Source: Segetibacter aerophilus (GTDB taxonomy: Bacteria; Bacteroidota; Bacteroidia; Chitinophagales; Chitinophagaceae). From it: 64,000 nucleotides of DNA. Location: the NCBI RefSeq assembly GCF_007991655.1, contig NZ_BJYT01000001.1:186001-250000 (forward strand), written 5' to 3'. The notes below the pieces were generated by a model. That model did not search any database and had not been told where the DNA came from. It saw only the letters and a list, made by a program, of their open reading frames with translations. The position numbers and the translations under genes are program-made. Shown here piece by piece: positions 1 through 64,000 of the stretch. Numbering within the stretch: the first letter of the stretch is position 1; every line of letters begins with the position of its first letter.

Positions 1-1840
1 TTAGATTTACAACCTCGCCACAGTCCGCAGCAGCATATATTTTTTTAACAACGGGTTTTCCTGCCTTCATCACTACTTCGCCAATTTGGGCTACGTAGGA
101 ACGATGTGAAAAATAAACGCTAAATCCTTGTGATGCGCCTTTTTTTGTTCCCCATCCGGCTTTCTCCGCAACCAGCTTTGTAACACCCATCATCCTGTCG
201 ATATCATATTTTACAGCGCCAACTGGTTTTTCCTTTGCTTTTTGTAAAAGGTCAAGTCTAAATTGAATTGGATCTTTCCCCGCTGCATGTGCAACTTCGT
301 CAAAGAACGCTTGTTCTGCGAAAGCCAGAAAGTTGGTAATTGGTGCACGCCATGCACCTGTAGTAATTGGCGAAACGTGTTCAACATTATCGATTAATAA
401 ATTGTCAACAGCACCTGAAGGAAAGTTATCTTCTCTTGTAGGATTGCCGGAATTGATACCTACACCTCTTAGCTTATAACCAACAAGATTTCCTGACGCA
501 TCTAACGCCGCTTCGAAACGATAACGAACAGCAGGGCGATAGCTACCACCAGTCATATCATCCTCGCGGGTCCAGATTACTTTTACAGGGGCTTTTATCA
601 GGCTTGATAATTCAGCAGCCTCGGTAGCATAATCAGTTTTCAACCTTCTTCCGAAACCTCCACCGAGCCGGGTAATGTTTAAAGTAATTTTATCTTCCGG
701 TATTCCCAATAATTTCGATGTAGCCTGGCGGGCAGCACCCGGTGTTTGTGTAGGACCTACCAACTCAACTCCATCAGCACGAACGTCTGCAAAGAAGTTC
801 ATAGGCTCCATTGGGCTGTGTGATAAGAACGGACATTGATATTCGCTCTTTATAATTTTTGCCGCGTTTTTAAAGGCCGCATCAACGTCCCCGTCTTTTC
901 GACGTACTGTTACCGTGCCTGTGTCTAATAAAGACTTGAATAATTTATCGTGATCCGCTGTACTTTCAATGTTGCCATCTTTCTCATATTCTATCTTCAC
1001 CAATTTCCTCGCTTTCATTACTTCCCACGTGGATTTGCCGACGACTGCCACGTTGTTCTTAAATGTTACTACGTTAACTATTCCGGGCATAGCCTTAGCT
1101 ACTGCATCGTCTACCGATTTAATTTTGGTTCCAAAAGCCGGCGGTCGTTGAAGCATTGCATACAACATTCCTTCGCGATGAAAATCCAGCCCAAACAATC
1201 CTTTGCCTGTAACAATATCTTTATTGGCAACGTTCTTTACTTCTTTGCCTATCAGCTTGAAGTCTTTCCTGTCTTTTAATTTAACGTCTTTGGGAACAGG
1301 TAGCTTTGAAGCATCCTCTGCAAGTTCTCCATATCCTAGTTTGTTCCCCGTTTTAGAATGAACTACAAATCCGTTCAGTGCAGTACATTCTTCCACAGGA
1401 ACACTCCACCTTGCAGCCGCTGCGTGCATCAGCATATTCTTTGCTGTGGCCCCGGCGTTTCTAAGTAATTTCCAGGAATGCGGCACAGCGCCACTTCCTC
1501 CTGTAACCTGCCGATCAAAGCTTTTAGTGTCTAACGGGGCTTGCAGTACTTTCACTTTTGTCCAGTCTGCTTCCAACTCTTCAGCCACAATCATTGGAAA
1601 GGAGGTCATGATGTTTTGCCCTAATTCAGGATTAGGCGAAAAAATCGTGATAGTACCGTCAGTCGCAATTGACAGGTAACTATTGAAACCTACATTTCCT
1701 GCGGCTATCCCTGCTTCGTTCACAACCACCGGAGTCTCAGCTTGCGCACTAAACCAGCTAAATCCAAGCATTAAGCCACCGCCTGTCAGTCCGGTTAGTT
1801 TTAGAAATTCTCTACGACTATTTTTATTTATAGTTGACAT
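1..1840 (-). CDS. Molybdopterin-binding large subunit of a xanthine dehydrogenase/isoquinoline oxidoreductase family enzyme (3' partial)
   Basis: The frame opens at an ATG at 1838-1840 and stays open for 613 codons to the left edge, so the C-terminus is missing. The N-terminus carries a twin-arginine signal (SRREFLKL followed by a Gly-rich hydrophobic stretch ending near AQA). The body contains stretches typical of the large subunit of aldehyde oxidase/xanthine dehydrogenase enzymes, such as GGGFGRR and GAWRAP. The family binds molybdopterin and hydroxylates N-heterocycles or oxidises aldehydes, here probably in the periplasm. The 2Fe-2S partner gene ends two bases upstream, so the two should be co-transcribed. 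The IorB-like arrangement (Tat signal only on the large subunit, iron-sulfur protein carried along) fits. The substrate cannot be read from sequence. Confidence 0.9.
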   Translation of the reverse strand, partial: MSTINKNSRREFLKLTGLTGGGLMLGFSWFSAQAETPVVVNEAGIAAGNVGFNSYLSIATDGTITIFSPNPELGQNIMTSFPMIVAEELEADWTKVKVLQAPLDTKSFDRQVTGGSGAVPHSWKLLRNAGATAKNMLMHAAAARWSVPVEECTALNGFVVHSKTGNKLGYGELAEDASKLPVPKDVKLKDRKDFKLIGKEVKNVANKDIVTGKGLFGLDFHREGMLYAMLQRPPAFGTKIKSVDDAVAKAMPGIVNVVTFKNNVAVVGKSTWEVMKARKLVKIEYEKDGNIESTADHDKLFKSLLDTGTVTVRRKDGDVDAAFKNAAKIIKSEYQCPFLSHSPMEPMNFFADVRADGVELVGPTQTPGAARQATSKLLGIPEDKITLNITRLGGGFGRRLKTDYATEAAELSSLIKAPVKVIWTREDDMTGGSYRPAVRYRFEAALDASGNLVGYKLRGVGINSGNPTREDNFPSGAVDNLLIDNVEHVSPITTGAWRAPITNFLAFAEQAFFDEVAHAAGKDPIQFRLDLLQKAKEKPVGAVKYDIDRMMGVTKLVAEKAGWGTKKGASQGFSVYFSHRSYVAQIGEVVMKAGKPVVKKIYAAADCGEVVNL

Positions 1841-1842
1841 AA

Positions 1843-2301
1843 TTAAATTTTTGTACTTGCTAATTTAACTGCTTCCCGAATGCGATGGTATGCACCACAA
1901 CGGCAAATATTGCCATGCATCGTTCCTTCTATTTCTTCCGTAGTCGGATGAGGCTTTTGTTTCAGGAGTGCTGCGGCAGTCATAATCTGACCTGCCTGGC
2001 AATATCCACACTGAGGAACATCCACTTCGTTCCAGGCCAATTGCAGAGGGTGTTCTCCTGAAGGAGACAGTCCTTCAATAGTAACAACCTTCGACGAACC
2101 TATCGACGATATAGGTAGTACACACGACCTGGTAGCTACGCCATTAAAATGTACGGTACAGGCGCCACATTGAGCAATTCCGCAACCGTATTTGGTTCCA
2201 ACTAATCCCAGGTGGTCTCTTAATACCCACAACAAAGGAGTATCTTCTGCAACATCGACCTGGTGCTCTGTCCCGTTAATATTCAACTTAAATATGGCCA
2301 T
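1843..2301 (-). CDS. (2Fe-2S)-binding small subunit of the molybdenum hydroxylase (IorA-like)
   Basis: This 152-aa protein has no signal peptide. It has the two-cluster cysteine layout of the family: C40, C45, C48 and C60 for the plant-ferredoxin-type cluster, then C98, C101, C133 and C135 for the second. The length matches the usual 150-160 aa. It passes electrons from the molybdenum cofactor subunit to an external acceptor. It is the first gene of a two-gene operon with the large subunit, whose ATG lies two bases after this stop codon. Export is likely as a folded complex on the partner's Tat signal, which is inferred from the missing leader here. Confidence 0.93.
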   Translation of the reverse strand: MAIFKLNINGTEHQVDVAEDTPLLWVLRDHLGLVGTKYGCGIAQCGACTVHFNGVATRSCVLPISSIGSSKVVTIEGLSPSGEHPLQLAWNEVDVPQCGYCQAGQIMTAAALLKQKPHPTTEEIEGTMHGNICRCGAYHRIREAVKLASTKI

Positions 2302-2588
2302 GACTTTATTAATTATGAATTATATATAAAAGTAGTGAAAATAGGATTTAGTTGAAACAACAAAAATGTTTGGGGACAGCTAATACTTTTCATGCTGCAA
2401 TTATGGATTTATAATTAAATGGCATCTATTCATTTAATATTTAGCAACGCAATTTCTTTTTTTGGTTAAAATTTTGTTCCGTTATAAACTAAAGTAGACA
2501 TACAATTACGAAGCCTTAAATGTCTTTCACGTTGCAAATAGAGTCTACAGTAAAATTATTAATATTGCGTGCATTTAAAAAAGCAGTC

Positions 2589-2822
2589 ATGGAAAACGAT
2601 TTAAGAGAGAAAAGAGTTAAAAGCTACTCAGTGATGCGATCGGTGCTTGATTACACAATGGGCATTCTATATCTTGCGGCTGCTGCCTTTTTATTCTTTG
2701 CAGAAAAGTTTGGATTTGAAATGGATAACTTTGATATCACCTTCAGATACATGTTTGGAGGAATTTGCGCACTCTATGGTGGTTGGAGAATTTATCGCGG
2801 TTTTAAGAAAGACTATTATTAA
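2589..2822 (+). CDS. Small two-helix membrane protein of unknown function
   Basis: I start it at the ATG at 2589 (MENDLREKR...), giving 77 aa. An in-frame ATG at 2520 would add 23 residues without family-like character. The protein has a charged N-terminus, a hydrophobic helix around residues 22-38 (GILYLAAAAFLFF) and a second around 52-66 ending in a GGWRIYRGFKK tail. The stop is one base before the ATG of the PstS-like lipoprotein gene, so the two are almost certainly translated together. A short membrane protein before PstS-like and TPR genes is a common Bacteroidota layout, often beside ExbD/TonB genes, which are absent here. I do not know its function. Confidence 0.75.
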   Translation: MENDLREKRVKSYSVMRSVLDYTMGILYLAAAAFLFFAEKFGFEMDNFDITFRYMFGGICALYGGWRIYRGFKKDYY

Positions 2823-2823
2823 T

Positions 2824-3723
2824 ATGAAGCAATGGAAATTTTTACTGGTGATTTTATTGCTTGCAGCGTGCAATAATCAGTCTGAAAACAATAAGCCGCA
2901 ACAAAACAAAACCAGCAATACTCTATACATAAGCGTTGATGAAAGTTTTCAACCTATTATTGAAGAAGAGTTAAAAGTTTTTAAATCTGCCTACCCTGAT
3001 ACTAAAGTAGTAGCTGAATATAAACCTGAGGCAGAATGTCTTAGAGATTTAGAAAAGGACAGCACTAAGATTGTTATTATTTCAAGAGAGTTGAACCGGG
3101 AAGAGACGAAGTTTTTTGATGGGAAAGTTGGTTTTAAACCAGAGTTTGGGCAGTTGGCGAAAGATGCGGTCACTGTTATTGTAAACTCCGAAAACCCGGA
3201 CAGTTCTTTTACAGTGAACGAACTAAAGCAATTATTAGCAGGTAAAGGCAATGGTAAATTACAAGTTGCAATAGACGGCAATACTGCAACCAGTACGGTA
3301 CGATATTTAAAGGACTCTCTTCTAGCCGGGGCTGCCTTTGGAAAAAATATTACGGGCGCAAAAAATAGCGAGGATTTAATTAATTACATTTCATCTACGC
3401 CATCTGCTATTGGTTTCGTGGGTATAAGCTGGATCACTAATCCACAGAGTAAACAGCAGGAAGATGCAATAGGTAAATTAAAGATGGCTTTGATAGAGTG
3501 TAAGAACTGTGAGGAGGGTACTTTTGCCCGGCCATCACAGCAAACTATAACATTTAACCAATATCCTTTGGTACGGGGATTGTATTATGTGCTCAAAGAA
3601 AACTATGCCGGTCTTGGTTCCAGATTTGTCGAATTCCTAAGTACAGAACGGGGGCAATTAATCTTTAGAAGAGCTTTACTGGTGCCTACTAAGATGAACT
3701 TTGGAAGGAGAAGAATAATTTAA
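2824..3723 (+). CDS. PstS-like substrate-binding lipoprotein
   Basis: The likely start is the ATG at 2824, giving 299 aa; the longer frame from 2647 overlaps the preceding gene. The N-terminus is a lipoprotein signal with lipobox LAAC, so the protein should be anchored by its cysteine. The rest resembles the phosphate-binding PstS fold: VYISVDE-type first strand, DAVTVIVN, a phrase close to FTVNELKQLLAGK, and GFVGISWI near the middle. No PstA/B/C permease genes are nearby, so it may be a PstS-like protein serving a TonB/ExbD system rather than an ABC importer. The next gene, for a TPR protein, starts 38 bases downstream and probably shares the transcript. Confidence 0.8.
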   Translation: MKQWKFLLVILLLAACNNQSENNKPQQNKTSNTLYISVDESFQPIIEEELKVFKSAYPDTKVVAEYKPEAECLRDLEKDSTKIVIISRELNREETKFFDGKVGFKPEFGQLAKDAVTVIVNSENPDSSFTVNELKQLLAGKGNGKLQVAIDGNTATSTVRYLKDSLLAGAAFGKNITGAKNSEDLINYISSTPSAIGFVGISWITNPQSKQQEDAIGKLKMALIECKNCEEGTFARPSQQTITFNQYPLVRGLYYVLKENYAGLGSRFVEFLSTERGQLIFRRALLVPTKMNFGRRRII

Positions 3724-3761
3724 AAGAAGTAAATAACAAACAACACAAAAAACAAAGAAAC

Positions 3762-5447
3762 ATGAAGAAACTTACGACCTTGTTATTAGCAGTTTTGTTA
3801 TCGGGTAAATTATTACTTGCACAAACTGTTGATGAAGCAAGAAAGAGTTTATACTATGGACGAACAACTTCAGCCAGGCAAACTCTTGACAAACTGATAG
3901 CTGCAAATCCTAAAAATGCAGATGCAATTTATTGGCTTGGGCAGACATATCTGAACATGGATAGTATCGGAGGTGCAAGACAAGTGTATCAAAATGCGCT
4001 TAACAGCGGAGTAAATGATCCATTGATATGGGTTGGAATGGGACACGTAGAACTCCTCGAAGGAAAGAAAGATGCTGCACGTCAAAGGTTTGATGCGGCT
4101 ATTACTGCAAGCATCAATAAGAAAAAAGAAAATCCAAATATTTTAAATGCAATTGGTCGTGCAGAAGCTGACGGTCCTGCTAATGTCGGAGACCCGGCTT
4201 TTGGTATTGACGTACTTAAAAGAGCTGCAGCGTTAGATCCAAACAATGCTGACATCTATACCAATCTTGGTATTAGTTATTTAAAACTTGGTCCTGATCA
4301 GGGTGGTAACGCTTACGAAGCTTTTGGTAACGCTTTGAGAGTAGATCCAAAAAATGCAAGAGCAAGTTATAGGTTAGGTAAAATCTTCCAGAGTCAGGGA
4401 AATAGTGAAAAATTCCTTGATTACTATAACACTGCAGCAACTGCCGATCCAAGTTTTGCGCCTGTTTATCTTGAGCTGTACGACTACTATGCAAACCGCG
4501 ATGTAAACAAAGCAAAAGAGTATTTGGAGAAGTACATTGCTAACTCTGATAAAGATTGTAGCACCGACGCAGCCTATGCTGATTACCTTTTCCGCGCTGG
4601 TAAATACCAGGAGTCTTTGGATAAGGCGAAAGCTATGGAAAATGGTGGTTGTAAAAATTATCCTGGCCTAAAAGTTATCTATGCCTATGACTATGAAAGA
4701 TTGGGAGACAGTTTACAGGCAAGACAAAATATTGAGTCATATTTAAGCACAGTGCCAGCTGATAAAGTAAAGCCAGCTATCTATGAATTTGCTGGAAAAC
4801 TTTTGTTGAAATTTCCTGACCAATCAGCAGCAGCAACTCAATATTTAGAGAAAGCTATGAATGCTGACACGGTTCCTGCTAACAGGGTTGCTTACATCAA
4901 TACTATCGCTGAGTCACTGGGTAAATCAGGTAACTATGCAGAGCAATTAAATTGGTATCGTAGACTTGCTGTAGCTAAACCTGATTTAAGTGCAAGAGAT
5001 TTATATTTTATGTCTGACGCTGCATTGAGAGCAGGTAATTATGCCGCAGCTGATAGTTTTGGAGCCATGTATATCCAGAAATTCCCTGATCAACCTCAAG
5101 GTTATTCTGGTCGTGCAAAAGCAGCAATTGCAGCAGACGTAGATACTACGAAAGGTAGTGCTGTTCCTGCAGTGATGCAGTATATCCAGTACATGGAAAA
5201 GACAGATAAAGAAAAGTACAAGAACACTATCATTTCCAACTATGGATACTTAGTGTATGTGCATGCAAACGTCCAGAAAGATTACCCTGCAGCTTTAAAG
5301 GATTTAGAAGGTATTTTAGCTGTGGACCCAACAAACCAATATGCAACAGCTACTGTAGCACAGATCAAAAAAGCGATGGCCGGACCTCAAAAACAACCCG
5401 CTGCCACTCCGAAGAAATCGACTACGCCGGTAAAGAAACGAGCGTAA
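3762..5447 (+). CDS. Secreted tetratricopeptide-repeat protein
   Basis: This 561-aa protein has a signal peptide ending near LLAQ and then helical repeats over most of its length. TPR signatures are visible as A-x-x-x-DP-x-N spacing, for example AANPKNADAIYWLGQTYL, LDPNNADIYTNLG and VDPKNARASYRLGK. The C-terminal 30 residues are rich in Ala, Pro, Thr and Lys (a low-complexity tail). TPR proteins act as scaffolds, and this one should work in the periplasm. It closes the operon with the small membrane protein and PstS-like lipoprotein and is followed by a strong terminator. What it binds is unknown. Confidence 0.88.
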   Translation: MKKLTTLLLAVLLSGKLLLAQTVDEARKSLYYGRTTSARQTLDKLIAANPKNADAIYWLGQTYLNMDSIGGARQVYQNALNSGVNDPLIWVGMGHVELLEGKKDAARQRFDAAITASINKKKENPNILNAIGRAEADGPANVGDPAFGIDVLKRAAALDPNNADIYTNLGISYLKLGPDQGGNAYEAFGNALRVDPKNARASYRLGKIFQSQGNSEKFLDYYNTAATADPSFAPVYLELYDYYANRDVNKAKEYLEKYIANSDKDCSTDAAYADYLFRAGKYQESLDKAKAMENGGCKNYPGLKVIYAYDYERLGDSLQARQNIESYLSTVPADKVKPAIYEFAGKLLLKFPDQSAAATQYLEKAMNADTVPANRVAYINTIAESLGKSGNYAEQLNWYRRLAVAKPDLSARDLYFMSDAALRAGNYAAADSFGAMYIQKFPDQPQGYSGRAKAAIAADVDTTKGSAVPAVMQYIQYMEKTDKEKYKNTIISNYGYLVYVHANVQKDYPAALKDLEGILAVDPTNQYATATVAQIKKAMAGPQKQPAATPKKSTTPVKKRA

Positions 5448-5467
5448 CCAGATAGTTTAATAAAAAG

Positions 5468-5496
5468 AAAAGCTCCCTTTAAAAAAGGGAGCTTTT
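5468..5496 (+). terminator. Intrinsic terminator after the TPR gene
   Basis: AAAAGCTCCC at 5468-5477 pairs perfectly with GGGAGCTTTT at 5487-5496, and the stem extends inward through TTT/AAA. The right arm runs into CTTTTTATT. It lies 20 bases after the TPR stop codon. Confidence 0.9.
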
Positions 5497-5516
5497 CTTT
5501 TTATTGGCCGCTCCCA

Positions 5517-5524
5517 TAGCTTTG
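5517..5524 (+). promoter_or_regulatory. Possible Bacteroidota -7 box for the yggS-like gene
   Basis: TAGCTTTG matches the TAnnTTTG consensus known for the Bacteroidota primary sigma factor. It lies 36 bases before the yggS-type ATG and just after a terminator. I found no TTG -33 element at the usual spacing. Confidence 0.4.
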
Positions 5525-5560
5525 CAATTCTTAGATTAAAATTTTAAATCAGACGAACCG

Positions 5561-6241
5561 ATGCCGGTAAACGAAACAAAGTACAAGGAAATAATATCAG
5601 AGCTTGCTCTTAAAAACGTGGCTCTCGTTGCCGTTAGTAAAATTCAATCCGTCGCTGATATAGGAAAGTTGTATGATCTTGGCCAAAGGGAATTTGGTGA
5701 AAACTACGTGCAGGAACTAGTTGAAAAGCAGCCTTTATTACCGGCCGATATTCGTTGGCATTTCATTGGTCATTTGCAAAGTAATAAAGTCAAATACATT
5801 GCGCCGTTTGTTCATCTGATCCAAGGCGTTGATAGTTTGAAGCTTCTTAATGAGATTAATAAACAGGCGAAGAAATTAGACAAACAGATTCATTGCTTAT
5901 TGCAAGTGCACATTGCACAGGAAGAAACAAAGTTTGGTCTAGATGAAGTTGAACTTACAGAAGTTATGTCTGCCTTACACACCACTCCAACCAAACTGGC
6001 TAATGTTTTTATAGATGGGCTAATGGGTATGGCAAGCTTTAGCGACGACACAGAAAAGGTAAAGAAGGAAATGAGGTATTTGCAATCATTATTCAACAAG
6101 CATCAGACAAAGTCCGCACCGAACTGCAACTTTTCAATTCTCTCAATGGGTATGAGCGGAGACTATGAACTGGCAATACAGGAAGGCAGCAATATGGTAA
6201 GAATCGGAAGTTTACTTTTTGGTGCACGCCCTGCCAAATAG
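5561..6241 (+). CDS. YggS-family pyridoxal-phosphate homeostasis protein
   Basis: This 226-aa protein matches the YggS/PROSC family. The PLP lysine lies in VAVSKIQ (K27). The conserved REFGENYVQEL, WHFIGHLQSNK and C-terminal SMGMSGDYELAI...VRIGSLLFG blocks are all present, and the length is normal. The family binds PLP in the cytosol and controls vitamin B6 and amino-acid balance without known catalysis. It is monocistronic: a terminator precedes it, and the next gene is convergent with its stop codon directly abutting (6241/6242). Confidence 0.95.
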   Translation: MPVNETKYKEIISELALKNVALVAVSKIQSVADIGKLYDLGQREFGENYVQELVEKQPLLPADIRWHFIGHLQSNKVKYIAPFVHLIQGVDSLKLLNEINKQAKKLDKQIHCLLQVHIAQEETKFGLDEVELTEVMSALHTTPTKLANVFIDGLMGMASFSDDTEKVKKEMRYLQSLFNKHQTKSAPNCNFSILSMGMSGDYELAIQEGSNMVRIGSLLFGARPAK

Positions 6242-6442
6242 CTATCTGACCGCATCTCTTTTAGGGTCTTTCTTAATAAGCATGTACAAGACTACTCCTG
6301 CACCTATTGCCAGCAAAACTCCTATGATCCACGCCCAGTAATTAGTTTGGTATTGCTCCTCCACCGGCTGCTGAGGAGCAACTGTCTGGGAGAAAACAGC
6401 AGTCATGCATAAGATAAAAGCGGCAGTAAGAATCGGTTTCAT
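6242..6442 (-). CDS. Small exported single-TM protein (paralogue-like to 60776-61084)
   Basis: This 66-aa protein has an N-terminal signal peptide (cleavage likely after TAVFSQ), a short Gln/Pro-rich linker, one transmembrane helix (about residues 36-56, starting WAWIIG) and a short basic tail (KKDPKRDAVR). The same design, including a W-x-W-[IV]-[IV]-G entry to the helix, is seen in the 102-aa protein at 60776-61084. No functional motif is visible. It is convergent with yggS, and the serine hydrolase gene on the same strand ends 36 bases upstream. Confidence 0.7.
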   Translation of the reverse strand: MKPILTAAFILCMTAVFSQTVAPQQPVEEQYQTNYWAWIIGVLLAIGAGVVLYMLIKKDPKRDAVR

Positions 6443-6477
6443 AGCGGTTGTTTATAGAAGTAAATTTAATACAATAA

Positions 6478-8007
6478 CTACTTTTTAGTAAAGTTGTAAG
6501 CATCGTAATCAATAAATTCATTTACCCGTAGTTCTATGGAAACAACCTTTTTATTGACAGTTTTAAATTTAACCCCAAAAAGGCCAAAACCTAGGTTGTT
6601 ATATGTCAATAAGAATTCATCCTTGTCCATATAATCTAGCGTTGCTTTTAAATTGGTGTGACCTTTAAAATCTATTGATAGTCCCTTTCCCTGTGTGTCT
6701 GTTTCTATTGTCACGGGTCCGTATAGCTCGTTTTCATACGTTCCTACATAAGCAGTCAGATCAAGTGGCGGCTTTTTCCCCTGTACTCTGGCCTTCAAAG
6801 CATTTGTAGTTTTTACTGCATCGTCCAGTTCTTCTGTAAAACCGTTTAATAATGCTTTACTTCTGTTTATATATTTTACTCCCAGGTAAGCATCAAGAAT
6901 CTGGTACCTCAATGCTTCGAAAAAGTTCTGGTTGTCGTTGTTTGTAAGAATGGTAATGCCTAAATTTTCTTCAGGTACAAAACAAGTGTTCGTAACAAAA
7001 CCATCAGCCCCGCCTGTATGAAAATAAATTTGCTTACCATTATAATCAGCCATAAAAACACCCAAACCATAGCCCTGGAAATGGATAGGATAAACAGCTG
7101 AAGGCAGACTCCTTGTTATGGTGTTTATCTCCCGCGTCCTTCTCACAACGGGCCATTGCAAAACTCTTTTTCCTTCGTACCTCCCACTGTCTAATTGCAT
7201 AAGAAGCCAGTGGCTTAAATCTTTCACGTTACTTACAATACTTCCGGCAGGCCCGAGGTTATCGACGTTGTCGTACGGTAATAGAGTCAGCTTTCCCGTG
7301 AAGCTGGTAGTATATGGTTTCGATGCATTGGCACGCTGACCAATTCCGTTGCCAAGTGTATGTGTGTTCGTCATGCCTAGCGGCACAATTAGACTGTCAT
7401 AAATATAGACCTCCCAAGGCTTTCCGGTAACTACCGGAATGACCTCCCCTGCCGTAACAAAACAACTGTTGCAATAGCCATAACTCTGTCTAAAAATACC
7501 GGTAGGTTGCAGCAGCTTCATCTTATTTATGATTTGCTGTCTTCCAAGATTACTATTCCAAAAAACAAAATCTCCTTGGAAAGTTTTCGTGCCCAGTCGA
7601 TGACTAAGAAGGTCGCGGATAGTAACTAAATCTGTTGTGTTTTTGTCGTACAAAGAGTAACCCTTTATGTACTTACTTACTTTGTCATCTATCGAAATCT
7701 TTTTATTGTATTCCAACTGGGAGAGGGCGGTGCCGGTAAACAATTTGCTGTTGCTCGCAATCATAAAAAGCGTGTTTTCGTCAACTGGCTCTTTCGTCTC
7801 TATATCACGCACGCCAAATCCTTTCATCACTACAGTCTTGCCATCTTTCACTATTGCAATAGAAAGCCCCGGAATGTTCCAATCCTTTAGCCCCTGGTTG
7901 ATATAAGAGTCCAGGCTATCTGAAACAAAAGAAGGAGTACGTTTTTGAGCATTAAGGGTACCTATACAAAACAACCACAAACAAGTAACGATAAAATATT
8001 TTTGCAT
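6478..8007 (-). CDS. Secreted serine hydrolase, class C beta-lactamase fold
   Basis: This 509-aa protein has a signal peptide ending near LNAQ. The catalytic SxxK motif is S85-N-S-K88, the YxN motif is Y178-C-N180, and HTGGADGF supplies the third (KTG-like) motif. The last ~100 residues look like the DUF3471 beta-barrel extension that often follows this domain in Bacteroidota. The family includes esterases, peptidases and true beta-lactamases, so the substrate is uncertain. It should act in the periplasm. It is probably transcribed on its own; one repeat-family copy lies 103 bases upstream of the start. Confidence 0.9.
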   Translation of the reverse strand: MQKYFIVTCLWLFCIGTLNAQKRTPSFVSDSLDSYINQGLKDWNIPGLSIAIVKDGKTVVMKGFGVRDIETKEPVDENTLFMIASNSKLFTGTALSQLEYNKKISIDDKVSKYIKGYSLYDKNTTDLVTIRDLLSHRLGTKTFQGDFVFWNSNLGRQQIINKMKLLQPTGIFRQSYGYCNSCFVTAGEVIPVVTGKPWEVYIYDSLIVPLGMTNTHTLGNGIGQRANASKPYTTSFTGKLTLLPYDNVDNLGPAGSIVSNVKDLSHWLLMQLDSGRYEGKRVLQWPVVRRTREINTITRSLPSAVYPIHFQGYGLGVFMADYNGKQIYFHTGGADGFVTNTCFVPEENLGITILTNNDNQNFFEALRYQILDAYLGVKYINRSKALLNGFTEELDDAVKTTNALKARVQGKKPPLDLTAYVGTYENELYGPVTIETDTQGKGLSIDFKGHTNLKATLDYMDKDEFLLTYNNLGFGLFGVKFKTVNKKVVSIELRVNEFIDYDAYNFTKK

Positions 8008-8109
8008 CAGGCTAAGTTAAGGCCCGAAAATACATAAAACCCGTTCGAAAATTTTTAAGAGGAATGTTGAAAGTTATGTAGTGAGCAGTACAAAAGCTGT
8101 CTGCTCCTG

Positions 8110-8146
8110 TTGCGTCGCACTCTTGTACACTTCTTGTTTACTCAGC
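8110..8146 (-). repeat. Dispersed dyad repeat, copy 1 (subtype A)
   Basis: On the minus strand the core (8110-8128) reads GTACAAGAGTGCGACGCAA, which is the reference sequence for the family. The distal end CTCAGC at 8141-8146 marks the full 37-bp unit. It sits between two minus-strand genes. Confidence 0.8.
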
Positions 8147-8253
8147 TATTAATCGCCCAGCGCTTTACAAGCTTAAACAGAAGTTTACATTGAACCAATG
8201 ATTCAAATCGTTGTATTATTCCTTCACCAGACCAAACCGTTTTACTACAAAAA

Positions 8254-9306
8254 CTATTGGTAAACTATTTTTCCAATCTTTCCTTTCTCGCCTGCAAGAA
8301 ATACTTGTTTTCCTTTGCTTACCATACAAACATTAAAACTTTCCAAGCTGGCTTTTTTCCACTCTTTCTGACCGTTCTCGGCATAATCTACTCCGGTGGG
8401 ACCGCACGCAACAAGCGTTTTATCTTTTATAATCCGAACGCAACTCCTATACCCTAAGGGTGGCCCGACGGAAGGGGATCCCCATTTGTTGCCTGCGTCA
8501 GTAGTGTAGAAATAGTTGTCGAAATAATCCTTGGGTACCTTATAATCTCCACCAATACAGTAGATCGTTTTTTGTTTATCTGTAGCCATTGAAAACGTGC
8601 CTGCAGTTTCCTTTCCCTGCAGCAGCGGCGTGGCAACAACCTTACTTTTTTTACCCGGCCGCCCTATCATATACAAATTTGAAACTGTTCCACCTGTAAC
8701 AAAGGCAAACTCAAAATCAGGGTTGTCTAAAAAGGAAATGTTTGTACCACTTGCAGAAAAAATTGCTTCGCCCGTTTGTGCCGGAGGCATCTGGTACATA
8801 GGTGCTTCCTTCCATGTTTCGCCGCCGTCAAAAGTTCTTATGATATAAAACAGTCTTCGATTGACACCTCCAAGATTTAAAGGGTCGCCTATACAGATGC
8901 CTTCCTTTTCATTTTTAAAATCCATTGGGTCGAGAAACATTCCCTCCATTGCACGTTCAAACACCTTTTTCCACGTCAATCCACCATCAATTGTTTTTAC
9001 TATATAGGCAGGATTATCAACCGCCATTGCAATGGCAGTACTACTGTCAAAAGCGTCGATATCTCTAAAATCCTTTTTCTCAAAGCCCGGTACTACCATC
9101 CACTTCCATGTAGCGCCTGCATCTACAGATCTGCCAATTGTGCCATTGCTGCCACTAACCCAAATTACTTGGTCAGAAGGTATGCTCATGCCGCGTAAAC
9201 TTGTGTTTGTTCCTGTCGTTAGTACCTGTACTCCCACACTTTTTTGAGCAATTATGGTAGAACTAAAAAAGGCGAAAAAAAAGAAAAGAATAATGGACAT
9301 CCTCAT
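8254..9306 (-). CDS. Exported Ycf48/BNR-like beta-propeller protein
   Basis: I prefer the ATG at 9304-9306 (MRMSIILFFFF...), because it places a clean signal peptide at the N-terminus (cut near IIAQ); an in-frame ATG at 9372 adds 22 residues. The mature part has BNR/Ycf48-like repeats such as GRSVDAGATWKW, VKTIDGGLTWKKV, RTFDGGETWKEA and YTTDAGNKWG, spaced as in sialidase- or photosystem-assembly-type propellers. Such proteins are common in Bacteroidota as exported or surface binding domains. No catalytic residues are apparent, so sialidase activity is not implied. It is flanked by terminator-like hairpins upstream and by repeat copy 1 downstream. Confidence 0.82.
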   Translation of the reverse strand: MRMSIILFFFFAFFSSTIIAQKSVGVQVLTTGTNTSLRGMSIPSDQVIWVSGSNGTIGRSVDAGATWKWMVVPGFEKKDFRDIDAFDSSTAIAMAVDNPAYIVKTIDGGLTWKKVFERAMEGMFLDPMDFKNEKEGICIGDPLNLGGVNRRLFYIIRTFDGGETWKEAPMYQMPPAQTGEAIFSASGTNISFLDNPDFEFAFVTGGTVSNLYMIGRPGKKSKVVATPLLQGKETAGTFSMATDKQKTIYCIGGDYKVPKDYFDNYFYTTDAGNKWGSPSVGPPLGYRSCVRIIKDKTLVACGPTGVDYAENGQKEWKKASLESFNVCMVSKGKQVFLAGEKGKIGKIVYQ

Positions 9307-9401
9307 AAAAGCAATTTGAGTAAAATTAGTTGATGCAGGTTTTAGTAAACGTTCTTTGTACCCTAAAAACATTCATTCCGTTTAAAAGGTGTAAAATAAA
9401 A

Positions 9402-9428
9402 AGAGGCCGTCATTTTACTGACGAGCCT
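9402..9428 (-). terminator. Hairpin in the spacer upstream of the propeller gene
   Basis: GAGGC-CGTCA and TGACG-A-GCCTC form a stem with one bulged A. It lies between the propeller gene and the PAS/HTH gene and is flanked by A/T runs on both sides, so direction is uncertain. It may be a second terminator for the PAS/HTH transcript. Confidence 0.45.
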
Positions 9429-9536
9429 CAAAAAATACCCCCCAAAGTTTAATAGCGTATTAAAATAAAATCGTGTGTTCGATCAAAGTTGCATTAGCTG
9501 CAGAGTGGATGAAATTCCGTGATATAGAAAGAAGAA

Positions 9537-9558
9537 GTTGTCACCCTTGGGTGACAAC
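9537..9558 (-). terminator. Intrinsic terminator after the PAS/HTH regulator
   Basis: GTTGTCACCC (9537-9546) and GGGTGACAAC (9549-9558) are perfectly complementary. On the minus strand the stem is followed by TTCTTCTTTCT. It lies about 12 bases past the regulator's stop codon. Confidence 0.7.
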
Positions 9559-9569
9559 GATAAAATATT

Positions 9570-10382
9570 TTACAATAATCCTTCTTTTTTTAAATAAAGC
9601 GCTGCGTCAACTGTGTTGTCAAAGTCATGGTGAAAGAAGTCTCTCGCCTTTTTGAGAAAACGGCTGTAGTACTGGTGAAGATCGTCTATTGGTATATCTA
9701 GTAAGTCTGCCAATTGCTTTTGCTTGATGCCTGGTTCGTATGCAATTTTTCTTGCTACCTGCATTTCCTTAGGGGAGAATACTTTTAGTTTTAGAAAATG
9801 TTCAACAGCTCTCTGCAAGATTTCTCCACCTCTCTCATCAGTCTCCCCGGTTGCTGTGAAAAACTTGGGACCAAGAGGTTCGCCATTATATTCGTCGCTA
9901 ATAATGGTGAACTCATGCAGGCAAGCAGTAAGCCTGTTATTAATGTCGTATTGAAAAACGGAAGAAATTTTATTGGCTAACACATAATGTCCCTTATAAT
10001 GCTTCAAAGCTATAAGGCTGCTATATCTCTGCACCATAAAGTTGAGCGCGTACTTGCCAATGCAGAGCGTATTGTACAAATGCAAAGCAATCATTTGAAC
10101 AGCCTTTCGCCTGCCAGGATGAATAATGTCAAGATACTTTTTCATTGAAAAATCTCTTTCACTATAGCCCAACCATCTTTCAATCCCGTACGGCTGTTCT
10201 ATTTCGTAGTGTTCAAGATTTGTAATAAAAAAGAAGCGACGGCTGCCAATAGTTTCTTTTAAAGAAGCAATTTCTTTTTGCTGTTGCTCTATAGAAACGG
10301 CGTATTGTATCGGTTGAGGAGGAATAAGAGATAAGACGTGAGATTTAAAGACAGGGTAATCGAATGTAATATTCGTCTTCAT
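9570..10382 (-). CDS. PAS-like sensor with C-terminal helix-turn-helix (LuxR-like) regulator
   Basis: This 270-aa protein has no leader. Residues ~45-180 look like a PAS-type sensor (FFITNLEHYEIEQ...GYSERDF...DIIHPGRR...FQYDINNRLT). Residues ~208-250 form a helix-turn-helix resembling the LuxR/GerE class (FSPKEMQVARKIAYEPGIKQKQLADLL). The normal [LF]TxRExEVL motif is loosely kept as FSPKEMQV. PAS-LuxR regulators of this size are frequent in Bacteroidota. The gene is divergent from parE across a 472-bp region with strong inverted repeats, and a terminator follows it. Ligand and targets are unknown. Confidence 0.7.
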   Translation of the reverse strand: MKTNITFDYPVFKSHVLSLIPPQPIQYAVSIEQQQKEIASLKETIGSRRFFFITNLEHYEIEQPYGIERWLGYSERDFSMKKYLDIIHPGRRKAVQMIALHLYNTLCIGKYALNFMVQRYSSLIALKHYKGHYVLANKISSVFQYDINNRLTACLHEFTIISDEYNGEPLGPKFFTATGETDERGGEILQRAVEHFLKLKVFSPKEMQVARKIAYEPGIKQKQLADLLDIPIDDLHQYYSRFLKKARDFFHHDFDNTVDAALYLKKEGLL

Positions 10383-10635
10383 AATCTTCAGCTGGGTTTA
10401 GGTTGGTAAGGTTAGATTGAAAGCTAGTCCTCGTGGTAAATATCTGAATATTTACAATATTTCGTCGATAAATTTTAAACTTAAAATTGTGGCTGATAAG
10501 TAAATATTTAAAGGGGCTACGCAAACAAAACAGGAGCCGTGAAAAATTTATCTGTTACCGCGCCTCCTATAAATTTTTTGCACAAAAAACTGCCAATTGT
10601 TAAAAAACAAAAATTTTATAGGCTCCGTTACAAAT

Positions 10636-10643
10636 TATATTTG
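10636..10643 (+). promoter_or_regulatory. Possible -7 box for parE
   Basis: TATATTTG is an exact match to TAnnTTTG. If used, it gives parE a leader of about 200 nt that would contain repeat copy 2. No -33 TTG is found at normal spacing, so this is tentative. Confidence 0.4.
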
Positions 10644-10725
10644 CGTGTTAGTCCTTTCAGAAATAATGGGAAGATGGCTGATTTTGATGGGAAGTAACAG
10701 CAGTAATTTGAAGGACACACGCCTT

Positions 10726-10762
10726 GATGATTAAAAAGTAAAAGTACAAGTGAGTGACACAA
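10726..10762 (+). repeat. Dispersed dyad repeat, copy 2 (subtype B)
   Basis: The core GTACAAGTGAGTGACACAA is at 10744-10762, and a GATGA end lies 37 bp from the far side. It is 92 bases upstream of the parE ATG. Confidence 0.8.
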
Positions 10763-10854
10763 CGAGTGTTGATAGGAGTTGGAAAGTTGGTCACGAAAAA
10801 CAGTTTATGCTTTTGATAGTATTGAGCAATTAATAACAACGACGTAAACAAGAA

Positions 10855-12807
10855 ATGGCAGAGAAAATACAACAAGGGGATTATAACGAAGACAGTATAC
10901 GTAGCCTTGATTGGCGCGAGCACATCCGTTTGCGGCCTGGAATGTACATTGGTAAATTAGGCGACGGCAGCAGTCCCGATGATGGCATTTATGTAATGAT
11001 AAAGGAGGTGATAGATAATTGCATCGATGAGCACACAATGGGCTACGGAAAAAACGTGGAGCTAACAATTGCTGAAAAATCAGTAACCGTAAGAGACTTC
11101 GGTCGTGGAATTCCCTTGGGTAAAGTGGTAGATGTAGTGAGTAAAATAAATACGGGGGCTAAATATGATAGTAAAGCGTTTCAGAAAAGTGTAGGCTTAA
11201 ACGGGGTCGGTACGAAGGCGGTAAACGCATTAAGCACATATTTTAAAGTAACAGCTTTTCGTGACGGCCGGCAGAAAACGGCCGAGTTTCAAAACGGTGT
11301 TTTGCTAAAAGAGTCGAAGGAAAAAGACACCACAGAGCCAAATGGAACCTTAGTGACGTTTACTCCGGACGAGACCATTTTCAAGAATTATCATTTCATC
11401 AATGATTATATCGAAAACCAATTGTGGAACTATTGCTACCTGAACGCAGGACTTGTAATTAACTATAACGGCAAAAAATATGTAAGTAAAAATGGTTTGC
11501 TCGATTTGTTGCAACGACGCACGAATGCGGATGAAATTCGTTACCCGATAATGCACTTAAAAGGCGAGGATGTTGAGATCGCAATAACCCATAACAATGA
11601 TTACGGTGAAGACTTGTACTCTTTTGTGAACGGGCAATACACGACCCAGGGAGGAACTCATCAGCAAGCATTTAGAGAGGCATTTGTAAAAGTTGTGCGT
11701 GACTTTTACAAGAAAGACTACGAAGCAGCAGATATACGGGGAAGCATTTGCGCCGCCATTTCCATTCGTGTGCAGGAACCTGTTTTTGAGAGCCAGACCA
11801 AGACTAAGTTGGGTTCATTAACTGTCTATGATGGTGGTCCGACCATGCGGAATTTTATGGTTGATTTTCTTAATAAAGAGCTGGACAATTACCTGCATAA
11901 AAACCCTCAAACTGCTGATGCATTAAGGAAGCGTATAGAGCAAAGCGAGCGGGAACGAAAAGAACTGGCAGGGATAAAAAAGCTGGCCAACGAGAGGGCT
12001 AAGAAAGCAAACCTGCACAACAAAAAGTTGCGTGATTGCAAGTTTCATTACAACGACGAAGCTGAAGGAAGAAATAAGGAGGAGATTATAGAGAAGCGAA
12101 ATCAAACCACCGTTTTCATTACCGAAGGAGACAGCGCAAGTGGCTCAATTACAAAAAGCAGGAGAGTAGATACACAGGCTGTTTTTAGCTTGCGTGGAAA
12201 GCCTTTGAATTGCTATGGACTTACAAAGAAGGTGGTATATGAGAACGAAGAATTCAACTTGCTGCAACACGCTCTAAACATAGAGGACGGGCTTGAAGGA
12301 TTGCGGTACAATAACATTGTACTAGCTACCGATGCCGACGTTGATGGAATGCACATTCGCCTGCTGATGCTTACATTCTTTTTACAGTTCTTTCCTGATC
12401 TTGTTAAGAATGGACATCTGCATATTCTAGAAACGCCACTCTTTAGAGTGCGAAATAAGAAGCAAACGATCTACTGCTACAACGAAACTGAGAAACAGGA
12501 AGCCATTAAAAAATTAGGAGAGAAGCCTGAGATTACAAGATTTAAAGGGTTGGGTGAAATAAGCCCTGAAGAGTTTGCCCGGTTTATTGGAGACGATATA
12601 AAACTGCAGCCGGTAATGTTGTTGCCGGAAACACATATTCAACAATTGCTCGAATATTATATGGGCAAGAACACGATGCAGCGTCAGGAATTTATCATTG
12701 ACAATCTTAAGATTGAATTAGACCTTACAGAAGATGTAGAGCATGATATTGAAGAGGCAAAAGTCGAAGCTGTAGCAGAACATATTTCTGAAGAAGTGGC
12801 TGCTTGA
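10855..12807 (+). CDS. parE: DNA topoisomerase IV subunit B (ATPase)
   Basis: This 650-aa type IIA topoisomerase ATPase subunit has a GHKL ATP site (EVIDNCIDE, then DFGRGIP and [14 protein letters not shown]). The Toprim motifs EGDSASG and [10 protein letters not shown] coordinate Mg2+. The C-terminal [12 protein letters not shown] block is also present. ParE rather than GyrB is favoured because the partner subunit encoded at 15667 is ParC-like and because the length (about 650 aa) fits Bacteroidota ParE. It decatenates chromosomes with ParC. The 3-kb separation from parC by three unrelated genes on the same strand may still be one transcription unit. Confidence 0.93.
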
Positions 12808-12953
12808 TAAGCAGGACCTTTAAGCTTTTAGTAGTCGTTTTAATATTCATAACTTTTGATTGGGCCGTGTTAAGATTGCCTTTTGAAAGAACCTCAGTTT
12901 TTCATGCCATTGCTGATTATGAAGCCAGCTTTTATACTGCTATCTTGCTTTAA

Positions 12954-12972
12954 TTGCGTTACACACTTCTAG
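12954..12972 (-). repeat. Degenerate copy of the dispersed dyad repeat
   Basis: TTGCGTTACACACTTCTAG matches the subtype A core at about 14 of 19 positions. The dyad is broken, and no clear distal CAGC end is present. It may be a decayed copy or chance. Confidence 0.3.
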
Positions 12973-13052
12973 TGCTGAAAGTCATGGACAAAAGCTTGGC
13001 AAAGCTTTGAACAATTATTAATAAAGATTTAAAAAACACCATAGTTTCTGGT

Positions 13053-13907
13053 ATGATACACGTTGTTTTTGAAGAAGCCAATATCGAAGCATTAAGAAAG
13101 AGCTTTGAATTAGACTCTGCATTGCAGGGTGAAATTGTATCGATACAAGATGACTATGCAGTCGGGCCTATTACAAATAGTTTTAGTAAAGAAGGTGCTG
13201 AAGATCGCCGTAACTGGTGGAGAGAAATTTTGAAAGACGGACACTATACTGGAATTGCAGATGACGGTCATCTAGACGATGAAAAAGAGGTTGCAGAACT
13301 AAAAATTAAACTGGCAGAAAATCCAGAGGAAGTTGTTTGGATTTGGGCGGCGCAGAACAAGCACGATGTGTCAGGTTATTATTGGTTGATGAGTCAGTTG
13401 AAAGATTTCCAGGGTAGAATTTTTATTCTGTATCTCAATAATCTTCCTTTTATCAACGAAAAGGGAAACATTTTTTATCCAACAAGTTTGTTTCAAATTC
13501 AACCAAAAGAGTTTGTAAAAGCGAAAAAGCTTGCAAGGCCAATTACTTTAAGTGAGTTTGAAATTGATCCGGATGAATGGATGAAATTGGCCCGCGAAAA
13601 TAAAGGCGTCCGCTTGTTAGAAGGAGGAAAGAAGCTTGTTCAAAAAGAATATGACTACTACGATAGCGAGTTTTTGAATTTCATTCCAAAAGAGTGGACA
13701 AAGGGTTTAAAGCTTTTTCAACAGTATTACAGCAAAGTGAAAAATACCACCGGTGATGCTTACCTCTTGTGGAGATTGAAGCAATTTATTGCAGATGGAA
13801 AAGTTGAGATGCAGGGGAACATGCAAAACATGAAAGAGTTTGAAGTCCGGTTAGCAGGTGCAGAAGCTACGCAGCTCATAGAAGCAAAAGAGGCAGAAAT
13901 ATTATAA
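13053..13907 (+). CDS. DUF1835 domain-containing protein
   Basis: This 284-aa cytosolic protein has no leader or membrane helix. The N-terminus (IHVVFEEANIEALRKSF...GEIVSIQDDYAVGPI) and following RRNWWREIL and VWIWAAQNKHDVSGYYWL segments are the hallmarks of DUF1835. The C-terminal part resembles the partner domain DUF3658 (LLWRLKQFIADGKVEMQG). The function of the family is not established. It lies between parE and a serine hydrolase gene that begins 18 bases downstream, so it is probably co-transcribed with the latter. Confidence 0.85.
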   Translation: MIHVVFEEANIEALRKSFELDSALQGEIVSIQDDYAVGPITNSFSKEGAEDRRNWWREILKDGHYTGIADDGHLDDEKEVAELKIKLAENPEEVVWIWAAQNKHDVSGYYWLMSQLKDFQGRIFILYLNNLPFINEKGNIFYPTSLFQIQPKEFVKAKKLARPITLSEFEIDPDEWMKLARENKGVRLLEGGKKLVQKEYDYYDSEFLNFIPKEWTKGLKLFQQYYSKVKNTTGDAYLLWRLKQFIADGKVEMQGNMQNMKEFEVRLAGAEATQLIEAKEAEIL

Positions 13908-13925
13908 ACGTTATATACCCAAATT

Positions 13926-15266
13926 ATGAAAAGGGCCAGCTTAATTGTTATCGTTACGGTTTTCTTTTTCAACCAGGCTTTTGCACAATCGGTTCAAGAG
14001 AAGTTGGATGCTTATATGCAGGCTCTCACAAAATATGCTGGCTTTAATGGGTCGGTGCTGGTAGCGAAAGGCGGAGATATTTTACTCGAAAAAGGATACG
14101 GTTTTAGAAATGCCGACGCGGGTACCATCCATGACGCAAATTCTGTTTTTCAGATCGGTTCGGTTACGAAGCAGTTCACATCCAGCATTATTCTACGTCT
14201 TGCTTCCGAAGGAAAACTCTCTTTAAAAGACACACTGAGCAAATACTTCCCTGAATACCAGTATGCAAAAAAGATAACTATTGAGAATTTATTGAACCAT
14301 GTCTCGGGTATTTACAATTATACTCAGAATGCTGATTTCATGCAAAATCACGTGACAGAACCTTTAAGCCAAACTTCTTTCTGGGGTATGATTAAAGACA
14401 AACCGCTCAACTTTGAACCTGGGTCAAATTATAATTATAGCAATTCCGGTTACCTCATTCTTGGTTATCTAATAGAGAAAGTAACCGGCCAACCATATGA
14501 ACGTGTTGCCAGGAAATATTTGTTTGAACCTGCTGGTATGACTCATTCTGGTTTCGATTTCACGCATCTTGCTTCACCTGTCAAATCTGTTGGTTATATG
14601 GCGTTGACTAAGGACGCAAAAACTCCTGCGCCGATTGTAGATTCGACTGTTGCTTTTTCGGCTGGCGCTATTTATTCAACTGTTCACGACCTGTATAATT
14701 GGAACACGGCCTTAAACTCGGGCAAAATAATTCAAAAAAAAAATTTAGAGAAAGCTTACACACCGTATAAACAGAAGTATGGTTACGGCTTTGGTATTGA
14801 CAGTGTTTTTGGCAAAAGACTAATTAGCCATGGTGGTGGTATTCATGGTTTTGTTTCTGATCTTGCTTACGTGCCTGAAGATAAAGTAAGTGTGGTACTG
14901 CTTTCTAACAAGCCCTACCAACTATCTGTTGTCGAGCGTGACCTTTTAGCCGTACTATATAACCAACCCTATAAGCTGGCAGAGGAACAAAAAGAAGGGA
15001 AAGTAGACACTGCTACTTTGAACAAATATGTGGGAGAATATGAATTAGCGTCAACTTTTAAAATTACTGTTGTCCAGGTAGGTGGCGGACTGAAAGCGCA
15101 GGCAACCGGGCAACCTCAATTCGATTTATTTGCCGAATCAGAAAATATATTTTTTTATAAGGTAGTAGAAGCAAAAATTGAATTTGTTAGAAATGGAAAA
15201 GGAGAGGTTGAAAGTTTGATACTGCATCAGAGCGGAGCAAACATTCCGGGGAAAAAAATTAAGTAA
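13926..15266 (+). CDS. Secreted serine hydrolase, class C beta-lactamase fold
   Basis: This 446-aa protein has a signal peptide ending at AFAQ. SxxK is S79-V-T-K82, YxN is in NYNYSNSGYL, and the third motif is HGGGIHGF. A short C-terminal extension with beta-rich character (about residues 360-446) follows. It differs from the other serine hydrolase in this window (6478-8007) in motif spelling and length, so they are not recent duplicates. Substrate is unknown; esterase or D-Ala-D-Ala peptidase activity are possible. Its stop codon overlaps the start of the VOC gene by one base (TAATG), indicating translational coupling. Confidence 0.9.
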   Translation: MKRASLIVIVTVFFFNQAFAQSVQEKLDAYMQALTKYAGFNGSVLVAKGGDILLEKGYGFRNADAGTIHDANSVFQIGSVTKQFTSSIILRLASEGKLSLKDTLSKYFPEYQYAKKITIENLLNHVSGIYNYTQNADFMQNHVTEPLSQTSFWGMIKDKPLNFEPGSNYNYSNSGYLILGYLIEKVTGQPYERVARKYLFEPAGMTHSGFDFTHLASPVKSVGYMALTKDAKTPAPIVDSTVAFSAGAIYSTVHDLYNWNTALNSGKIIQKKNLEKAYTPYKQKYGYGFGIDSVFGKRLISHGGGIHGFVSDLAYVPEDKVSVVLLSNKPYQLSVVERDLLAVLYNQPYKLAEEQKEGKVDTATLNKYVGEYELASTFKITVVQVGGGLKAQATGQPQFDLFAESENIFFYKVVEAKIEFVRNGKGEVESLILHQSGANIPGKKIK

Positions 15267-15652
15267 TGCAGATTAAGGGCATTCATCATATCGCTATTTT
15301 GACAGACCGCTACGAGGAAAGCAAAAAGTTTTACACTGACATTCTTGGTTTCAGTATTTTGAATGAAACGTACCGTAAGGAGCGCGACAGTTACAAACTA
15401 GATTTAGCCATTGAGGGAAAATATTGCATAGAGCTGTTTTCATTCCCCGACTATAAAGAAAGAAACAGCTTTCCGGAATCAAAGGGATTGAGACACCTGG
15501 CTTTTGCGGTAAATGATGTAGCAGAATGGATTGTCTTTTTACGGAGCAATAATGTACAAGTGCAAGATGTTAGAATAGATGAGATCACGAATAAAAAATT
15601 TACTTTTTTTTACGATCCCAATGGCCAGCCGTTGGAATTGTACGAAGGTTAA
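15266..15652 (+). CDS. VOC-family metalloenzyme (glyoxalase, GloA2/YaeR-like)
   Basis: This 128-aa protein has a single vicinal-oxygen-chelate domain. The predicted metal ligands are H8 in GIHHIAI, E56 in CIELFSF, H77 in GLRHLAFAV and E124 in PLELYEG. The short form with an early HHIAI and late FYDPNGQPLELYE is typical of the YaeR/GloA2 branch, whose substrates are poorly known. It is cytosolic. The ATG overlaps the stop codon of the serine hydrolase gene, and parC begins 15 bases after its stop, so these three genes form a tight operon. Confidence 0.85.
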   Translation: MQIKGIHHIAILTDRYEESKKFYTDILGFSILNETYRKERDSYKLDLAIEGKYCIELFSFPDYKERNSFPESKGLRHLAFAVNDVAEWIVFLRSNNVQVQDVRIDEITNKKFTFFYDPNGQPLELYEG

Positions 15653-15666
15653 CATGAGAAATATAA

Positions 15667-18177
15667 ATGACGACAGAAACAGCAAACGAACTAACTAACA
15701 ATGAAAGTGGCGTAACCGGGCAGTATAAAAACTGGTTCCTCGACTATGCATCTTATGTGATTCTTGAGAGAGCTGTGCCGGCTATCGAAGACGGGTTTAA
15801 GCCAGTGCAACGCCGTATTCTTCATGCAATGAAGGAGATGGATGACGGCCGCTTTAACAAAGTAGCCAACATCATCGGGCAGAGCATGCAGTACCATCCG
15901 CACGGTGATGCTTCCATTGGGGATGCTCTGGTGAACATGGGCCAGAAAGAGTTGCTGATCGAAACCCAGGGTAATTGGGGGGATGTAAGAACGGGCGATG
16001 CTGCCGCTGCACCGAGATACATAGAAGCAAGACTCAGCAAGTTTGCTTTAGATGTTGCGTTCAATAACAAAACGACTGAATGGCAACTTAGCTACGACGG
16101 AAGAAAGAATGAGCCGGTAACGTTGCCAATGAAATTCCCGATGCTGCTTGCACAGGGAGCAGATGGTATTGCTGTCGGACTTTCTACGAAAATTCTACCT
16201 CATAATTTCTGTGAGCTGATTGAGGCGTCTATAAAATATCTGCGCGGTAAAACTTTTACGATCTATCCTGACTTTCAAACCGGAGGAATGATAGATGTCT
16301 CCAATTACAACGAAGGTAAGCGGGGAGGAAAAGTAAGGGTCAGGGCCAAGATTGATGAGTTGGATAAAAAGACACTCGTCATTCACGACGTGCCCTATGG
16401 TGTGACCGTTTCTACCTTATGTGACAGCATTGTAAAAGCGAATGATGCCGGCAAGATTAAGATTAGAAAGGTAACCGACGCTACTGCCGCTGCAGTTGAA
16501 ATTATTATTGACCTCGCTGCTGGTATTTCACCTGATATCACCATTGATGCCTTGTATGCTTTTACAGATTGTGAAGTAAGTATTTCGCCTAATGCCTGTG
16601 TAATAGTTGATCAGAAGCCGCACTTTCTAACGGTACAGGACCTACTGAAAATATCAGCCGACAATACAAAGACTCTGCTTCAAAAAGAGCTTCAGATAAA
16701 GCTTGGAGAGTTGCAGGAGAAATGGCATTATACTTCTCTCGAAAAAATCTTCTTCGAAGAGAAGATTTATAAGGAACTGGAAAAGAAACATGAAACATGG
16801 GAGAAGGTGTTAGCAGCTATTGAAAAAGCTTTTGTTCCGTATGCAATAAAACTGCGAAGAAGTGTTACAAGGGAAGATGTACTGAAGCTTACAGAAAAAC
16901 CTGTGCGGCGCATCTACCGGTTAGACATAGATGAGTTGAACGCACAGATAAAAGGTATCGAGGGCGAGATCGACCAGGTGCAATATAACCTCGAGCATCT
17001 TACCGATTATGCGGTGGCGTACTATGAAGGTTTATTGAAGAAATACGGAAAAGGCCGTGAAAGAAAAACGGAGATCAGGCAGTTCGATGTAATTACTGCA
17101 AGGTCTGTGGCCATAGCCAACACGAAAGTTTACATGAACAGGGCGGAAGGATTCGTTGGCCTCGGTCTAAAAAAAGATGAGCTGATAGCAGAGTGTAGCG
17201 AATTAGACGACATCATTGTTTTTACTAAGGCTGGCAAGATGAAAGTGGTAAGGGTTTCAGACAAAGTTTTTATTGGTAAAGACATTATTCATGCAGCTGT
17301 ATTTCAAAAGAACGACGAACGTACTACGTACAACGTTATTTATGTAGATGGTGCAAGTGGGGTAAGTTTTGCCAAGCGTTTTAATGTCACCGGTATAACC
17401 CGCGATAAAGAATATGACCTTACAAAAGGCTCCGAAAAAAGCAGGGTTCATTATTTTTCCGCTAACCACAATGGCGAAGCTGAAGTAGTCAAAATCATAC
17501 TAAGTCCAAACAGTGCGGCCAAGAAGAAAGAGTTTGATTTTTATTTTGAGGAGCTTGATATTAAAGGTCGCGGCAGCATGGGCAACCAGGTTACCAAACA
17601 TCCCATTAAAACAGTTAGGTTTAAGGAGGCAGGCAGAAGCACTTTAACGGGAAGAAAGCTGTGGTTTGATAGTAAGTTTGGTCGACTGAATAACGAAGAA
17701 AAAGGTGAGTACCTGGGAACGTTTGAGGAGGAAAAGCTCTTGGTAATCTATGACGATGGTAATTATGAGATCACTGATACTGAGCTTACCCAAAGATTTG
17801 AACCGGAGAAGATTTTACTGATTGAAAAATTCAAGCCTGAAAAGGCAATAACTGCCGTTTATCTTGATTCAGAAAAAGGGCAGTATAACATTAAAAGGTT
17901 TAAGATCGAAACCACTTCGATTAAAACAAAATTCTTATTTATAAAAGAAGGTAAAGGAAACCGGCTTGAAGCTGTGACCTCCGATGAAGAGCCTGTATTG
18001 TTGCTGCACAACCGTATTGGTGCGCAGGCATCAACTCAAAAAATACAGATTGCAGGTTTCGTTGAAATAATGGGTTGGAAAGCTATTGGCAATAAGCTGG
18101 TCAACTATTCAAAAGATGTAGAAATGGAATGGGAAACCAAAGCCGAGGAAGGTGATGTGCAGACTAAGTTATTTTAA
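15667..18177 (+). CDS. parC: DNA topoisomerase IV subunit A
   Basis: This 836-aa DNA-cleaving subunit of a type IIA topoisomerase has the expected N-terminal blocks YASYVILERAVP, GFKPVQRRIL and YHPHGDASIGDALV, and the catalytic tyrosine is Y118 in AAPRYIEARL. The C-terminal third is a degenerate beta-pinwheel. No GyrA-box (QRRGGKG) is visible, which favours ParC over GyrA. The protein acts with ParE (gene at 10855) on chromosome decatenation. The VOC gene precedes it by 15 bases. Downstream, an inverted pair of subtype C repeats may form the 3' end of the message. Confidence 0.93.
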   Translation: MTTETANELTNNESGVTGQYKNWFLDYASYVILERAVPAIEDGFKPVQRRILHAMKEMDDGRFNKVANIIGQSMQYHPHGDASIGDALVNMGQKELLIETQGNWGDVRTGDAAAAPRYIEARLSKFALDVAFNNKTTEWQLSYDGRKNEPVTLPMKFPMLLAQGADGIAVGLSTKILPHNFCELIEASIKYLRGKTFTIYPDFQTGGMIDVSNYNEGKRGGKVRVRAKIDELDKKTLVIHDVPYGVTVSTLCDSIVKANDAGKIKIRKVTDATAAAVEIIIDLAAGISPDITIDALYAFTDCEVSISPNACVIVDQKPHFLTVQDLLKISADNTKTLLQKELQIKLGELQEKWHYTSLEKIFFEEKIYKELEKKHETWEKVLAAIEKAFVPYAIKLRRSVTREDVLKLTEKPVRRIYRLDIDELNAQIKGIEGEIDQVQYNLEHLTDYAVAYYEGLLKKYGKGRERKTEIRQFDVITARSVAIANTKVYMNRAEGFVGLGLKKDELIAECSELDDIIVFTKAGKMKVVRVSDKVFIGKDIIHAAVFQKNDERTTYNVIYVDGASGVSFAKRFNVTGITRDKEYDLTKGSEKSRVHYFSANHNGEAEVVKIILSPNSAAKKKEFDFYFEELDIKGRGSMGNQVTKHPIKTVRFKEAGRSTLTGRKLWFDSKFGRLNNEEKGEYLGTFEEEKLLVIYDDGNYEITDTELTQRFEPEKILLIEKFKPEKAITAVYLDSEKGQYNIKRFKIETTSIKTKFLFIKEGKGNRLEAVTSDEEPVLLLHNRIGAQASTQKIQIAGFVEIMGWKAIGNKLVNYSKDVEMEWETKAEEGDVQTKLF

Positions 18178-18213
18178 ATTGTAGCAAGCAGTTGTTACTA
18201 AATGCGTCTTTAG

Positions 18214-18252
18214 TTGCGACGCTCCGTTTTGACTTTATTATCTGTATTCAGC
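18214..18252 (-). repeat. Dispersed dyad repeat, copy 3 (subtype C)
   Basis: TTGCGACGCTCCGTTTT at 18214-18230 with a TTCAGC end at 18247-18252 matches the family's 37-39 bp layout. It is inverted relative to copy 4. Confidence 0.65.
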
Positions 18253-18289
18253 GAGTGGCGCTAAGAAAGTCGATTGCAACTTTACCGCC

Positions 18290-18306
18290 AGAACGGAGCG
18301 TCGCAA
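18290..18306 (+). repeat. Dispersed dyad repeat, copy 4 (subtype C core)
   Basis: AGAACGGAGCGTCGCAA is complementary to copy 3 except at one position. In RNA the two would form a 17-bp stem around a 59-nt loop just after parC. The far-end motif is not clear. Confidence 0.6.
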
Positions 18307-18362
18307 GAAAAGAACGATAAAGAATTAAAGCTGGCCAACTGGGACTTCAAAAGCAAGCACTA

Positions 18363-18382
18363 ATTGTGTCGAATTGTGTCGA
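18363..18382. repeat. Perfect tandem duplication of a 10-mer
   Basis: ATTGTGTCGA occurs twice back to back and ends one base before the stop codon of the minus-strand DUF4251 gene. It resembles the TTGTGTCA part of the dispersed repeat but lacks the dyad. Confidence 0.5.
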
Positions 18383-18383
18383 A

Positions 18384-18899
18384 CTATCTTGACTTGCTTT
18401 TAGAAGTTATATACCCGTTAAAACTAATATTCTGCCTGTTATTACTTAAAACCTGCAGAGTAGCATAGCCGTCCTGTGATACGGTTAAAAACATTTGCCT
18501 TACATCTTTTGTGTCATTTGGCAGTATAGTAATGTCCCATCCACCTTTCTTTCTTTCCTTAGTGATATAAGAAAATTTAGTCGAAGTAAAGTGAATGCCT
18601 CCTTCAGAAGGGTTCATTGGAGCTACATAAGCACGACCGAAATAAGGCAGGTCAGTAACAACAGTATCGCTGGATAGCCTTACGGCATAAGTAGTGGTAA
18701 GGTTTATATTACGACCTGTTGCCGGATAGGCGTTCTGAGCAATAAATACAAAATCTTTTGATTGTACCAGGCTTTCTATTTCTGCTATTTTTTCTTCCTT
18801 TTTATCTTTTTTTGACTCCTGCGCAAACGCGAATTGTAGCGACAGAAGGGAAGCAGCAAACAATAAAAAGAATCGATTGAGAGATATATTCAATTTCAT
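18384..18899 (-). CDS. DUF4251 exported protein
   Basis: This 171-aa protein has a signal peptide ending at FAFAQ, then a Lys/Glu-rich segment. The DUF4251 core includes FVFIAQNAYP, NLTTTYAVRLSSDTVVTDLPYFGRAY and GIHFTSTKFSY. DUF4251 proteins are small Bacteroidota envelope proteins of unknown role. The gene is convergent with parC and divergent from ftsK. The codon use looks like its neighbours, with no sign of transfer. No operon partner is visible. Confidence 0.85.
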   Translation of the reverse strand: MKLNISLNRFFLLFAASLLSLQFAFAQESKKDKKEEKIAEIESLVQSKDFVFIAQNAYPATGRNINLTTTYAVRLSSDTVVTDLPYFGRAYVAPMNPSEGGIHFTSTKFSYITKERKKGGWDITILPNDTKDVRQMFLTVSQDGYATLQVLSNNRQNISFNGYITSKSKSR

Positions 18900-19142
18900 T
18901 TTTACACTATTTTTTGCTCTAATCTTTCAAAGCATATACCAGTCAGTGATGATGAAATCTGTTTTAAGAAAGTAATAAGTTAAAGTAGATCCTCTTACCA
19001 CAATGGGATGATGTGAGTAACATTTCCGGGTCTTGCTTTTTATTCACAAAGCCGCCCGGATGTCTTGATAGCCACCCTTCAAGCCGCCCGAACATTACCA
19101 AAACCTCTAATTTCGTTTATATTTACTAAGTATAGTAAACAC

Positions 19143-21815
19143 ATGGCTAATCGTATAAAGAAGAAGAGTCCGCCACCTCCCAACCCTGCTAAATTGTCGC
19201 CCGACAAGCAGGAAGATGTGACGGTAAAAGAAATTGTGAAAGATGAACGTACGTACAAAATTGCAGGTACTATTAGTCTTCTGGTCGCGCTATTTCTATT
19301 TGTCGCGCTGGCCTCTTATGCCTTTACTTGGCAGGATGATCAATCGCTGATATTTAAATTTAGCGGTGTTAAGATTTTTAGCGCGGAAGATGTTCACGTC
19401 AACAACCTGCTTGGTGTGCTTGGCGCGTATGTAGCCCATTCTTTCATTTATAAAGGATTTGGTGTCGCCTCGTTCCTTTTTTGCAGCTTCTTCTTCGTAC
19501 TAGGGATAAACCTGCTATTTGGCAGGAAAGTATTTTCCCTTAAGAGAAATGCGAGGTATGTCTTCACTGGTCTTCTCGTCATCAGTGTTACCCTTGCCTT
19601 TATTTTTAGAAATAGTCATTTTAGTTATGGTGGCGCATATGGAGAATTACTTACCGGTTGGCTTATTAAGTGGATTGGTGTAGTTGGAACAGGGCTAGTG
19701 CTGCTCGTTGCCGGCTTCAGCTATTTTGTCTGGCGTTTTAATCCAACGTTCACGTGGCCCGAGAAAAAGTTGGCTGCTTTTGCAGGTACTAATGCAAGCA
19801 TGGCTCCTGAACCTCAGCCGCAAACTGAAGAAGCGGATAATAATGAGTCGTATATCCTGAAACAGTATAAGAGCGATGACAATGCCGATGAGGCAAGATT
19901 ATACATTGAGAAAGAAGTAGCGGTTTCAAGCAATAAGCTTAAAAAGGAAGGTAAGGGAGTAGTTGTATTAATGCCGGAAGATGATATTATGTCTGAATAT
20001 CCTTTGCACGACTTGAGGTTAGTAGAGAAGGAAGAGGACGAACCAGCAAACGTTGTAAGCAAAGAGGAACCCGAAGAGGAATACCGCGAAGTAAACGACT
20101 TATTTAAGTTAGAAATAAAGGAAGTTCAGCCGGATGAAGAAGTTGAACCTGTTATAGAAATGCAGGTTGATGAGGCGGTTAAAAAGCACCCTTTTAAAAC
20201 ATTAGAACCGGAGGAATTTGACCTGGAAATGGAAATCAAATCTGTGCCTGTTTTTGAGGATGATGTGGTGGAAGAAGTGCAGCCCTCGAAGCGAGATCTT
20301 AAGCTTTCTCCCTATGACCCGATGCTCGACCTGAGGGACTACAAGTATCCTTCGCTCGAACTGTTAGAGACGCATGGCAGTGAGAAAATTGTACATGATC
20401 CGGTTGAGTTGGAGAACAACAAAAATCAAATTATTGCTACGCTAAAAAACTACGATATCGCTATACAGCGTATTGCTGCAACCGTAGGTCCAACAGTTAC
20501 GTTGTACGAAATTGTTCCCGCCCCCGGTGTTCGTATTAGCCGTATCAAAAATCTGGAGGACGATATTGCCTTGAGCCTTGCAGCTTTAGGTATTCGTATC
20601 ATCGCCCCAATTCCCGGCAAAGGAACCATAGGTATAGAGGTTCCTAACGTAACGAAGCGCGTAGTGAGCATGAAGACTTTGCTGTCATCAGAAAAGTTTC
20701 AGCACAACACGTATTCACTGCCAATTGCCATTGGTAAAAAGATTGACAACGAAAACTTTATTGTTGACCTTGCTACCATGCCTCACTTGCTAATGGCGGG
20801 TGCTACTGGGCAGGGTAAATCTGTCGGACTAAACGCAATACTGGTTTCGCTGTTGTACAAGAAACATCCGTCGCAGTTGAAGTTTGTTTTGGTGGATCCA
20901 AAGAAGGTTGAGTTGAGCATTTACAAATCCATCGAAAAACACTTCCTGGCCAGACTTCCCGGCGAAGAAGACAGCATTATCACTGACACTAAAAAGGTAG
21001 TACATACTTTAAATGCACTTTGCATTGAAATGGATAATCGCTACGACCTGTTGAAGGAAGCCGGTTGCCGTAACATAAAAGAGTACAATGATAAGTTTGT
21101 TGCCCGTCGTTTAAATCCTGAGAAAGGTCACCAGTTCCTGCCGTTCATTGTCTTGGTAGTAGACGAGTTTGCTGATCTTATTATGACTGCAGGTAAAGAA
21201 GTTGAGATGCCGATTGCCCGTCTTGCGCAGCTGGCCCGTGCTGTTGGTATCCACCTGATTATTGCAACACAACGTCCTTCTGTAAATATCATTACAGGTA
21301 CTATAAAGGCAAACTTTCCTGCCCGTATTGCCTTCAAAGTTTCCAGCAAGATTGATAGCCGAACCATTTTGGACGCCGGTGGTGCTGAGCAGTTGATTGG
21401 TAAAGGTGACATGCTTATCAGCTTCAATGGGGAGATAACACGTTTGCAGTGTGCTTTTGTTGACACCCCTGAAGTGGACAGTATCACCGATTATATTGGA
21501 GATCAACGCGGCTATCCGCAAGCGTTTTTATTGCCGGAGTATGTTGACGAAAAAGAGCTTGAGAGCAAAGATTTTGACAGTGGTAGTCGGGACCCATTAT
21601 TTGAAGATGCTGCTCGCCTGGTAGTAAGCAGCCAGATCGGAAGTACATCTCTTATTCAGCGCAGAATGAAACTTGGTTACAACCGTGCAGGCCGCTTAAT
21701 GGACCAGCTTGAGGCTGCCGGAATTGTAGGTCCGAACCAAGGCAGCAAGGCGCGGGAAGTGCAGGTAAAAAATGAGATGGAACTCGAGGAAATCCTGGAA
21801 GGGTTTTTAAACTAG
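19143..21815 (+). CDS. ftsK: DNA translocase FtsK/SpoIIIE
   Basis: I choose the ATG at 19143 (MANRIKKKSPPPP, 890 aa); the upstream in-frame ATG at 19065 would add a poorly family-like 26 residues. Four membrane helices lie within roughly residues 35-190, followed by an acidic, Pro/Glu-rich linker. The C-terminal motor has Walker A GATGQGKS and Walker B VLVVDEFADL. A gamma (winged-helix) domain ends the protein (IQRRMKLGYNRAGRLMDQLEAAGIVG). It pumps DNA at the septum and activates chromosome-dimer resolution, working with the topoisomerase IV encoded upstream. LolA follows after 270 bases. A terminator lies just past the stop. Confidence 0.95.
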   Translation: MANRIKKKSPPPPNPAKLSPDKQEDVTVKEIVKDERTYKIAGTISLLVALFLFVALASYAFTWQDDQSLIFKFSGVKIFSAEDVHVNNLLGVLGAYVAHSFIYKGFGVASFLFCSFFFVLGINLLFGRKVFSLKRNARYVFTGLLVISVTLAFIFRNSHFSYGGAYGELLTGWLIKWIGVVGTGLVLLVAGFSYFVWRFNPTFTWPEKKLAAFAGTNASMAPEPQPQTEEADNNESYILKQYKSDDNADEARLYIEKEVAVSSNKLKKEGKGVVVLMPEDDIMSEYPLHDLRLVEKEEDEPANVVSKEEPEEEYREVNDLFKLEIKEVQPDEEVEPVIEMQVDEAVKKHPFKTLEPEEFDLEMEIKSVPVFEDDVVEEVQPSKRDLKLSPYDPMLDLRDYKYPSLELLETHGSEKIVHDPVELENNKNQIIATLKNYDIAIQRIAATVGPTVTLYEIVPAPGVRISRIKNLEDDIALSLAALGIRIIAPIPGKGTIGIEVPNVTKRVVSMKTLLSSEKFQHNTYSLPIAIGKKIDNENFIVDLATMPHLLMAGATGQGKSVGLNAILVSLLYKKHPSQLKFVLVDPKKVELSIYKSIEKHFLARLPGEEDSIITDTKKVVHTLNALCIEMDNRYDLLKEAGCRNIKEYNDKFVARRLNPEKGHQFLPFIVLVVDEFADLIMTAGKEVEMPIARLAQLARAVGIHLIIATQRPSVNIITGTIKANFPARIAFKVSSKIDSRTILDAGGAEQLIGKGDMLISFNGEITRLQCAFVDTPEVDSITDYIGDQRGYPQAFLLPEYVDEKELESKDFDSGSRDPLFEDAARLVVSSQIGSTSLIQRRMKLGYNRAGRLMDQLEAAGIVGPNQGSKAREVQVKNEMELEEILEGFLN

Positions 21816-21851
21816 CCTCCTTTTTAGCAACATTTTTATAAGATTAGAATT

Positions 21852-21877
21852 AAGTCGGTATTTTTTAATACCGGCTT
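21852..21877 (+). terminator. Intrinsic terminator after ftsK
   Basis: AAGTCGGTAT (21852-21861) pairs with ATACCGGCTT (21868-21877) with one G-U pair, followed by TTGTTTTT. Confidence 0.8.
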
Positions 21878-21916
21878 TTGTTTTTCATAGCTTCATCCTT
21901 GCGACGCAATCTGTTC

Positions 21917-21956
21917 ACCAGCAAATCGTATTGCATCTTATGGGTGCATTTGCTGG
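21917..21956. repeat. Inverted repeat in the ftsK-lolA spacer
   Basis: ACCAGCAAAT (21917-21926) and ATTTGCTGGT (21947-21956) are perfect complements around a short loop. A TTGCGACGC stretch just upstream (21899) recalls the subtype C core, but the rest of the unit is not clear. Confidence 0.45.
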
Positions 21957-22085
21957 TATTTCAACTTCCACTCGCACACCTTATTCCAGCTCCGTAACTC
22001 TTCATCTTTTAACAAAAGAGGTTTAAACAATTAAATGCCCTCTTTGTCTCAAAACAATAATATTGCATTTTTAAAATAGAGATTC

Positions 22086-22715
22086 ATGAAGAAGATATAC
22101 TACCTCATTATAGCCCTAACTTTTATTGCCGGTTCTGCTAGCGCCCAGAGTGATCCAAACGCTAAAAAGGTTTTAGATGCAGTAAGCGCTAAATTGAAAA
22201 CTTTTAAAGGCGTCACAGCGAACTTTACCGTGGTTTCAAGGGGAGCTTCAGGAAAGGTGAATCATAGCGCTGCCGGTAAAATTTATATCAAGGGAAACAA
22301 GTACTACATCAAACAAGGAGCGACCGAAATTTTTAGCGACGGAAACAAGACCTGGAATTATAATGGCAACAATGAAGTAACAGTGACTCCCGTTGACGAA
22401 GCCGACAATGCGCTTACTCCCCAAACGCTGCTTACTAATTTTTACGACAATGATTTTACTTACAAACTTGTTTCTTCCGCAGGCACTTATAACCAGATCC
22501 AATTAATACCGATTGATAAGCGTAAAAACTACAAGCAACTGAATGTTTCTGTAGATAAGTCGAAGACGATGATCACAAAGGCGCGGGTACAGGATAGAAA
22601 CAATAATACCATCGATTTTAATTTGAGCAACATTAATACTGCAGCAAATATCCCTGACAATACTTTCGTTTTCAACAAAAACAAATACAAGAAAAATATT
22701 GAAGTAATTGAATAA
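22086..22715 (+). CDS. lolA: LolA-like outer-membrane lipoprotein carrier
   Basis: This 209-aa periplasmic protein has a signal peptide (cut near SASAQ). The body has the LolA arrangement: KKVLDAVSAKLKTFKGVTANFTV, the GKIYIKGNKYY strand and DGNKTWNYN, ending in a C-terminal strand region with NIPDNTFVF. LolA shuttles lipoproteins from the inner to the outer membrane. The pairing ftsK-lolA is common in bacteria of several phyla. A terminator follows the stop at 22738-22762, so it is probably transcribed singly or with ftsK read-through. Confidence 0.88.
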   Translation: MKKIYYLIIALTFIAGSASAQSDPNAKKVLDAVSAKLKTFKGVTANFTVVSRGASGKVNHSAAGKIYIKGNKYYIKQGATEIFSDGNKTWNYNGNNEVTVTPVDEADNALTPQTLLTNFYDNDFTYKLVSSAGTYNQIQLIPIDKRKNYKQLNVSVDKSKTMITKARVQDRNNNTIDFNLSNINTAANIPDNTFVFNKNKYKKNIEVIE

Positions 22716-22737
22716 ACTTCTTCAAAAATTACAAACT

Positions 22738-22762
22738 AAACCGTCTCTGTAAAGGACGGTTT
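22738..22762 (+). terminator. Intrinsic terminator after lolA
   Basis: AAACCGTC (22738-22745) and GACGGTTT (22755-22762) form a perfect 8-bp stem with a 9-nt loop, followed by TTTT. Confidence 0.85.
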
Positions 22763-22808
22763 TTTTAATACATCAAACTTGTATCTTGCAGTATCTCAAG
22801 TAAGTAAC

Positions 22809-24113
22809 ATGAAGCATCTGCCTTTAAGTCCCCAAATTTTTATAAAGAATAGAGAAAGGTTTGTAAAAGAATTGAAACCCGGAAGCATCGCTATTTTTAA
22901 TAGTAACGACGAGGTTCCTTCGAATGGCGATGCGATTTATACCTTCGTTCAAAACAGCGATTTATACTGGCTGACTGGAATAGAGCAGGAAGACACCATG
23001 CTGATACTTTTTCCCAACAACCCCGACGAAAAATACAGGGAAGTACTTGTCTTGTTACGTCCAAATGAAACGAAAGAAAAGTGGGACGGAAAAAGATTGA
23101 GGGCAAATGAAGCAACAGAGATTTCCGGAATAAAAACAATCGTATGGTTAGATGCTATAGATGCATTGTTACAAACATGGGTACACCTGGCAGATAACGT
23201 CTATTTAAATACAAACGAAAACGATCGCAAGGGCAATTTGCTGGAAACAAGAGACTACCGTTTTGCGAAGGAATTCATGCAGCGATACCCATTACACAAA
23301 TATGAACGTTCAGCAAAAATTTTAAAAGGCATTCGCGCGGTCAAAACAGCTGAAGAGATTGAGGTAATGAAGGAAGCAATCGCTGTAACCGAAAGCGCCT
23401 TTAGAAGGTTGCTCGACTTTATTCATCCTGGAGTAATGGAGTGTGAAATTGAGGCCGCAATCGTGCACGAGTTTCTAAGAAAAAGGTGCAGGGGAGTAGC
23501 TTATAACAGCATTATTGCGAGCGGCGACCGGGCGAGAACGCTACACTATGTTTTCAATAACCAGGAGTGCAAAGATGGCGAATTAGTGCTGATGGACTTC
23601 GGCGCAAACTATGGTGGATACAACGCCGACCTTACCCGTACGGTACCCGTTAACGGTAAGTTTACTCCACGCCAAAGGGAAGTGTATAATGCTTGTTTAC
23701 ATCTGCACAATTTTGCAAAAGGTCTTTTAAAACCTGGCATATCTATAGTTGATTATACAGACAAAGTCGGTGATGAAGCTACAAAGCAATTCATCAAGAT
23801 TGGTTTGTTGAATGACGAGGATGTAAAAAATGAAGACAGGGAAAACCGGGCTTATCGCAAATATTTGTATCATGGCATTTCTCATCACCTTGGGGTAGAT
23901 GTACATGACCTGGGGACAAGAGTAGAACCAATACAAGCAGGTATGGTATTTACCGTAGAACCTGGCATTTATATAGAAGAAGAAGAGATGGGAATACGAA
24001 TTGAAAACAATCTTTGGATAACGGAGAATGGAAATGTCGATTTGATGGAAAACATTCCAATTACAGTCGAAGAAATAGAATACCTGATGCAGGCAAAGCC
24101 TACAGCTAAGTAA
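22809..24113 (+). CDS. Xaa-Pro aminopeptidase (aminopeptidase P, M24B)
   Basis: I start it at the ATG at 22809 (MKHLPLSPQIF, 434 aa). The longer frame from 22779 opens with TTG inside a TATCTTGC element that looks like a -7 box. The N-terminal creatinase-like domain (residues 1-150) carries the AMP_N blocks. The C-terminal pita-bread domain keeps the dimetal ligands: two Asp in LMDFGANYGGYNADLTR, His in YHGISHHLGVDVHD, Glu in VFTVEPGIYIE and Glu in MGIRIENN. The enzyme removes N-terminal residues before proline, in the cytosol, with Mn2+. It is separated from lolA by a terminator. Confidence 0.95.
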   Translation: MKHLPLSPQIFIKNRERFVKELKPGSIAIFNSNDEVPSNGDAIYTFVQNSDLYWLTGIEQEDTMLILFPNNPDEKYREVLVLLRPNETKEKWDGKRLRANEATEISGIKTIVWLDAIDALLQTWVHLADNVYLNTNENDRKGNLLETRDYRFAKEFMQRYPLHKYERSAKILKGIRAVKTAEEIEVMKEAIAVTESAFRRLLDFIHPGVMECEIEAAIVHEFLRKRCRGVAYNSIIASGDRARTLHYVFNNQECKDGELVLMDFGANYGGYNADLTRTVPVNGKFTPRQREVYNACLHLHNFAKGLLKPGISIVDYTDKVGDEATKQFIKIGLLNDEDVKNEDRENRAYRKYLYHGISHHLGVDVHDLGTRVEPIQAGMVFTVEPGIYIEEEEMGIRIENNLWITENGNVDLMENIPITVEEIEYLMQAKPTAK

Positions 24114-24188
24114 GAACCTTTTTGCCGCTATAATCGAAATATCACTAAAATAAAATCTACCCTTTCCCTGGAGTAACGTTTACACTTA

Positions 24189-24998
24189 ATGAAACAATTA
24201 CCCAACATATTTACCCTTCTCAATCTGTTTTTTGGTTGTATCGCAATCGTTTTTATTCTTCAGAATGGAATGGTTCCTGTTACCGATCAAAACGGCGAGC
24301 TAGTGCTGATGCTTCCCGAGAAAATCTATTGGGCATCTGCCTTTATAGGGATCGCCGCGGTTATAGATTTTCTTGACGGACTGGTAGCCCGAATGCTTAA
24401 CCTTAGTTCTGAAATGGGGAAACAGCTGGATAGCTTGGCAGACGTCGTCAGCTTTGGTGTCGCTCCGGGAATTATCATTTACCAGTTTCTCCGCCTTGCG
24501 TATGCACAACAAGAAGATGGGATGGAAATATCCTCTCTATGGTTATTGCCCGCTTTTATTGTTCCTTGTGCGGGAGCGTTTAGACTGGGAAGATTCAATC
24601 TTGACAAAGAACAGTCTTTTGGATTTAAGGGAGTTCCCATTCCTGCCGCCGGGTTATTAATTGCATCGTTCCCTTTAATTTATTGGTATTCTAACAGTAC
24701 GATCGCAATTCGTCTCATGTTAAGTCCTTGGTTTTGGTATGCCCTTATAATTGTCATAGCTTATTTAATGATTTGTACGCTTCCAATGATGGCGCTAAAG
24801 TTCAAAGGGTTAAGTTTTAAAAACGATCTTCCTAAATTTATTTTGGTAGGCATAGCTGTTGTCGCCGGAGTCATTTTTCACTGGTTAGCTGTGCCCGTTG
24901 TTTTCGTGGCTTATGTCGCGCTATCGCTCGCAATGCCCGGCTATGCACGTGGAAGTAAAGCAACAAATGAAGACTTTGCTGCAAATTCCGTTCAGTAA
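24189..24998 (+). CDS. pssA: CDP-diacylglycerol--serine O-phosphatidyltransferase
   Basis: This 269-aa membrane protein has about six to eight helices. The CDP-alcohol phosphotransferase signature DG-x2-AR-x8-G-x3-D-x3-D is intact (D63, G64, A67, R68, G77, D81, D85). The N-terminus (KQLPNIFTLLNLFFGC) and the position of the motif match the PssA branch rather than PgsA. It makes phosphatidylserine, the precursor of phosphatidylethanolamine. Its start lies 75 bases after the aminopeptidase gene. A -7 box just downstream indicates that purS has its own promoter. Confidence 0.93.
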   Translation: MKQLPNIFTLLNLFFGCIAIVFILQNGMVPVTDQNGELVLMLPEKIYWASAFIGIAAVIDFLDGLVARMLNLSSEMGKQLDSLADVVSFGVAPGIIIYQFLRLAYAQQEDGMEISSLWLLPAFIVPCAGAFRLGRFNLDKEQSFGFKGVPIPAAGLLIASFPLIYWYSNSTIAIRLMLSPWFWYALIIVIAYLMICTLPMMALKFKGLSFKNDLPKFILVGIAVVAGVIFHWLAVPVVFVAYVALSLAMPGYARGSKATNEDFAANSVQ

Positions 24999-25038
24999 CT
25001 TATACATTACACATTCGCCTCTATTTCCTCATTCACCT

Positions 25039-25046
25039 TACATTTG
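25039..25046 (+). promoter_or_regulatory. -7 box for purS
   Basis: TACATTTG matches TAnnTTTG. Its position places the start of transcription near 25050, which rules out an upstream in-frame ATG at 25044 and supports the ATG at 25065. Confidence 0.5.
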
Positions 25047-25064
25047 CAGCTTCAAATAATTTCC

Positions 25065-25313
25065 ATGACATATAACGTTCAGATAAAAGTAATGCCGCTT
25101 AAAGATTTACTTGATCCCCAGGGAAAAGCGGTATTAGGAGGTTTGCTTAACCTTGGCTTGAAGGGAGTGGAAGAGGTAAGAATCGGCAAACACATTACTT
25201 TGCAAATTGATGCTGACAGCGAAGATGCTGCAAAACAAGTAGCCGAAGAAGCCAGTAAAAAACTGCTTGCAAACCCGGTGATGGAGTTTTACGAAATCGA
25301 AATGATTAATTAA
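25065..25313 (+). CDS. purS: Phosphoribosylformylglycinamidine synthase subunit PurS
   Basis: This 82-aa protein from the ATG at 25065 has the PurS layout: MTYNVQIKVMPLKDLLDPQGKAV, GLKGVEEVRIGKHI and a VMEFYEIEM C-terminus. It is a small structural subunit of the three-part PurSQL enzyme of purine synthesis. The purQ and purL genes are not in the window, so the subunits are scattered. An in-frame ATG at 25044 would lie inside the -7 box and is rejected. Confidence 0.93.
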   Translation: MTYNVQIKVMPLKDLLDPQGKAVLGGLLNLGLKGVEEVRIGKHITLQIDADSEDAAKQVAEEASKKLLANPVMEFYEIEMIN

Positions 25314-25388
25314 GCAATTGCTGGATTCGAGAAAATATCAGTCGAAGCATTTTTTTTGATACCAACTGACCAACTTTACTTAACATCT

Positions 25389-25426
25389 TTGTGTCACTCG
25401 CTTGTACTGGTTTACCTATTTTCGGC
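25389..25426 (-). repeat. Dispersed dyad repeat, copy 5 (subtype B)
   Basis: On the plus strand it reads TTGTGTCACTCGCTTGTAC (25389-25407) with a TCGGC end at 25422-25426, giving 38 bp. It sits in the purS-rsmI spacer. Confidence 0.8.
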
Positions 25427-25485
25427 TTTAGTTTAATTGCTAAGTTGATGCTCTGTCCTTAACCTTATTTCAGCACCAGACTCTA

Positions 25486-26151
25486 ATGCTTTATATAGTT
25501 CCAACACCCCTTGGCAATTTAAAAGATATCACGCTTCGTTCTTTAGAAGTACTTAAGAGTGTTGATGTCATTCTTGCAGAGGATACGCGAACATCTTCTA
25601 AGTTGTTGCAGCATTACAACATCTCAAAACCTATATCGCCCTACCATCAACACAACGAACATAAGATTGCTTCACACATAGCCGATCAGCTACTTGCAGG
25701 AAAAACCTTTGCATTAATAACAGACGCCGGTACTCCCGGAATTTCTGACCCAGCATTTTTATTGGTAAGAGAATGTGCAAAGCATAATATCAAAGTAGAA
25801 ACACTACCAGGTGCCACCGCATTTGTTCCAGCCCTGGTTAATAGCGGCTTGCCTATTACGCGATTTACCTTTGAAGGTTTTTTGCCCTTAAAAAAGGGAA
25901 GGCAAACATTGCTAAAAAGGCTCGCAGACGAAGATCGAACGATGGTTTTTTATGAAAGCCCAATGCGGCTCGTGAAGACGCTGACAGAGTTTATAGAATA
26001 TTTCGGAGCAGAAAGGCAGTGTTGTGTTAGCAGGGAGTTAACAAAAATGTTTGAAGAAAATAAACGGGGAAGTTTGCACGAAGTTTGTCAGCACTTCAGC
26101 GAAAAAAATGTGAAGGGTGAAATAGTTATAGTGGTGCAGGGCGCACCTTAA
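25486..26151 (+). CDS. rsmI: 16S rRNA (cytidine-1402-2'-O)-methyltransferase
   Basis: This 221-aa protein has the RsmI signature: VPTPLGNLKDITLRSLE at the start, EDTRTSSKLL, ALITDAGTPGISDPAFLLV, and ETLPGATAFVPALVNSGL. These are the SAM-binding tetrapyrrole-methylase fold residues. It lacks the extra C-terminal region of the E. coli enzyme, as is usual for Bacteroidota. It methylates the ribosomal decoding centre. A PepSY-like gene follows by 25 bases on the same strand. There is a repeat copy upstream. Confidence 0.94.
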   Translation: MLYIVPTPLGNLKDITLRSLEVLKSVDVILAEDTRTSSKLLQHYNISKPISPYHQHNEHKIASHIADQLLAGKTFALITDAGTPGISDPAFLLVRECAKHNIKVETLPGATAFVPALVNSGLPITRFTFEGFLPLKKGRQTLLKRLADEDRTMVFYESPMRLVKTLTEFIEYFGAERQCCVSRELTKMFEENKRGSLHEVCQHFSEKNVKGEIVIVVQGAP

Positions 26152-26176
26152 TTTATAAACAAAACAAACTTTACTT

Positions 26177-26623
26177 ATGTTACAAAAATGGGCTTTCACT
26201 TTTGTTTTATTTCTAAGTGTATTATCTGCAAGTGCACAATTTAGAAAGATTCCCGCAGTGGTCACTGACGCTTTCAAAGCAAAGTATGCAACCGCGACGG
26301 GCGTTGAATGGAAGGATAGGCTTACCGCTTTTGAGGCTAATTTCAAAGTAGGTGAAAAAGATATGAAAGCCTCTTTTACATCTAAAGGTGAATGGTTAAA
26401 AACTGAGTCGAACTTTACGTACAACAGTTTGCCACTGGAAGTAAAAGATGGTTTTAAGAAAAGTAAGTATGCAGATTTAACTGTAACAGGTGTAATGCAA
26501 GTTGAAGAAAAGGAAAAAGGTGTCCTCTATAAAATTGCAGTAAAAAAGAATGAGTACAGCAAAAGGAACCTCGTGTTTTCTAAAACAGGACAACTGATCA
26601 GCGATAACGGAACTATAATATAA
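26177..26623 (+). CDS. PepSY-like exported protein (DUF2874 type)
   Basis: This 148-aa protein has a signal peptide (cut near SASAQ). Two similar PepSY-like units follow: FRKIPAVVTDAFKAKYATATGVEWKDR (about 21-47) and PLEVKDGFKKSKYADLTVTGVMQVEEK (about 83-110), each with the characteristic A/G-F-K-x-K-Y-x-x-A motif. These small proteins are widespread in Bacteroidota envelopes, with no agreed role. It lies between rsmI and an M1 peptidase (34 bases), so a link to peptide handling is possible but unproven. Confidence 0.8.
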   Translation: MLQKWAFTFVLFLSVLSASAQFRKIPAVVTDAFKAKYATATGVEWKDRLTAFEANFKVGEKDMKASFTSKGEWLKTESNFTYNSLPLEVKDGFKKSKYADLTVTGVMQVEEKEKGVLYKIAVKKNEYSKRNLVFSKTGQLISDNGTII

Positions 26624-26657
26624 TTTAAAGCAAACGATAGGTTTAAGCAAGGGATAC

Positions 26658-28517
26658 ATGAAAAGATTATTAGCAATAGTTTTATTGGTTTCTATTTACA
26701 ATATAGGTTTCGGCCAACCCGACAGATGGCAACAAAGGATCAGCTACAACATTGATGTGAAAATGGATGTCGCTTCAAATAAGTTTGATGGAGTAGAAAG
26801 GATCGAATACACTAATAATTCACCTGATACTCTGAACAAAGTCTACTTCCATACTTATTGGAACGCATTTCAACCCAATAGCAGCATGGATGCGAGAAGC
26901 AGGGAATTGGGCAAAGTTGTTATTGGAGTGGATAGAAATGGCAAAGACGTGCGCGATTGGGACCCGAGAGTTAAAGACAGAATATTAAATGCAAAGCCAG
27001 ACGAGATTGGTTACCAGAAAGTATTGTCTGTGAAAACTAATGGCAGACCACAAAAATTAAAAGAACACGAAACAATTCTGGAGGTCATTTTAGACAAACC
27101 AATTCTACCTAAGACAAAGGTGTCTTTTGACGTAAGCTTCCAGGCCCAGGTTCCCATACAAATTCGCCGCAGTGGAAGAGATAATGCACAGGGTGTTAAG
27201 TATAGCATGGCTCAGTGGTACCCGAAAATGGTCGAGTACGACTACCAGGGTTGGAATGCGAATCAATATATTGCCCGCGAGTTTTACGGCGTTTGGGGTG
27301 ATTACAATGTAAAAATTAGTATCGACAAAAGTTACTTGGTTGCGGCTTCCGGGACGTTGCAAAATGCAAATCAAATAGGGTTTGGTTACGAAGATGAAGG
27401 AGCCAAAGTTGTAAAACCTGCAGGCAATAACCTGACATGGAATTTTGTAGCTCAAAATGTGCACGATTTTGTATGGGCAGCTGACCCGAATTATGCAATG
27501 ATAAAACGACAGGTCAAGAACGGTCCACTCCTGTTTATCATTTATAAAAACGTAGACAGCTTTAGAGCGCCTTTTCAGAAATTAGCTGATACTGTTGAAC
27601 TCGCTTATCCTGTGATGGCCAAAACTTTTGGGGCTTATCCGTACAAAAATTATTCTTTTATACAGGGCGGCGATGGAGGGATGGAATATCCCATGGCTAC
27701 CCTCATTAAGAATGCTGGTATTGGAACTGCAGTCCATGAGTGGATGCATAGCTGGTACCAGGGCATGATGGGTACTAATGAGAGTTTACATCCCTGGATG
27801 GACGAGGGCTTTACTACTTACGCAGAAGAAAGGGTAATGGCTCAGCTAAGACAAAAGAAAGCATTTGAGCAAGATGCAAGTTATGACAGCTATTACAAGC
27901 TGGTTAAAAGCGGCTTTGCAGAACCAATGACTACTCATTCTGATCATTACAGCACTAATTATGCGTATGGTCAAAACGCTTACTCAAAGGGCGCAGTGTT
28001 TATGGCCCAGCTTGGGTACATAACCGGAGATAAAGTGCGAGACCAAATACTACATGATTATTACAGGCAATGGCGATTTAAGCATCCAAACCCAAATGAT
28101 TTTATACGAGTTGCTGAAAAGGCTAGTGGCATGCAATTGCAATGGTACAGGGAATATTGGGTAAATACTACAAAGACAATTGACTACGCTATTGATAGTT
28201 TATGGGAAGATGGTGCGAAAACAAAAATTCGTATCAGAAGGATAGGAGAGATGCCAATGCCAATTGATGTGCAACTGACGTTTAAAGACGGGAGTAAAGA
28301 ATTGCACTACATTCCATTAGACCTGATGCTAGGAGAGAAGCCGGTTGAAGACGCTTCTATTTCCCGAACAGTTCACCAGGAGTGGAGATGGACTCATCCA
28401 AACTACGTATTCGAAACAACTCGCAAACTCCTAGATGTAACGCAGGTGGAAATAGACCCTTCAGAACGCCTAGCGGATATAAATAAGCGGAACAATATTT
28501 TGAAAATAGCCTGGTAA
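26658..28517 (+). CDS. M1-family zinc metallopeptidase (secreted)
   Basis: This 619-aa protein has a signal peptide (cut near GFGQ). The zinc motif is H360-E361-W-M-H364 with the second glutamate E383 exactly 19 residues on, in the order HExxH-x18-E. The exopeptidase motif is GGMEYP instead of GAMEN. The N-terminal ~230 residues form the beta-domain typical of M1 enzymes. It is an aminopeptidase-like enzyme acting in the periplasm or outside. It is smaller than the ~850-aa enzymes because the C-terminal helical domain is reduced. It may share a transcript with the preceding PepSY-like gene. Confidence 0.93.
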   Translation: MKRLLAIVLLVSIYNIGFGQPDRWQQRISYNIDVKMDVASNKFDGVERIEYTNNSPDTLNKVYFHTYWNAFQPNSSMDARSRELGKVVIGVDRNGKDVRDWDPRVKDRILNAKPDEIGYQKVLSVKTNGRPQKLKEHETILEVILDKPILPKTKVSFDVSFQAQVPIQIRRSGRDNAQGVKYSMAQWYPKMVEYDYQGWNANQYIAREFYGVWGDYNVKISIDKSYLVAASGTLQNANQIGFGYEDEGAKVVKPAGNNLTWNFVAQNVHDFVWAADPNYAMIKRQVKNGPLLFIIYKNVDSFRAPFQKLADTVELAYPVMAKTFGAYPYKNYSFIQGGDGGMEYPMATLIKNAGIGTAVHEWMHSWYQGMMGTNESLHPWMDEGFTTYAEERVMAQLRQKKAFEQDASYDSYYKLVKSGFAEPMTTHSDHYSTNYAYGQNAYSKGAVFMAQLGYITGDKVRDQILHDYYRQWRFKHPNPNDFIRVAEKASGMQLQWYREYWVNTTKTIDYAIDSLWEDGAKTKIRIRRIGEMPMPIDVQLTFKDGSKELHYIPLDLMLGEKPVEDASISRTVHQEWRWTHPNYVFETTRKLLDVTQVEIDPSERLADINKRNNILKIAW

Positions 28518-28593
28518 ATTCGTCTACTGCGGTTTCTTATTTTGGGCGAGAGTCTCAACAAATGATGCTTTCAGGCTGTTACATTGTCAACAG

Positions 28594-28601
28594 TAACTTT
28601 G
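28594..28601 (+). promoter_or_regulatory. -7 box for the DUF6728 gene
   Basis: TAACTTTG matches TAnnTTTG and lies 13 bases before the ATG at 28615. This spacing supports that start and a very short leader. Confidence 0.5.
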
Positions 28602-28614
28602 TAAAAAACAGGAA

Positions 28615-28791
28615 ATGGGTATTTGGAGGCAAATAGCGGAGTATTTATACATCAAAAAAAGAGATCCAAACGAGCCGAGAACACAGTGGATGAAGTATAT
28701 GCATGGCATGAATCGCCTGTCTATTCTGATATTTTTAGTCGCAATAATTATTATGATTATAAGGCTGGTTATTATACCAATGTTTCGATAA
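28615..28791 (+). CDS. DUF6728-type small membrane protein (58 aa)
   Basis: The frame ATG 28615 to TAA 28791 encodes 58 residues: a basic, Pro-containing head (MGIWRQIAEYLYIKKRDPNE), then MKYMHGMNRLSILIF, and a single hydrophobic helix to the C-terminus. The YLYIKKRDPNEPRT and KYMHGMNRLSI phrases match the DUF6728 family of Bacteroidota as I know it. It is too short for ordinary ORF thresholds, and a longer frame in another register (28623-28826) is a shadow. A -7 box lies just upstream. It is convergent with clpS. Its function is unknown. Confidence 0.8.
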   Translation: MGIWRQIAEYLYIKKRDPNEPRTQWMKYMHGMNRLSILIFLVAIIIMIIRLVIIPMFR

Positions 28792-28827
28792 GCAAAAAGT
28801 CCTTTTATTGCAGCAATAAGATGTGAG

Positions 28828-29118
28828 TTAAGCCATTACTTCCAGCGTAGCTCCAATTCCCCTATCAGTAATAGCGTCGCACTGAGGTTTTAAATCATCG
28901 TAGTTTCCGTTTTTTACTGCATACTTTCCTTTGGTATGTATCAACATCGCGCACTGTTCTGCCTGCTCTTCCGAATGCCCACACACCTCAACCAATGTTT
29001 CAATAACCCACTCAAAAGTATTAACCTCATCGTTCCAAACGACAATTTGAAAAAGCTTTTCGAAATCTGTTAGTACGTCTACCCCGGTTTCTTCCAGCGT
29101 TTCTGTTCCTGGCACCAT
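28828..29118 (-). CDS. clpS: ATP-dependent Clp protease adaptor ClpS
   Basis: The start is placed at the ATG at 29118, giving 96 aa. A TTG at 29136 would extend the frame by six codons but lies inside a TAACTTTG -7 box. The core matches ClpS: FQIVVWNDEVNTFEWVIETL, then VCGHSEEQAEQCAMLIHTKGKYAV. The N-degron pocket residues N-D and M/L are present (WNDEVN and CAMLIHTKG). ClpS delivers N-end-rule substrates to ClpAP. It is the last gene before a 700-bp gene-poor stretch. Confidence 0.93.
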   Translation of the reverse strand: MVPGTETLEETGVDVLTDFEKLFQIVVWNDEVNTFEWVIETLVEVCGHSEEQAEQCAMLIHTKGKYAVKNGNYDDLKPQCDAITDRGIGATLEVMA

Positions 29119-29133
29119 ATCTTCTATTTTTTG

Positions 29134-29141
29134 CAAAGTTA
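29134..29141 (-). promoter_or_regulatory. -7 box for clpS
   Basis: Read on the minus strand it is TAACTTTG, with a TTTG at about 15 bases upstream that could be a -33 element. It overlaps the alternative TTG start and so argues for the ATG at 29118. Confidence 0.55.
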
Positions 29142-29601
29142 TCCTTAATACATTTTCAAATTGCGGATGCTTTTATAAAATTCTCATATCGTTTAACCGC
29201 AGTCTTAAGATGACTCGGGGTTCGATTAGTATCTATAGGAGGTCTAATATTATTATAGCAAGCGTTCGGTTGTATATAAAAAACTACCTGAATTTGTTTA
29301 AAGTAAGAAGATATTTTTTCAATCAGTCTTTTACTTTGTTGCCTTTTCTACCAATTTGTACCTAGAAGTAGGTCAAGTAAAAAGTAGGTTTGGATGAAAA
29401 AGATATGCCTTTACAAATCGACGGAAAAGCCCTTATTGCAGAAGCAGTAAAAGAATATATGTGAAGCAATATTATAATAAGAAAAAAACTATCAAAAATG
29501 TTCAATACTTGCTAACACCAGTTCTAAAATACTTTTTTTATATAAACTGATAATCAATACTTTTATGATACCCCAATTTTTCTAACGAACATTAAAGCTT
29601 T

Positions 29602-29715
29602 ATGAAAGTTATCCAAGTTATTAGCTTAATTCTTACGTTTTCGTCAGTTATTATGATTGTTTATGTTAGCGTATCAAATTATTACGCAACCAGGAAAGAG
29701 GCAAGAAAAATTTGA
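29602..29715 (+). CDS. Candidate 37-aa single-helix membrane microprotein
   Basis: ATG 29602 to TGA 29715 encodes MKVIQVISLILTFSSVIMI..., one hydrophobic helix (residues 4-24) followed by a polar basic tail ending KEARKI. A clean intrinsic terminator starts 27 bases after the stop. A weak -7-like TACTTTTA lies at 29558-29565. The terminator plus the membrane-like content suggest it is expressed, but I recognise no family and codon statistics are meaningless at this length. Confidence 0.4.
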   Translation: MKVIQVISLILTFSSVIMIVYVSVSNYYATRKEARKI

Positions 29716-29742
29716 AACAGACATTTAACCCTTTTAACAAAG

Positions 29743-29762
29743 AAGCACCGTGACAGGTGCTT
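29743..29762 (+). terminator. Intrinsic terminator after the microprotein ORF
   Basis: AAGCACC (29743-29749) pairs with GGTGCTT (29756-29762) and is followed by TTTT. No other plus-strand gene upstream accounts for it. Confidence 0.8.
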
Positions 29763-29843
29763 TTTTGATTCTGTAAGTTCCTCTAACAAAGCTGATTTGA
29801 TTTCATTGTCCCAGTACTTAAAGCGAAATTTAAGGGTATTTTT

Positions 29844-30272
29844 TCAAGTTTTGGCCAGGAAATTAGCTAGGCTTGTACCAAGAATATAAGCCCATCCTGC
29901 TGCGAAATTTTCTTTTGCCAAATCCCGATTATCGGCAGGAAATGTTTCAAGACCTTCGTGAGTTAATGTTAGTCGAGTGCGGGTGTCTTCGGGAGAAAGT
30001 TTGAAAGTTACCAATGACCTACCTACATAGCCCTCGTACTGCCAACTGTAAACCAGTTTGCTGCCTTCAACTACTTCGACGACTTTGCATAGGTGCAAGT
30101 AGGTCCGTTCATCTTTACCACCTTTAAACGAAAATTCAAAACCTACTATTGGCTTAAATTCTTCCAGTTCAAAATACCAATGTTTCATTTGATCCTTGTC
30201 AGTGATTGCAGTCCAAACTTTATCAATGGAAGCATTGTAAGTATATTCAATTACCACCGGATCATCAGCCAT
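29844..30272 (-). CDS. SRPBCC/AHSA1 (Hsp90 ATPase activator homologue)-like protein
   Basis: This 142-aa cytosolic protein opens with VIEYTYNASIDKVWTAITD and continues to MKHWYFELEEFKPIVGFEFSFKGG, the usual START-like AHSA1 segment. A long C-terminal helix (LAKENFAAGWAYILGTSLANFL) closes the hydrophobic pocket. The family binds small hydrophobic molecules or modulates stress proteins; the ligand here is not evident. A minus-strand terminator upstream (30303-30327) belongs to the next gene. Confidence 0.88.
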   Translation of the reverse strand: MADDPVVIEYTYNASIDKVWTAITDKDQMKHWYFELEEFKPIVGFEFSFKGGKDERTYLHLCKVVEVVEGSKLVYSWQYEGYVGRSLVTFKLSPEDTRTRLTLTHEGLETFPADNRDLAKENFAAGWAYILGTSLANFLAKT

Positions 30273-30302
30273 CTGGATGTGTTTTTGGTATAAATAAAAA
30301 AC

Positions 30303-30327
30303 CGGACGAACCTGGTCAGGCCGTCCG
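30303..30327 (-). terminator. Intrinsic terminator after the OB-fold gene
   Basis: CGGACG (30303-30308) and CGTCCG (30322-30327) pair. On the minus strand the second arm is followed by GTTTTTTATTTA. It lies 47 bases past the stop codon of the gene at 30374-30796. Confidence 0.75.
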
Positions 30328-30373
30328 AAATAATAATTTATAGAGCTTCAAAAATTCTACACGATTGCATGCA

Positions 30374-30796
30374 TTATTGCTCAAACCATAAAAAATCTTT
30401 CGTTCTAATTTCCGGATCGCCACTGCCACCATCAAGAGTCAATATTTCCTCAGGTCGTGTTACAATGATCTCCGGCTTGCCTTTGTAATCCAATAGTTTA
30501 CCGGTCACACAAACATGCTTACCAGCATAAGTATCTTCTGGTTTTGCTGTAAAATTTTTACGGTCCTCAGGGTTTATTACAATTGTTAACTTGTTGTTAG
30601 GAGCAACTCCACCCATATTTAGCAGGGTAGGTTGTGTTTTTGAATGTTCAAGAAATCGTGTGCCTGAAACCTTATCGCAAATTGTAACAGTCTTTCCTAT
30701 GTTTTTAGCAGCATCATCAAGAGATACCTTTGTTTGGGCCAAGCCGCAGACGGTGAAAAACAAGCCAGCCGTTATAAAGGGTAAAATCTTTTTCAT
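30374..30796 (-). CDS. Exported OB-fold (tRNA_anti-like) protein
   Basis: This 140-aa protein has a signal peptide (cut near CGLAQ). The mature part has the strand pattern of small OB-fold proteins: GKTVTICDKVSGTRF, then LLNMGGVAPNNKLTIVIN, and YAGKHVCVTGKLLDYKGKPEIIVTRPEEI. Similar sequences appear as nucleic-acid or oligosaccharide-binding modules. No catalytic residues are obvious. It is probably a single gene with its own terminator. Confidence 0.7.
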   Translation of the reverse strand: MKKILPFITAGLFFTVCGLAQTKVSLDDAAKNIGKTVTICDKVSGTRFLEHSKTQPTLLNMGGVAPNNKLTIVINPEDRKNFTAKPEDTYAGKHVCVTGKLLDYKGKPEIIVTRPEEILTLDGGSGDPEIRTKDFLWFEQ

Positions 30797-31079
30797 ATTA
30801 GATATTTAAAGGTTGAAAATACCAATAATTCTAATATCGTAACCTTTTCGTACATTATTTTTTGAAAAGCAAAACTAGTAATTGATGCTAACGCTAAAAA
30901 GACTCAGGCAAGTGTAAAATCAATTAAAATTAATTTCAGTTCCTGCCAAATGTAAAATGTGCTTGTCTGATTTCGGGTTAGCTTCAGAACGCGGCTATTT
31001 TTCTCCGAACACTTTTGTCAACCTCCAAGGATCTTTGGAAGTAGTTATATTATTAAATTTAATTTGGGCAGGTTTTCTT

Positions 31080-31433
31080 TTATAGGTATATATCCTGGTT
31101 AAACCAGTAATCTATTGCATCTGGTTTAAATAGAATGGCGAGTACATCAAACTGAATCCATTTCCATCCCGGGTGCTGGTGTTGATATTGTTCGGCAGCA
31201 TCTTTTAAGTTCTTCATTTTTTGCTTATTGATGCTTTCTTCGGGGTTGCCGAATTTAGTGCTGCGCCGCGTTTTTACTTCTATAAAATGGAGAGTGTCTC
31301 CCTTTTCTGCAATAATATCGACCTCGAGGTGCCGACATCTCCAGTTTAGCTCTTTCATTTTATAACCCCGTTCCTTCAGCCATTCGAGAGCCAACCGCTC
31401 ACCGGCAAAACCCGTTTCATTGTGCTCTGCCAT
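31080..31433 (-). CDS. YraN family (UPF0102) endonuclease-like protein
   Basis: This 117-aa protein has the YraN signature: GFAGERLALEWLKERGY, the nuclease-like EVDIIAEKGDTLHFIEVKTRR (D, E and K triad), and INKQKMKNL. The fold is related to the restriction-endonuclease-like superfamily and Holliday-junction resolvases, but activity is not shown. The start codon faces the manA start across about 40 bases, so the promoters share that space. Confidence 0.9.
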   Translation of the reverse strand: MAEHNETGFAGERLALEWLKERGYKMKELNWRCRHLEVDIIAEKGDTLHFIEVKTRRSTKFGNPEESINKQKMKNLKDAAEQYQHQHPGWKWIQFDVLAILFKPDAIDYWFNQDIYL

Positions 31434-31473
31434 ATTGTTATTATTTTCGGCACAAGTAAATTAAGATATTAAA

Positions 31474-32667
31474 GTGAAACACAGAATATTCAAGCTGCAG
31501 GGGAAAGTTCAACACTATGCATGGGGTGGTTACGACTTTATTCCTGACCTGTTGGGATTTGAAAATTCAGCCAATCAACCTTGTGCAGAGTACTGGATGG
31601 GCGCTCACCCAAGTGCTTCAGGAAAGCTTGAAACAGAAGACGGTTTACAGCCGTGGTATCAGCTGATACAGCAAGAGCCGGTGGATCATCTGGGTGAAAA
31701 GGTATATGAGAAATTTGGCGAACTGCCTTATCTGCTTAAGGTGCTTGACGTGCGGGAAATGTTGTCTATACAAGTACATCCCACAAAAGAGGAAGCAAGA
31801 AAAGGCTTTGAGAGAGAGGAAGCAGAAGGCGTACCTGTAAATGCTGCTCATCGAAATTATAAAGACAAAAATCACAAGCCCGAAGTGATGGTCGCATTGG
31901 GTGAATTTTGGTTGCTGCACGGTTTTAAAAAAGAGGAAGCATTGCAACAGGTGTTGGATACCGTGCCTGAATTTAATTTTTTAAGCAAAGTGTTTGCCGA
32001 CACCGGCTATTATGGCTTATATAAAATGGTGATGGAAATGCCGCAGGAAGAGTCAGACAATTTACTGATGTCTTTAGTAGAACGCGAAATCACTACTCCT
32101 CATACGAAAGATCAACCGGGTTACTGGGTTTCTAAATTGTATAACGGGGTCCTGCCTTCTGGCAATGTTGATAAGGGGTTGTTTTCGATTTACTTTTTCA
32201 ATATTGTTCGGGTAGAGGAGGGCGGGGCGGTTTTCCAGGGAGCCGGAGTACCGCACGCGTATCTGGAGGGGCAGAATGTTGAGCTCATGGCCAATAGTGA
32301 TAACGTGCTTAGGGGAGGTTTAACTCCGAAACATGTGGATGTACCCGAACTTCTAAAGCACATAGTATTTGAAGGAATCGAGCCAAACATTTTAAAGGGC
32401 GAAGTATCTACAACGGGAGACATAGCTTATTCTTTGCCTGTTGAAGATTTCGGAATAAGTGCTATAAAACTTGAAAACGGGCGAGAATACGTTTCCAAAA
32501 GCCGGTCGGCAGAAATTTTTCTTGTAATGAAAGGTGAAGCTCGCTGCGATAACATTAGCTGTAAAAGAGGAGAGTCATTTGTAGTGCTTCCGGGAGAGGA
32601 GTACACGATCCGAGGTATCGAAGATGTACTTTTATACAAGGCGTTCGTGCCTATTGACCGCAGCTGA
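31474..32667 (+). CDS. manA: Mannose-6-phosphate isomerase, class I
   Basis: The frame starts at a GTG at 31474 (397 aa). The N-terminus, RIFKLQGKVQHYAWGG, is typical of type I PMI. Zinc-site residues are visible in SIQVHPTKEEA, NHKPEVMVAL and GAGVPHAYLEGQNVE. It interconverts mannose-6-phosphate and fructose-6-phosphate. It is divergent from yraN and 88 bases from the DUF6580 gene. Confidence 0.94.
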   Translation: MKHRIFKLQGKVQHYAWGGYDFIPDLLGFENSANQPCAEYWMGAHPSASGKLETEDGLQPWYQLIQQEPVDHLGEKVYEKFGELPYLLKVLDVREMLSIQVHPTKEEARKGFEREEAEGVPVNAAHRNYKDKNHKPEVMVALGEFWLLHGFKKEEALQQVLDTVPEFNFLSKVFADTGYYGLYKMVMEMPQEESDNLLMSLVEREITTPHTKDQPGYWVSKLYNGVLPSGNVDKGLFSIYFFNIVRVEEGGAVFQGAGVPHAYLEGQNVELMANSDNVLRGGLTPKHVDVPELLKHIVFEGIEPNILKGEVSTTGDIAYSLPVEDFGISAIKLENGREYVSKSRSAEIFLVMKGEARCDNISCKRGESFVVLPGEEYTIRGIEDVLLYKAFVPIDRS

Positions 32668-32727
32668 CAATTTTTTTCAAACTTCTGTTAATCGTATGGC
32701 CCTCGTACAAAAGTTGAAATTTTAGGC

Positions 32728-32735
32728 TATTTTTG
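32728..32735 (+). promoter_or_regulatory. -7 box for the DUF6580 gene
   Basis: TATTTTTG matches TAnnTTTG. It is only three bases before the first ATG (32738), so the second ATG (32756) is more likely the start. Confidence 0.5.
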
Positions 32736-32755
32736 CCATGAATAAGAAAATAAAA

Positions 32756-33328
32756 ATGAACAAACAAAACAACAAATTGCTTCTTTCAGCGGGTTTATTA
32801 ATTGTTGCTGCCGCATTTACCAGGATGTTTCCACACGCACCGAATTTTACAGCTGTAGGTGCAATAGCAGTTTTTGGAGGCTCAGTTATCAAAGATAAAA
32901 AGCTTGCATTCCTAATGCCGTTGGGTGCTTTGCTGCTGTCTGACGTTTGTCTTCAGTTATTTACAGAAACCAAAGGTTTTTACGGAACTACGCAGTTTTT
33001 TGTTTATGCTGCTTTCATCATTATTACGGCTCTTTCTACTTTTATGCAAAAAAGGTCTGTAACCAATATCGCTTTAGCCGCCGTTTGGAGCGGTGCTATT
33101 TTCTTTGTTCTTTCAAATATGGGCGTTTGGGCAAGCAGTAATTTTTACCCTAAGTCTTTTGCCGGGTTAAGCGCTTGTTATGCTGCTGCTATCCCATTTT
33201 ATAAGAATGAGTTTTTTGGAAATTTCATCCTTAACTCAATCATGGGAAATGTCTTTTATTCAGCTCTTTTATTTACTGCCTATGCAGTAATGGAAAGAAA
33301 AACTACTATGCAAGAAGCGATCGCATAA
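32756..33328 (+). CDS. DUF6580 putative membrane transport protein
   Basis: I choose the ATG at 32756 (MNKQNNKLLLSAG, 190 aa), for the promoter reason given at 32728; the alternative ATG at 32738 adds six residues. About five to six membrane helices follow. The phrase TRMFPHAPNFTAVGAIAVFGG is a hallmark of the DUF6580 family, which resembles ECF-type substrate-binding membrane subunits. No energy-coupling ATPases are nearby. The substrate is unknown. Confidence 0.82.
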   Translation: MNKQNNKLLLSAGLLIVAAAFTRMFPHAPNFTAVGAIAVFGGSVIKDKKLAFLMPLGALLLSDVCLQLFTETKGFYGTTQFFVYAAFIIITALSTFMQKRSVTNIALAAVWSGAIFFVLSNMGVWASSNFYPKSFAGLSACYAAAIPFYKNEFFGNFILNSIMGNVFYSALLFTAYAVMERKTTMQEAIA

Positions 33329-33392
33329 TCGCTCTCTAAATCATATTAAAAAGTACTGCCCTTGCGGCGGGATTTTTTTGTCCTTTTTTTAT

Positions 33393-34112
33393 CTAGTCAT
33401 GCAAATTCTTGCCCGTTAGTTTGGTAATAACATCCCGGTAAGTCTCCCCAACAGGAAGTTCATTATCCTTAATAAACACACTATTTTTTCTAATGGCTGA
33501 AATGCTGTCAGTGCTTACGAGATAAGACTTGTGAATGCGTATAAACTTCGCAGCTGGTAACTGTTCTTCCAAAACCCTCATTGTCATTCTTGCTACAATT
33601 GGTTTGGTCGTGCTTTTTAAATGCACTTTTATGTAATCACGAAGACTTTCTATGTATAAGATGTCATTGAAGAAAACTTTGAGCAAGCTATAATCAACGT
33701 TCAGAAAAAAATGATCAGAAGTGATCGGCGCGATGCTTTCTTTATTCTGTGTTTTTAGTTGGTACAGCTCGCTTGCTTTGTTACAAGCTTTCATAAAGCG
33801 ATCGATTGCCACCGGTTTTACCAGGTAGTCCACCACATCAAGATCGTAGCTATCGAGGGCATATTGCTTATAAGCGGTTATCAATATCACCATTGGTTTT
33901 TTTGCAAGGCTTTTTATGAATTGCAAGCCCGTTAATCCCGGCATTTGAATATCAATAAAAATGAGGTCTATATTATTTTCCTGCAAAACTTTAGTAGCCT
34001 CGAAGGCATCGGTACAAGCGGCTACCAGTTTAAGGTTTGGCACCTTGCTAATGTTGTCTTCGAGCAGGGCAAGAGCCAAAGGTTCGTCGTCGACGGCTAT
34101 ACAGTTAAGCAT
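33393..34112 (-). CDS. LytTR-family response regulator
   Basis: This 239-aa protein has a receiver domain with the acidic pair VDDE and phosphorylation site D54 in IFIDIQMPG, plus conserved K in VKPVAI. The C-terminal LytTR DNA-binding domain starts near residue 140 (FFLNVDYSLLKVFFNDILYIESLRDYIKVH). Its start codon overlaps the stop codon of the histidine kinase gene by one base (TAATG), so the pair is translationally coupled. The targets are not identifiable from sequence. Confidence 0.93.
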   Translation of the reverse strand: MLNCIAVDDEPLALALLEDNISKVPNLKLVAACTDAFEATKVLQENNIDLIFIDIQMPGLTGLQFIKSLAKKPMVILITAYKQYALDSYDLDVVDYLVKPVAIDRFMKACNKASELYQLKTQNKESIAPITSDHFFLNVDYSLLKVFFNDILYIESLRDYIKVHLKSTTKPIVARMTMRVLEEQLPAAKFIRIHKSYLVSTDSISAIRKNSVFIKDNELPVGETYRDVITKLTGKNLHD

Positions 34113-35149
34113 TATTGTAAGTTAAGTTTTAAAGAAATACGGAACCACCCGTTTTGCCGGGTTATTAACAGCTCATGCTGGTTGCCGTACAACAAATTTA
34201 AACGGCGTGTTACGTTTGGCAGGCCTATACCCGAAGTCTTGTCTTTTACTTCTTCCGTGTCGGTATTGTACTTATTTCTTACTTCAAAAGACAGCTGCTT
34301 ATTCTCGGTACGAAGGCTTATGTTTATTTCCGGATCTTCAATCATTCCAACGCCGTGTTTAAAGGCATTTTCAACAAACGGGATCAACATCATTGGTTCG
34401 ATTGACAGCCAGTCTTCTTTTGCGTCAAGTGACACATTCATTTTCACTTTCGAACCGAACCGTTGTTTCTGAAGGTCTATATAGCTATGCAAGTATTCTA
34501 TTTCTGTACCCAATAACACCTTTTCTTCGTCGGTTTCATAGAGCATATACTGCATCAAATTCGACAGCTTCATGATCGTTGGCTCTAACTGATCACTTTT
34601 TAATCTTGCCAAAGCCACCATGTTATTCAGAACGTTAAAAACAAAATGCGGACTTATCTGTGAACGCAAAAAAGAGAGTTCGCTTTTTAAATTTTCTTCC
34701 TGTTTTTCTTGCAGAAGGCGGTCGCTTTCGGCTTTGTCCCAGAAAAGTTTATAAGTTATACTTGCCGCAATTGTGAGAAGAAAGGTTGTCAAATTAAAAC
34801 TTGCCGACATTCTGAAAACAAACTTTCTTACTTTAATTAATTCTGTAAAAAGCAGGCCGTGAAACACCATAATAACACAATAAACCGCTACCAATATAAG
34901 TATGTACTGCAGGTATTTCCTCGTGTAAATAAAACGCTCAGTTAACACAAATGCATTGAGGTAGAAAACTCCGATCCAAAAAACGCTGGTGATCAGGTTA
35001 AGATATAAAAAGCCTTCCTCGTCCGGACTTTTAGCTTTTTGCCGATCGTAGGGCGAGCGCAGCAAGTAAGGCAAAGAAAGAATCAGAACCCATGCAGCAA
35101 CATGTAACGAAACGCTTAACCACTTTTTATTTATTTGAAATTTTCTCAT
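34112..35149 (-). CDS. LytS-type membrane histidine kinase
   Basis: This 345-aa protein has about four N-terminal membrane helices (residues ~10-145). The His_kinase region has SQISPHFVFNVLNNMVAL, with the phosphoacceptor His, and a HATPase_c domain with VENAFKHGVGM and SGIGLPNVTRRL. No extracellular sensor domain is visible. It pairs with the overlapping LytTR regulator. A repeat-family copy lies about 50 bases upstream of the start codon. Confidence 0.92.
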   Translation of the reverse strand: MRKFQINKKWLSVSLHVAAWVLILSLPYLLRSPYDRQKAKSPDEEGFLYLNLITSVFWIGVFYLNAFVLTERFIYTRKYLQYILILVAVYCVIMVFHGLLFTELIKVRKFVFRMSASFNLTTFLLTIAASITYKLFWDKAESDRLLQEKQEENLKSELSFLRSQISPHFVFNVLNNMVALARLKSDQLEPTIMKLSNLMQYMLYETDEEKVLLGTEIEYLHSYIDLQKQRFGSKVKMNVSLDAKEDWLSIEPMMLIPFVENAFKHGVGMIEDPEINISLRTENKQLSFEVRNKYNTDTEEVKDKTSGIGLPNVTRRLNLLYGNQHELLITRQNGWFRISLKLNLQ

Positions 35150-35198
35150 TGTTTCATTGATACTATGTACCCGGCTTTATACTTCTATGTTACTTCCG

Positions 35199-35235
35199 TT
35201 GCGTCGCACCCTTTTACTTTATAGCCAATATCAGC
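35199..35235 (-). repeat. Dispersed dyad repeat, copy 6 (subtype A)
   Basis: On the plus strand TTGCGTCGCACCCTTTTAC (35199-35217), ending TCAGC at 35231-35235, 37 bp in total. Confidence 0.75.
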
Positions 35236-35661
35236 AAGAACCCCAAAGTGAAATAGCAACCAGCCATTCACTTTTGAAGTTATATATTTTGATAAACCTC
35301 GAAGGCTTTATTCATCATTCGGAACATCCAATAACGGCGCAAGGATGGGCACATTTACTCTCTATCTCATTGGCAAGCTAAAGTAATTTGTAGCTAGCCC
35401 ATCTTCAGGCGAATGCTGCAAACCTCAGAAACAACGCGGCAAACCGGAAAAAGAGTAGGAATTGGCCTAGCGTTTTTAACGCCAGGTTCAGGAGTTCGTT
35501 CACGGTTTCGAAACAATACCAATCATTTTCTCCCTTTGGCAAAATTGATGCAATTTTTGTTTAAAGCTTTCAATCCAAGTGTGGGCCTGCTTCTATTAAG
35601 CGGAAGCACACTTTGAATGATTTGGATAAAGATTTGTCCTTTTTATAAAATTGTAAAGCCT

Positions 35662-35698
35662 GCTGATTGGGTTACAAAAGTACAAGTGAGTGACACAA
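35662..35698 (+). repeat. Dispersed dyad repeat, copy 7 (subtype B)
   Basis: GCTGA end at 35662 and core GTACAAGTGAGTGACACAA at 35680-35698, 37 bp. The core is identical to copy 2. Confidence 0.8.
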
Positions 35699-35795
35699 CG
35701 ATGTAGCCTGATGATTTACAGCTCGCTAAAAAACCTAGTCACGCTACCCGGCAAAAGCATTTTATTACTTCTCTCCAATAACTTTTCTTTGCGGT

Positions 35796-37037
35796 ATGGA
35801 TAAGAAAAAGCGTTCGGTACTGATATTGATCCTGGGTTTACTTTGTGCAATCGGGCCTTTTTCGATTGATATGTACCTTCCGGGCTTTCCGGCGATCGCT
35901 GCAAACCTGCACACATCAGTTGATTATGTTGCTTACTCACTATCAAGCTTTTTTATAGGCATTTGTATAGGTCAATTATTGTGTGGTCCTTTACTCGATC
36001 GTTTCGGCAGGAAAAAGCCATTGATCACGGGCCTCGTTTTATACATCGTTGCGTCCATTGGCTGTTCTCTGTCAAAATCCGTAGAAGTGTTGATAGCTTT
36101 TCGTTTTTTACAAGCGCTTGGCGGATGCGTGGGCATGGTAGCACCAAACGCAATTATCAGAGATGTATTTCCTGTGGAAGAAAATGCGAAAATATTCTCG
36201 TTGCTGATATTGATACTAGGCGTATCGCCGATACTTGCGCCAACAGCGGGCAGTTATATTATTGCTGCCTTTGGCTGGCCCGTGGTATTCATTGTGTTGG
36301 CGGTAGTAACAGTTTTAATCTTATTGGCAGTTATTTTCTGGTTGCCCGAAAGTAAAATGGCTGATCCGTCGTTTTCACTTCGTCCTAAACCTATTCTCAC
36401 AGGTTTCGCCAACGTATTGAAAGAGCCGCAATTCTATACTTATGCTTTTGCTGGCGCAACTGCTTCTGCAGGACTATTTGCCTACCTCGCAGGATCGCCC
36501 TTTGTCTTTATGGAATTGTACGGTGTGAGTGAAAAGCAGTACGGTCTTATCTTTTCGGTAATCGCCGTCGGCCTCATTGGCAGCAGCCAGCTTAACAACG
36601 TAATCTTGAAAAAGTACAATAGCGCTCAGATAATAAGAGTGGTATTGATAACCCAATCTACAATAGGACTTCTATTAGTAGCCGGAACGGCAATGGGTCT
36701 GGTGAACGTTTATAGCAGCATATTTTTAATGTTTTTGTTTCTAAGTTGCCAGGGGTTTACTTTTCCCAACTCTGCTGCGCTGGCAATGTCACCTTTCTCA
36801 AAAGGCGCAGGAAGTGCATCTGCATTAATGGGCGCTTTACAAATGGGCTGCGGTGCTGTCGCTTCTGCGCTTGTCGGTTTATTTTTTAATGGCACTGCTT
36901 TGCCAATGGCCGCGGTAATGGCCGGTTGCAGTTTGATTGGATTAGCCATTCTCCTCATTGGCAGGAAAACAATAGAATATAAAGCACGTCCCGAAGATGT
37001 AAAAGCGGAGTGCTTAGAATTAATGGAGAAATACTAA
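35796..37037 (+). CDS. Bcr/CflA-family MFS drug exporter
   Basis: This 413-aa protein has 12 predicted membrane helices. The N-terminus LLCAIGPFSIDMYLPGFP, and the motif-A region LLDRFGRKKPLITG, are typical of the Bcr/CflA (DHA1) drug:H+ antiporters. RFLQALGGCVGMVAPNAIIRDVF is the helix-4/5 signature. The substrate range is unknown. It is monocistronic, with a repeat copy about 100 bases upstream. Confidence 0.9.
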   Translation: MDKKKRSVLILILGLLCAIGPFSIDMYLPGFPAIAANLHTSVDYVAYSLSSFFIGICIGQLLCGPLLDRFGRKKPLITGLVLYIVASIGCSLSKSVEVLIAFRFLQALGGCVGMVAPNAIIRDVFPVEENAKIFSLLILILGVSPILAPTAGSYIIAAFGWPVVFIVLAVVTVLILLAVIFWLPESKMADPSFSLRPKPILTGFANVLKEPQFYTYAFAGATASAGLFAYLAGSPFVFMELYGVSEKQYGLIFSVIAVGLIGSSQLNNVILKKYNSAQIIRVVLITQSTIGLLLVAGTAMGLVNVYSSIFLMFLFLSCQGFTFPNSAALAMSPFSKGAGSASALMGALQMGCGAVASALVGLFFNGTALPMAAVMAGCSLIGLAILLIGRKTIEYKARPEDVKAECLELMEKY

Positions 37038-37077
37038 GATTGCCTTAAGAAATCGATGCTCATTTAAGAGCGAGTTC

Positions 37078-37500
37078 TTAGTCCAATAACTCTACTCTCG
37101 CCACATTATTTAGGGGTAGGGTATGAGGCTCATCAAGGGTGTAACTGGTAGAGTCTTTCATATACATATGAATTTCATGACTTGTTCCTGTTCTCTGTGT
37201 TTGACCCGCCCGGGAGGTGGGATTTTTAAAATAAACAAGCCGAAGCGAGTCGACTTTATCAAGCGTTACAGTCAACTGCTTTTTTGCCTTGTCTACATCA
37301 ACAGAAGTAACGGTGTAAAAGTTGATGCCTGACTGCATGATGAAATATCGTTTGTTCTTTTGCGCACGTTCAATAATTCTGGGATAAGAAGAAGCGTCTG
37401 TGACAGGGCCGGAGTTATAACCAGCACTTGTGCATCCCCAAAAAGCGAATAAAATAAATGCTGCAAAAATGGTGGCGATATAAAACCTTGAGTACTTCAT
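37078..37500 (-). CDS. Hypothetical lipoprotein
   Basis: This 140-aa protein has a lipoprotein signal with a lipobox-like AFWGC (Cys about residue 23). The mature part has no recognised domain, with a mixture of short strands (RYFIMQSGINFYTVTSVDVDK, LTVTLDKVDSLRLVYF). It is convergent with the MFS gene and divergent from a Tat-signal oxidoreductase across 313 bases. I do not recognise a family. Confidence 0.65.
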   Translation of the reverse strand: MKYSRFYIATIFAAFILFAFWGCTSAGYNSGPVTDASSYPRIIERAQKNKRYFIMQSGINFYTVTSVDVDKAKKQLTVTLDKVDSLRLVYFKNPTSRAGQTQRTGTSHEIHMYMKDSTSYTLDEPHTLPLNNVARVELLD

Positions 37501-37813
37501 AGAAATTTTTTTGGTTGATGGAACTAAAATTAGTTGTTGTTATTTCTAAAATTATTGATTTTATGTTGCTGACTGCTTTGCACAATAAACAAGCACATTA
37601 GTAGAAACAATGAAAACTGGGCCAGCCGTGAAAGTTAACTTTTTAAGGCAATTTTTTATAAGGAAGTTAGGGGTAGATGTCACCGTTTTTCGTTTCTATG
37701 ACTTAAATTTGGCCATAGTTTATTTCTACTCTTATCAAAAGTTTACTCATTTATCAAATCTGTCTTATTTACAAAACATTTACTAATCGCCATTTAAAAA
37801 AAACACTTGTTAT
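37501..37813. other. Divergent AT-rich spacer with no visible gene
   Basis: This 313-bp spacer holds the promoters for both neighbours. I see no strong dyad, no -7 match close to the starts, and no ORF worth reporting. Confidence 0.5.
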
Positions 37814-39247
37814 ATGGATAATAACTCGCAAGACCAATCGAGGAGAAATTTTATTAAAACCGGCTCACTTGCAGCCGCAGGCTTTTTTATTGTCCCCCGT
37901 CACGTTTTAGGAAGGGGATTTGTCGCTCCTAGCGATAAACTTAATATTGGTGCGATAGGCGCCGGTGGTAAAGGGCAAAGCGATATCGCTGCCTTTTTCA
38001 AATCAGGCAATGCTAACATCGTGGCACTTTGCGATGTGGATGATCGCCAGGCTGCAAAAACAAGAACTGCTTTTCCTAAAGCAACTTATTACAAAGACTA
38101 CCGCGAAATGCTGGACAAGGAAAAGAAAAACATCGATGCTGTTTCTGTTTCCATTCCTGACCACGGACATGCGGTGCCAGCATTAATGGCAATGCAAATG
38201 GGTAAGCACGTGTACGTACAGAAGCCAATGACTCACGATATTTACGAAGCAAGAGTTTTGACTGAAGCAGCGCGTCGCTACAAAGTGGTAACACAAATGG
38301 GCAACCAGGGTTCTTCAGGGGATGGTGTTCGCCAGATGCAGGATTGGTACAATGCAGGATTGATCGGTGATGCCCATACCATCCGTTGTTGGACAAACCG
38401 CCCGGTGTGGCCGCAGGGTAACGGATACCCAACTACAAAAGATGAAATACCAAAGGAACTTGATTGGGAATTGTGGCTTGGTCCAACTAAGTTTCACGAA
38501 TATCATACTGCGTTTGTTCCTTTCAACTGGCGCGGGTATTGGGATTTTGGAACAGGGGCATTAGGCGATATGGGTTGTCATATCATCGATCCGCCATTTA
38601 AAGTTGTTGGACTTGGTTACCCTTCGGAAGTAGAATGCAGCGTAGCTGATATCTATGAGAAAATGTGGACGCCTGCTTATCACCCTGAAAGCTGTCCGCC
38701 TGCTTCATCTATCAAAATGAAATTCCCGATGAAAAAAGGTAAACCTGATGTGAAACTAACGTGGATGGATGGTAACATCAGGCCAGAACGTCCGGAAGAA
38801 TTGGGTGCAGACGAACCAATGGGTAACTCTGATGGCGGTGCGATCATAGAAGGTACTAAAGGAAAAATGATGTGTGGTTGCTATGGAGCAAATCCAACAT
38901 TATTGCCTACATCAAAAACCAAAGACTACATGACTGTAAAACAAACAGTCGAAAGGGTACCTGGGGGACAGGAAGGCCACTACGCTCAATGGGTAAACGC
39001 AGCAATAGCTGGTTATGGTAAAGGCAAGACAAGCTCTAATTTTGATTATGCTGGTCCGCTTACCGAGACTGTACTTTTTGCAAATCTTGCCCTTCGTAGC
39101 TGGAACCTGAAAGATCCTACCGGAAAAACTTTCATAGGAAGAAAGAAACTTTTGTGGGATGCAGAGAACATGAAAGTGACAAATTTTGACGAAGCAAATC
39201 AATTTGTAAAAAGAGAATATCGTGAAGGATATGCATTAAAAGCATAA
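37814..39247 (+). CDS. Tat-exported Gfo/Idh/MocA-family oxidoreductase
   Basis: This 477-aa protein has a Tat signal (SRRNFIK followed by a hydrophobic stretch through GFFIVPRHVLG). The Rossmann fold is KLNIGAIGAGGKGQSDI with CDVDDRQAA; the EKP-type motif is VYVQKPMTHD. The C-terminal domain has DMGCHIIDPPF. The family uses NAD(P) on sugars, and Tat export suggests the cofactor is bound tightly before transport. Tat-exported members are frequent in Bacteroidota. A bidirectional terminator separates it from the convergent next gene. Confidence 0.9.
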   Translation: MDNNSQDQSRRNFIKTGSLAAAGFFIVPRHVLGRGFVAPSDKLNIGAIGAGGKGQSDIAAFFKSGNANIVALCDVDDRQAAKTRTAFPKATYYKDYREMLDKEKKNIDAVSVSIPDHGHAVPALMAMQMGKHVYVQKPMTHDIYEARVLTEAARRYKVVTQMGNQGSSGDGVRQMQDWYNAGLIGDAHTIRCWTNRPVWPQGNGYPTTKDEIPKELDWELWLGPTKFHEYHTAFVPFNWRGYWDFGTGALGDMGCHIIDPPFKVVGLGYPSEVECSVADIYEKMWTPAYHPESCPPASSIKMKFPMKKGKPDVKLTWMDGNIRPERPEELGADEPMGNSDGGAIIEGTKGKMMCGCYGANPTLLPTSKTKDYMTVKQTVERVPGGQEGHYAQWVNAAIAGYGKGKTSSNFDYAGPLTETVLFANLALRSWNLKDPTGKTFIGRKKLLWDAENMKVTNFDEANQFVKREYREGYALKA

Positions 39248-39269
39248 TTGAACGAACTGATAAAAGAGT

Positions 39270-39301
39270 CAAAAGAGGTTGCCAGTTGGTGGCCTCTTTT
39301 G
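39270..39301. terminator. Bidirectional intrinsic terminator
   Basis: CAAAAGAGG (39270-39278) and CCTCTTTTG (39293-39301) are perfectly complementary. Both flanks have A or T runs, so it can serve the convergent gene pair. Confidence 0.8.
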
Positions 39302-39307
39302 ATTTAT

Positions 39308-39940
39308 TTATATTTCTTGTTTCGGGGTTTTTGCAGTTTTGGAAAGTAATACGGTATAGATAAAATCAAAAACAAAACAGCTAAGGCCTAAGAACAAAAC
39401 GAATGGCGATTTTGCTCCAAAGAGTATAGTTGGTGCAAGCGTTCCTATCATTTTTAAAACGGCAATTGCTACCGATTGCCCTTGCCTGCTTTTCCTGTTG
39501 TTAAGCATTGAAATAAATAACAGTGACATCATGAGGTTTTGTACGAAGGCTGCGTACATACCTTGAGAGTGATCTAACTCAACAGACATAAAGTACACAA
39601 ACAGGTAACCAACAATAAGCCCCAGTAAAGAGTATGGATAAAACACACTTTCAGGTACGTTCTTTGGCCACTCTTTCTTTCCATACATAACGTAGGTAAC
39701 CAGGATAACAACGTCAAATGCTAACCAGATCCTGTTGATTATTCCTTGTAGCCCCAACTGGTCAGGAATTAAAACGAAAGAAAAAATAAACTCCCAACCG
39801 ACGTTAAATGCCAAAGCCCAAAAAGGCATACCGTAAGTCTTATCGCGAAAAGAGCGGATAATGATAAGGATATAAACTGTGGTCCAGCAAAGGCCACTAA
39901 CAATAGTGAGAACTGTCTTAAGAGTTGCACCTATTTCCAT
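39308..39940 (-). CDS. Putative transmembrane terpene cyclase (Pyr4-like)
   Basis: This 210-aa protein has about seven membrane helices. Helix 2 contains ALAFNVGWEFIF, with E50, and helix 7 contains LSCFVFDFIYTVLL, with D192. An acidic residue in helix 2 (after W) and one in the last helix are the proton-donating pair described for fungal membrane-bound meroterpenoid cyclases of the Pyr4 type. IIIRSFRDKTYGMPFWAL is also typical of the family's first loop. Length and topology agree. There is no prenyltransferase or polyketide gene next to it, so the substrate is open. Other membrane proteins of unknown function cannot be excluded. Confidence 0.55.
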   Translation of the reverse strand: MEIGATLKTVLTIVSGLCWTTVYILIIIRSFRDKTYGMPFWALAFNVGWEFIFSFVLIPDQLGLQGIINRIWLAFDVVILVTYVMYGKKEWPKNVPESVFYPYSLLGLIVGYLFVYFMSVELDHSQGMYAAFVQNLMMSLLFISMLNNRKSRQGQSVAIAVLKMIGTLAPTILFGAKSPFVLFLGLSCFVFDFIYTVLLSKTAKTPKQEI

Positions 39941-40148
39941 GCAAGACTGGAATTTGTCATAAAATATTCACCTGTTTTCAAAACAGACCAATACCTGGCT
40001 AGTCACTTGTTCTGACTCTTTTTAAAACTAATATTCTTTGTCTTTAAAACAAATCCTGCTTAGAAAAATAATTTATTGAGCTTGAAGGTTTGATCGTTTT
40101 TAAGCTGTTTTTCTGAAGGACGTAAATGAAAAATAACTTATCAGCAAA

Positions 40149-41396
40149 CTATAATTTATAACCCAGTCCGAATTGGATTGACGTTAAAATCCCCCTGTTG
40201 GCACTATAACTTGTAATGGTGGTTGGGAAATTATATGATAGCCAGGCAAAATACTTTTCGTGGATTACTGCGCCTGCCTGTGTATCTAACAAATACGTTG
40301 TAGTTGGCATTGTGGTTATGATTGTTTTTTGTTCGGTTGCGCTGAATTGAATATTATCAACCTGTTTGTTTTTACATAAGATTGTAATTCCACCGCCGGG
40401 AGCGATGAATAACTTGAAGTCGGACTTGTTGATAATATTATAACCAAAATGAAAACCTACTGATACCGTAGGCGAAGACTGAAACGTATTCACCTGGGCC
40501 GGATATGCAGTAGTACTATTAAAAAATGTAGTAGCAGTATGTTTGAATGCGGAAAGCTTGATTTGCGGGAACAAGAAGAATTTATGGAAGTTTCTGTTGA
40601 TAGGTAGAATATAGCCGATCGCTACAACCGGTGCGGTAGTAGTAGGATATTCCTTGTTACTATACACCTGGCTTTTATCGCCTGAAAATTTCAAGGAGTT
40701 GAGGGACGCTCCGGCAAAAATTACAAAGCGGCCATTGTTAGGACCACCATCTTTCTTAAAACTGCTCTTTCCTTTATTCTGCTTGTTTACAAAAGAAGCA
40801 AGGCTTTCTTCGGTATAGATTAGTTGATCAATTTTTTCTTTGTCTGGTTCTGATGTAAATATTTCTTTCAACTGTTGCTTGTATCTCATCGATTCCCAAA
40901 AGCTATTATTGATAAGGTTGCCTTTTTGCAGTAACTCGTTGATGTTGTTATTGACAGCGTAAAACAGATTCATCCTGAGATCGTCTTTATACACGTACAA
41001 TTTTAGTTGTTCGCTTGCAGCAATTTGTCTCAAAAAAGTATTTATTGTATCGTAAGTATCCGCTGTATTGCCTGTTGGTGCATTAGCAAAATCGACAGGG
41101 TTCGTCAGGCGAGTGCCGTGGTAAGAGATGTAAGTATCGTAATTATTAATCTCAAAGCTTTTGCAAGTGGCCGGAGTTAGTTGCGACGCAATACCCGTTG
41201 TGGTGGGAACAAAACTGACTCTGTCCGGATTGTTGCTCCATTGTTTATAGTTGACGAATGCACCTCTTATTGTGTCGCCAGAGAGGTTGATATAGTAACC
41301 TTTGAATTCTTTTTTTTGACTAAACGATTTTAAGGAAACGAAAAAAAATGTAACAACTAGAACAACATAACGGGAAAGCCTTGCGATTGAATTCAT
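40149..41396 (-). CDS. Exported protein with probable C-terminal beta-barrel
   Basis: This 415-aa protein has a signal peptide (cut near SFSQ). Residues ~22-200 form a soluble part (FKGYYINLSGDTIRGAFVNYK...). From about 215 the sequence alternates hydrophobic and polar residues in strands (RFVIFAGASLNSLKF, VAIGYILPINRNF, VSVGFHFGYNII) and ends with an aromatic-type finish (SIQFGLGYKL). This fits the outer-membrane beta-barrel (OMP_b-brl/PorT-like) class. The role is unknown. It has a repeat-family copy about 35 bases upstream. Confidence 0.72.
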   Translation of the reverse strand: MNSIARLSRYVVLVVTFFFVSLKSFSQKKEFKGYYINLSGDTIRGAFVNYKQWSNNPDRVSFVPTTTGIASQLTPATCKSFEINNYDTYISYHGTRLTNPVDFANAPTGNTADTYDTINTFLRQIAASEQLKLYVYKDDLRMNLFYAVNNNINELLQKGNLINNSFWESMRYKQQLKEIFTSEPDKEKIDQLIYTEESLASFVNKQNKGKSSFKKDGGPNNGRFVIFAGASLNSLKFSGDKSQVYSNKEYPTTTAPVVAIGYILPINRNFHKFFLFPQIKLSAFKHTATTFFNSTTAYPAQVNTFQSSPTVSVGFHFGYNIINKSDFKLFIAPGGGITILCKNKQVDNIQFSATEQKTIITTMPTTTYLLDTQAGAVIHEKYFAWLSYNFPTTITSYSANRGILTSIQFGLGYKL

Positions 41397-41431
41397 ATAA
41401 AAGTTAAATGTGGCAACAAAACGTAAAAAAC

Positions 41432-41470
41432 GCTTGAATAGTATTGCGAACGTACAAGAGTGCGACGCAA
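41432..41470 (+). repeat. Dispersed dyad repeat, copy 8 (subtype A)
   Basis: The core GTACAAGAGTGCGACGCAA is at 41452-41470, and GCTTGA begins the unit at 41432. The core is identical to copy 1. Confidence 0.8.
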
Positions 41471-41522
41471 GAGTAGGTCAAATAAGTAAATAAAGTTGGG
41501 CACCTAAAAATTAAATAAAACT

Positions 41523-42851
41523 CTATTTCTTGCCGCGCCTGGTAATGGGCTTACCATACTTCTTCTTCATCTGGTCTCTGCGTGAGACCTTTTTATTAAC
41601 CTTGCTGTTCTTTGCGGATTTCTCATGAAAGGATGCGCCTCGTTCTTCCTTCTTAGGCAGTTTCACCTGTATCTCTTTCATGAAGACTTTAGGCTGCTCG
41701 TCTTCGGTAAGCACTGAAGATATTTCGAGGTGCGGAGGTAGAGGCAAAGTTGTTATCTCAAATTTCATCAGGCTTTCTATTGCCGCCCTTTGCTCTTGTT
41801 CCCTTTCTGTAATAAAGCTAATGGCTACGCCTTTTTTGTCTGCGCGGCCTGTACGACCGATCCGATGAATATAATTTTCAGGAACAGGTGGAAGGTCGAA
41901 ATTAATGACATGAGTAACTTCGGCAATGTCAATGCCTCGGGCAATAATGTCTGTAGCGATAATAAATTTATACGTTCCTTCCTTGAATTGTTTTACAGTA
42001 TTGAAACGGTGGTTTTGTTCTTTGTTAGAATGGATAACCCCCGCAGTACCCGGGAAATTTGGTTCCAGTTGCTCGTACAGTTCATCGGCTAGTTTTTTAG
42101 AAGCTGCAAATACCAGCACTTTGGTCATCGACTCCTCTTCGGCGAGCAGTAGTTTTAGCAGGTTTACTTTTGTATAAAAGTTAGGTACTTCGTAAGCAGT
42201 TTGAATGATATTTTCGACAGGGGTTCCTGCCGGCGCCGCTTCAATTCTTACCGGGTCGTTGAAGTATTCATTCATCAGGTCTTCGACTTCCTCTATGAGA
42301 GTGGCCGAGAACAACAGGTTCTGGCGCTTGGGCGGCAGCAGGTCAAGAATATTTTTTAACTGTGTTCTAAATCCTAGGTTAAGCATTTCATCCACTTCAT
42401 CTATGACTAGTTTTTTAATTGATTTCACCTTAAAAGCGCCTGCCATTGCCAGGTCAAACAGCCTACCTGGGGTTGCCACTAATACATCAAGTCCATTTTG
42501 TAGCTCTAGTTTTTGAGTATTGATATTTGCTCCTCCATACACACCAATAACATCTACACTTAAATAGGGAGTTAGCTTTTTCACAGCTTCTACCACCTGG
42601 GCAACCAGTTCGCGCGTAGGTACGACGATTAGTATTTGCGGGTCTTTTTCTTTCGAGTATTTCCAACTATTAAGAAGTGGAAGCAGGTAGGCAAAAGTTT
42701 TACCGGTTCCTGTTTGTGCTATTCCGCACACGTCAGCACCACTCATCACTACTGAAAAAACTTTTTGTTGTATAGTTGTAGGCATCGTATAGCCAAGATC
42801 TGTTAGCGCGTTTACGAGTTGTTTGTTGAGATTGAAATCCTTAAAAGTCAT
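41523..42851 (-). CDS. DEAD-box RNA helicase (motif II reads DEVD)
   Basis: This 442-aa protein has the full set of helicase motifs: Q motif TTIQQK, motif I AQTGTGKT, motif Ia PTRELVAQ, GG, motif Ib TPGRL, motif II DEVDEM, motif III SAT, motif V ARGID, motif VI HRIGRTGR. The change of the DEAD box to DEVD is small and seen in other groups. A basic C-terminal tail (KKEERGASFHEKS...) likely binds RNA. It may help ribosome assembly or mRNA turnover, which is inference from the family. Confidence 0.93.
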   Translation of the reverse strand: MTFKDFNLNKQLVNALTDLGYTMPTTIQQKVFSVVMSGADVCGIAQTGTGKTFAYLLPLLNSWKYSKEKDPQILIVVPTRELVAQVVEAVKKLTPYLSVDVIGVYGGANINTQKLELQNGLDVLVATPGRLFDLAMAGAFKVKSIKKLVIDEVDEMLNLGFRTQLKNILDLLPPKRQNLLFSATLIEEVEDLMNEYFNDPVRIEAAPAGTPVENIIQTAYEVPNFYTKVNLLKLLLAEEESMTKVLVFAASKKLADELYEQLEPNFPGTAGVIHSNKEQNHRFNTVKQFKEGTYKFIIATDIIARGIDIAEVTHVINFDLPPVPENYIHRIGRTGRADKKGVAISFITEREQEQRAAIESLMKFEITTLPLPPHLEISSVLTEDEQPKVFMKEIQVKLPKKEERGASFHEKSAKNSKVNKKVSRRDQMKKKYGKPITRRGKK

Positions 42852-42867
42852 AGATAATAAATAGAAG

Positions 42868-42875
42868 CAAAGGTA
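42868..42875 (-). promoter_or_regulatory. -7 box for the helicase gene
   Basis: On the minus strand it reads TACCTTTG, matching TAnnTTTG. It lies 16 bases from the start codon. A TTG lies about 13 bases further upstream, closer than the usual spacing. Confidence 0.5.
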
Positions 42876-42961
42876 TGATAAGTGAAATCAAGAGAAATTG
42901 AACCAGGGTGATGTTGAATTCCGATTGAAATAAAGCAGGTAGCAAGTTTCATAAAAACAGA

Positions 42962-42992
42962 AAAGCTGCTTTAAATCATTTAAAGCAGCTTT
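42962..42992 (-). terminator. Intrinsic terminator after the eRF1-like gene
   Basis: AAAGCTGCTTTAAA pairs perfectly with TTTAAAGCAGCTTT around a three-base loop. On the minus strand it is followed by TCTGTTTTTAT. Confidence 0.88.
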
Positions 42993-43017
42993 CTTGTTTT
43001 GAATAAATTACCGGCAG

Positions 43018-43392
43018 TTAATTAAACTGGGCCGACATAAACTCAAGAAGTTTTTCATCACCCATTTTATTGGAAGTGCTTTCCTTAGCAACGGCGTTTT
43101 TAAACTGCGCGGTCTCTGACATGAAACGAATAAACTGTTCCTGTGCTGTGCCGGTTCCTGTTACATGTACTTCATCTACGTTTTGCATGTAAGAGGTAAT
43201 ATCTTTAAATAGTTTCTGCATCGAGCCCTGTTCTGAGTTGTTGGCCGCGTTTTCATTTGAGTTGTTATCGTCGCCGCTAACTTTAGCATGTCCAAGTACT
43301 ACAAAATCCCCTGTGTCAATATTTTCTCTACCTACAATAGTTGCATGATGTGAATCCATCCAAACGCCAAATTGTTTTTTGTTCTTAGACAT
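43018..43392 (-). CDS. Small protein resembling a bacterial eRF1-like domain
   Basis: This 124-aa cytosolic protein begins KKQFGVWMDSHHATIVG and includes VDEVHVTGTGTAQEQFIRFMSET. The order of an acidic first strand (GVWMD) and a later GxGxAQ-x-F resembles the eRF1/Pelota domain 3-like proteins known in bacteria as baeRF or translational-machinery proteins. The middle (residues ~40-60) is Asn/Ser-rich and probably disordered. The match is weak, so a different small fold is possible. It has its own terminator. No obvious partner is next to it. Confidence 0.45.
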   Translation of the reverse strand: MSKNKKQFGVWMDSHHATIVGRENIDTGDFVVLGHAKVSGDDNNSNENAANNSEQGSMQKLFKDITSYMQNVDEVHVTGTGTAQEQFIRFMSETAQFKNAVAKESTSNKMGDEKLLEFMSAQFN

Positions 43393-43586
43393 TTTAATTA
43401 TTTAGTTGATAGGCGTCAACAACCGTACCCCATACAATTGAAATCACATTTCTGCCAACTTAAGTTATAAAACGGGAGGTTTGAGGGGTAAAGTGCCAGA
43501 TGGTGATAGAAAACCTTTTTCCCGTTAACGTATCTGTAACAACTGAAGCGAGACTGATCCGATAATTTGCAGACTTATTTAAACCT

Positions 43587-45971
43587 ATGCTGCTGCACGC
43601 AACCCGGCTCAAGTTATTTTCTCTTGTACTGTGCGTAGTATTGTCGCTTTCCGCTTCCGCCCAAAACATACAATTGTCGGTTCTCGTTTCGGATGCCGCC
43701 AGCAATAAAGTAGCGAATGCTACTGTAAGCATCAATCAGAAAAAATTTAAAACAGACTCGACCGGTAAGGGAACTTATTTCATTGTGCCGGGCACCAATA
43801 GTTTAACCGTTACCTCGGTTAACCATTATCCTTTTTCGCTTAACCTGTTTACAAACGTCGATACTGCTATCACGATCGTCCTTCAACTGCGCGCCAGTCT
43901 TCTTGGAAATGTAACCGTTACAACCAGCCGGAACGTGGTGAGAAACCAGATGGGCGTACAAACTATCAGCGCAACGCAGCTAAGAAAAATACCGGTGGTA
44001 CTAGGCGAAGTTGATCCCCTAAAAACAATCACGCTACTACCCGGAATTAAGAGTGGCGGTGAGGCTAGTGCTGGCATTTATGTTCGCGGTGGTGGTCCTG
44101 ATCAAAATCTTGTTTTGTTAGACGGAGTGCCTGTTTACAACCCAAACCACTTACTTGGCTTCTTTAGCATTTTTAATGGAGAAGCCGTGAAAAGTGTTGA
44201 AGTAATCAAAGGAGGTATTCCGGCAGAATACGGTGGAAGACTGAGCAGCGTTATCGCTATCGACACAAGAGATGGCAACAAAGACTCAGTAAAGGGAAGC
44301 GGTGGAATAGGATTAATATCAAGCCGAATCGCTTTAGAAGGGCCGTTGATAAAAGGTAAGTCCTCGTTTATTGTTAGCGCGCGGCGGACCTATATAGACC
44401 AGGTTGCACGGATAGTTGCAGCCAAGAAGGTCGGAGGAAACGGTTATTACTTTTACGACATTAATGCAAAAGCCGATTATTTTATCAATAGTACCAACCA
44501 GCTTGTTTTTACATTGTACACCGGCCGCGACCGGTTTTCTTTTGACAACAGCCGTACTCAACCAGTCGGCCGAAGTACTTTATTTCAGACATATTGGGGC
44601 AACACCTTAGCAGGACTTTCTTGGAGGCAGCAGCTCAACAAAAAGTTAAGTCATGAGACAGCGCTTGTCTTCAACAACTTCGCGCTTGATAGTCGCTTTG
44701 GTGCCCCCACTAGTACGTTCCTGTTCACCTCAGGTTTACAAGACAAGCAAGTGAAAACTGATTGGGTGTATAAGCGGAGCGACTGGCTCACGTTTAAAGT
44801 AGGTGGCCAATACATTAGGCATCAGTTTAAGCCTGGCGCGGGGGGCGTTACTTCCGGAATTCAGGAGTTTAAATCGCAAGTTAGCGATCAGTATGCCCGT
44901 GAAACCGCAGCTTATATCAGTTCCGATGTCAATGTAACTCCCAACCTGAATATTATTGCCGGCCTTAGATACAGCTACTGCAACCAGGTGGGGCCAACAA
45001 GAAGAGTGGTGTACGACAACGATGGCATACCGACAGGTGAAGTCCAGCAGTTTTCAAATGGACAAAGTATTGCGAAATACCATTACCCCGAACCAAGGTT
45101 GAGTGTTTTATATAAGCTTCCAAACACTGCCAGTATCAAAGCATCCTACACTCGCACGATACAATACCTTCATTTGGCTACCACAAGTGGCGCCACTTTT
45201 CCAAGCGATTTGTGGGTACCAAGCAGCGAACTTATTAAACCCTCAAATGCACAGCAGGTTTCGCTGGGTTATTTCAAAAACTTTGGCGACAATACTTACG
45301 AAGCAAGCATAGAGACTCATTACAAGGTCATGAATAACCAGATTGAATTTAGACCCGGCGCCCAGTTGTTGCTAAATCAAAACATTGAAGGAGAAATGAT
45401 CTTTGGTTCAGGCAAGGCTTATGGCGTGGAATTGTTCGTTCAAAAAAAGCAAGGTAAACTGACAGGCTGGGTAGGCTATACGCTTAGTCGTGCGGAGCGA
45501 AAATTTGCGCAACTTAACCAAGGCAAATCCTTTCCTTATCGCTACGATCGTACACATGATCTTAGTATTGTTGCTAATTATCCCCTCAACGCGCGTTGGG
45601 AAGCCTCTGCCGTTTTTGTCTATGGAACCGGCAACGCTCTTACCATGCCTACCGGTCGCTTTACTTATAATCTTGGCTACAATCCTGGTGATCGAACGCC
45701 CATTTTTACTAACATCAACCAGTACAGCAAGGTGAACGATTACCGGATGGAAGCGTATCACAGAATGGACATTGCTTTCACTTATACGCCTAAACCCAAC
45801 AGTACAAAACGCTTTAAAAGTAGCTGGAATTTTAGTATTTACAATTTGTACAATCGTGCTAATCCTTACTTTCTCTACCTCGAAGTAGATGATGATAAAA
45901 AAATTGTTCAGGGCAAAAAAGTGTATCTCTTTCCAACCGTACCAAGTGTAACATGGAACTTTAAATTTTAA
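43587..45971 (+). CDS. TonB-dependent receptor with N-terminal carboxypeptidase-like domain
   Basis: This 794-aa protein has a signal peptide (cut near SASAQ) and a CarboxypepD_reg-like module (about 27-105: VLVSDAASNKVANATVSINQKKFKTDSTGKG). The plug follows with PVVLGEVDPLKTITLLPG and GIYVRGGGPDQNLVLLDGVPVYNP. The barrel runs to the C-terminus VTWNFKF, a normal OMP signature. It imports a ligand across the outer membrane with TonB. The DUF4249 lipoprotein gene follows by two bases, a standard Bacteroidota pairing. The substrate is unknown. A TAATTTG element at 43563-43569 is one base short of a -7 box. Confidence 0.95.
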   Translation: MLLHATRLKLFSLVLCVVLSLSASAQNIQLSVLVSDAASNKVANATVSINQKKFKTDSTGKGTYFIVPGTNSLTVTSVNHYPFSLNLFTNVDTAITIVLQLRASLLGNVTVTTSRNVVRNQMGVQTISATQLRKIPVVLGEVDPLKTITLLPGIKSGGEASAGIYVRGGGPDQNLVLLDGVPVYNPNHLLGFFSIFNGEAVKSVEVIKGGIPAEYGGRLSSVIAIDTRDGNKDSVKGSGGIGLISSRIALEGPLIKGKSSFIVSARRTYIDQVARIVAAKKVGGNGYYFYDINAKADYFINSTNQLVFTLYTGRDRFSFDNSRTQPVGRSTLFQTYWGNTLAGLSWRQQLNKKLSHETALVFNNFALDSRFGAPTSTFLFTSGLQDKQVKTDWVYKRSDWLTFKVGGQYIRHQFKPGAGGVTSGIQEFKSQVSDQYARETAAYISSDVNVTPNLNIIAGLRYSYCNQVGPTRRVVYDNDGIPTGEVQQFSNGQSIAKYHYPEPRLSVLYKLPNTASIKASYTRTIQYLHLATTSGATFPSDLWVPSSELIKPSNAQQVSLGYFKNFGDNTYEASIETHYKVMNNQIEFRPGAQLLLNQNIEGEMIFGSGKAYGVELFVQKKQGKLTGWVGYTLSRAERKFAQLNQGKSFPYRYDRTHDLSIVANYPLNARWEASAVFVYGTGNALTMPTGRFTYNLGYNPGDRTPIFTNINQYSKVNDYRMEAYHRMDIAFTYTPKPNSTKRFKSSWNFSIYNLYNRANPYFLYLEVDDDKKIVQGKKVYLFPTVPSVTWNFKF

Positions 45972-46039
45972 CCATGAAAAACAAATTGGTTATACAATTC
46001 ATTCAAAGTATTGCTGGGTTAACAAGCAGTAATATTACT

Positions 46040-46969
46040 ATGAAGCTTCTGTTGCGACGCTCCGTTCTAACGCAACTTTTCATAGCAGCGGTCGGCTGTT
46101 GTATTAGCCTTACAGCCTGCGAAAAAAACATCGACATTAAGATAGATAACAATGAGCCTTTGCTGGTTGTAGAAGCATATATCAACAACCAGATGCGCGA
46201 CTACAACTATGTCGCACTAAGTCGCAGCCTTGATTACTTTTCAACAGACTTTCAAGGTGCGGCCGTTTCTAACGCCACGGTTACCGTAACTGAAGGTGAA
46301 ATTATCAACCAGCAATATGTTTGGAACCGCTCCAGCAAAGTCCAATTACTTGAAGCCAACATACCTGCTGTACCAGCAAATTTTAGAAAGGGAGTTTATT
46401 TTGATCCGCGCTTGGTTACTAATTCGCAGGGTGCTCTTATTGGGGTACCAGGCAAGAGTTACCTGTTGGAAATCAGCGATGGTCAACAACAGTATACAGC
46501 GACTACCACTTTGCTGCCGCCGCTTCCTATCGATAGTCTTACGGTCGGCTTTTCATATCGCGATACCGATGATAACAACAAATTAAAGGCTCGAATCACC
46601 AACCATTATAAAGACCCGGATACCTTAAATAACACCCAGTTTTATTACTATCGCTTCTCCGAAAACCGAAACAACTTTGGTTGGGGCGGAATATCCAGAA
46701 GCCGGGCATTTGGAGTAGATGATGTAACTAATGGGCAGCAACTGCATTTGACTCATCCGCGCGGATTTGTGGTGGGAGACACGGTCAACTATTATATGGC
46801 AAGCGTGACCAGGGACGTCTATAATTTTTGGGATTCGTATAGCAAAGCCCGAAATAATAACGGTCCGTTTTCAACACCTGTTACCTTGATGAGCAACGTA
46901 AAAGGTGACAATGTCACGGGCTGTTTCACGGGGCTAAGTCTCACTTCTAAGACTGTTATAATCAAGTAA
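46040..46969 (+). CDS. DUF4249 lipoprotein paired with the TonB receptor
   Basis: I prefer the ATG at 46040, giving 309 aa with a basic n-region (MKLLLRRSVL) and lipobox LTAC; the ATG at 45974, two bases after the receptor stop, would add 22 residues before it. The mature part has the DUF4249 pattern: ID-x-NEPLLVVEAYINNQ, VALSRSLDYF, AAVSNATVTV, and YYYRFSENRNNFGWGG. It is the outer-membrane partner of the adjacent receptor. The n- and h-regions of its signal are encoded in part by a subtype C repeat copy (46052-46089). Confidence 0.87.
   Translation: MKLLLRRSVLTQLFIAAVGCCISLTACEKNIDIKIDNNEPLLVVEAYINNQMRDYNYVALSRSLDYFSTDFQGAAVSNATVTVTEGEIINQQYVWNRSSKVQLLEANIPAVPANFRKGVYFDPRLVTNSQGALIGVPGKSYLLEISDGQQQYTATTTLLPPLPIDSLTVGFSYRDTDDNNKLKARITNHYKDPDTLNNTQFYYYRFSENRNNFGWGGISRSRAFGVDDVTNGQQLHLTHPRGFVVGDTVNYYMASVTRDVYNFWDSYSKARNNNGPFSTPVTLMSNVKGDNVTGCFTGLSLTSKTVIIK
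46052..46089 (-). repeat. Dispersed dyad repeat, copy 9 (subtype C), within a CDS
   Basis: TTGCGACGCTCCGTTCT at 46052-46068 with an AGCAGC end at 46084-46089, 38 bp. Its first 11 bases equal those of copy 3. It encodes residues LRRSVL in the lipoprotein signal. Confidence 0.65.
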
Positions 46970-47109
46970 GTTTTGTTCAAAGACTAGTTTTGGCTTTAGA
47001 GCATTAAGTCTTTCAACCCCCTAAAATTTCCCTATCTACTTTAACGCTTTCTTACATATGACAGCATGGCAATCGGCAACAATCGGATTATGAATTGTGT
47101 TGTTAGTGC

Positions 47110-48201
47110 ATGCAAATTTCAGATACTTTTCTTCCTACAGATATAGCAATTTCCCCTGAAAAACCTTCAAAGCTCTGGATGCCTAAAAGGGTACTTTTTA
47201 CTCCGGATGCATTAGACGAACCTTTCGGCCAGAAAATACTGGAGCGGGTTAATCAGTACAACTTGCCAGTTGAAATTCTCAAGAATAACCGCGTAACAGG
47301 CTTGCGTGGAGAGACAGAAAGAGAAACTTACAAACTCGCCAAAAGCACCCTGGCTATTGTGAATGCTTCGCCGTCGGCTTTCAGGCTTCGCCCTATTCCG
47401 CCGTCTGCTGATTATCAGTTTCACCTTGCCGAAGGTTGCCCTGCGCACTGCCAGTATTGTTACCTTGCGGGAAGCTTACAAGGCCCTCCTGCTATTCGGG
47501 TTTTTGCCAATCTACCTTTGATTTTAAACAACACGCAGAACTATAAACTTCCCAATAAGATTACCTCATTTGAAGCAAGTTGTTATACCGATCCGCTAAG
47601 TATTGAACATCTTACCGGCAGTCTTGCAGAGACTATTGAGTTTTTTGGAAAACAGTCCGAAAAACATTTAAGGTTTGTTACGAAGTTTGACGCAGTTGAC
47701 CCGTTGCTCCACCTGGAGCACAATGGTAATAGTCGTTGGAGAACGAGCCTAAATGCACCCTCTGTGAGCAGAAGATTGGAAGGAGGAACCGCTTCCATTT
47801 CTGCAAGAATAAAAGCTTTGAGAAAGCTTGCACTTCCAAGGCACGAGGGCGGAGGCAATTATCCTATTGGTGTTGTGCTAGCTCCGATAATGCCCATCGA
47901 AAATTGGCAGGAAGAATATGGTGTGCTCCTCGATGAGTTGAGGCATCAGCTCGATTTTCCAGTAAACCTAACCTTTGAATTAATTACCCACCGTTTTACT
48001 CCGGGTTCAAAGCAAGTGCTTACAGAATGGTACCCAAATACAAGCCTTGAAATGGATGAAGCAACGCGGGCTGAAAAGCGGAATAAGTTTGGCGGTACCA
48101 AGTATGTGTATACAAAAGATACTATGAAGGAAATGAAGCAGTTTTTCTACGGTGAGATAAACAAGAAATTTCCTGAAGCAGAGATTTTATACTGGACGTA
48201 G
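47110..48201 (+). CDS. Spore photoproduct lyase family radical-SAM protein (SplB-like)
   Basis: This 363-aa protein has the radical-SAM cluster motif C110-x3-C114-x2-C117 in CPAHCQYCYL. About 41 residues later, C158 in FEASCYTDPLSIEHLTGSL occupies the position of the H-atom-donor cysteine of SplB (C141 in Bacillus). The remainder matches the SPL C-terminus (PIGVVLAPIMPIENW, LITHRFTPGSK). SPL repairs the UV product 5-thyminyl-5,6-dihydrothymine in DNA. Homologues occur in non-sporing Bacteroidota, where the substrate is untested. It is followed by inverted repeat copies before the convergent uxuA gene. Confidence 0.85.
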   Translation: MQISDTFLPTDIAISPEKPSKLWMPKRVLFTPDALDEPFGQKILERVNQYNLPVEILKNNRVTGLRGETERETYKLAKSTLAIVNASPSAFRLRPIPPSADYQFHLAEGCPAHCQYCYLAGSLQGPPAIRVFANLPLILNNTQNYKLPNKITSFEASCYTDPLSIEHLTGSLAETIEFFGKQSEKHLRFVTKFDAVDPLLHLEHNGNSRWRTSLNAPSVSRRLEGGTASISARIKALRKLALPRHEGGGNYPIGVVLAPIMPIENWQEEYGVLLDELRHQLDFPVNLTFELITHRFTPGSKQVLTEWYPNTSLEMDEATRAEKRNKFGGTKYVYTKDTMKEMKQFFYGEINKKFPEAEILYWT

Positions 48202-48309
48202 AGACTGGACGTCTTTAGACCAATTTGTTTAAAGTAGAAAAGCGGCTAAAAATCCTTCAATCCTCATTCCATTTTTAAAAATAAAAAAAACTTTTAATCT
48301 TGAGCTTCA

Positions 48310-48347
48310 GATGAATTAAGAGAAAGAAGTACAAGAGTGCAACGCAA
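48310..48347 (+). repeat. Dispersed dyad repeat, copy 10 (subtype A)
   Basis: The core GTACAAGAGTGCAACGCAA is at 48329-48347. One base in the dyad is changed (GACGC to AACGC), so its symmetry is imperfect. Confidence 0.75.
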
Positions 48348-48448
48348 CGAAAGCTTGATAGAAGTCCTGTCCCTCGGCCCAAAAAAATTTAACTCGTGCT
48401 ATTGAATAAGTTTTTGAGACGTGCAGAAGTATAGGTCTTCAGCTTTTC

Positions 48449-48485
48449 TTGCGTCGCACCCGTTTACATTTTCTCATTACTCAGC
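48449..48485 (-). repeat. Dispersed dyad repeat, copy 11 (subtype A)
   Basis: On the plus strand TTGCGTCGCACCCGTTTAC (48449-48467) with the TCAGC end at 48481-48485. It is inverted to copy 10. Confidence 0.75.
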
Positions 48486-48538
48486 AGAGCCTATATTCCG
48501 TTATTATTTTTTTTGCCTGAAAAAGGTTCAAACAAACG

Positions 48539-49693
48539 TTAAGCTTTATTCTTACTCACGGCCTCCATCAAACCTTTTATATAGCCCCACGCAAACAACG
48601 ATCCTATGGTGCTATAACCGGGAAACTCGTTGCTGTCTCCTGCCATCGTGGGCACATGGTCTGGTCTTATTGGTCCTCGGAACCCAACGTCGTAGTAAGC
48701 CTGCATCGCTTTGTACATATCGATTTGCCCTTCATCATGGAAAGTCTCGGTAAACTTCTGGCTGGGTACTTTGCCACTTAGATCCTGCACATTTCTGAAG
48801 TGAACAAAATGAATGAGCTTTTTCTTACCGAAGTATTTCACAGTCTCAGGAATATTTGCTCCCATTAAAGAGAAGTTTCCCTGGCACATCGTGATGCCAT
48901 TACTAGGACTGGGATAAAGGCTCACTAAACGTTTAAAGTTGTCAACAGAAGTCATGATACGCGAAATGCCCCTGATGCTATCAACCTGCGGATCGTCAGG
49001 GTGCATCGCCAACTTCATTCCCACCTTCTCCGCCTCGGGAACAACCGCTTTCAAAAAATACTCGAGGTTCTTCCAAAGGGTTTCCTTTGATACCTCGCCA
49101 TACTGGGTGAGTGGCGCATTCTTGATAGCTTCGTAATCAAAAGCGGTCATCAACGCACCACCACGTCCCGGCCTGGCGTTGTCAGTTCTATACCACCCAA
49201 TTGCCGGCATCCAATTGTAGCAGATCGTATCGATACCGGCCTTCGACATACTCTGCATGAAAGTGATGAAGTTGGCAATTTCTTCATCCCGCCCTTCAAG
49301 ACCTAGTTTTGTTTTCTCGCCCAAAGACGGAGGACCTTCTACCACGTTAAAGTTCAATCCCACTTTACTCCACGCCTCTTTTACAGCGATCACCGATTTT
49401 TCTTCAAAGGGCTTTGCCGTGTCCAATCCAACCATCTTAGTATTAATACCTCCCACCGCGCCAAATACATTCATTTGTTTTAGTAAAGCAATCTTTCTTT
49501 CATTCATACCGCTGAAGTACGCTTCGCTTGCCTGCATGCCTGCGTCTTTAGCGAGGTTTGATACCCCAGGTCCAACTCTTTCTTCTTTATTCACCGAAAT
49601 AGGATTAGCGATAGATGTGGTAAGTCCACCAATAGATGCGGCCGCGGCAAGGGAAGCGCCTTTTTTAAGGAAGTCTCTGCGATTATCTTTCAT
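48539..49693 (-). CDS. uxuA: Mannonate dehydratase with a twin-arginine signal
   Basis: This 384-aa protein carries a Tat-type leader (DNRRDFLKKGASLAAAASIGG), then the UxuA core: CYNWMPAIGW, KLAMHPDDPQVDSIRGISRIM, FVHFRNV and GFRGPIRPDHVPTMAG. The enzyme dehydrates D-mannonate to 2-keto-3-deoxygluconate in the hexuronate pathway. Standard UxuA proteins are cytosolic and lack such a leader. The Tat signal is therefore notable and may mean periplasmic processing of sugar acids. The gene stands alone on the minus strand, with no uxaC or kdgK nearby. Confidence 0.88.
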   Translation of the reverse strand: MKDNRRDFLKKGASLAAAASIGGLTTSIANPISVNKEERVGPGVSNLAKDAGMQASEAYFSGMNERKIALLKQMNVFGAVGGINTKMVGLDTAKPFEEKSVIAVKEAWSKVGLNFNVVEGPPSLGEKTKLGLEGRDEEIANFITFMQSMSKAGIDTICYNWMPAIGWYRTDNARPGRGGALMTAFDYEAIKNAPLTQYGEVSKETLWKNLEYFLKAVVPEAEKVGMKLAMHPDDPQVDSIRGISRIMTSVDNFKRLVSLYPSPSNGITMCQGNFSLMGANIPETVKYFGKKKLIHFVHFRNVQDLSGKVPSQKFTETFHDEGQIDMYKAMQAYYDVGFRGPIRPDHVPTMAGDSNEFPGYSTIGSLFAWGYIKGLMEAVSKNKA

Positions 49694-49870
49694 GCTACTT
49701 AGGATTAATGGGAAGGGATTCTTGTTTAGAGGAATATGAGTTAGAGGTTCAGAAATGGCAATGGAAATTAGACAAATTTTTGAAAGATATCTTGACTTCG
49801 TTTGTGCATGTAGTCCCCACCTATTTCTTTCAGAGGAGAGAATAGAACAAGAGGGGATCTATGAACTAAA

Positions 49871-49892
49871 AAAGCCTTCCGAAGAAGGCTTT
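49871..49892 (-). terminator. Intrinsic terminator after the secreted protein at 49919
   Basis: AAAGCCTTC and GAAGGCTTT pair perfectly around a CGAA tetraloop. On the minus strand it is followed by TTTTAG. Confidence 0.88.
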
Positions 49893-49918
49893 AAATAAAT
49901 GCTGTGATTATTTGTAGA

Positions 49919-50308
49919 TTAAGCTTTGCTTGCGTCTTTGTTGGTAGCTGAAACAGCAGTTTGTTCTTCCTGTTTTTTGATTACTGGCTGGTTTGAAGCT
50001 TTCACTTCTCCGTCTAATGTCTTTACTATAACTGTTGTTTTTATACTTGTTGGAAGGCTTACATAGGCTGCACCAAAATCATTGGTAGAAACAATTGATA
50101 ACAAGTTGTCATCATTATCAAAAATTACGATACTTGTTTTTTTAGGAAAGTCACTTATCCAGATGTTAGTCTTAGTTTCGTTTGCTACTACCGCAATGCG
50201 GCTTTGTGGAGTTGTGTTCTGAGCCGAAGCAGTAAGGCAAAGGCTAGTTAAAAGAAAGAAAGCAACTAGTAAAAAACTGTTCCGGAAATATGCATATAAT
50301 GAAGTCAT
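49919..50308 (-). CDS. Exported protein of unknown function
   Basis: This 129-aa protein has a signal peptide (cut near TASAQ). The mature part is a single beta-rich domain (NIWISDFPKKTSIVIFDNDDNLLSIVSTN, then AYVSLPTSIKTTVIVKTLDGEV) with a polar, Lys/Gln/Ala-rich tail. The strand pattern recalls a secretion C-terminal sorting or T9SS-like beta-sandwich, but no confident family match comes to mind. A strong terminator lies downstream. Confidence 0.7.
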   Translation of the reverse strand: MTSLYAYFRNSFLLVAFFLLTSLCLTASAQNTTPQSRIAVVANETKTNIWISDFPKKTSIVIFDNDDNLLSIVSTNDFGAAYVSLPTSIKTTVIVKTLDGEVKASNQPVIKKQEEQTAVSATNKDASKA

Positions 50309-50557
50309 AATTTTTATTTTTCAGGAACCTGTATGGCAACCGGCATGCCAACAGAATTTTTTTCTTTCACTTTTCTTTCAATCTAGAGGATCGGAATTGA
50401 ATTTTTTTTCTTAAAAATGATGTCCTTTTTGGCTAGTGAATTACCTGAAGAGGTTAAGGCAACAGAATAACACGTACTGCTGCATGGCGGCAACACAATG
50501 ATTAAAGACTACCTCAAGCTTAACACATGGAGATGAAAAGGTATTTGCAACGTGCTA

Positions 50558-50962
50558 TTAATCAGCTATTTCCTGGCAAAGTTCTATTAATACGCCATTT
50601 GTTTCTTTCGGGTGCAGGAAGCAGATCAGTTTGTTATCTGCTCCTTTTTTAGGCGTTTCGTTGAGTATTATAAATCCTTCTTTTTCTAACCTTGCCATTT
50701 CTTCAAAAATATTTTCAACAGCGAAAGCTATGTGATGAATCCCTTCACCTTTTTTTTCGATGAACTTAGCAATTACTCCGTTTTCGTCAAAACTTTCCAA
50801 TAATTCTACTTTCGTTTCCCCTTTTTGGAAAAATGCCGTTTTTACCTTCTCACTTTCGACAACCTCAATTTTATAGCAGTTAGAATTTAGCATCCTGGTA
50901 AAAAGAGGAATGGAATTATTAAAGTCTTTAACAGCAATTCCGATATGTTCTACTTTCATCAT
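50558..50962 (-). CDS. mce: Methylmalonyl-CoA epimerase
   Basis: This 134-aa VOC-fold protein has metal-ligand candidates at H6 (VEHIGIAV), H77 (GIHHIAFAV) and E127 (GVLIELCQ). The phrase GEGIHHIAFAV is the family signature. It interconverts (2R)- and (2S)-methylmalonyl-CoA in propionate metabolism with a divalent metal. The start could also be the second Met. No mutase gene is in the window. It is divergent from iscS. Confidence 0.9.
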   Translation of the reverse strand: MMKVEHIGIAVKDFNNSIPLFTRMLNSNCYKIEVVESEKVKTAFFQKGETKVELLESFDENGVIAKFIEKKGEGIHHIAFAVENIFEEMARLEKEGFIILNETPKKGADNKLICFLHPKETNGVLIELCQEIAD

Positions 50963-51057
50963 ATACGCTAATTATAAAAAATTGATAATGTCTTTCGATT
51001 TGAGGAAAAACGCCCTATAGCCAGTTTGGCTTCACAAATTTATAGTTCAAATAGTGT

Positions 51058-51065
51058 TACTTTTG
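51058..51065 (+). promoter_or_regulatory. -7 box for iscS
   Basis: TACTTTTG matches TAnnTTTG. It lies 31 bases before the iscS ATG. Confidence 0.5.
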
Positions 51066-51096
51066 CATTAATAAGATTAGAAGAAAATAGAGTACT

Positions 51097-52314
51097 ATGT
51101 TGAAATTACCGGTTTATTTAGATAACAATGCTACGACGCCATGCGATCCCAGAGTAGTCGAGGCGATGATCCCATATTTTACCGAGAACTTCGGAAACGC
51201 TGCAAGCCGTAACCATCCCTTTGGTTGGGCTGCAGAAGAAGCTGTTGACTATGCGCGCGAACAAGTGGCTAAATTAATAGGAGCGGACCCAAAAGAGATC
51301 ATTTTTACAAGTGGTGCAACTGAAGGGGACAATCTCGCTATTAAAGGTGTTTATGAAATGTATGCTAGCAAGGGTAATCACATTATTACAGCAACTACAG
51401 AACATAAGGCTGTACTGGATACTTGCAAGCATATAGAAAAACTAGGCGGTGAGGTGACGTATCTCCAGGTGAAGCGTGATGGTTTAATTGATCTTGCTGA
51501 GCTTGAAGCTGCCATCAAACCAACCACCATCTTAATTTCAATTATGTATGGTAACAACGAAATAGGTGTTGTTCAGCCTGTTCGTGAAATAAGTGCCATT
51601 GCTAAAAGACATGGGGTGTTATTTTTTACTGATGGTGTACAGGCTGTAGGTAAAATTCCTGTAGATGTGATAAAAGACGGTATAGACTTAATGGCTTTTA
51701 CAGCACACAAGATGTATGGCCCTAAAGGTATCGGTGCTTTATATGTTCGACGTAAAAACCCTCGTGTAAAAGTTACTGCGCAGATGGATGGCGGCGGACA
51801 TGAAAGGGGAATGCGAAGCGGTACTTTAAATGTTCCAGGTATTGTTGGTTTTGGTAAAGCAGCCGAACTGGCTCGTCTTGAAATGGACCAGGATGCAAAA
51901 AGATTGAGTGGTCTGAGAGACAAACTTGAAAGCGAATTATTAAAACTGGAAGAGGCCTATGTGAACGGTAATCGTGAGCATCGTCTTCCTCATGTTACCA
52001 ATATTTCCTTTAAGCATGTAGAAGGTGAAGGGTTACTAATGGGCTTCAATAAAAACATTGCTTTAAGCTCAGGTTCGGCTTGTACTTCCGCCTCTCTTGA
52101 ACCAAGTTACGTTTTAAAAGCGTTGGGTTTGGGAGACGATCTGGCACATAGTTCGCTGCGATTTGGATTAGGCAGATTTACAACAGAAGAACAGATAGAC
52201 TATACGATTGAACAAGTAAGTAAAACGGTATTGAAGCTTCGCGAGATGAGCCCTTTGTGGGAGATGTACAAAGAGGGTATTGACCTTAATTCAATTGAGT
52301 GGGCGGCACATTAA
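51097..52314 (+). CDS. iscS: Cysteine desulfurase IscS
   Basis: This 405-aa PLP enzyme has the cofactor lysine K205 ([11 protein letters not shown]) and the persulfide cysteine C329 in [15 protein letters not shown]. The N-terminal [13 protein letters not shown] and HxxxH-type EHKAVL are typical. It removes sulfur from cysteine for iron-sulfur cluster assembly. The iscU gene is 93 bases downstream, and an iscA-type gene follows, so these make up an isc operon. No IscR regulator, HscA/B or ferredoxin gene is next to it. Confidence 0.96.
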
Positions 52315-52407
52315 GTGAACTTTGTGACTGGTGAATTTGTTGAAAGCGTAATTAATAAAAACAATATAAATTCTCAACTTAAACTAGTTGGGGCAAAATA
52401 AAAAGAT

Positions 52408-52827
52408 ATGGCATATTCAGATAAAGTAATAGATCACTATCAAAATCCTAAGAACGTTGGTACTTTGGATAAAGCAAGTAAGAGCGTCGGTACTGGTCTC
52501 GTTGGTGCACCCGAGTGCGGAGACGTTATGCGTCTACAAATAGAAGTTGATGACGAGACAGGTGTAATCAGGGACGCAAAGTTTAAAACTTTCGGTTGTG
52601 GTTCTGCGATCGCATCATCCTCTTTGGCTACAGAATGGTTAAAGGGTAAAACAGTTGACCAGGCTTTGGCTATCGATAACATGGCAATTGTTGAAGAATT
52701 AAATCTTCCTCCTGTTAAGATTCACTGTTCAGTGTTGGCTGAAGATGCTATCAAAGCAGCTATCAATGATTATCGAGTGAAAAATGGCATGGAGCAAATT
52801 AAGTTCGAAGAAAGCATTGTTCACTAA
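52408..52827 (+). CDS. iscU: Fe-S cluster scaffold IscU
   Basis: This 139-aa scaffold has the three ligand cysteines C37 (GAPECGD), C64 (TFGCGSAIASSS) and C107 (KIHCSVLAEDA), plus the LPPVK chaperone-recognition motif (residues 100-104). It builds a 2Fe-2S cluster from IscS sulfur. It sits between iscS and an IscA-type gene. The following 129-base spacer holds a paired hairpin. Confidence 0.95.
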   Translation: MAYSDKVIDHYQNPKNVGTLDKASKSVGTGLVGAPECGDVMRLQIEVDDETGVIRDAKFKTFGCGSAIASSSLATEWLKGKTVDQALAIDNMAIVEELNLPPVKIHCSVLAEDAIKAAINDYRVKNGMEQIKFEESIVH

Positions 52828-52898
52828 GAGACGAAAAAGTGATTAGGTTGCGGCTAGGACCTGTTGAGCAATTGGGAAGATGCATGAATAATATAGTT

Positions 52899-52941
52899 AG
52901 AGCTGAAAGCTTGCGGCTTGGAGCTTCAAGCAAGCAGCTCT
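52899..52941 (+). repeat. Bulged hairpin between iscU and iscA
   Basis: AGAGCT (52899-52904) pairs with AGCTCT (52936-52941) and GCTTGC (52909-52914) pairs with GCAAGC (52930-52935), leaving a 4-nt bulge and a 15-nt loop. No U-run follows, so it is unlikely to be a plain terminator. Confidence 0.55.
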
Positions 52942-52956
52942 TAAAAAAGCTGGTGT

Positions 52957-53286
52957 ATGATTTACGTAAGTGATAAGGCAAAAGTTAAGGTTGACAACCT
53001 GATGAGAGATGCCGAAATAAAAGGAGATGATTATTTTCTCAGAGTTTCAGTGGTTGGTGGAGGCTGTTCGGGATTAAGTTATAAACTTGATTTTGACAAC
53101 GAAAAGAAGCCAATGGACCAGGAGTTTGAAGATAATGGAGTGAAGGTGGTTACTGATTTAAAAAGTTTTTTGTACCTGGTAAATACGACGCTTGATTTTT
53201 CTGATGGATTGAACGGGAAAGGATTTTATTTCAGCAATCCTAATGCAAGTCGAAGTTGTGGATGCGGAGAAAGTTTCGCGGTATAA
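52957..53286 (+). CDS. iscA: IscA/HesB-type Fe-S assembly protein
   Basis: This 109-aa A-type carrier has the cysteine ligands C37 (GGGCSGLSY), C101 and C103 (SCGCGESF). The rest follows the family (FLYLVNTTLDFSDGLNGKGFYFSNPNAS). It receives or delivers clusters to target apoproteins. It is the third gene of the isc operon, separated from iscU by a hairpin spacer. A terminator follows at 53312-53333. Confidence 0.93.
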   Translation: MIYVSDKAKVKVDNLMRDAEIKGDDYFLRVSVVGGGCSGLSYKLDFDNEKKPMDQEFEDNGVKVVTDLKSFLYLVNTTLDFSDGLNGKGFYFSNPNASRSCGCGESFAV

Positions 53287-53311
53287 ATGCAAATAATATT
53301 ATTGTAAAAAG

Positions 53312-53333
53312 AGCCGGCACTTAAATGTCGGCT
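53312..53333 (+). terminator. Intrinsic terminator after iscA
   Basis: AGCCGGCA (53312-53319) pairs with TGTCGGCT (53326-53333), with one G-U pair, followed by TTTTTGTTTTTT. Confidence 0.85.
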
Positions 53334-53377
53334 TTTTGTTTTTTGCCAGCACGCGTGCTGATTTAACCAAAAAAATA

Positions 53378-53398
53378 AACCCTGCAAAGAGCAGGGTT
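53378..53398. terminator. Second hairpin downstream of iscA
   Basis: AACCCTGC and GCAGGGTT form a perfect 8-bp stem with an AAAGA loop. It could act on the minus strand, where an A/T run follows, but no minus-strand gene precedes it. Confidence 0.4.
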
Positions 53399-53669
53399 AT
53401 AGCAGTTTGGTTTTGAGTGCCAGCTAAGCGCTCCTAAGTAAGCAGATAGTTTTGGTTGCAAAACAATAAAAAAACCGTAAAAACTAAACCTAATACAACT
53501 ACTTGAGACATGGGCATTTTATATACTGCTGCACAAGGTTTGAAAGATTCTAGGCATTTAATGGATTTTTAATAAAAGCGACAAAATTTAGTCAAAACGG
53601 AAATTCTAAATACGTCTCGCTAGTGCGTGTTTTATTTTCTTTAATTTGCCGGCAAATAATAAGATAAAA

Positions 53670-53897
53670 ATGGCAACTACTAAAATTACAGTTAATAACA
53701 ACGGATCTCTAAGAGTAGAAGGTGATTTTGAGATTGTTGATAAAAACGGGAATGTATACGATCTTAATGGACGTGAACTTGTATCAATCTGCCGGTGCGG
53801 CCTTTCCATGAATAAACCATTTTGCGATGGTTCTCATAAGGGACATTTCGAACATGATGCAGTTGCTTTTGCACTTCCTCCAAAGAAAACATTGTAG
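53670..53897 (+). CDS. CDGSH iron-sulfur domain protein
   Basis: I start it at the ATG at 53670, giving 75 aa; a TTG at 53646 overlaps the presumed -7 region. The CDGSH motif is C41-x-C43-x8-C52-x3-H56 (CRCGLSMNKPFCDGSH). The C-terminal GHFEHDAVAFALP is typical. These proteins carry a labile 2Fe-2S cluster with one histidine ligand. The bacterial role is unclear, perhaps in redox or iron sensing. It lies close to the isc genes, which is a sensible place for it. A terminator follows at 53953-53977. Confidence 0.92.
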   Translation: MATTKITVNNNGSLRVEGDFEIVDKNGNVYDLNGRELVSICRCGLSMNKPFCDGSHKGHFEHDAVAFALPPKKTL

Positions 53898-53952
53898 GAT
53901 TTACGGCAATGTAACTGCCATAACTAATCGTTAAACCACTTCTGTTCGTAAA

Positions 53953-53977
53953 AATGCCAGCTCTTAAAGCTGGTATT
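53953..53977 (+). terminator. Intrinsic terminator after the CDGSH gene
   Basis: AATGCCAGCT (53953-53962) pairs with AGCTGGTATT (53968-53977) with one G-U pair, followed by TTTATTATA. Confidence 0.8.
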
Positions 53978-54045
53978 TTTATTATATATAAAGCTTTTAA
54001 GGAGGAAGAGGAGAAGCGAGGTTGGCAGTAATCGATAAACTTCAT

Positions 54046-55041
54046 TTATTTTGTATTTCTTTCTACTCTAAACTTACCAATGGCTTCATAAGCTGCTTTA
54101 CGGGCGCGGTTAATCCCCCCTAAAGGTTGATTTTCTTTGTGGCAGTGCCACGGCGAATAAGTAAGATTTTCGCCAAGAGTGTTTACTTCAGGTGTATCAA
54201 ATTCCTGTTTTAGTATTTCGATCGTGGCCACTTTGTGCCAGGGCGATTTCCATTCTACACAGACATCTTCCATTGGCATCTTTACAGGATCTTCCTGAAG
54301 CTGAATTTTAAAGTCATAATAAACAGAGCCGGCAGACAGGTCCTGCTTCATTCGGTTGCGCAGAAAATTCTTGTCCTTCAGATCAGTTGCAGGCTCAAGG
54401 TTTTCTGTAGCAGGGAACGCCCCATACTTAACTGCTTGGTCAGGTTTCCCTAATCTAAACGGGCTTACGCTGTAATATTTCAACGAAAACATGTTACGGG
54501 TTTTTTTCTGACTTTGTAGTGTACGATAAAGGGTCATCCAGTTTATAGGATTGAGGGCAAACAAAACGAGTCCCATCGTTCCATTACATACGGCCCGCAC
54601 ATTTCTCACTACATCCTTTACGTTAGGAGACATGAGAATAGGATAACTTACCATTAGGAAGTCCTGCGATTGAGGAAACCAGTGATCTTGAACAAGCATC
54701 TCGCCTGGAACATCTAAAAGTTTAATTGCCATCCCCCGCAAATCTGGCTTCTTGTCGTCAACCACTGTAACACTACCATTAGAAATACGTATCCATGCGT
54801 CGTAACTTTTGCCAGGAACGAGAAAGCCATATTGATAATTTTTCGGAAGATCTGGCAGAACAGTAAAAGTTGCTTTGACGCAGCCATGCATTTTTGCGTG
54901 AAACTGTCTCAAGGTTTTTCCCGGAGGGAAGTCGCGGTTGAGCCTTTTAATTACGATATCAATTATCTTTTGTGTGTCTTGTTCTTCATTCGGTTCGAAA
55001 TACTCTTTTCCAATTTCAAGCATTTGTGATTTTACAGACAT
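54046..55041 (-). CDS. Catalase-family heme protein (short form)
   Basis: This 331-aa protein has catalase-fold landmarks. The distal His is H48 in FHAKMHGCVKATF. The RGFA-like block is DLRGMAIKL. The proximal heme tyrosine is probably Y318, in an R-x3-Y context (R314-KAA-Y318) after SPWH. At 331 aa it is far shorter than true catalases (~480), and fits the small catalase-like or allene-oxide-synthase-like group that rearranges peroxides. No signal peptide is present. It is the last gene of the redox block and overlaps the DyP gene by 10 bases, so it is translationally coupled. Confidence 0.78.
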   Translation of the reverse strand: MSVKSQMLEIGKEYFEPNEEQDTQKIIDIVIKRLNRDFPPGKTLRQFHAKMHGCVKATFTVLPDLPKNYQYGFLVPGKSYDAWIRISNGSVTVVDDKKPDLRGMAIKLLDVPGEMLVQDHWFPQSQDFLMVSYPILMSPNVKDVVRNVRAVCNGTMGLVLFALNPINWMTLYRTLQSQKKTRNMFSLKYYSVSPFRLGKPDQAVKYGAFPATENLEPATDLKDKNFLRNRMKQDLSAGSVYYDFKIQLQEDPVKMPMEDVCVEWKSPWHKVATIEILKQEFDTPEVNTLGENLTYSPWHCHKENQPLGGINRARKAAYEAIGKFRVERNTK

Positions 55042-56456
55042 GATAAGTATTTAAGTGCTCTGATGCCGGGCATGAAAAAATAAGCTCCACCTTTTACTGT
55101 TACAAATTCAGGAACGTCGGTGAACCTTTTTCGAAGGGTTTTGTCGGGAATGGTAAAAGTGCCCGTTGTTTTGTGGTCAGAAGGGTAATGGTGATTTCCA
55201 ATTATAGGATCGCGCTCATCGTGAAGGCCATTGAACTTTGGATTATTAACCCAGGCATTTTGAATAAATTCAAATTGCCGCCCGAGATCAGCATTAAAAC
55301 AGATGAAATGCAGTCCCCGCTCTCCCTGGATATCTTTTACCTGTAGGATATCCTGTGGTTTCATTTCTTCCGTTACTGGTTGCCCGTACGACCGACCTCG
55401 CCGTAGAATGCGATGTTTGTTCGCTACTTTCATGGAAGCCAGGCGATCCATATCCAAAGCGTCACGTGGGTGTGATCTTCTTATATGTGATGCAAAAGGG
55501 CAACGGAGGCCTAGCTCATCTACTGAACGATAGTCAAACTTATTGTCGTTGTTGTGGTCTTTAATCTCCTCGTCAGGACATACAATTACTGGTGCTCCCC
55601 CTGGCCAACGGCCAACCATTTTCGCAGCCAGTTTTACCATCTCTTTAGCATCACTTTCGCCATTTTCTTTTTGCGTGCTTTTTTGCATGTAGTTCCAAAA
55701 CAGTTCCACGTCCTGCTTCAGTTGCCTGAATACCATATAACTTCCATTCTTGCCCAAGTCATATTTTCCCAGCTTTGCCTTTGATGGAGGCAGGCATTCT
55801 GCAGCGTCTTTGTCGCCGGCAGTTGGGGTAGGCGTGTATTGGTTGTATTCATTCTTATAACCTAAAATAAATTCTCCCGTTGAAACCATGTTTTCAGGTT
55901 CGTCTTGCCTGCTCAGACCTTTAATAGTCGGCTGTGATATTCCGTCTTGGAAACCGAAGTGCTCTTTTCGTTCGTAAAGAACGCTAGTGTCTAATTTTGT
56001 TACTTCAGATAATCCATATCGTCCCAACTGTGCAATGTGTTTATCCTGCAGATTTTGTAATGCTCCCGCATCAGTCGCATAAAGCATTAATAAAATGTGC
56101 ACCTCATCAGTATTCTTGCCGCCCCATTCCCAATTGTCTGGTGCACTTTCTCCAAAATCGCCTAAAAAAAGCTGTTTGTGTTTGGTTATCATTCCATCTT
56201 CAAATTCAAGAGGGAACGTGTCAAGAACTTGCTTATTTAAACCGAGCGCTGCCATTGCATTAAAGGTCAAAGCAATATTTAATGCAAGCTCCGGTTTTCT
56301 TTCTTCACCGGAGGTGATTTCAGGAGATACAACATGGAGCCATTTCTTAGCCAAAGTAGGATCGCTTATTCGAAGCAACAGGAACGCAGCCGCGGGAAGG
56401 TTTGAATAACCTCGTATAATGATGCCCTGAATATCTTTAAGTTCCAAGATTTCCAT
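55032..56456 (-). CDS. DyP-type heme peroxidase
   Basis: This 474-aa protein keeps the DyP hallmark GxxDG as GFQDG (D171) and the proximal heme His H324 in CPFASHIRRSHPR. LRRGRSYG further on probably holds the distal arginine. No Tat leader is seen, so it is probably cytosolic or encapsulated; no encapsulin gene is adjacent. It is longer than the ~300-aa B-type enzymes. It overlaps the catalase-like gene downstream by 10 bases and is separated from the duplicated-domain gene upstream by a 280-bp spacer with two repeats. Confidence 0.88.
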   Translation of the reverse strand: MEILELKDIQGIIIRGYSNLPAAAFLLLRISDPTLAKKWLHVVSPEITSGEERKPELALNIALTFNAMAALGLNKQVLDTFPLEFEDGMITKHKQLFLGDFGESAPDNWEWGGKNTDEVHILLMLYATDAGALQNLQDKHIAQLGRYGLSEVTKLDTSVLYERKEHFGFQDGISQPTIKGLSRQDEPENMVSTGEFILGYKNEYNQYTPTPTAGDKDAAECLPPSKAKLGKYDLGKNGSYMVFRQLKQDVELFWNYMQKSTQKENGESDAKEMVKLAAKMVGRWPGGAPVIVCPDEEIKDHNNDNKFDYRSVDELGLRCPFASHIRRSHPRDALDMDRLASMKVANKHRILRRGRSYGQPVTEEMKPQDILQVKDIQGERGLHFICFNADLGRQFEFIQNAWVNNPKFNGLHDERDPIIGNHHYPSDHKTTGTFTIPDKTLRKRFTDVPEFVTVKGGAYFFMPGIRALKYLSCL

Positions 56457-56514
56457 ACTGTTTTATCTTAAAGTTTTTAGGTTGGATTTACTTTCAACGA
56501 TTTTTGCATGATTT

Positions 56515-56552
56515 GCTGAATAACGAAAAATCTGTTCACGAGTGCGACGCAA
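56515..56552 (+). repeat. Dispersed dyad repeat, copy 12 (subtype A)
   Basis: GCTGA at 56515 and core GTTCACGAGTGCGACGCAA at 56534-56552. The dyad is intact, while the outer GTACAAG part is changed. Confidence 0.7.
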
Positions 56553-56640
56553 CAATGTTGTAAGTAGCACGGCAGGTATGGCTCAAAAATTATTGTTTTT
56601 TATTATGTTTGGCCAGCTTCAAACGTTCTTTTAGGCATTG

Positions 56641-56678
56641 TTGTGTCACTCACTTGTGCTCCCGCCTCTTTATTCCGC
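56641..56678 (-). repeat. Dispersed dyad repeat, copy 13 (subtype B)
   Basis: On the plus strand TTGTGTCACTCACTTGTGC (56641-56659), ending TCCGC at 56674-56678. It is inverted to copy 12, and the CAACAATG flank of copy 12 is complementary to its own flank. Confidence 0.72.
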
Positions 56679-56736
56679 GTCTGCCTACTGTTGATGTTTT
56701 TAAACTTGCCTTGCGCAGATTGAACCTGCCCGCGGG

Positions 56737-58017
56737 CTACAACAAACTCAACCAGTGTGCTGCTTCTTTTTCGTTCATACTTCCATATAAACCATCTCTT
56801 ATTTTCGAATTATTAAAGATGTTTTTTACTGAAACCTCTTTATTGGCAGTGTACCAAACATTGGTAATAGTCTGAAACTTTCTCGCCCAATTCATAAAGC
56901 CGTTCGCATCGTCCGCCCCGCCATAAATCATCAACCGGGTTTTGGGGTAGCCGACCGTATGACAAAACATTAAAGAGAGTTGTTTGCCGGCAATGTTTAT
57001 AAAATCTCGCAGGTAGCTTTCCGAGTTTCCATCAAAATTGCTCAGAAAGATCATTTGCTTACCGTCATTAACAATAACCCATCGGGCGAAATGAACTGTA
57101 GGAATACCTGACAGTTTTCCCTTGCTGTATATATAAGGAGCTAAAAAGTTAGTCATGTTCAATAAGAACATCATTGTTTTTAGACGGATAACTCCAGGCT
57201 TAATGTTACCCATTGCTGAGAATTGAGCTTGCACAGGGCTTGTCTCCCGTTCAACTAATTCCCGGATATGGTTCTTGTCTAATTCGTAAGAAACATTTTT
57301 TTCTGTGATTTCTGTTAATAGTATAAGAAACAACCAGGCAATCACAAATGGAATGATAAGGGGTAGCAGCACAACCAGAGCGATGCAAACGAAAGCGAGC
57401 TTAATGTAGAAGCCTAGTTCGGATAGAATAAATGGTTTTGGAGCTCGTTTTTTTGCCCAGCTTAGAGTGGGATTATTGTGTACGAACTCAATCACCTTCT
57501 TCCTGATGTAGACCGGTCCTTTGTCTCTAAGAGCAGATTGTTGAGAGTCAATAAAGCTTTCAATCTGGTCTCGCAACTCATTTTCCTGTCTCACCTGCAA
57601 AACAGTTCGGTGGCCAATACCCACATAAAAAACTGCATTTTCCACCGTTTTTAGTTCCAGGTATCGACGCAGAGCTTCCCTGTTATAAGCAATGTTTTCA
57701 GGAAAGTCTTCGCAGAAGGAAAACATTTTCCATAGGCCATCACCTGCAACGGTTACTAGTTCTTCCAAATGATTTTTGTAAGGCTGGTCGTAGTTCGTTG
57801 TAAAAATGAGGTAAGGCGCAACGTTGTTTCCAAGAGCGTCCGTGCTCTCATTAAATACCACAAAACGGGCAAAATGAATGCTTGTAATTTTTTTGAATGG
57901 TATAATTGAATTTGTCTCAACGTCCTCGGCTACGATTTGCTCACAAAGAGCAATCGCATCCTGCTTCATACCGGGTTTTATGTGGGCAAGAACAGATAAC
58001 GCGCCGTGCTTGGTCAT
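56737..58017 (-). CDS. Membrane protein with two copies of an IKPG...HFAR...N[YF]D domain
   Basis: This 426-aa protein has an internal duplication. Copy A has IKPG (13-16), SIHFARFVVFNE (46-57) and FTTNYD (72-77). Copy B has IKPG (272-275), TVHFARWVIVND (307-318) and FLSNFD (324-329). A hydrophobic hairpin of two helices (about 203-235) lies between them. The HFARWV phrase is reminiscent of ferredoxin-like dimeric alpha/beta-barrel (DyP-type) folds, but this is a guess. The gene is 18 bases after GMC oxidoreductase on the same strand. I do not recognise a named family. Confidence 0.75.
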   Translation of the reverse strand: MTKHGALSVLAHIKPGMKQDAIALCEQIVAEDVETNSIIPFKKITSIHFARFVVFNESTDALGNNVAPYLIFTTNYDQPYKNHLEELVTVAGDGLWKMFSFCEDFPENIAYNREALRRYLELKTVENAVFYVGIGHRTVLQVRQENELRDQIESFIDSQQSALRDKGPVYIRKKVIEFVHNNPTLSWAKKRAPKPFILSELGFYIKLAFVCIALVVLLPLIIPFVIAWLFLILLTEITEKNVSYELDKNHIRELVERETSPVQAQFSAMGNIKPGVIRLKTMMFLLNMTNFLAPYIYSKGKLSGIPTVHFARWVIVNDGKQMIFLSNFDGNSESYLRDFINIAGKQLSLMFCHTVGYPKTRLMIYGGADDANGFMNWARKFQTITNVWYTANKEVSVKNIFNNSKIRDGLYGSMNEKEAAHWLSLL

Positions 58018-58035
58018 ATTTGTTTTAGAAATGAT

Positions 58036-60390
58036 TTAGAAGGAGGGTAGTTTTGATTTTACGTAGATATCGAAAAGAGAGCCCGAAAAGTACTTTCCAA
58101 ACTGGGCCATTATTTTAACCTCTTCGATTTTAGATTTTGCATGTAACACCTTCATAGTAGTCATCTGTTTTGCAAAGTCTGCTGTTTCAATAACCAGGAT
58201 ACCTTTGCCTAAAACAGGTGATGTTTCATCGTTACCGTCATGTACTGTTATAAAAAGAGTGCAGGTGTCTTTCCACATGTCAAAACCTTTATCGTCCCGT
58301 ACTACTTTGTAACCGTAGAAATAATAGTTTTTACATTCTTCTGAATGCATCAACATGCTATACTTCATTAGTTTAGTTGGTACGTCCGCTACCTCATCTA
58401 CAAATAAATTGAAAACGCCATCACTAATCGTGAGCGGTTTGGATGACAGTGCCGGAGCCTTCACAACACCTTCAAGCTGTGCCTTATGATTTTTGTCTTT
58501 CAGCATTGTTTCCACGTCATTCGAGGTTACAGTGAGCGTGAATTCAAATGCAGATCCGCTTTCCTTACCCAGCTTTTCTCCGATGTCGAAACTTGCTGTC
58601 TCGTTAGTCGAGAAGTAACCTTTCATTGTTTCTGTAAACTGGATACCCGGTTTACGTTCATTGTTTGGTAAAACAACGTCTTTGTAACTGTAGTCTATGG
58701 TAAAACCATAATCGGCAGCCATTAATTCACAACTTCTTTCCGCCAGGGCAGAGATTGTTATTAAAGGATTTACTCCCAACGGCAATGGTATAATAGCGCC
58801 ATCTGAAATGTACAGTCCCTTGTGAACCTCAGTGCCTGTATTTGAAGAAAAAACTTCTCCTTTATGATTGACAACTCCTTTCTCTGCATCATCACCCATT
58901 ACACATCCACCGAGAGGATGGACCGTCATCAGGTCGTAATTCAACAACTTTGTCCATGTTGGGTTCACCACGTATTCACCACCTATTGCTTCTGTTGCTT
59001 CGCGCAATTTTTTATCTACATCTGTAAAAATGGGTTGTTTGCCAACGCCCTTCCAGGTAATCTTTAAATGATCGTCTTCAAGACTCATTTTTCCATTTCC
59101 ATCATCATGTGCCATTACGAGGAAAGCTTGTGTATGTTCTACCGCTCCGTGATGAGGTCCTCTTACCATACTATCTAATTCGCGGGCCTTTTTCTTTGCA
59201 AAATCAACAATACCGTCGGCGTGTTCTTTGCCAAAAAGCTTTGATATTGCTAACATGGATGGTGTGATTGCCGGAGCTACTGCACCCGGCACGTTGCCGT
59301 CTTCTATAACAATTCCTGCTTCGAGTACAGGTTGTTCGCGTAGGTCAATTACCGAAGTAATGCATGGGCCAACAGGATCAAGACTTCCCGGAGCATGAGG
59401 GCCAAAGCCAACGGTATTTACTCGCTCGTCGCAGTTGTATCCAAACCCGAGAACATCGCCGTTCCCCGTGAATCGTTCTCCGACTTTATTAGAGGTTGTT
59501 AAGCCTCTTTCTTTAGATCGGAGTAAGATTTCTGTGCTACCCAAAGAACCTGCCCCGATGACAACAATATCGGCAGTAACAAAAAGTTCGGGAGCACCGA
59601 ATATCTCGCTGTTGGCTGTTTGTATTTTATAATGAACACTCCATTTACCATTTGCTCCTCTTGATATATACTTGACCGACACCTCAGTAAATATTTCCGC
59701 TCCATGGTTCTTTGCATCAGGCAGGTAGTTCATTAGTGTAGTATTCTTCGCCCCGTAATTGCAACCGGTCATGCAATCGCCACATAGCTTACACTCATAC
59801 TGGTCCTGTCCCGCATTATTTTTACCATCTTTAAAAGTTACATTGATATCAAGATACTTTGCTGTTTGTCCCATGCCTGCTGCTGACTTTTTCATTGCCT
59901 CAGCTTTGGGTAATTTTGGCCAACCGTTTTGACCTTCCGGATAGGGGTTTGGCTGCAACATATGCTTTGCCCTCGCAATATTTCTCCAATAAGAATCTGG
60001 GTCTTGTCTTATAGCAGTGGGCCACTCTGCATGTTCCAGTACTCTTTTCTCGGGAACGAGTGAAACATTTGCATTCACCAGAGATGTTCCGCCTAAGCCA
60101 CAACCCTTGAATACACTTATATCATCGTTCATATGGAAATCATATAAGCCCGTTTTAGAACCAATGTGTTTCCCCTTGGTACTAAACTGCATTTCTTTTA
60201 GTGCCTGCACATTTGTTCTTGGATATTCCCCCGGTAAAAATTCTTTTCCTCTTTCAAGCAGGCAAACTTTTTTACCTCCTCTCGAAAGACGAGAAGCAGC
60301 AATGCTTGCACCGTATCCTGAGCCAATTACAACTACATCATAATGGTTTTTAATATCTCCTATTGGTGAAGACAATCGTTTGAAATTCAT
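58036..60390 (-). CDS. GMC oxidoreductase (cholesterol-oxidase-like) with a four-cysteine insert and extra C-terminal domain
   Basis: This 784-aa flavoprotein has the FAD-binding GSGYGASIAASRL (23-35) and GCGLGGTSLVNANV near residue 97. The catalytic end contains HPLGGCVMGDD and GVNPLITISALAERS. Uniquely, residues 200-210 read C-x2-C-x2-C-x3-C (C200, C203, C206, C210), like a 4Fe-4S ferredoxin motif. From about 550 to 784 there is an extra beta-rich domain with no catalytic motif that I know. It should oxidise an alcohol or sterol-like substrate with FAD and may feed peroxide to the co-encoded peroxidases. It is the first gene of the block. Confidence 0.85.
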   Translation of the reverse strand: MNFKRLSSPIGDIKNHYDVVVIGSGYGASIAASRLSRGGKKVCLLERGKEFLPGEYPRTNVQALKEMQFSTKGKHIGSKTGLYDFHMNDDISVFKGCGLGGTSLVNANVSLVPEKRVLEHAEWPTAIRQDPDSYWRNIARAKHMLQPNPYPEGQNGWPKLPKAEAMKKSAAGMGQTAKYLDINVTFKDGKNNAGQDQYECKLCGDCMTGCNYGAKNTTLMNYLPDAKNHGAEIFTEVSVKYISRGANGKWSVHYKIQTANSEIFGAPELFVTADIVVIGAGSLGSTEILLRSKERGLTTSNKVGERFTGNGDVLGFGYNCDERVNTVGFGPHAPGSLDPVGPCITSVIDLREQPVLEAGIVIEDGNVPGAVAPAITPSMLAISKLFGKEHADGIVDFAKKKARELDSMVRGPHHGAVEHTQAFLVMAHDDGNGKMSLEDDHLKITWKGVGKQPIFTDVDKKLREATEAIGGEYVVNPTWTKLLNYDLMTVHPLGGCVMGDDAEKGVVNHKGEVFSSNTGTEVHKGLYISDGAIIPLPLGVNPLITISALAERSCELMAADYGFTIDYSYKDVVLPNNERKPGIQFTETMKGYFSTNETASFDIGEKLGKESGSAFEFTLTVTSNDVETMLKDKNHKAQLEGVVKAPALSSKPLTISDGVFNLFVDEVADVPTKLMKYSMLMHSEECKNYYFYGYKVVRDDKGFDMWKDTCTLFITVHDGNDETSPVLGKGILVIETADFAKQMTTMKVLHAKSKIEEVKIMAQFGKYFSGSLFDIYVKSKLPSF

Positions 60391-60487
60391 AAAATGTTTT
60401 ATTGAGGATTTTCAGGAAAATAATAAAGTAGAGAAATATTTATTGCTTCTTATTTGTCTTAATTAAAAAGCTTGATACAAAGACTAG

Positions 60488-60700
60488 GGATATCCGAGGG
60501 AGAAGGAGCGGACTGGTAAAGAGATTAAAGAAGTGGGTGTGGTAATCCGGAAAGACGGTAGTGGCTTCATTAGTTTTGGCATTGAGAATAGCAGTTATAT
60601 AAATAAGGTCACCTACAAGTATAGAAAAACAAATTCGTTATTCATAATTTTCAAAGGAGATATTTCATTGAGGAGCTTGACTGCAAAAACAAAAAAGTAG
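60488..60700 (+). pseudogene. Open frame without ATG, possible gene remnant
   Basis: Seventy codons are open on the plus strand, ending in TAG at 60698-60700. The translation has protein-like stretches such as KEIKEVGVVIRKDGSGFISFG. No ATG is present; a GTG at 60533 would give 55 aa. It could be a remnant or chance. I recognise no family. Confidence 0.2.
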
Positions 60701-60713
60701 CAAAATAAAAAAA

Positions 60714-60731
60714 GCCATACTTAAGTATGGC
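60714..60731 (-). terminator. Intrinsic terminator after the small membrane protein
   Basis: GCCATACTTAAGTATGGC is a perfect 18-base palindrome, and on the minus strand it is followed by TTTTTTTATTTTG. Confidence 0.85.
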
Positions 60732-60775
60732 CCGGTTAATTTTTATAAAATATTGAAATAAGGCTAAAAGGTTTT

Positions 60776-61084
60776 TTAAACTACATCGTCTGAAGTTGTC
60801 TTCGTAACAGTAACTCTGTCCGTACGACTTGCAGTGGTTGCACTATCGCCACGACCACGTAGTAATGCAACCAGCAGTAAAATAAAGACGGCCGCTCCAA
60901 CCACCCAAACCCATGGTGAAGCATACCAATCACTCGACTCAGAAGTAACTGAGACTGACTTTGTAGTAGTGCTTGAACCCGAAGCTGAACTGCCATCTTG
61001 CGCCCAAAGAATAGTTTGAAAGAAGGCAATCATTAGCAAGGAAAGAAATGGCTTTAGCATCAAACCTTTTGAAATCTTTTTCAT
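60776..61084 (-). CDS. Small exported single-TM protein (paralogue-like to 6242-6442)
   Basis: Start placed at the ATG at 61084, giving 102 aa; an ATG at 61132 adds 16 residues. It has a signal peptide (cut near ILWAQ), a Ser/Thr-rich linker, one helix (about 57-76, entering as W58-V-W60-V-V-G), then a Thr/Ser/Arg-rich tail. The same W-x-W-[IV]-[IV]-G design is found in the 66-aa protein at 6242-6442. A strong terminator follows. The function is not evident. Confidence 0.7.
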   Translation of the reverse strand: MKKISKGLMLKPFLSLLMIAFFQTILWAQDGSSASGSSTTTKSVSVTSESSDWYASPWVWVVGAAVFILLLVALLRGRGDSATTASRTDRVTVTKTTSDDVV

Positions 61085-61250
61085 AATAATTTTTTTGTGG
61101 TTGATTAAAAAAATTTTGTTTTCCAATTCCATTTCGATTGCTTCAACAACTAAGCCAACTTAAATTTCAATAATATTTTCGTTTGATGAAAACGCTATTA
61201 AAAACATGTAAAGCTTATGGCAACAATAAGCAACTAAAGGGTAAAAAAAA

Positions 61251-61276
61251 CGGCAGCTATTAGTCAATAGCTGCCG
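61251..61276 (-). terminator. Intrinsic terminator after the amidohydrolase gene
   Basis: CGGCAGCTATT and AATAGCTGCCG pair perfectly (11 bp) around a 4-nt loop. On the minus strand it is followed by a run of eight T. Confidence 0.92.
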
Positions 61277-61298
61277 CTGTAAGTATCGTTGAAGTTTC

Positions 61299-64000
61299 TT
61301 ATTCTTTCACTGTTGTATTCACCGCCGGTTTTTCATATTTCCATTCTTCTCTTACAAGTGTGTGTTTGATTGGATACACTTCATCACAAGTGTTACCGTC
61401 GTACAACCGGCCGTTTTTCATTACATACTTGATAGTGTTTGTATTCTTTATGTTGTCTAATGGATTTTTATCAAGAATGATTAAATCTGCTAGTTTACCA
61501 GTTTCTAAACTTCCAAGGTCTTTATCAAGACCAAGTCCTGTAGCCCCTAAGATGGTTGCCACTCTTAATGCATCGTGTGGCTTCATTCCTCCTGATTGCA
61601 TTGCCCAAACTTCCCAATGATATCCTAAGCCTTGAAGCTGACCGTGACTTCCTATTCCTGCAAGACCGTTATTTTCAACCAAAGATTTCATTGATTTTGC
61701 GTGCTTTTGAAAAACGTGTTCTTCATCCATAAACCAGCTTCCACGTCTTCTTGTTTTTTCTGCCAGTTCCTCGTAAGGAGTAAAATATTGCAGCTTCGCG
61801 TCATGATAGGGCTTCTCTGTTTCGTAGAAATAGTTTTCCGCCCACGGGCCTCCGTAAGACACCAGCAAAGTGGGTGTTACTGTCATTTTCGCTTCAGCAA
61901 TTGTTTTTACAACATCTTTATATAAAGGATAAATGGGGATGGAATGTTCGTGCCCCGGATAGCCATCAAGCAGGTTTGTGAGGTTTAATTTTATATCAAG
62001 ACCCCCTTCTGTCGTAGGCATAAGGCGCTGGTTTTTTGCCGCCATTATAATCCATTGTCTTTGCTGCCGGTTTCCGGTCAGGTACATTTTTATATAGTTG
62101 GTATGGAAGTACTTGCTGTATTGCTTCAGGATACTTTCGGCCTGGGCTGAGTCTTTTATGTTGTAGGCCCAGTATCCAACTCCAGGACCGGTAGAATACA
62201 CACGAGGACCTTCCATCATACCTGCATCTACCATGTCAGCATAAGTTAGTACATCGGTCGTCGCTGTTTGAGGATCACGGGTAGTGGTAATGCCATAAGC
62301 AAGGTTTGCAGCATAGATCCAGATTTGGTTTTTGTGCAAACCCCATTGCGGCCACATGTGCGAGTGTACATCAACAAAGCCGGGAATGATAGTCTTTCCA
62401 GCAGCATCAATTACCTGGGCAGTTGCCGGAGCGTTTAGCGAGCCAGTTTTACCAATTGCTTTTATGCGGTTATTTTCTACCAGTATATCTCCGTTTTCGA
62501 TAATCTCTTCTTTATTCATTGTTATTATCCGGGCACCCTTAATTAACACCGCGCCTTTTGGGATATCTTTTGTGTAGTAGACTTTAACCTGGTTTTCTTC
62601 TGCCTTATATTTTGGGTCTTCTTTTGGTTTCAGGTCTTTTTTGAGTGAGTCTATTTTTGCAATTATCCTGTTTGATTTCATCGTGTCTCCCCGAAGCCCG
62701 AGCGAGTCAGCTTTCCTCCTGTCTTCAATTTTTTTTGCAACTCTCAGACTGTCTTCAAACGCTTCGGCTCTATCAACATCATATACAAAGTGCCCGTTGC
62801 CCAAACTAAAATGTATCTTTTTACCATTAGCTTCCCAGTTTGCAAATTCACCTCCTAAGTCTGTAACCTTTCTTGCAGGAAACTGTGCACTTGCAGGATC
62901 TGCCAAAGAAATATTAACTGGTTTGCCCGTTCTCGGAATGTTAACCATGTAAATCTCGTTGCTTACTTGTGCCAGAACACGACCTCCTTCAGGAGACATG
63001 GTAATTTGATCAGCGGTATTGGGTTTTACTTCAGGCTCCGTTACTAAATTTTCAGGAAGCAGGCAATTGTCTGATGCAGCAGAATATTTGGAAGAACGTT
63101 CAGCAAAGCCATAAGGTGTAATGCCCGTGATATGGGCGATTGTTTTTTCATCTGTCCCGTTCCATTGTATAGACAGGAGGTCCCCGGTGCTGTTGTTTAA
63201 ATAGATGCGGTCTTGGCCCTTCACGAAATGCGGGTTACTTCTGCCACGAGAGTTATCGATCACTTTTATGTCTCCTCCTGCAGCAGGTATCCAGCAGATT
63301 TCATCTTGAGACATATTAAAGCCAGGCCCAACAGCCTCTTTGAATTGCTCTTTCGTACTCCGTTCGAAAACAATCTTATCGCCTTCGTTATTAAATATGG
63401 GGTTAAGATAAACGCCGGGCTCTTTGTTAAGCTTTTGAAGAACTGCTTTTCCCGTCGTATTTACTTTTATCAAGTCGCCACCCTTTGGCGCCCAGGTAAT
63501 AAACACAATCGATTTTCCGTCTCTTGACCATGCAGGTTGTGCTTCAGTAAATTCGTTTGTTGTTAAACGCCTTGGAGTACCAGTCGGATAGTCCATCACA
63601 TATAGCCTGTTCAACACTGTAAAAGCTAGTCTCTTTCCATCAGGCGATGGAACAGCATCGCGAATTTGGGTAGCCAAAGTTTTCAGGGTATCACTTACAG
63701 GATATTGAAACATCACTTTTGGACCTAACTCCATCTGCAGGTTTACAGTAAAAGGGATTTCTTTTTGTGTTGAACCATCAACGGGTATTGAGTACATTTT
63801 GCCGCCGTAAGAAGCAAGTAGCGCTTTACTATCCGGAGTAAAAGCCATCCCTGGTAACACACCCATCGTGGCAATTGATTCCTGGTCATCCCGTTGGACC
63901 GGGTATGCCAGCCACTTCTCATCTCCCGACTGAAGGTTGCGCAGGATGAGACCGGTTTTGTCTTCGTACCTGCTACCATATACCATCCATTTTCCATCTT
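61299..64000 (-). CDS. Amidohydrolase with N-terminal WD40/TolB-like propeller (5' partial)
   Basis: The frame stays open past the right edge (the codons at 63987-63998 read DGKW, typical of a propeller blade), so the N-terminus is missing. At least 899 codons are present. The first ~450 residues have beta-propeller blades such as SPDGKRLAFTV and WSRDGKSIVFITW. From about residue 470 an amidohydrolase (M38-like) domain begins: VLIKGARIITMNKEEIIENGDILVENNRIKAIG, metal-site HSH in GFVDVHSHM, and a C-terminal GKLADLIILDKNPL. The propeller-plus-hydrolase fusion is seen in exported Bacteroidota proteins. It probably cleaves imides or peptides. Confidence 0.92.
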   Translation of the reverse strand, partial: DGKWMVYGSRYEDKTGLILRNLQSGDEKWLAYPVQRDDQESIATMGVLPGMAFTPDSKALLASYGGKMYSIPVDGSTQKEIPFTVNLQMELGPKVMFQYPVSDTLKTLATQIRDAVPSPDGKRLAFTVLNRLYVMDYPTGTPRRLTTNEFTEAQPAWSRDGKSIVFITWAPKGGDLIKVNTTGKAVLQKLNKEPGVYLNPIFNNEGDKIVFERSTKEQFKEAVGPGFNMSQDEICWIPAAGGDIKVIDNSRGRSNPHFVKGQDRIYLNNSTGDLLSIQWNGTDEKTIAHITGITPYGFAERSSKYSAASDNCLLPENLVTEPEVKPNTADQITMSPEGGRVLAQVSNEIYMVNIPRTGKPVNISLADPASAQFPARKVTDLGGEFANWEANGKKIHFSLGNGHFVYDVDRAEAFEDSLRVAKKIEDRRKADSLGLRGDTMKSNRIIAKIDSLKKDLKPKEDPKYKAEENQVKVYYTKDIPKGAVLIKGARIITMNKEEIIENGDILVENNRIKAIGKTGSLNAPATAQVIDAAGKTIIPGFVDVHSHMWPQWGLHKNQIWIYAANLAYGITTTRDPQTATTDVLTYADMVDAGMMEGPRVYSTGPGVGYWAYNIKDSAQAESILKQYSKYFHTNYIKMYLTGNRQQRQWIIMAAKNQRLMPTTEGGLDIKLNLTNLLDGYPGHEHSIPIYPLYKDVVKTIAEAKMTVTPTLLVSYGGPWAENYFYETEKPYHDAKLQYFTPYEELAEKTRRRGSWFMDEEHVFQKHAKSMKSLVENNGLAGIGSHGQLQGLGYHWEVWAMQSGGMKPHDALRVATILGATGLGLDKDLGSLETGKLADLIILDKNPLDNIKNTNTIKYVMKNGRLYDGNTCDEVYPIKHTLVREEWKYEKPAVNTTVKE

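Follow-up and report, generated by a model that had tools for sequence, protein, structure and literature searches.

A dispersed repeat of the Chitinophagaceae, apparently a new type of paired, REP-like element

We describe a repeat that is dispersed in many copies between the genes of Chitinophagaceae and has the appearance of a new, paired type of REP-like element. Our preferred reading, to which we give a probability of about 0.5, is a short, non-autonomous, REPIN- or BIME-like dispersed element without hairpin or RAYT, whose core is kept by a predicted protein. A host-encoded dimeric DNA-binding protein would read the dyad in the core, and its use would keep cores intact. A transposase or recombinase may have moved dimers of the repeat in bursts, and phages may help to spread them. 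Neighbours in the same orientation could be missing because direct repeats recombine and are lost, or because the bound site has a directional function for which a second copy would be superfluous.

Abundance and distribution

The repeat was located with a position-weight scan, and matches below 13 bits were dropped from the copy counts. In the window, the whole stretch of 64,000 nucleotides of Segetibacter aerophilus DNA that was analysed, the scan (at least 13 bits) recovered the same 13 clear copies that the original prediction had listed, six of subtype A, four of subtype B and three of subtype C (Table 1). The additional degenerate copy listed at 12954 is decayed and falls below the threshold. 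Six matches to the subtype A core, allowing at most three mismatches, lie in the window, against 0.02 expected by chance. Copies 1 and 2 have orthologs with identical cores in locus L223 of Segetibacter RYN_277. The starts originally given for plus-strand copies fall in the left arm, 18–20 bp before the 19-bp core (10726 for the core at 10744; 41432 for that at 41452), with the exception of 18290, which lies within its core.

Table 1. Copies of the repeat in the 64,000-nt window
Feature	Positions	Strand	Subtype	Core	Remarks	Source
Copy 1	8072..8147	-	A	8110-8128		scan
Copy 2	10725..10800	+	B	10744-10762		scan
Decayed copy	12954..12972	-			under the 13-bit scan threshold	
Copy 3	18176..18251	-	C	18214-18232	outward pair with copy 4	scan
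Copy 4	18269..18344	+	C	18288-18306	outward pair with copy 3	scan
Copy 5	25351..25426	-	B	25389-25407		scan
Copy 6	35161..35236	-	A	35199-35217		scan
Copy 7	35661..35736	+	B	35680-35698		scan
Copy 8	41433..41508	+	A	41452-41470		scan
Copy 9	46014..46089	-	C	46052-46070	overlaps start of ORF 45974-46969 (+)	scan
Copy 10	48310..48385	+	A, one core change	48329-48347	inward pair with copy 11	scan
Copy 11	48411..48486	-	A	48449-48467	inward pair with copy 10	scan
Copy 12	56515..56590	+	A	56534-56552	inward A/B pair with copy 13	scan
Copy 13	56603..56678	-	B	56641-56659	inward A/B pair with copy 12	scan

Copies are not confined to the window. The scan found 233 in 1.635 of the 5.89 Mb of the S. aerophilus genome, or about 840 by extrapolation. 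Genome-wide, the A core with up to three mismatches gave 360 matches (two for the reversed control) and the B core with up to two mismatches gave 303 (none for the reversed control), although these two counts may overlap. The repeat was present in 146 of 294 Chitinophagaceae genomes and in 70 of 101 sampled genera, and the named loci, which are to be read as at least these loci, give Chitinophagaceae as its host family. As the named loci were picked by an exact B-type match, their subtype counts lean to B. The 131 genomes of other families in the order yielded three lone, non-canonical matches. Copy number leaps inside single genera (0, 5 and 434 in one; 517 and 1137 in another), the 1137 exact-pattern copies being the maximum per genome and belonging to a complete genome of one contig (G166). 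Copies were also found in phage contigs; a search of plasmids with a 77-nt consensus gave no match. Samples of 40–103 kb from each of four low-copy genomes (G008, G010, G011 and G012) contained no copy above 13 bits (best 9.4, in G011), nor did any frequent motif in them resemble the repeat as a dialect would. Other repeats in these samples and in G004 look unrelated.

Structure of the unit

The unit measures about 76 bp, rather than the 37–39 bp first proposed, and consists of a left arm, a 19-bp core and a right arm ending in an A-run. By eye, A-runs lie about one helical turn apart. The core holds a 7-bp dyad, GYGACRC, with Y and R matched. Among the 233 copies, positions -8/-4 were T..A in 122, C..G in 103 and something else in eight. 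Since -9/-3 and -7/-5 are nearly always G..C (231 and 230 of the 233 copies), -8/-4 is the sole strongly varying dyad pair. Its mutual information was 0.848 bits, against a maximum of 0.10 in column shuffles, which leave the relatedness of copies in place.

The two halves of the centre covary above chance, as the original prediction had it, with the variation residing in this one pair. Of the two outcomes that the prediction had named as refuting it, a lack of such covariation and a repeat restricted to the window, neither occurred; its subtypes A, B and C were all found in the scan, C being the 7-mer read in the opposite direction. Its suggestion of selection on symmetry is backed by the covariation and by the core identity between species given below. 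Of the two causes that it had offered, a single-copy hairpin fits less well than a protein site: the centre of the dyad is one base, and sampled copies folded no better than mononucleotide shuffles (mean z -0.45 and -0.15, from a sample of 40 of 226 copies on each strand). On sequence grounds, a symmetric core under selection is supported.

Conservation in place between Segetibacter species

We compared the S. aerophilus copies with those in a second Segetibacter genome (G006), omitting one and two copies, respectively, at rearranged places. A same-orientation copy in the G006 gap matched 17 of 18 S. aerophilus copies; the reverse comparison was weaker, with 17 of 24 G006 copies present in S. 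aerophilus and one of the seven absent ones a doubtful low-scoring match. In the 12 of 17 orthologous pairs kept in the identity table (those with interval lengths differing by at least 60 bp were omitted), identity was 96.5% in the core, 54–59% in the arms and about 41% in the outer flanks, and in none of the 12 had both -8 and -4 changed in place. Between the two genomes, no clean empty site turned up, gains and losses being whole-gap indels or point decay. The seven synteny breaks between them are too few to judge whether rearrangements break at copies: at four of the five short ones, at least one genome had a copy inside the gap or no more than 250 bp away, and both long unaligned stretches contain copies. 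In S. aerophilus, the share with a perfect inner 13 bp was 89% both among the 195 singles and among the 38 pair members; in G006 it was 90% of 42 singles and 100% of 12 pair members (p = 0.28); only above-threshold copies were counted, and the intactness of singles is partly a detection effect because the threshold hides strongly decayed copies.

A core kept in place, detected singles as intact as pair members, the covarying dyad pair and the spacing of the A-runs would all suit non-mobile sites for a nucleoid or global DNA-binding protein, evolving in place, with dimers as mere neighbouring sites. We consider this unlikely, as each element carries about 46 bits (column values summed, with columns taken as independent), far above the 14 bits or so that would suffice to distinguish 840 sites, one genus spans 0 to 434 copies, and whole dimers with their spacer are homologous at different places.

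Orientation of neighbouring copies

Same-orientation pairs within about 3 kb were strongly depleted in S. aerophilus (six against 75.8 expected), compared with 64 opposite-orientation pairs against 76.3 expected. The latter numbered 39 against 33.7 expected at 1–3 kb and six against 18.1 at 0.3–1 kb. The same-orientation shortage was also a tendency in G006, in G001 and in the named loci, whose genomes overlap in part; the G001 analysis covered contigs with more than one listed copy, since a single copy yields no pair. At 2–3 kb, among the places listed, the shortage was gone or weak in the named loci (14 same, 22 opposite) and in G001 (seven and six, in the first 100 of 840 places). Among the first 100 of the 1137 places in G166, same-strand pairs at 2.5–2.7 kb numbered 11 against 2.4 expected; four of these are tandem arrays of permease-like genes and six others that were fetched are not such arrays. 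A test for homology-dependent loss of direct repeats lent this mechanism no support: unlike cores made up 17/34 in the close direct pairs that survive, against 74/122, which is no enrichment.

Uptake sequences of Neisseriaceae and Pasteurellaceae number in the hundreds, have a near-invariant core and come in several dialects, with spacing effects. The repeat shares the copy number and the near-invariant core, and its core variants recall those dialects. If copies were uptake-like or Chi-like polar sites under molecular drive, each serving one side over 2–3 kb, a second site in the same orientation would be redundant, which agrees with the shortage of same-orientation pairs beside near-expected opposite pairs at 1–3 kb, with the same tendency in the other sets, and with a core that is kept where flanks are not. 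Uptake sequences are, however, short and frequent in genes, whereas the repeat is about 76 bp long and almost absent from them (two of 233 copies, by our own ORF caller). Together with the scarcity of opposite pairs at 0.3–1 kb, the fading of the shortage at 2–3 kb in the named loci and G001, and the copying of whole dimers in genus g74, this makes such sites unlikely. A new class of polar chromosomal site, in which a dimer-bound core present in about half of the sampled family genomes acts one-sidedly over 2–3 kb, is fairly unlikely too. If it were true, the one-sided action would be uptake, resection control or fork handling; a second same-orientation site within 2–3 kb would be useless and lost, opposite-orientation sites would be independent, and phages would gain from this host machinery by carrying sites of their own.

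Pairs and the copying of dimers

Close pairs were mostly arranged outward (45 of 54). Outward pairs closer than 300 bp combined an A with a B core in 41 of 62 cases, against 24.4 expected (p = 2e-5); in the named loci, with their choice tilted to B, 13 of 24 outward pairs were A/B and 10 were B/B. In g74 it is outward-facing dimers that are copied, and these usually pair an A with a B core across a short spacer. One G166 dimer had 83% identity over about 143 bp to a non-orthologous place in G084, and three G166 dimers shared a variant core and had almost identical 24-bp spacers. In Segetibacter such copying is not visible, because the flanks of 119 copies showed no recent homology (maximum about 58%).

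Outward A/B dimers end at a shared boundary, some 43 bp away from the centre of the core, and 14 tight ones have similar outward ends, although some are tandem paralogues and not independent. These ends, the bursts within genera and a half-decayed g74 dimer (L401), whose A core has decayed to leave a single, would fit DDE-type transposon ends of a MITE, in which A and B are the left and right end and singles are half-lost remnants without selection. This is improbable given that detected singles have a core as intact as that of pairs and kept between species, and that no target-site duplication was noticed by eye in 15 dimers. The lack of such a duplication and of clean empty sites also counts against the preferred reading, as does the intact core of singles, which a neutral mobile element would not be expected to preserve.

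Search for a RAYT partner

The original prediction had suggested a RAYT as partner. We searched for its Y1 transposase domain (PF01797) in 39 genomes and in 16 picked to cover high, low and zero copy numbers. There were no matches in G166 with its 1137 copies, G050 (119 copies) or G007 (70 copies), and there were five in G129 (no copies) and seven in G008 (three copies). Among 30 fetched Y1 loci, 28 were without a copy and two had one; in G022, a Y1 match and one copy are about 480 bp apart. As a complete 1137-copy genome is free of Y1 and Y1 counts do not track copies, RAYT was rejected as the driver of the repeat, and PF01797, the family tested, revealed no transposase or binding-protein partner. 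A classical REP or REPIN moved by a RAYT, as might be read from the high copy number between genes, the inverted doublets, the absence of direct doublets, the rare Y1 neighbours and the folding of six tight G166 dimers (z -1.7 to -7.1), is thus largely refuted and very improbable, the monomer moreover having no fold.

Gene context

Gap statistics omitted 36 of the 233 copies, which lay in gaps of at least 800 bp or at contig ends, the contig-end copies also being outside the gene test. Gaps of 90–800 bp held 39 copies in 98 convergent, 132 in 448 tandem and 24 in 151 divergent gaps; in C1 alone, without the gap-size filter, per-gap rates were alike (17 in 95, 78 in 394 and 23 in 95). Tandem gaps revealed no clear preference for orientation relative to genes (59 same, 73 opposite). 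In G016, a copy lies between mraY- and murD-like genes (gene names from reading). A transcription terminator or other RNA-level element, which the filtered convergent gaps might suggest, is hardly credible in view of the unfiltered C1 rates, the lack of orientation preference, the unfolded single copies, the G016 location and the absence of Rfam matches above gathering score in the window, L373, L374, L376 and L350.

Comparison with known repeats

The original statement that no named family with this consensus is known agrees with the literature searched, which gave no description of such a sequence. In the sections on REPINs of two papers, an inverted doublet of REPs with its spacer is the copied unit, linked to RAYT, and singles derive from doublets (PMC3116915, PMC2817692). 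The repeat resembles REPINs in being high-copy and between genes, in the copying of an inverted doublet with spacer (shown in g74 only) and in the doublet hairpin of the six tight G166 dimers. It differs in a monomer without fold, a richest genome without RAYT, outward A/B heterodimers, detected singles as intact as doublets, and a same-orientation shortage reaching 2–3 kb.

The GTAG- and CGTC-tagged REP superfamilies have, in the part of the source that defines them, a 5–13 bp stem with an unpaired tag at one end, absent or rare head-to-tail dimers and frequent heterodimers, and that part names CGTC families as having no known transposase (PMC3733652). High copy number outside genes, absent or rare direct dimers and frequent heterodimers are common to both, but the repeat has no 5–13 bp stem and hence no unpaired tag beside one. 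The letters CGTC occur within the A core, and a separate CGTC-like repeat is found in some spacers. Enterobacterial BIMEs, according to the relevant section of PMC2817692, bind IHF, gyrase and Pol I. Like them, the repeat forms a mosaic of units in alternating orientation, and BIMEs serve as protein sites; sequence and taxonomic range differ, and the binding protein of the repeat is only predicted.

Significance

With up to 1137 copies per genome and a presence in 70 of 101 sampled genera, the repeat is undescribed in the literature searched. The sequence alone displays selection on a dyad, conservation in place, A/B pairing and an orientation rule. It offers a testable case of a short dispersed repeat kept and spread without RAYT, the standard explanation, and it predicts a DNA-binding protein in Chitinophagaceae.

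Copies in the Genome and Their Position Relative to Genes

A position-weight scan recovered in the window the identical 13 copies of the original prediction, and the degenerate copy claimed in addition proved to be a decayed one (Table). Copies were not confined to the window, as the scan found 233 in 1.635 Mb of the Segetibacter aerophilus genome, or one per 7 kb. The subtype A core (≤3 mismatches) occurred six times in the window versus 0.02 expected, and 360 times in the whole genome (5.89 Mb) versus two for the reversed control; the subtype B core (≤2 mismatches) occurred 303 times genome-wide versus 0 for the control. On contig C1, which holds 119 copies and, at 186001-250000, the window, nothing in reversed and shuffled controls exceeded the scan threshold. 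Five of these 119 copies, including three of subtype C, scored <20 bits. According to the original prediction, the consensus is not known to belong to a named family. Searches of an open-access paper library yielded work on REPs and REPINs in which this repeat is not described, and four 11-letter core strings occurred there in 11 papers, none of which is on bacteria by title.

According to our own ORF caller, two of the 233 copies (one being window copy 9) were inside genes, 195 in gaps <800 bp and 36 in gaps ≥800 bp or at contig ends. Among gaps of 90–800 bp, the 98 convergent ones held 39 copies, the 448 tandem ones 132, and the 151 divergent ones 24; without the size filter, copy rates per gap on C1 were alike across gap types. 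In tandem gaps, 59 copies followed the gene orientation and 73 opposed it. At the seven loci inspected in low-copy genomes, copies adjoined ordinary metabolic or cell-wall genes. One window copy overlaps an in-frame start codon (Table), so that a gene may begin within the repeat.

Anatomy of the Element and the Covarying Dyad

With 0 as the first base after the core, the conserved letters of the 233 copies span about −38 to +38. The left arm is GCTGAATA-like with variable spacing. GTACAAG occupies −19 to −13 and is followed by N-G-N-GYGACRC-AA, reaching −1; positions 0 to 4 read CGATG or CAAAG. The right arm is looser (TTGAATAG..., GCTGG-like, with an A-run near +33). By eye, A-rich stretches lie about one helical turn apart, and a GCT-AATAG motif is common to both arms, clearest in phage copies. 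Subtype C carries the 7-mer in the opposite orientation.

The predicted covariation of the dyad halves was borne out. The column pair −8/−4 was T..A in 122 copies, C..G in 103 and other in eight (0.848 bits versus ≤0.10 in column shuffles), and the pairs −9/−3 and −7/−5 were almost fixed as G..C. Column shuffles keep the relatedness of copies, and two old lineages could yield part of the −8/−4 signal; however, −10, two bases from −8, was mixed with −4 in 39 of 233 copies, and mixing at −8 was far rarer. The symmetry had been attributed to a protein site or a hairpin. The hairpin did not hold for single copies, since 40 sampled copies folded no better than shuffles on either strand and a dyad with a one-base centre cannot close by itself. 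Together, these observations point to a symmetric protein reading double-stranded DNA at the dyad. Simple additive binding fails to explain the avoidance of mixed −8/−4 pairs.

Conservation in Place

Genome G006 is taken to be Segetibacter RYN_277 because their counts agree; its aligned blocks with S. aerophilus are mostly 74–88% identical. A same-orientation copy was present in the orthologous RYN_277 gap for 17 of 18 testable S. aerophilus copies. In the reverse comparison, 17 of 24 copies were present; among the seven missing, one was a doubtful hit, two had decayed in place in S. aerophilus (one through loss of a single core base, one through substitutions), and others reflected length changes of the whole gap. 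Identity over 12 strictly comparable orthologous pairs was 96.5% for the core (139/144), 95.2% for GTACAAG, 82% for CGATG, 59% and 54% for the arms, and 41–42% beyond the element. None of these 12 pairs had a double change at −8/−4. The flanks of the 119 C1 copies are not homologous among themselves; their identity averaged 0.29 and 0.33 and peaked at about 0.58.

Distribution among Genomes and Phages

Exact-pattern counts placed the element in 146 of 294 Chitinophagaceae genomes and 70 of 101 genera (reversed control, 0–2 per genome). Copy number jumped within genera: 434, 5 and 0 in g41, 115 and 0 in g4, and 517 and 1137 in g74. In other families of the order, three of 131 genomes had one match each, none with the canonical core. 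Named hits among the 80 stretches listed, out of at least 105, were Segetibacter, Ferruginibacter, Limnovirga, and Chitinophagaceae or Bacteroidetes bins. Plasmids yielded no match. In IMG/VR, the exact B-type pattern with CGATG was not found; the A-type pattern occurred in 12 stretches of 11 contigs, some also carrying B-type cores. Three of these stretches look like tailed phages from their ORF lists (portal, capsid, tail sheath, tape measure, primase-helicase; assigned by reading), and their copies are located between ORFs.

Orientation of Neighbouring Copies

All 25 S. aerophilus neighbour pairs <1 kb apart were opposite in orientation, and 16 of 19 pairs <300 bp apart pointed outward. Compared to random placement between genes, same-orientation pairs numbered six versus 75.8 expected at <3 kb, 12 versus 16.9 at 3–4 kb, and 36 versus 34.8 at 4–6 kb. 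Opposite pairs at <3 kb numbered 64 versus 76.3, with a shortage at 0.3–1 kb (6 versus 18.1). Three further sets, which share genomes in part, repeated the tendency, with 24 same and 89 opposite pairs (105 named loci, <3 kb), four and 19 (RYN_277), and, for the first 100 places listed in genome G001, three and 22 at <2 kb and seven and six at 2–3 kb. Two readings suit this rule: direct repeats may be lost, or same-orientation copies may be redundant for a directional function. A test of whether surviving direct pairs tend to be unlike was negative (17 of 34 unlike versus 74 of 122 at 4–8 kb).

Dimers and Comparison with REP Systems

In G166, a g74 genome with 1137 copies on one contig, 14 of 17 outward pairs around 30 sampled copies were A/B (7.9 expected). 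Over four sets, the figure was 41 of 62 (24.4 expected); at the named loci, 10 of 24 outward pairs were B/B. Three G166 dimers have a near-identical spacer and the same variant core, and one G166 dimer is 83% identical over about 143 bp to a non-orthologous site in genome G084. At locus L401 the spacer and the B core are intact and the adjoining A core is destroyed, and 14 tight A/B dimers, some in tandem paralogues, have common outward ends stopping about 43 bp from the core centre. These sequence features indicate that in g74 the dimer is the copied unit, with A and B as its ends, and that a lone copy can be what is left of a dimer. A fold was obtained for six tight dimers (z −1.7 to −7.1). 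The repeat found in some spacers (Table) resembles CGTC-type REPs.

The suggested RAYT/TnpA-REP partner was not supported for Y1 transposases (PF01797), the one enzyme family covered. Its matches do not track copies: there were none in G166, G050 or G007, five in G129 (no copies) and seven in G008 (three copies), and two of 30 fetched loci held a copy. The one copy near such a match in G022 (Table) is probably there by chance.

In PMC3116915, REPINs are described as doublets that RAYTs probably move, singlets being their decayed remains. In contrast, detected singles here are as intact as pair members: among copies found by the scan, which strongly decayed copies escape, the inner 13 bp were perfect in 89% of 195 singles and 89% of 38 pair members (S. 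aerophilus) and in 90% of 42 and 100% of 12 (RYN_277). The REP survey PMC3733652 names a CGTC tag and describes direct dimers as absent or rare, with heterodimers often prevailing; the element has both dimer traits but not the REP stem and tag of that text.

Table. Locations of individual copies and side observations
Location	Coordinates	Observation
Window	12954	Decayed copy
Window	46014-46089	Subtype C copy overlapping the in-frame ATG of the next entry
Window	46040-46141 (+)	ATG would begin lipoprotein-like signal peptide MKLLLRRSVLTQLFIAAVGCCISLTACEKN
G022	C70:67162-68002	One copy about 480 bp from a PF01797 match; genome with 12 exact-pattern copies
L329 (G004 C1:900001-920000)	about 3750-5220	Other short repeats, TTGGCTAAAGCCAA and GAAAGGCGAGGCAA, clustered beside a PF01797 match, as REPs beside RAYTs
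L320, L321 (zero-copy relative G011)		Own palindromic repeat around CAGTCGCTCGCCTCCGGCGAGTGAC, several copies
L174, L190, L191, L196 and others		Second repeat CGTCATTGCGAGGA...GAAGCAATC in spacer between outward cores, often an inverted pair
L339 (phage stretch)	about 4597-4660	Stop codon of upstream ORF inside left arm, e.g., GCT GAA TAG
L333 (phage stretch)	about 6050-6100	As for L339
L373 (G166)	C1:251500-258500	Tandem ~800-aa permease-like genes; outward pair in every gap, hence same-strand copies every 2.6 kb
L374 (G166)	C1:289000-296000	As for L373

Most economically, the repeat is read as a REPIN/BIME-like element belonging to the Chitinophagaceae. It would have spread in bursts as A/B dimers via a putative enzyme, and its core would be kept because it doubles as a candidate protein site.
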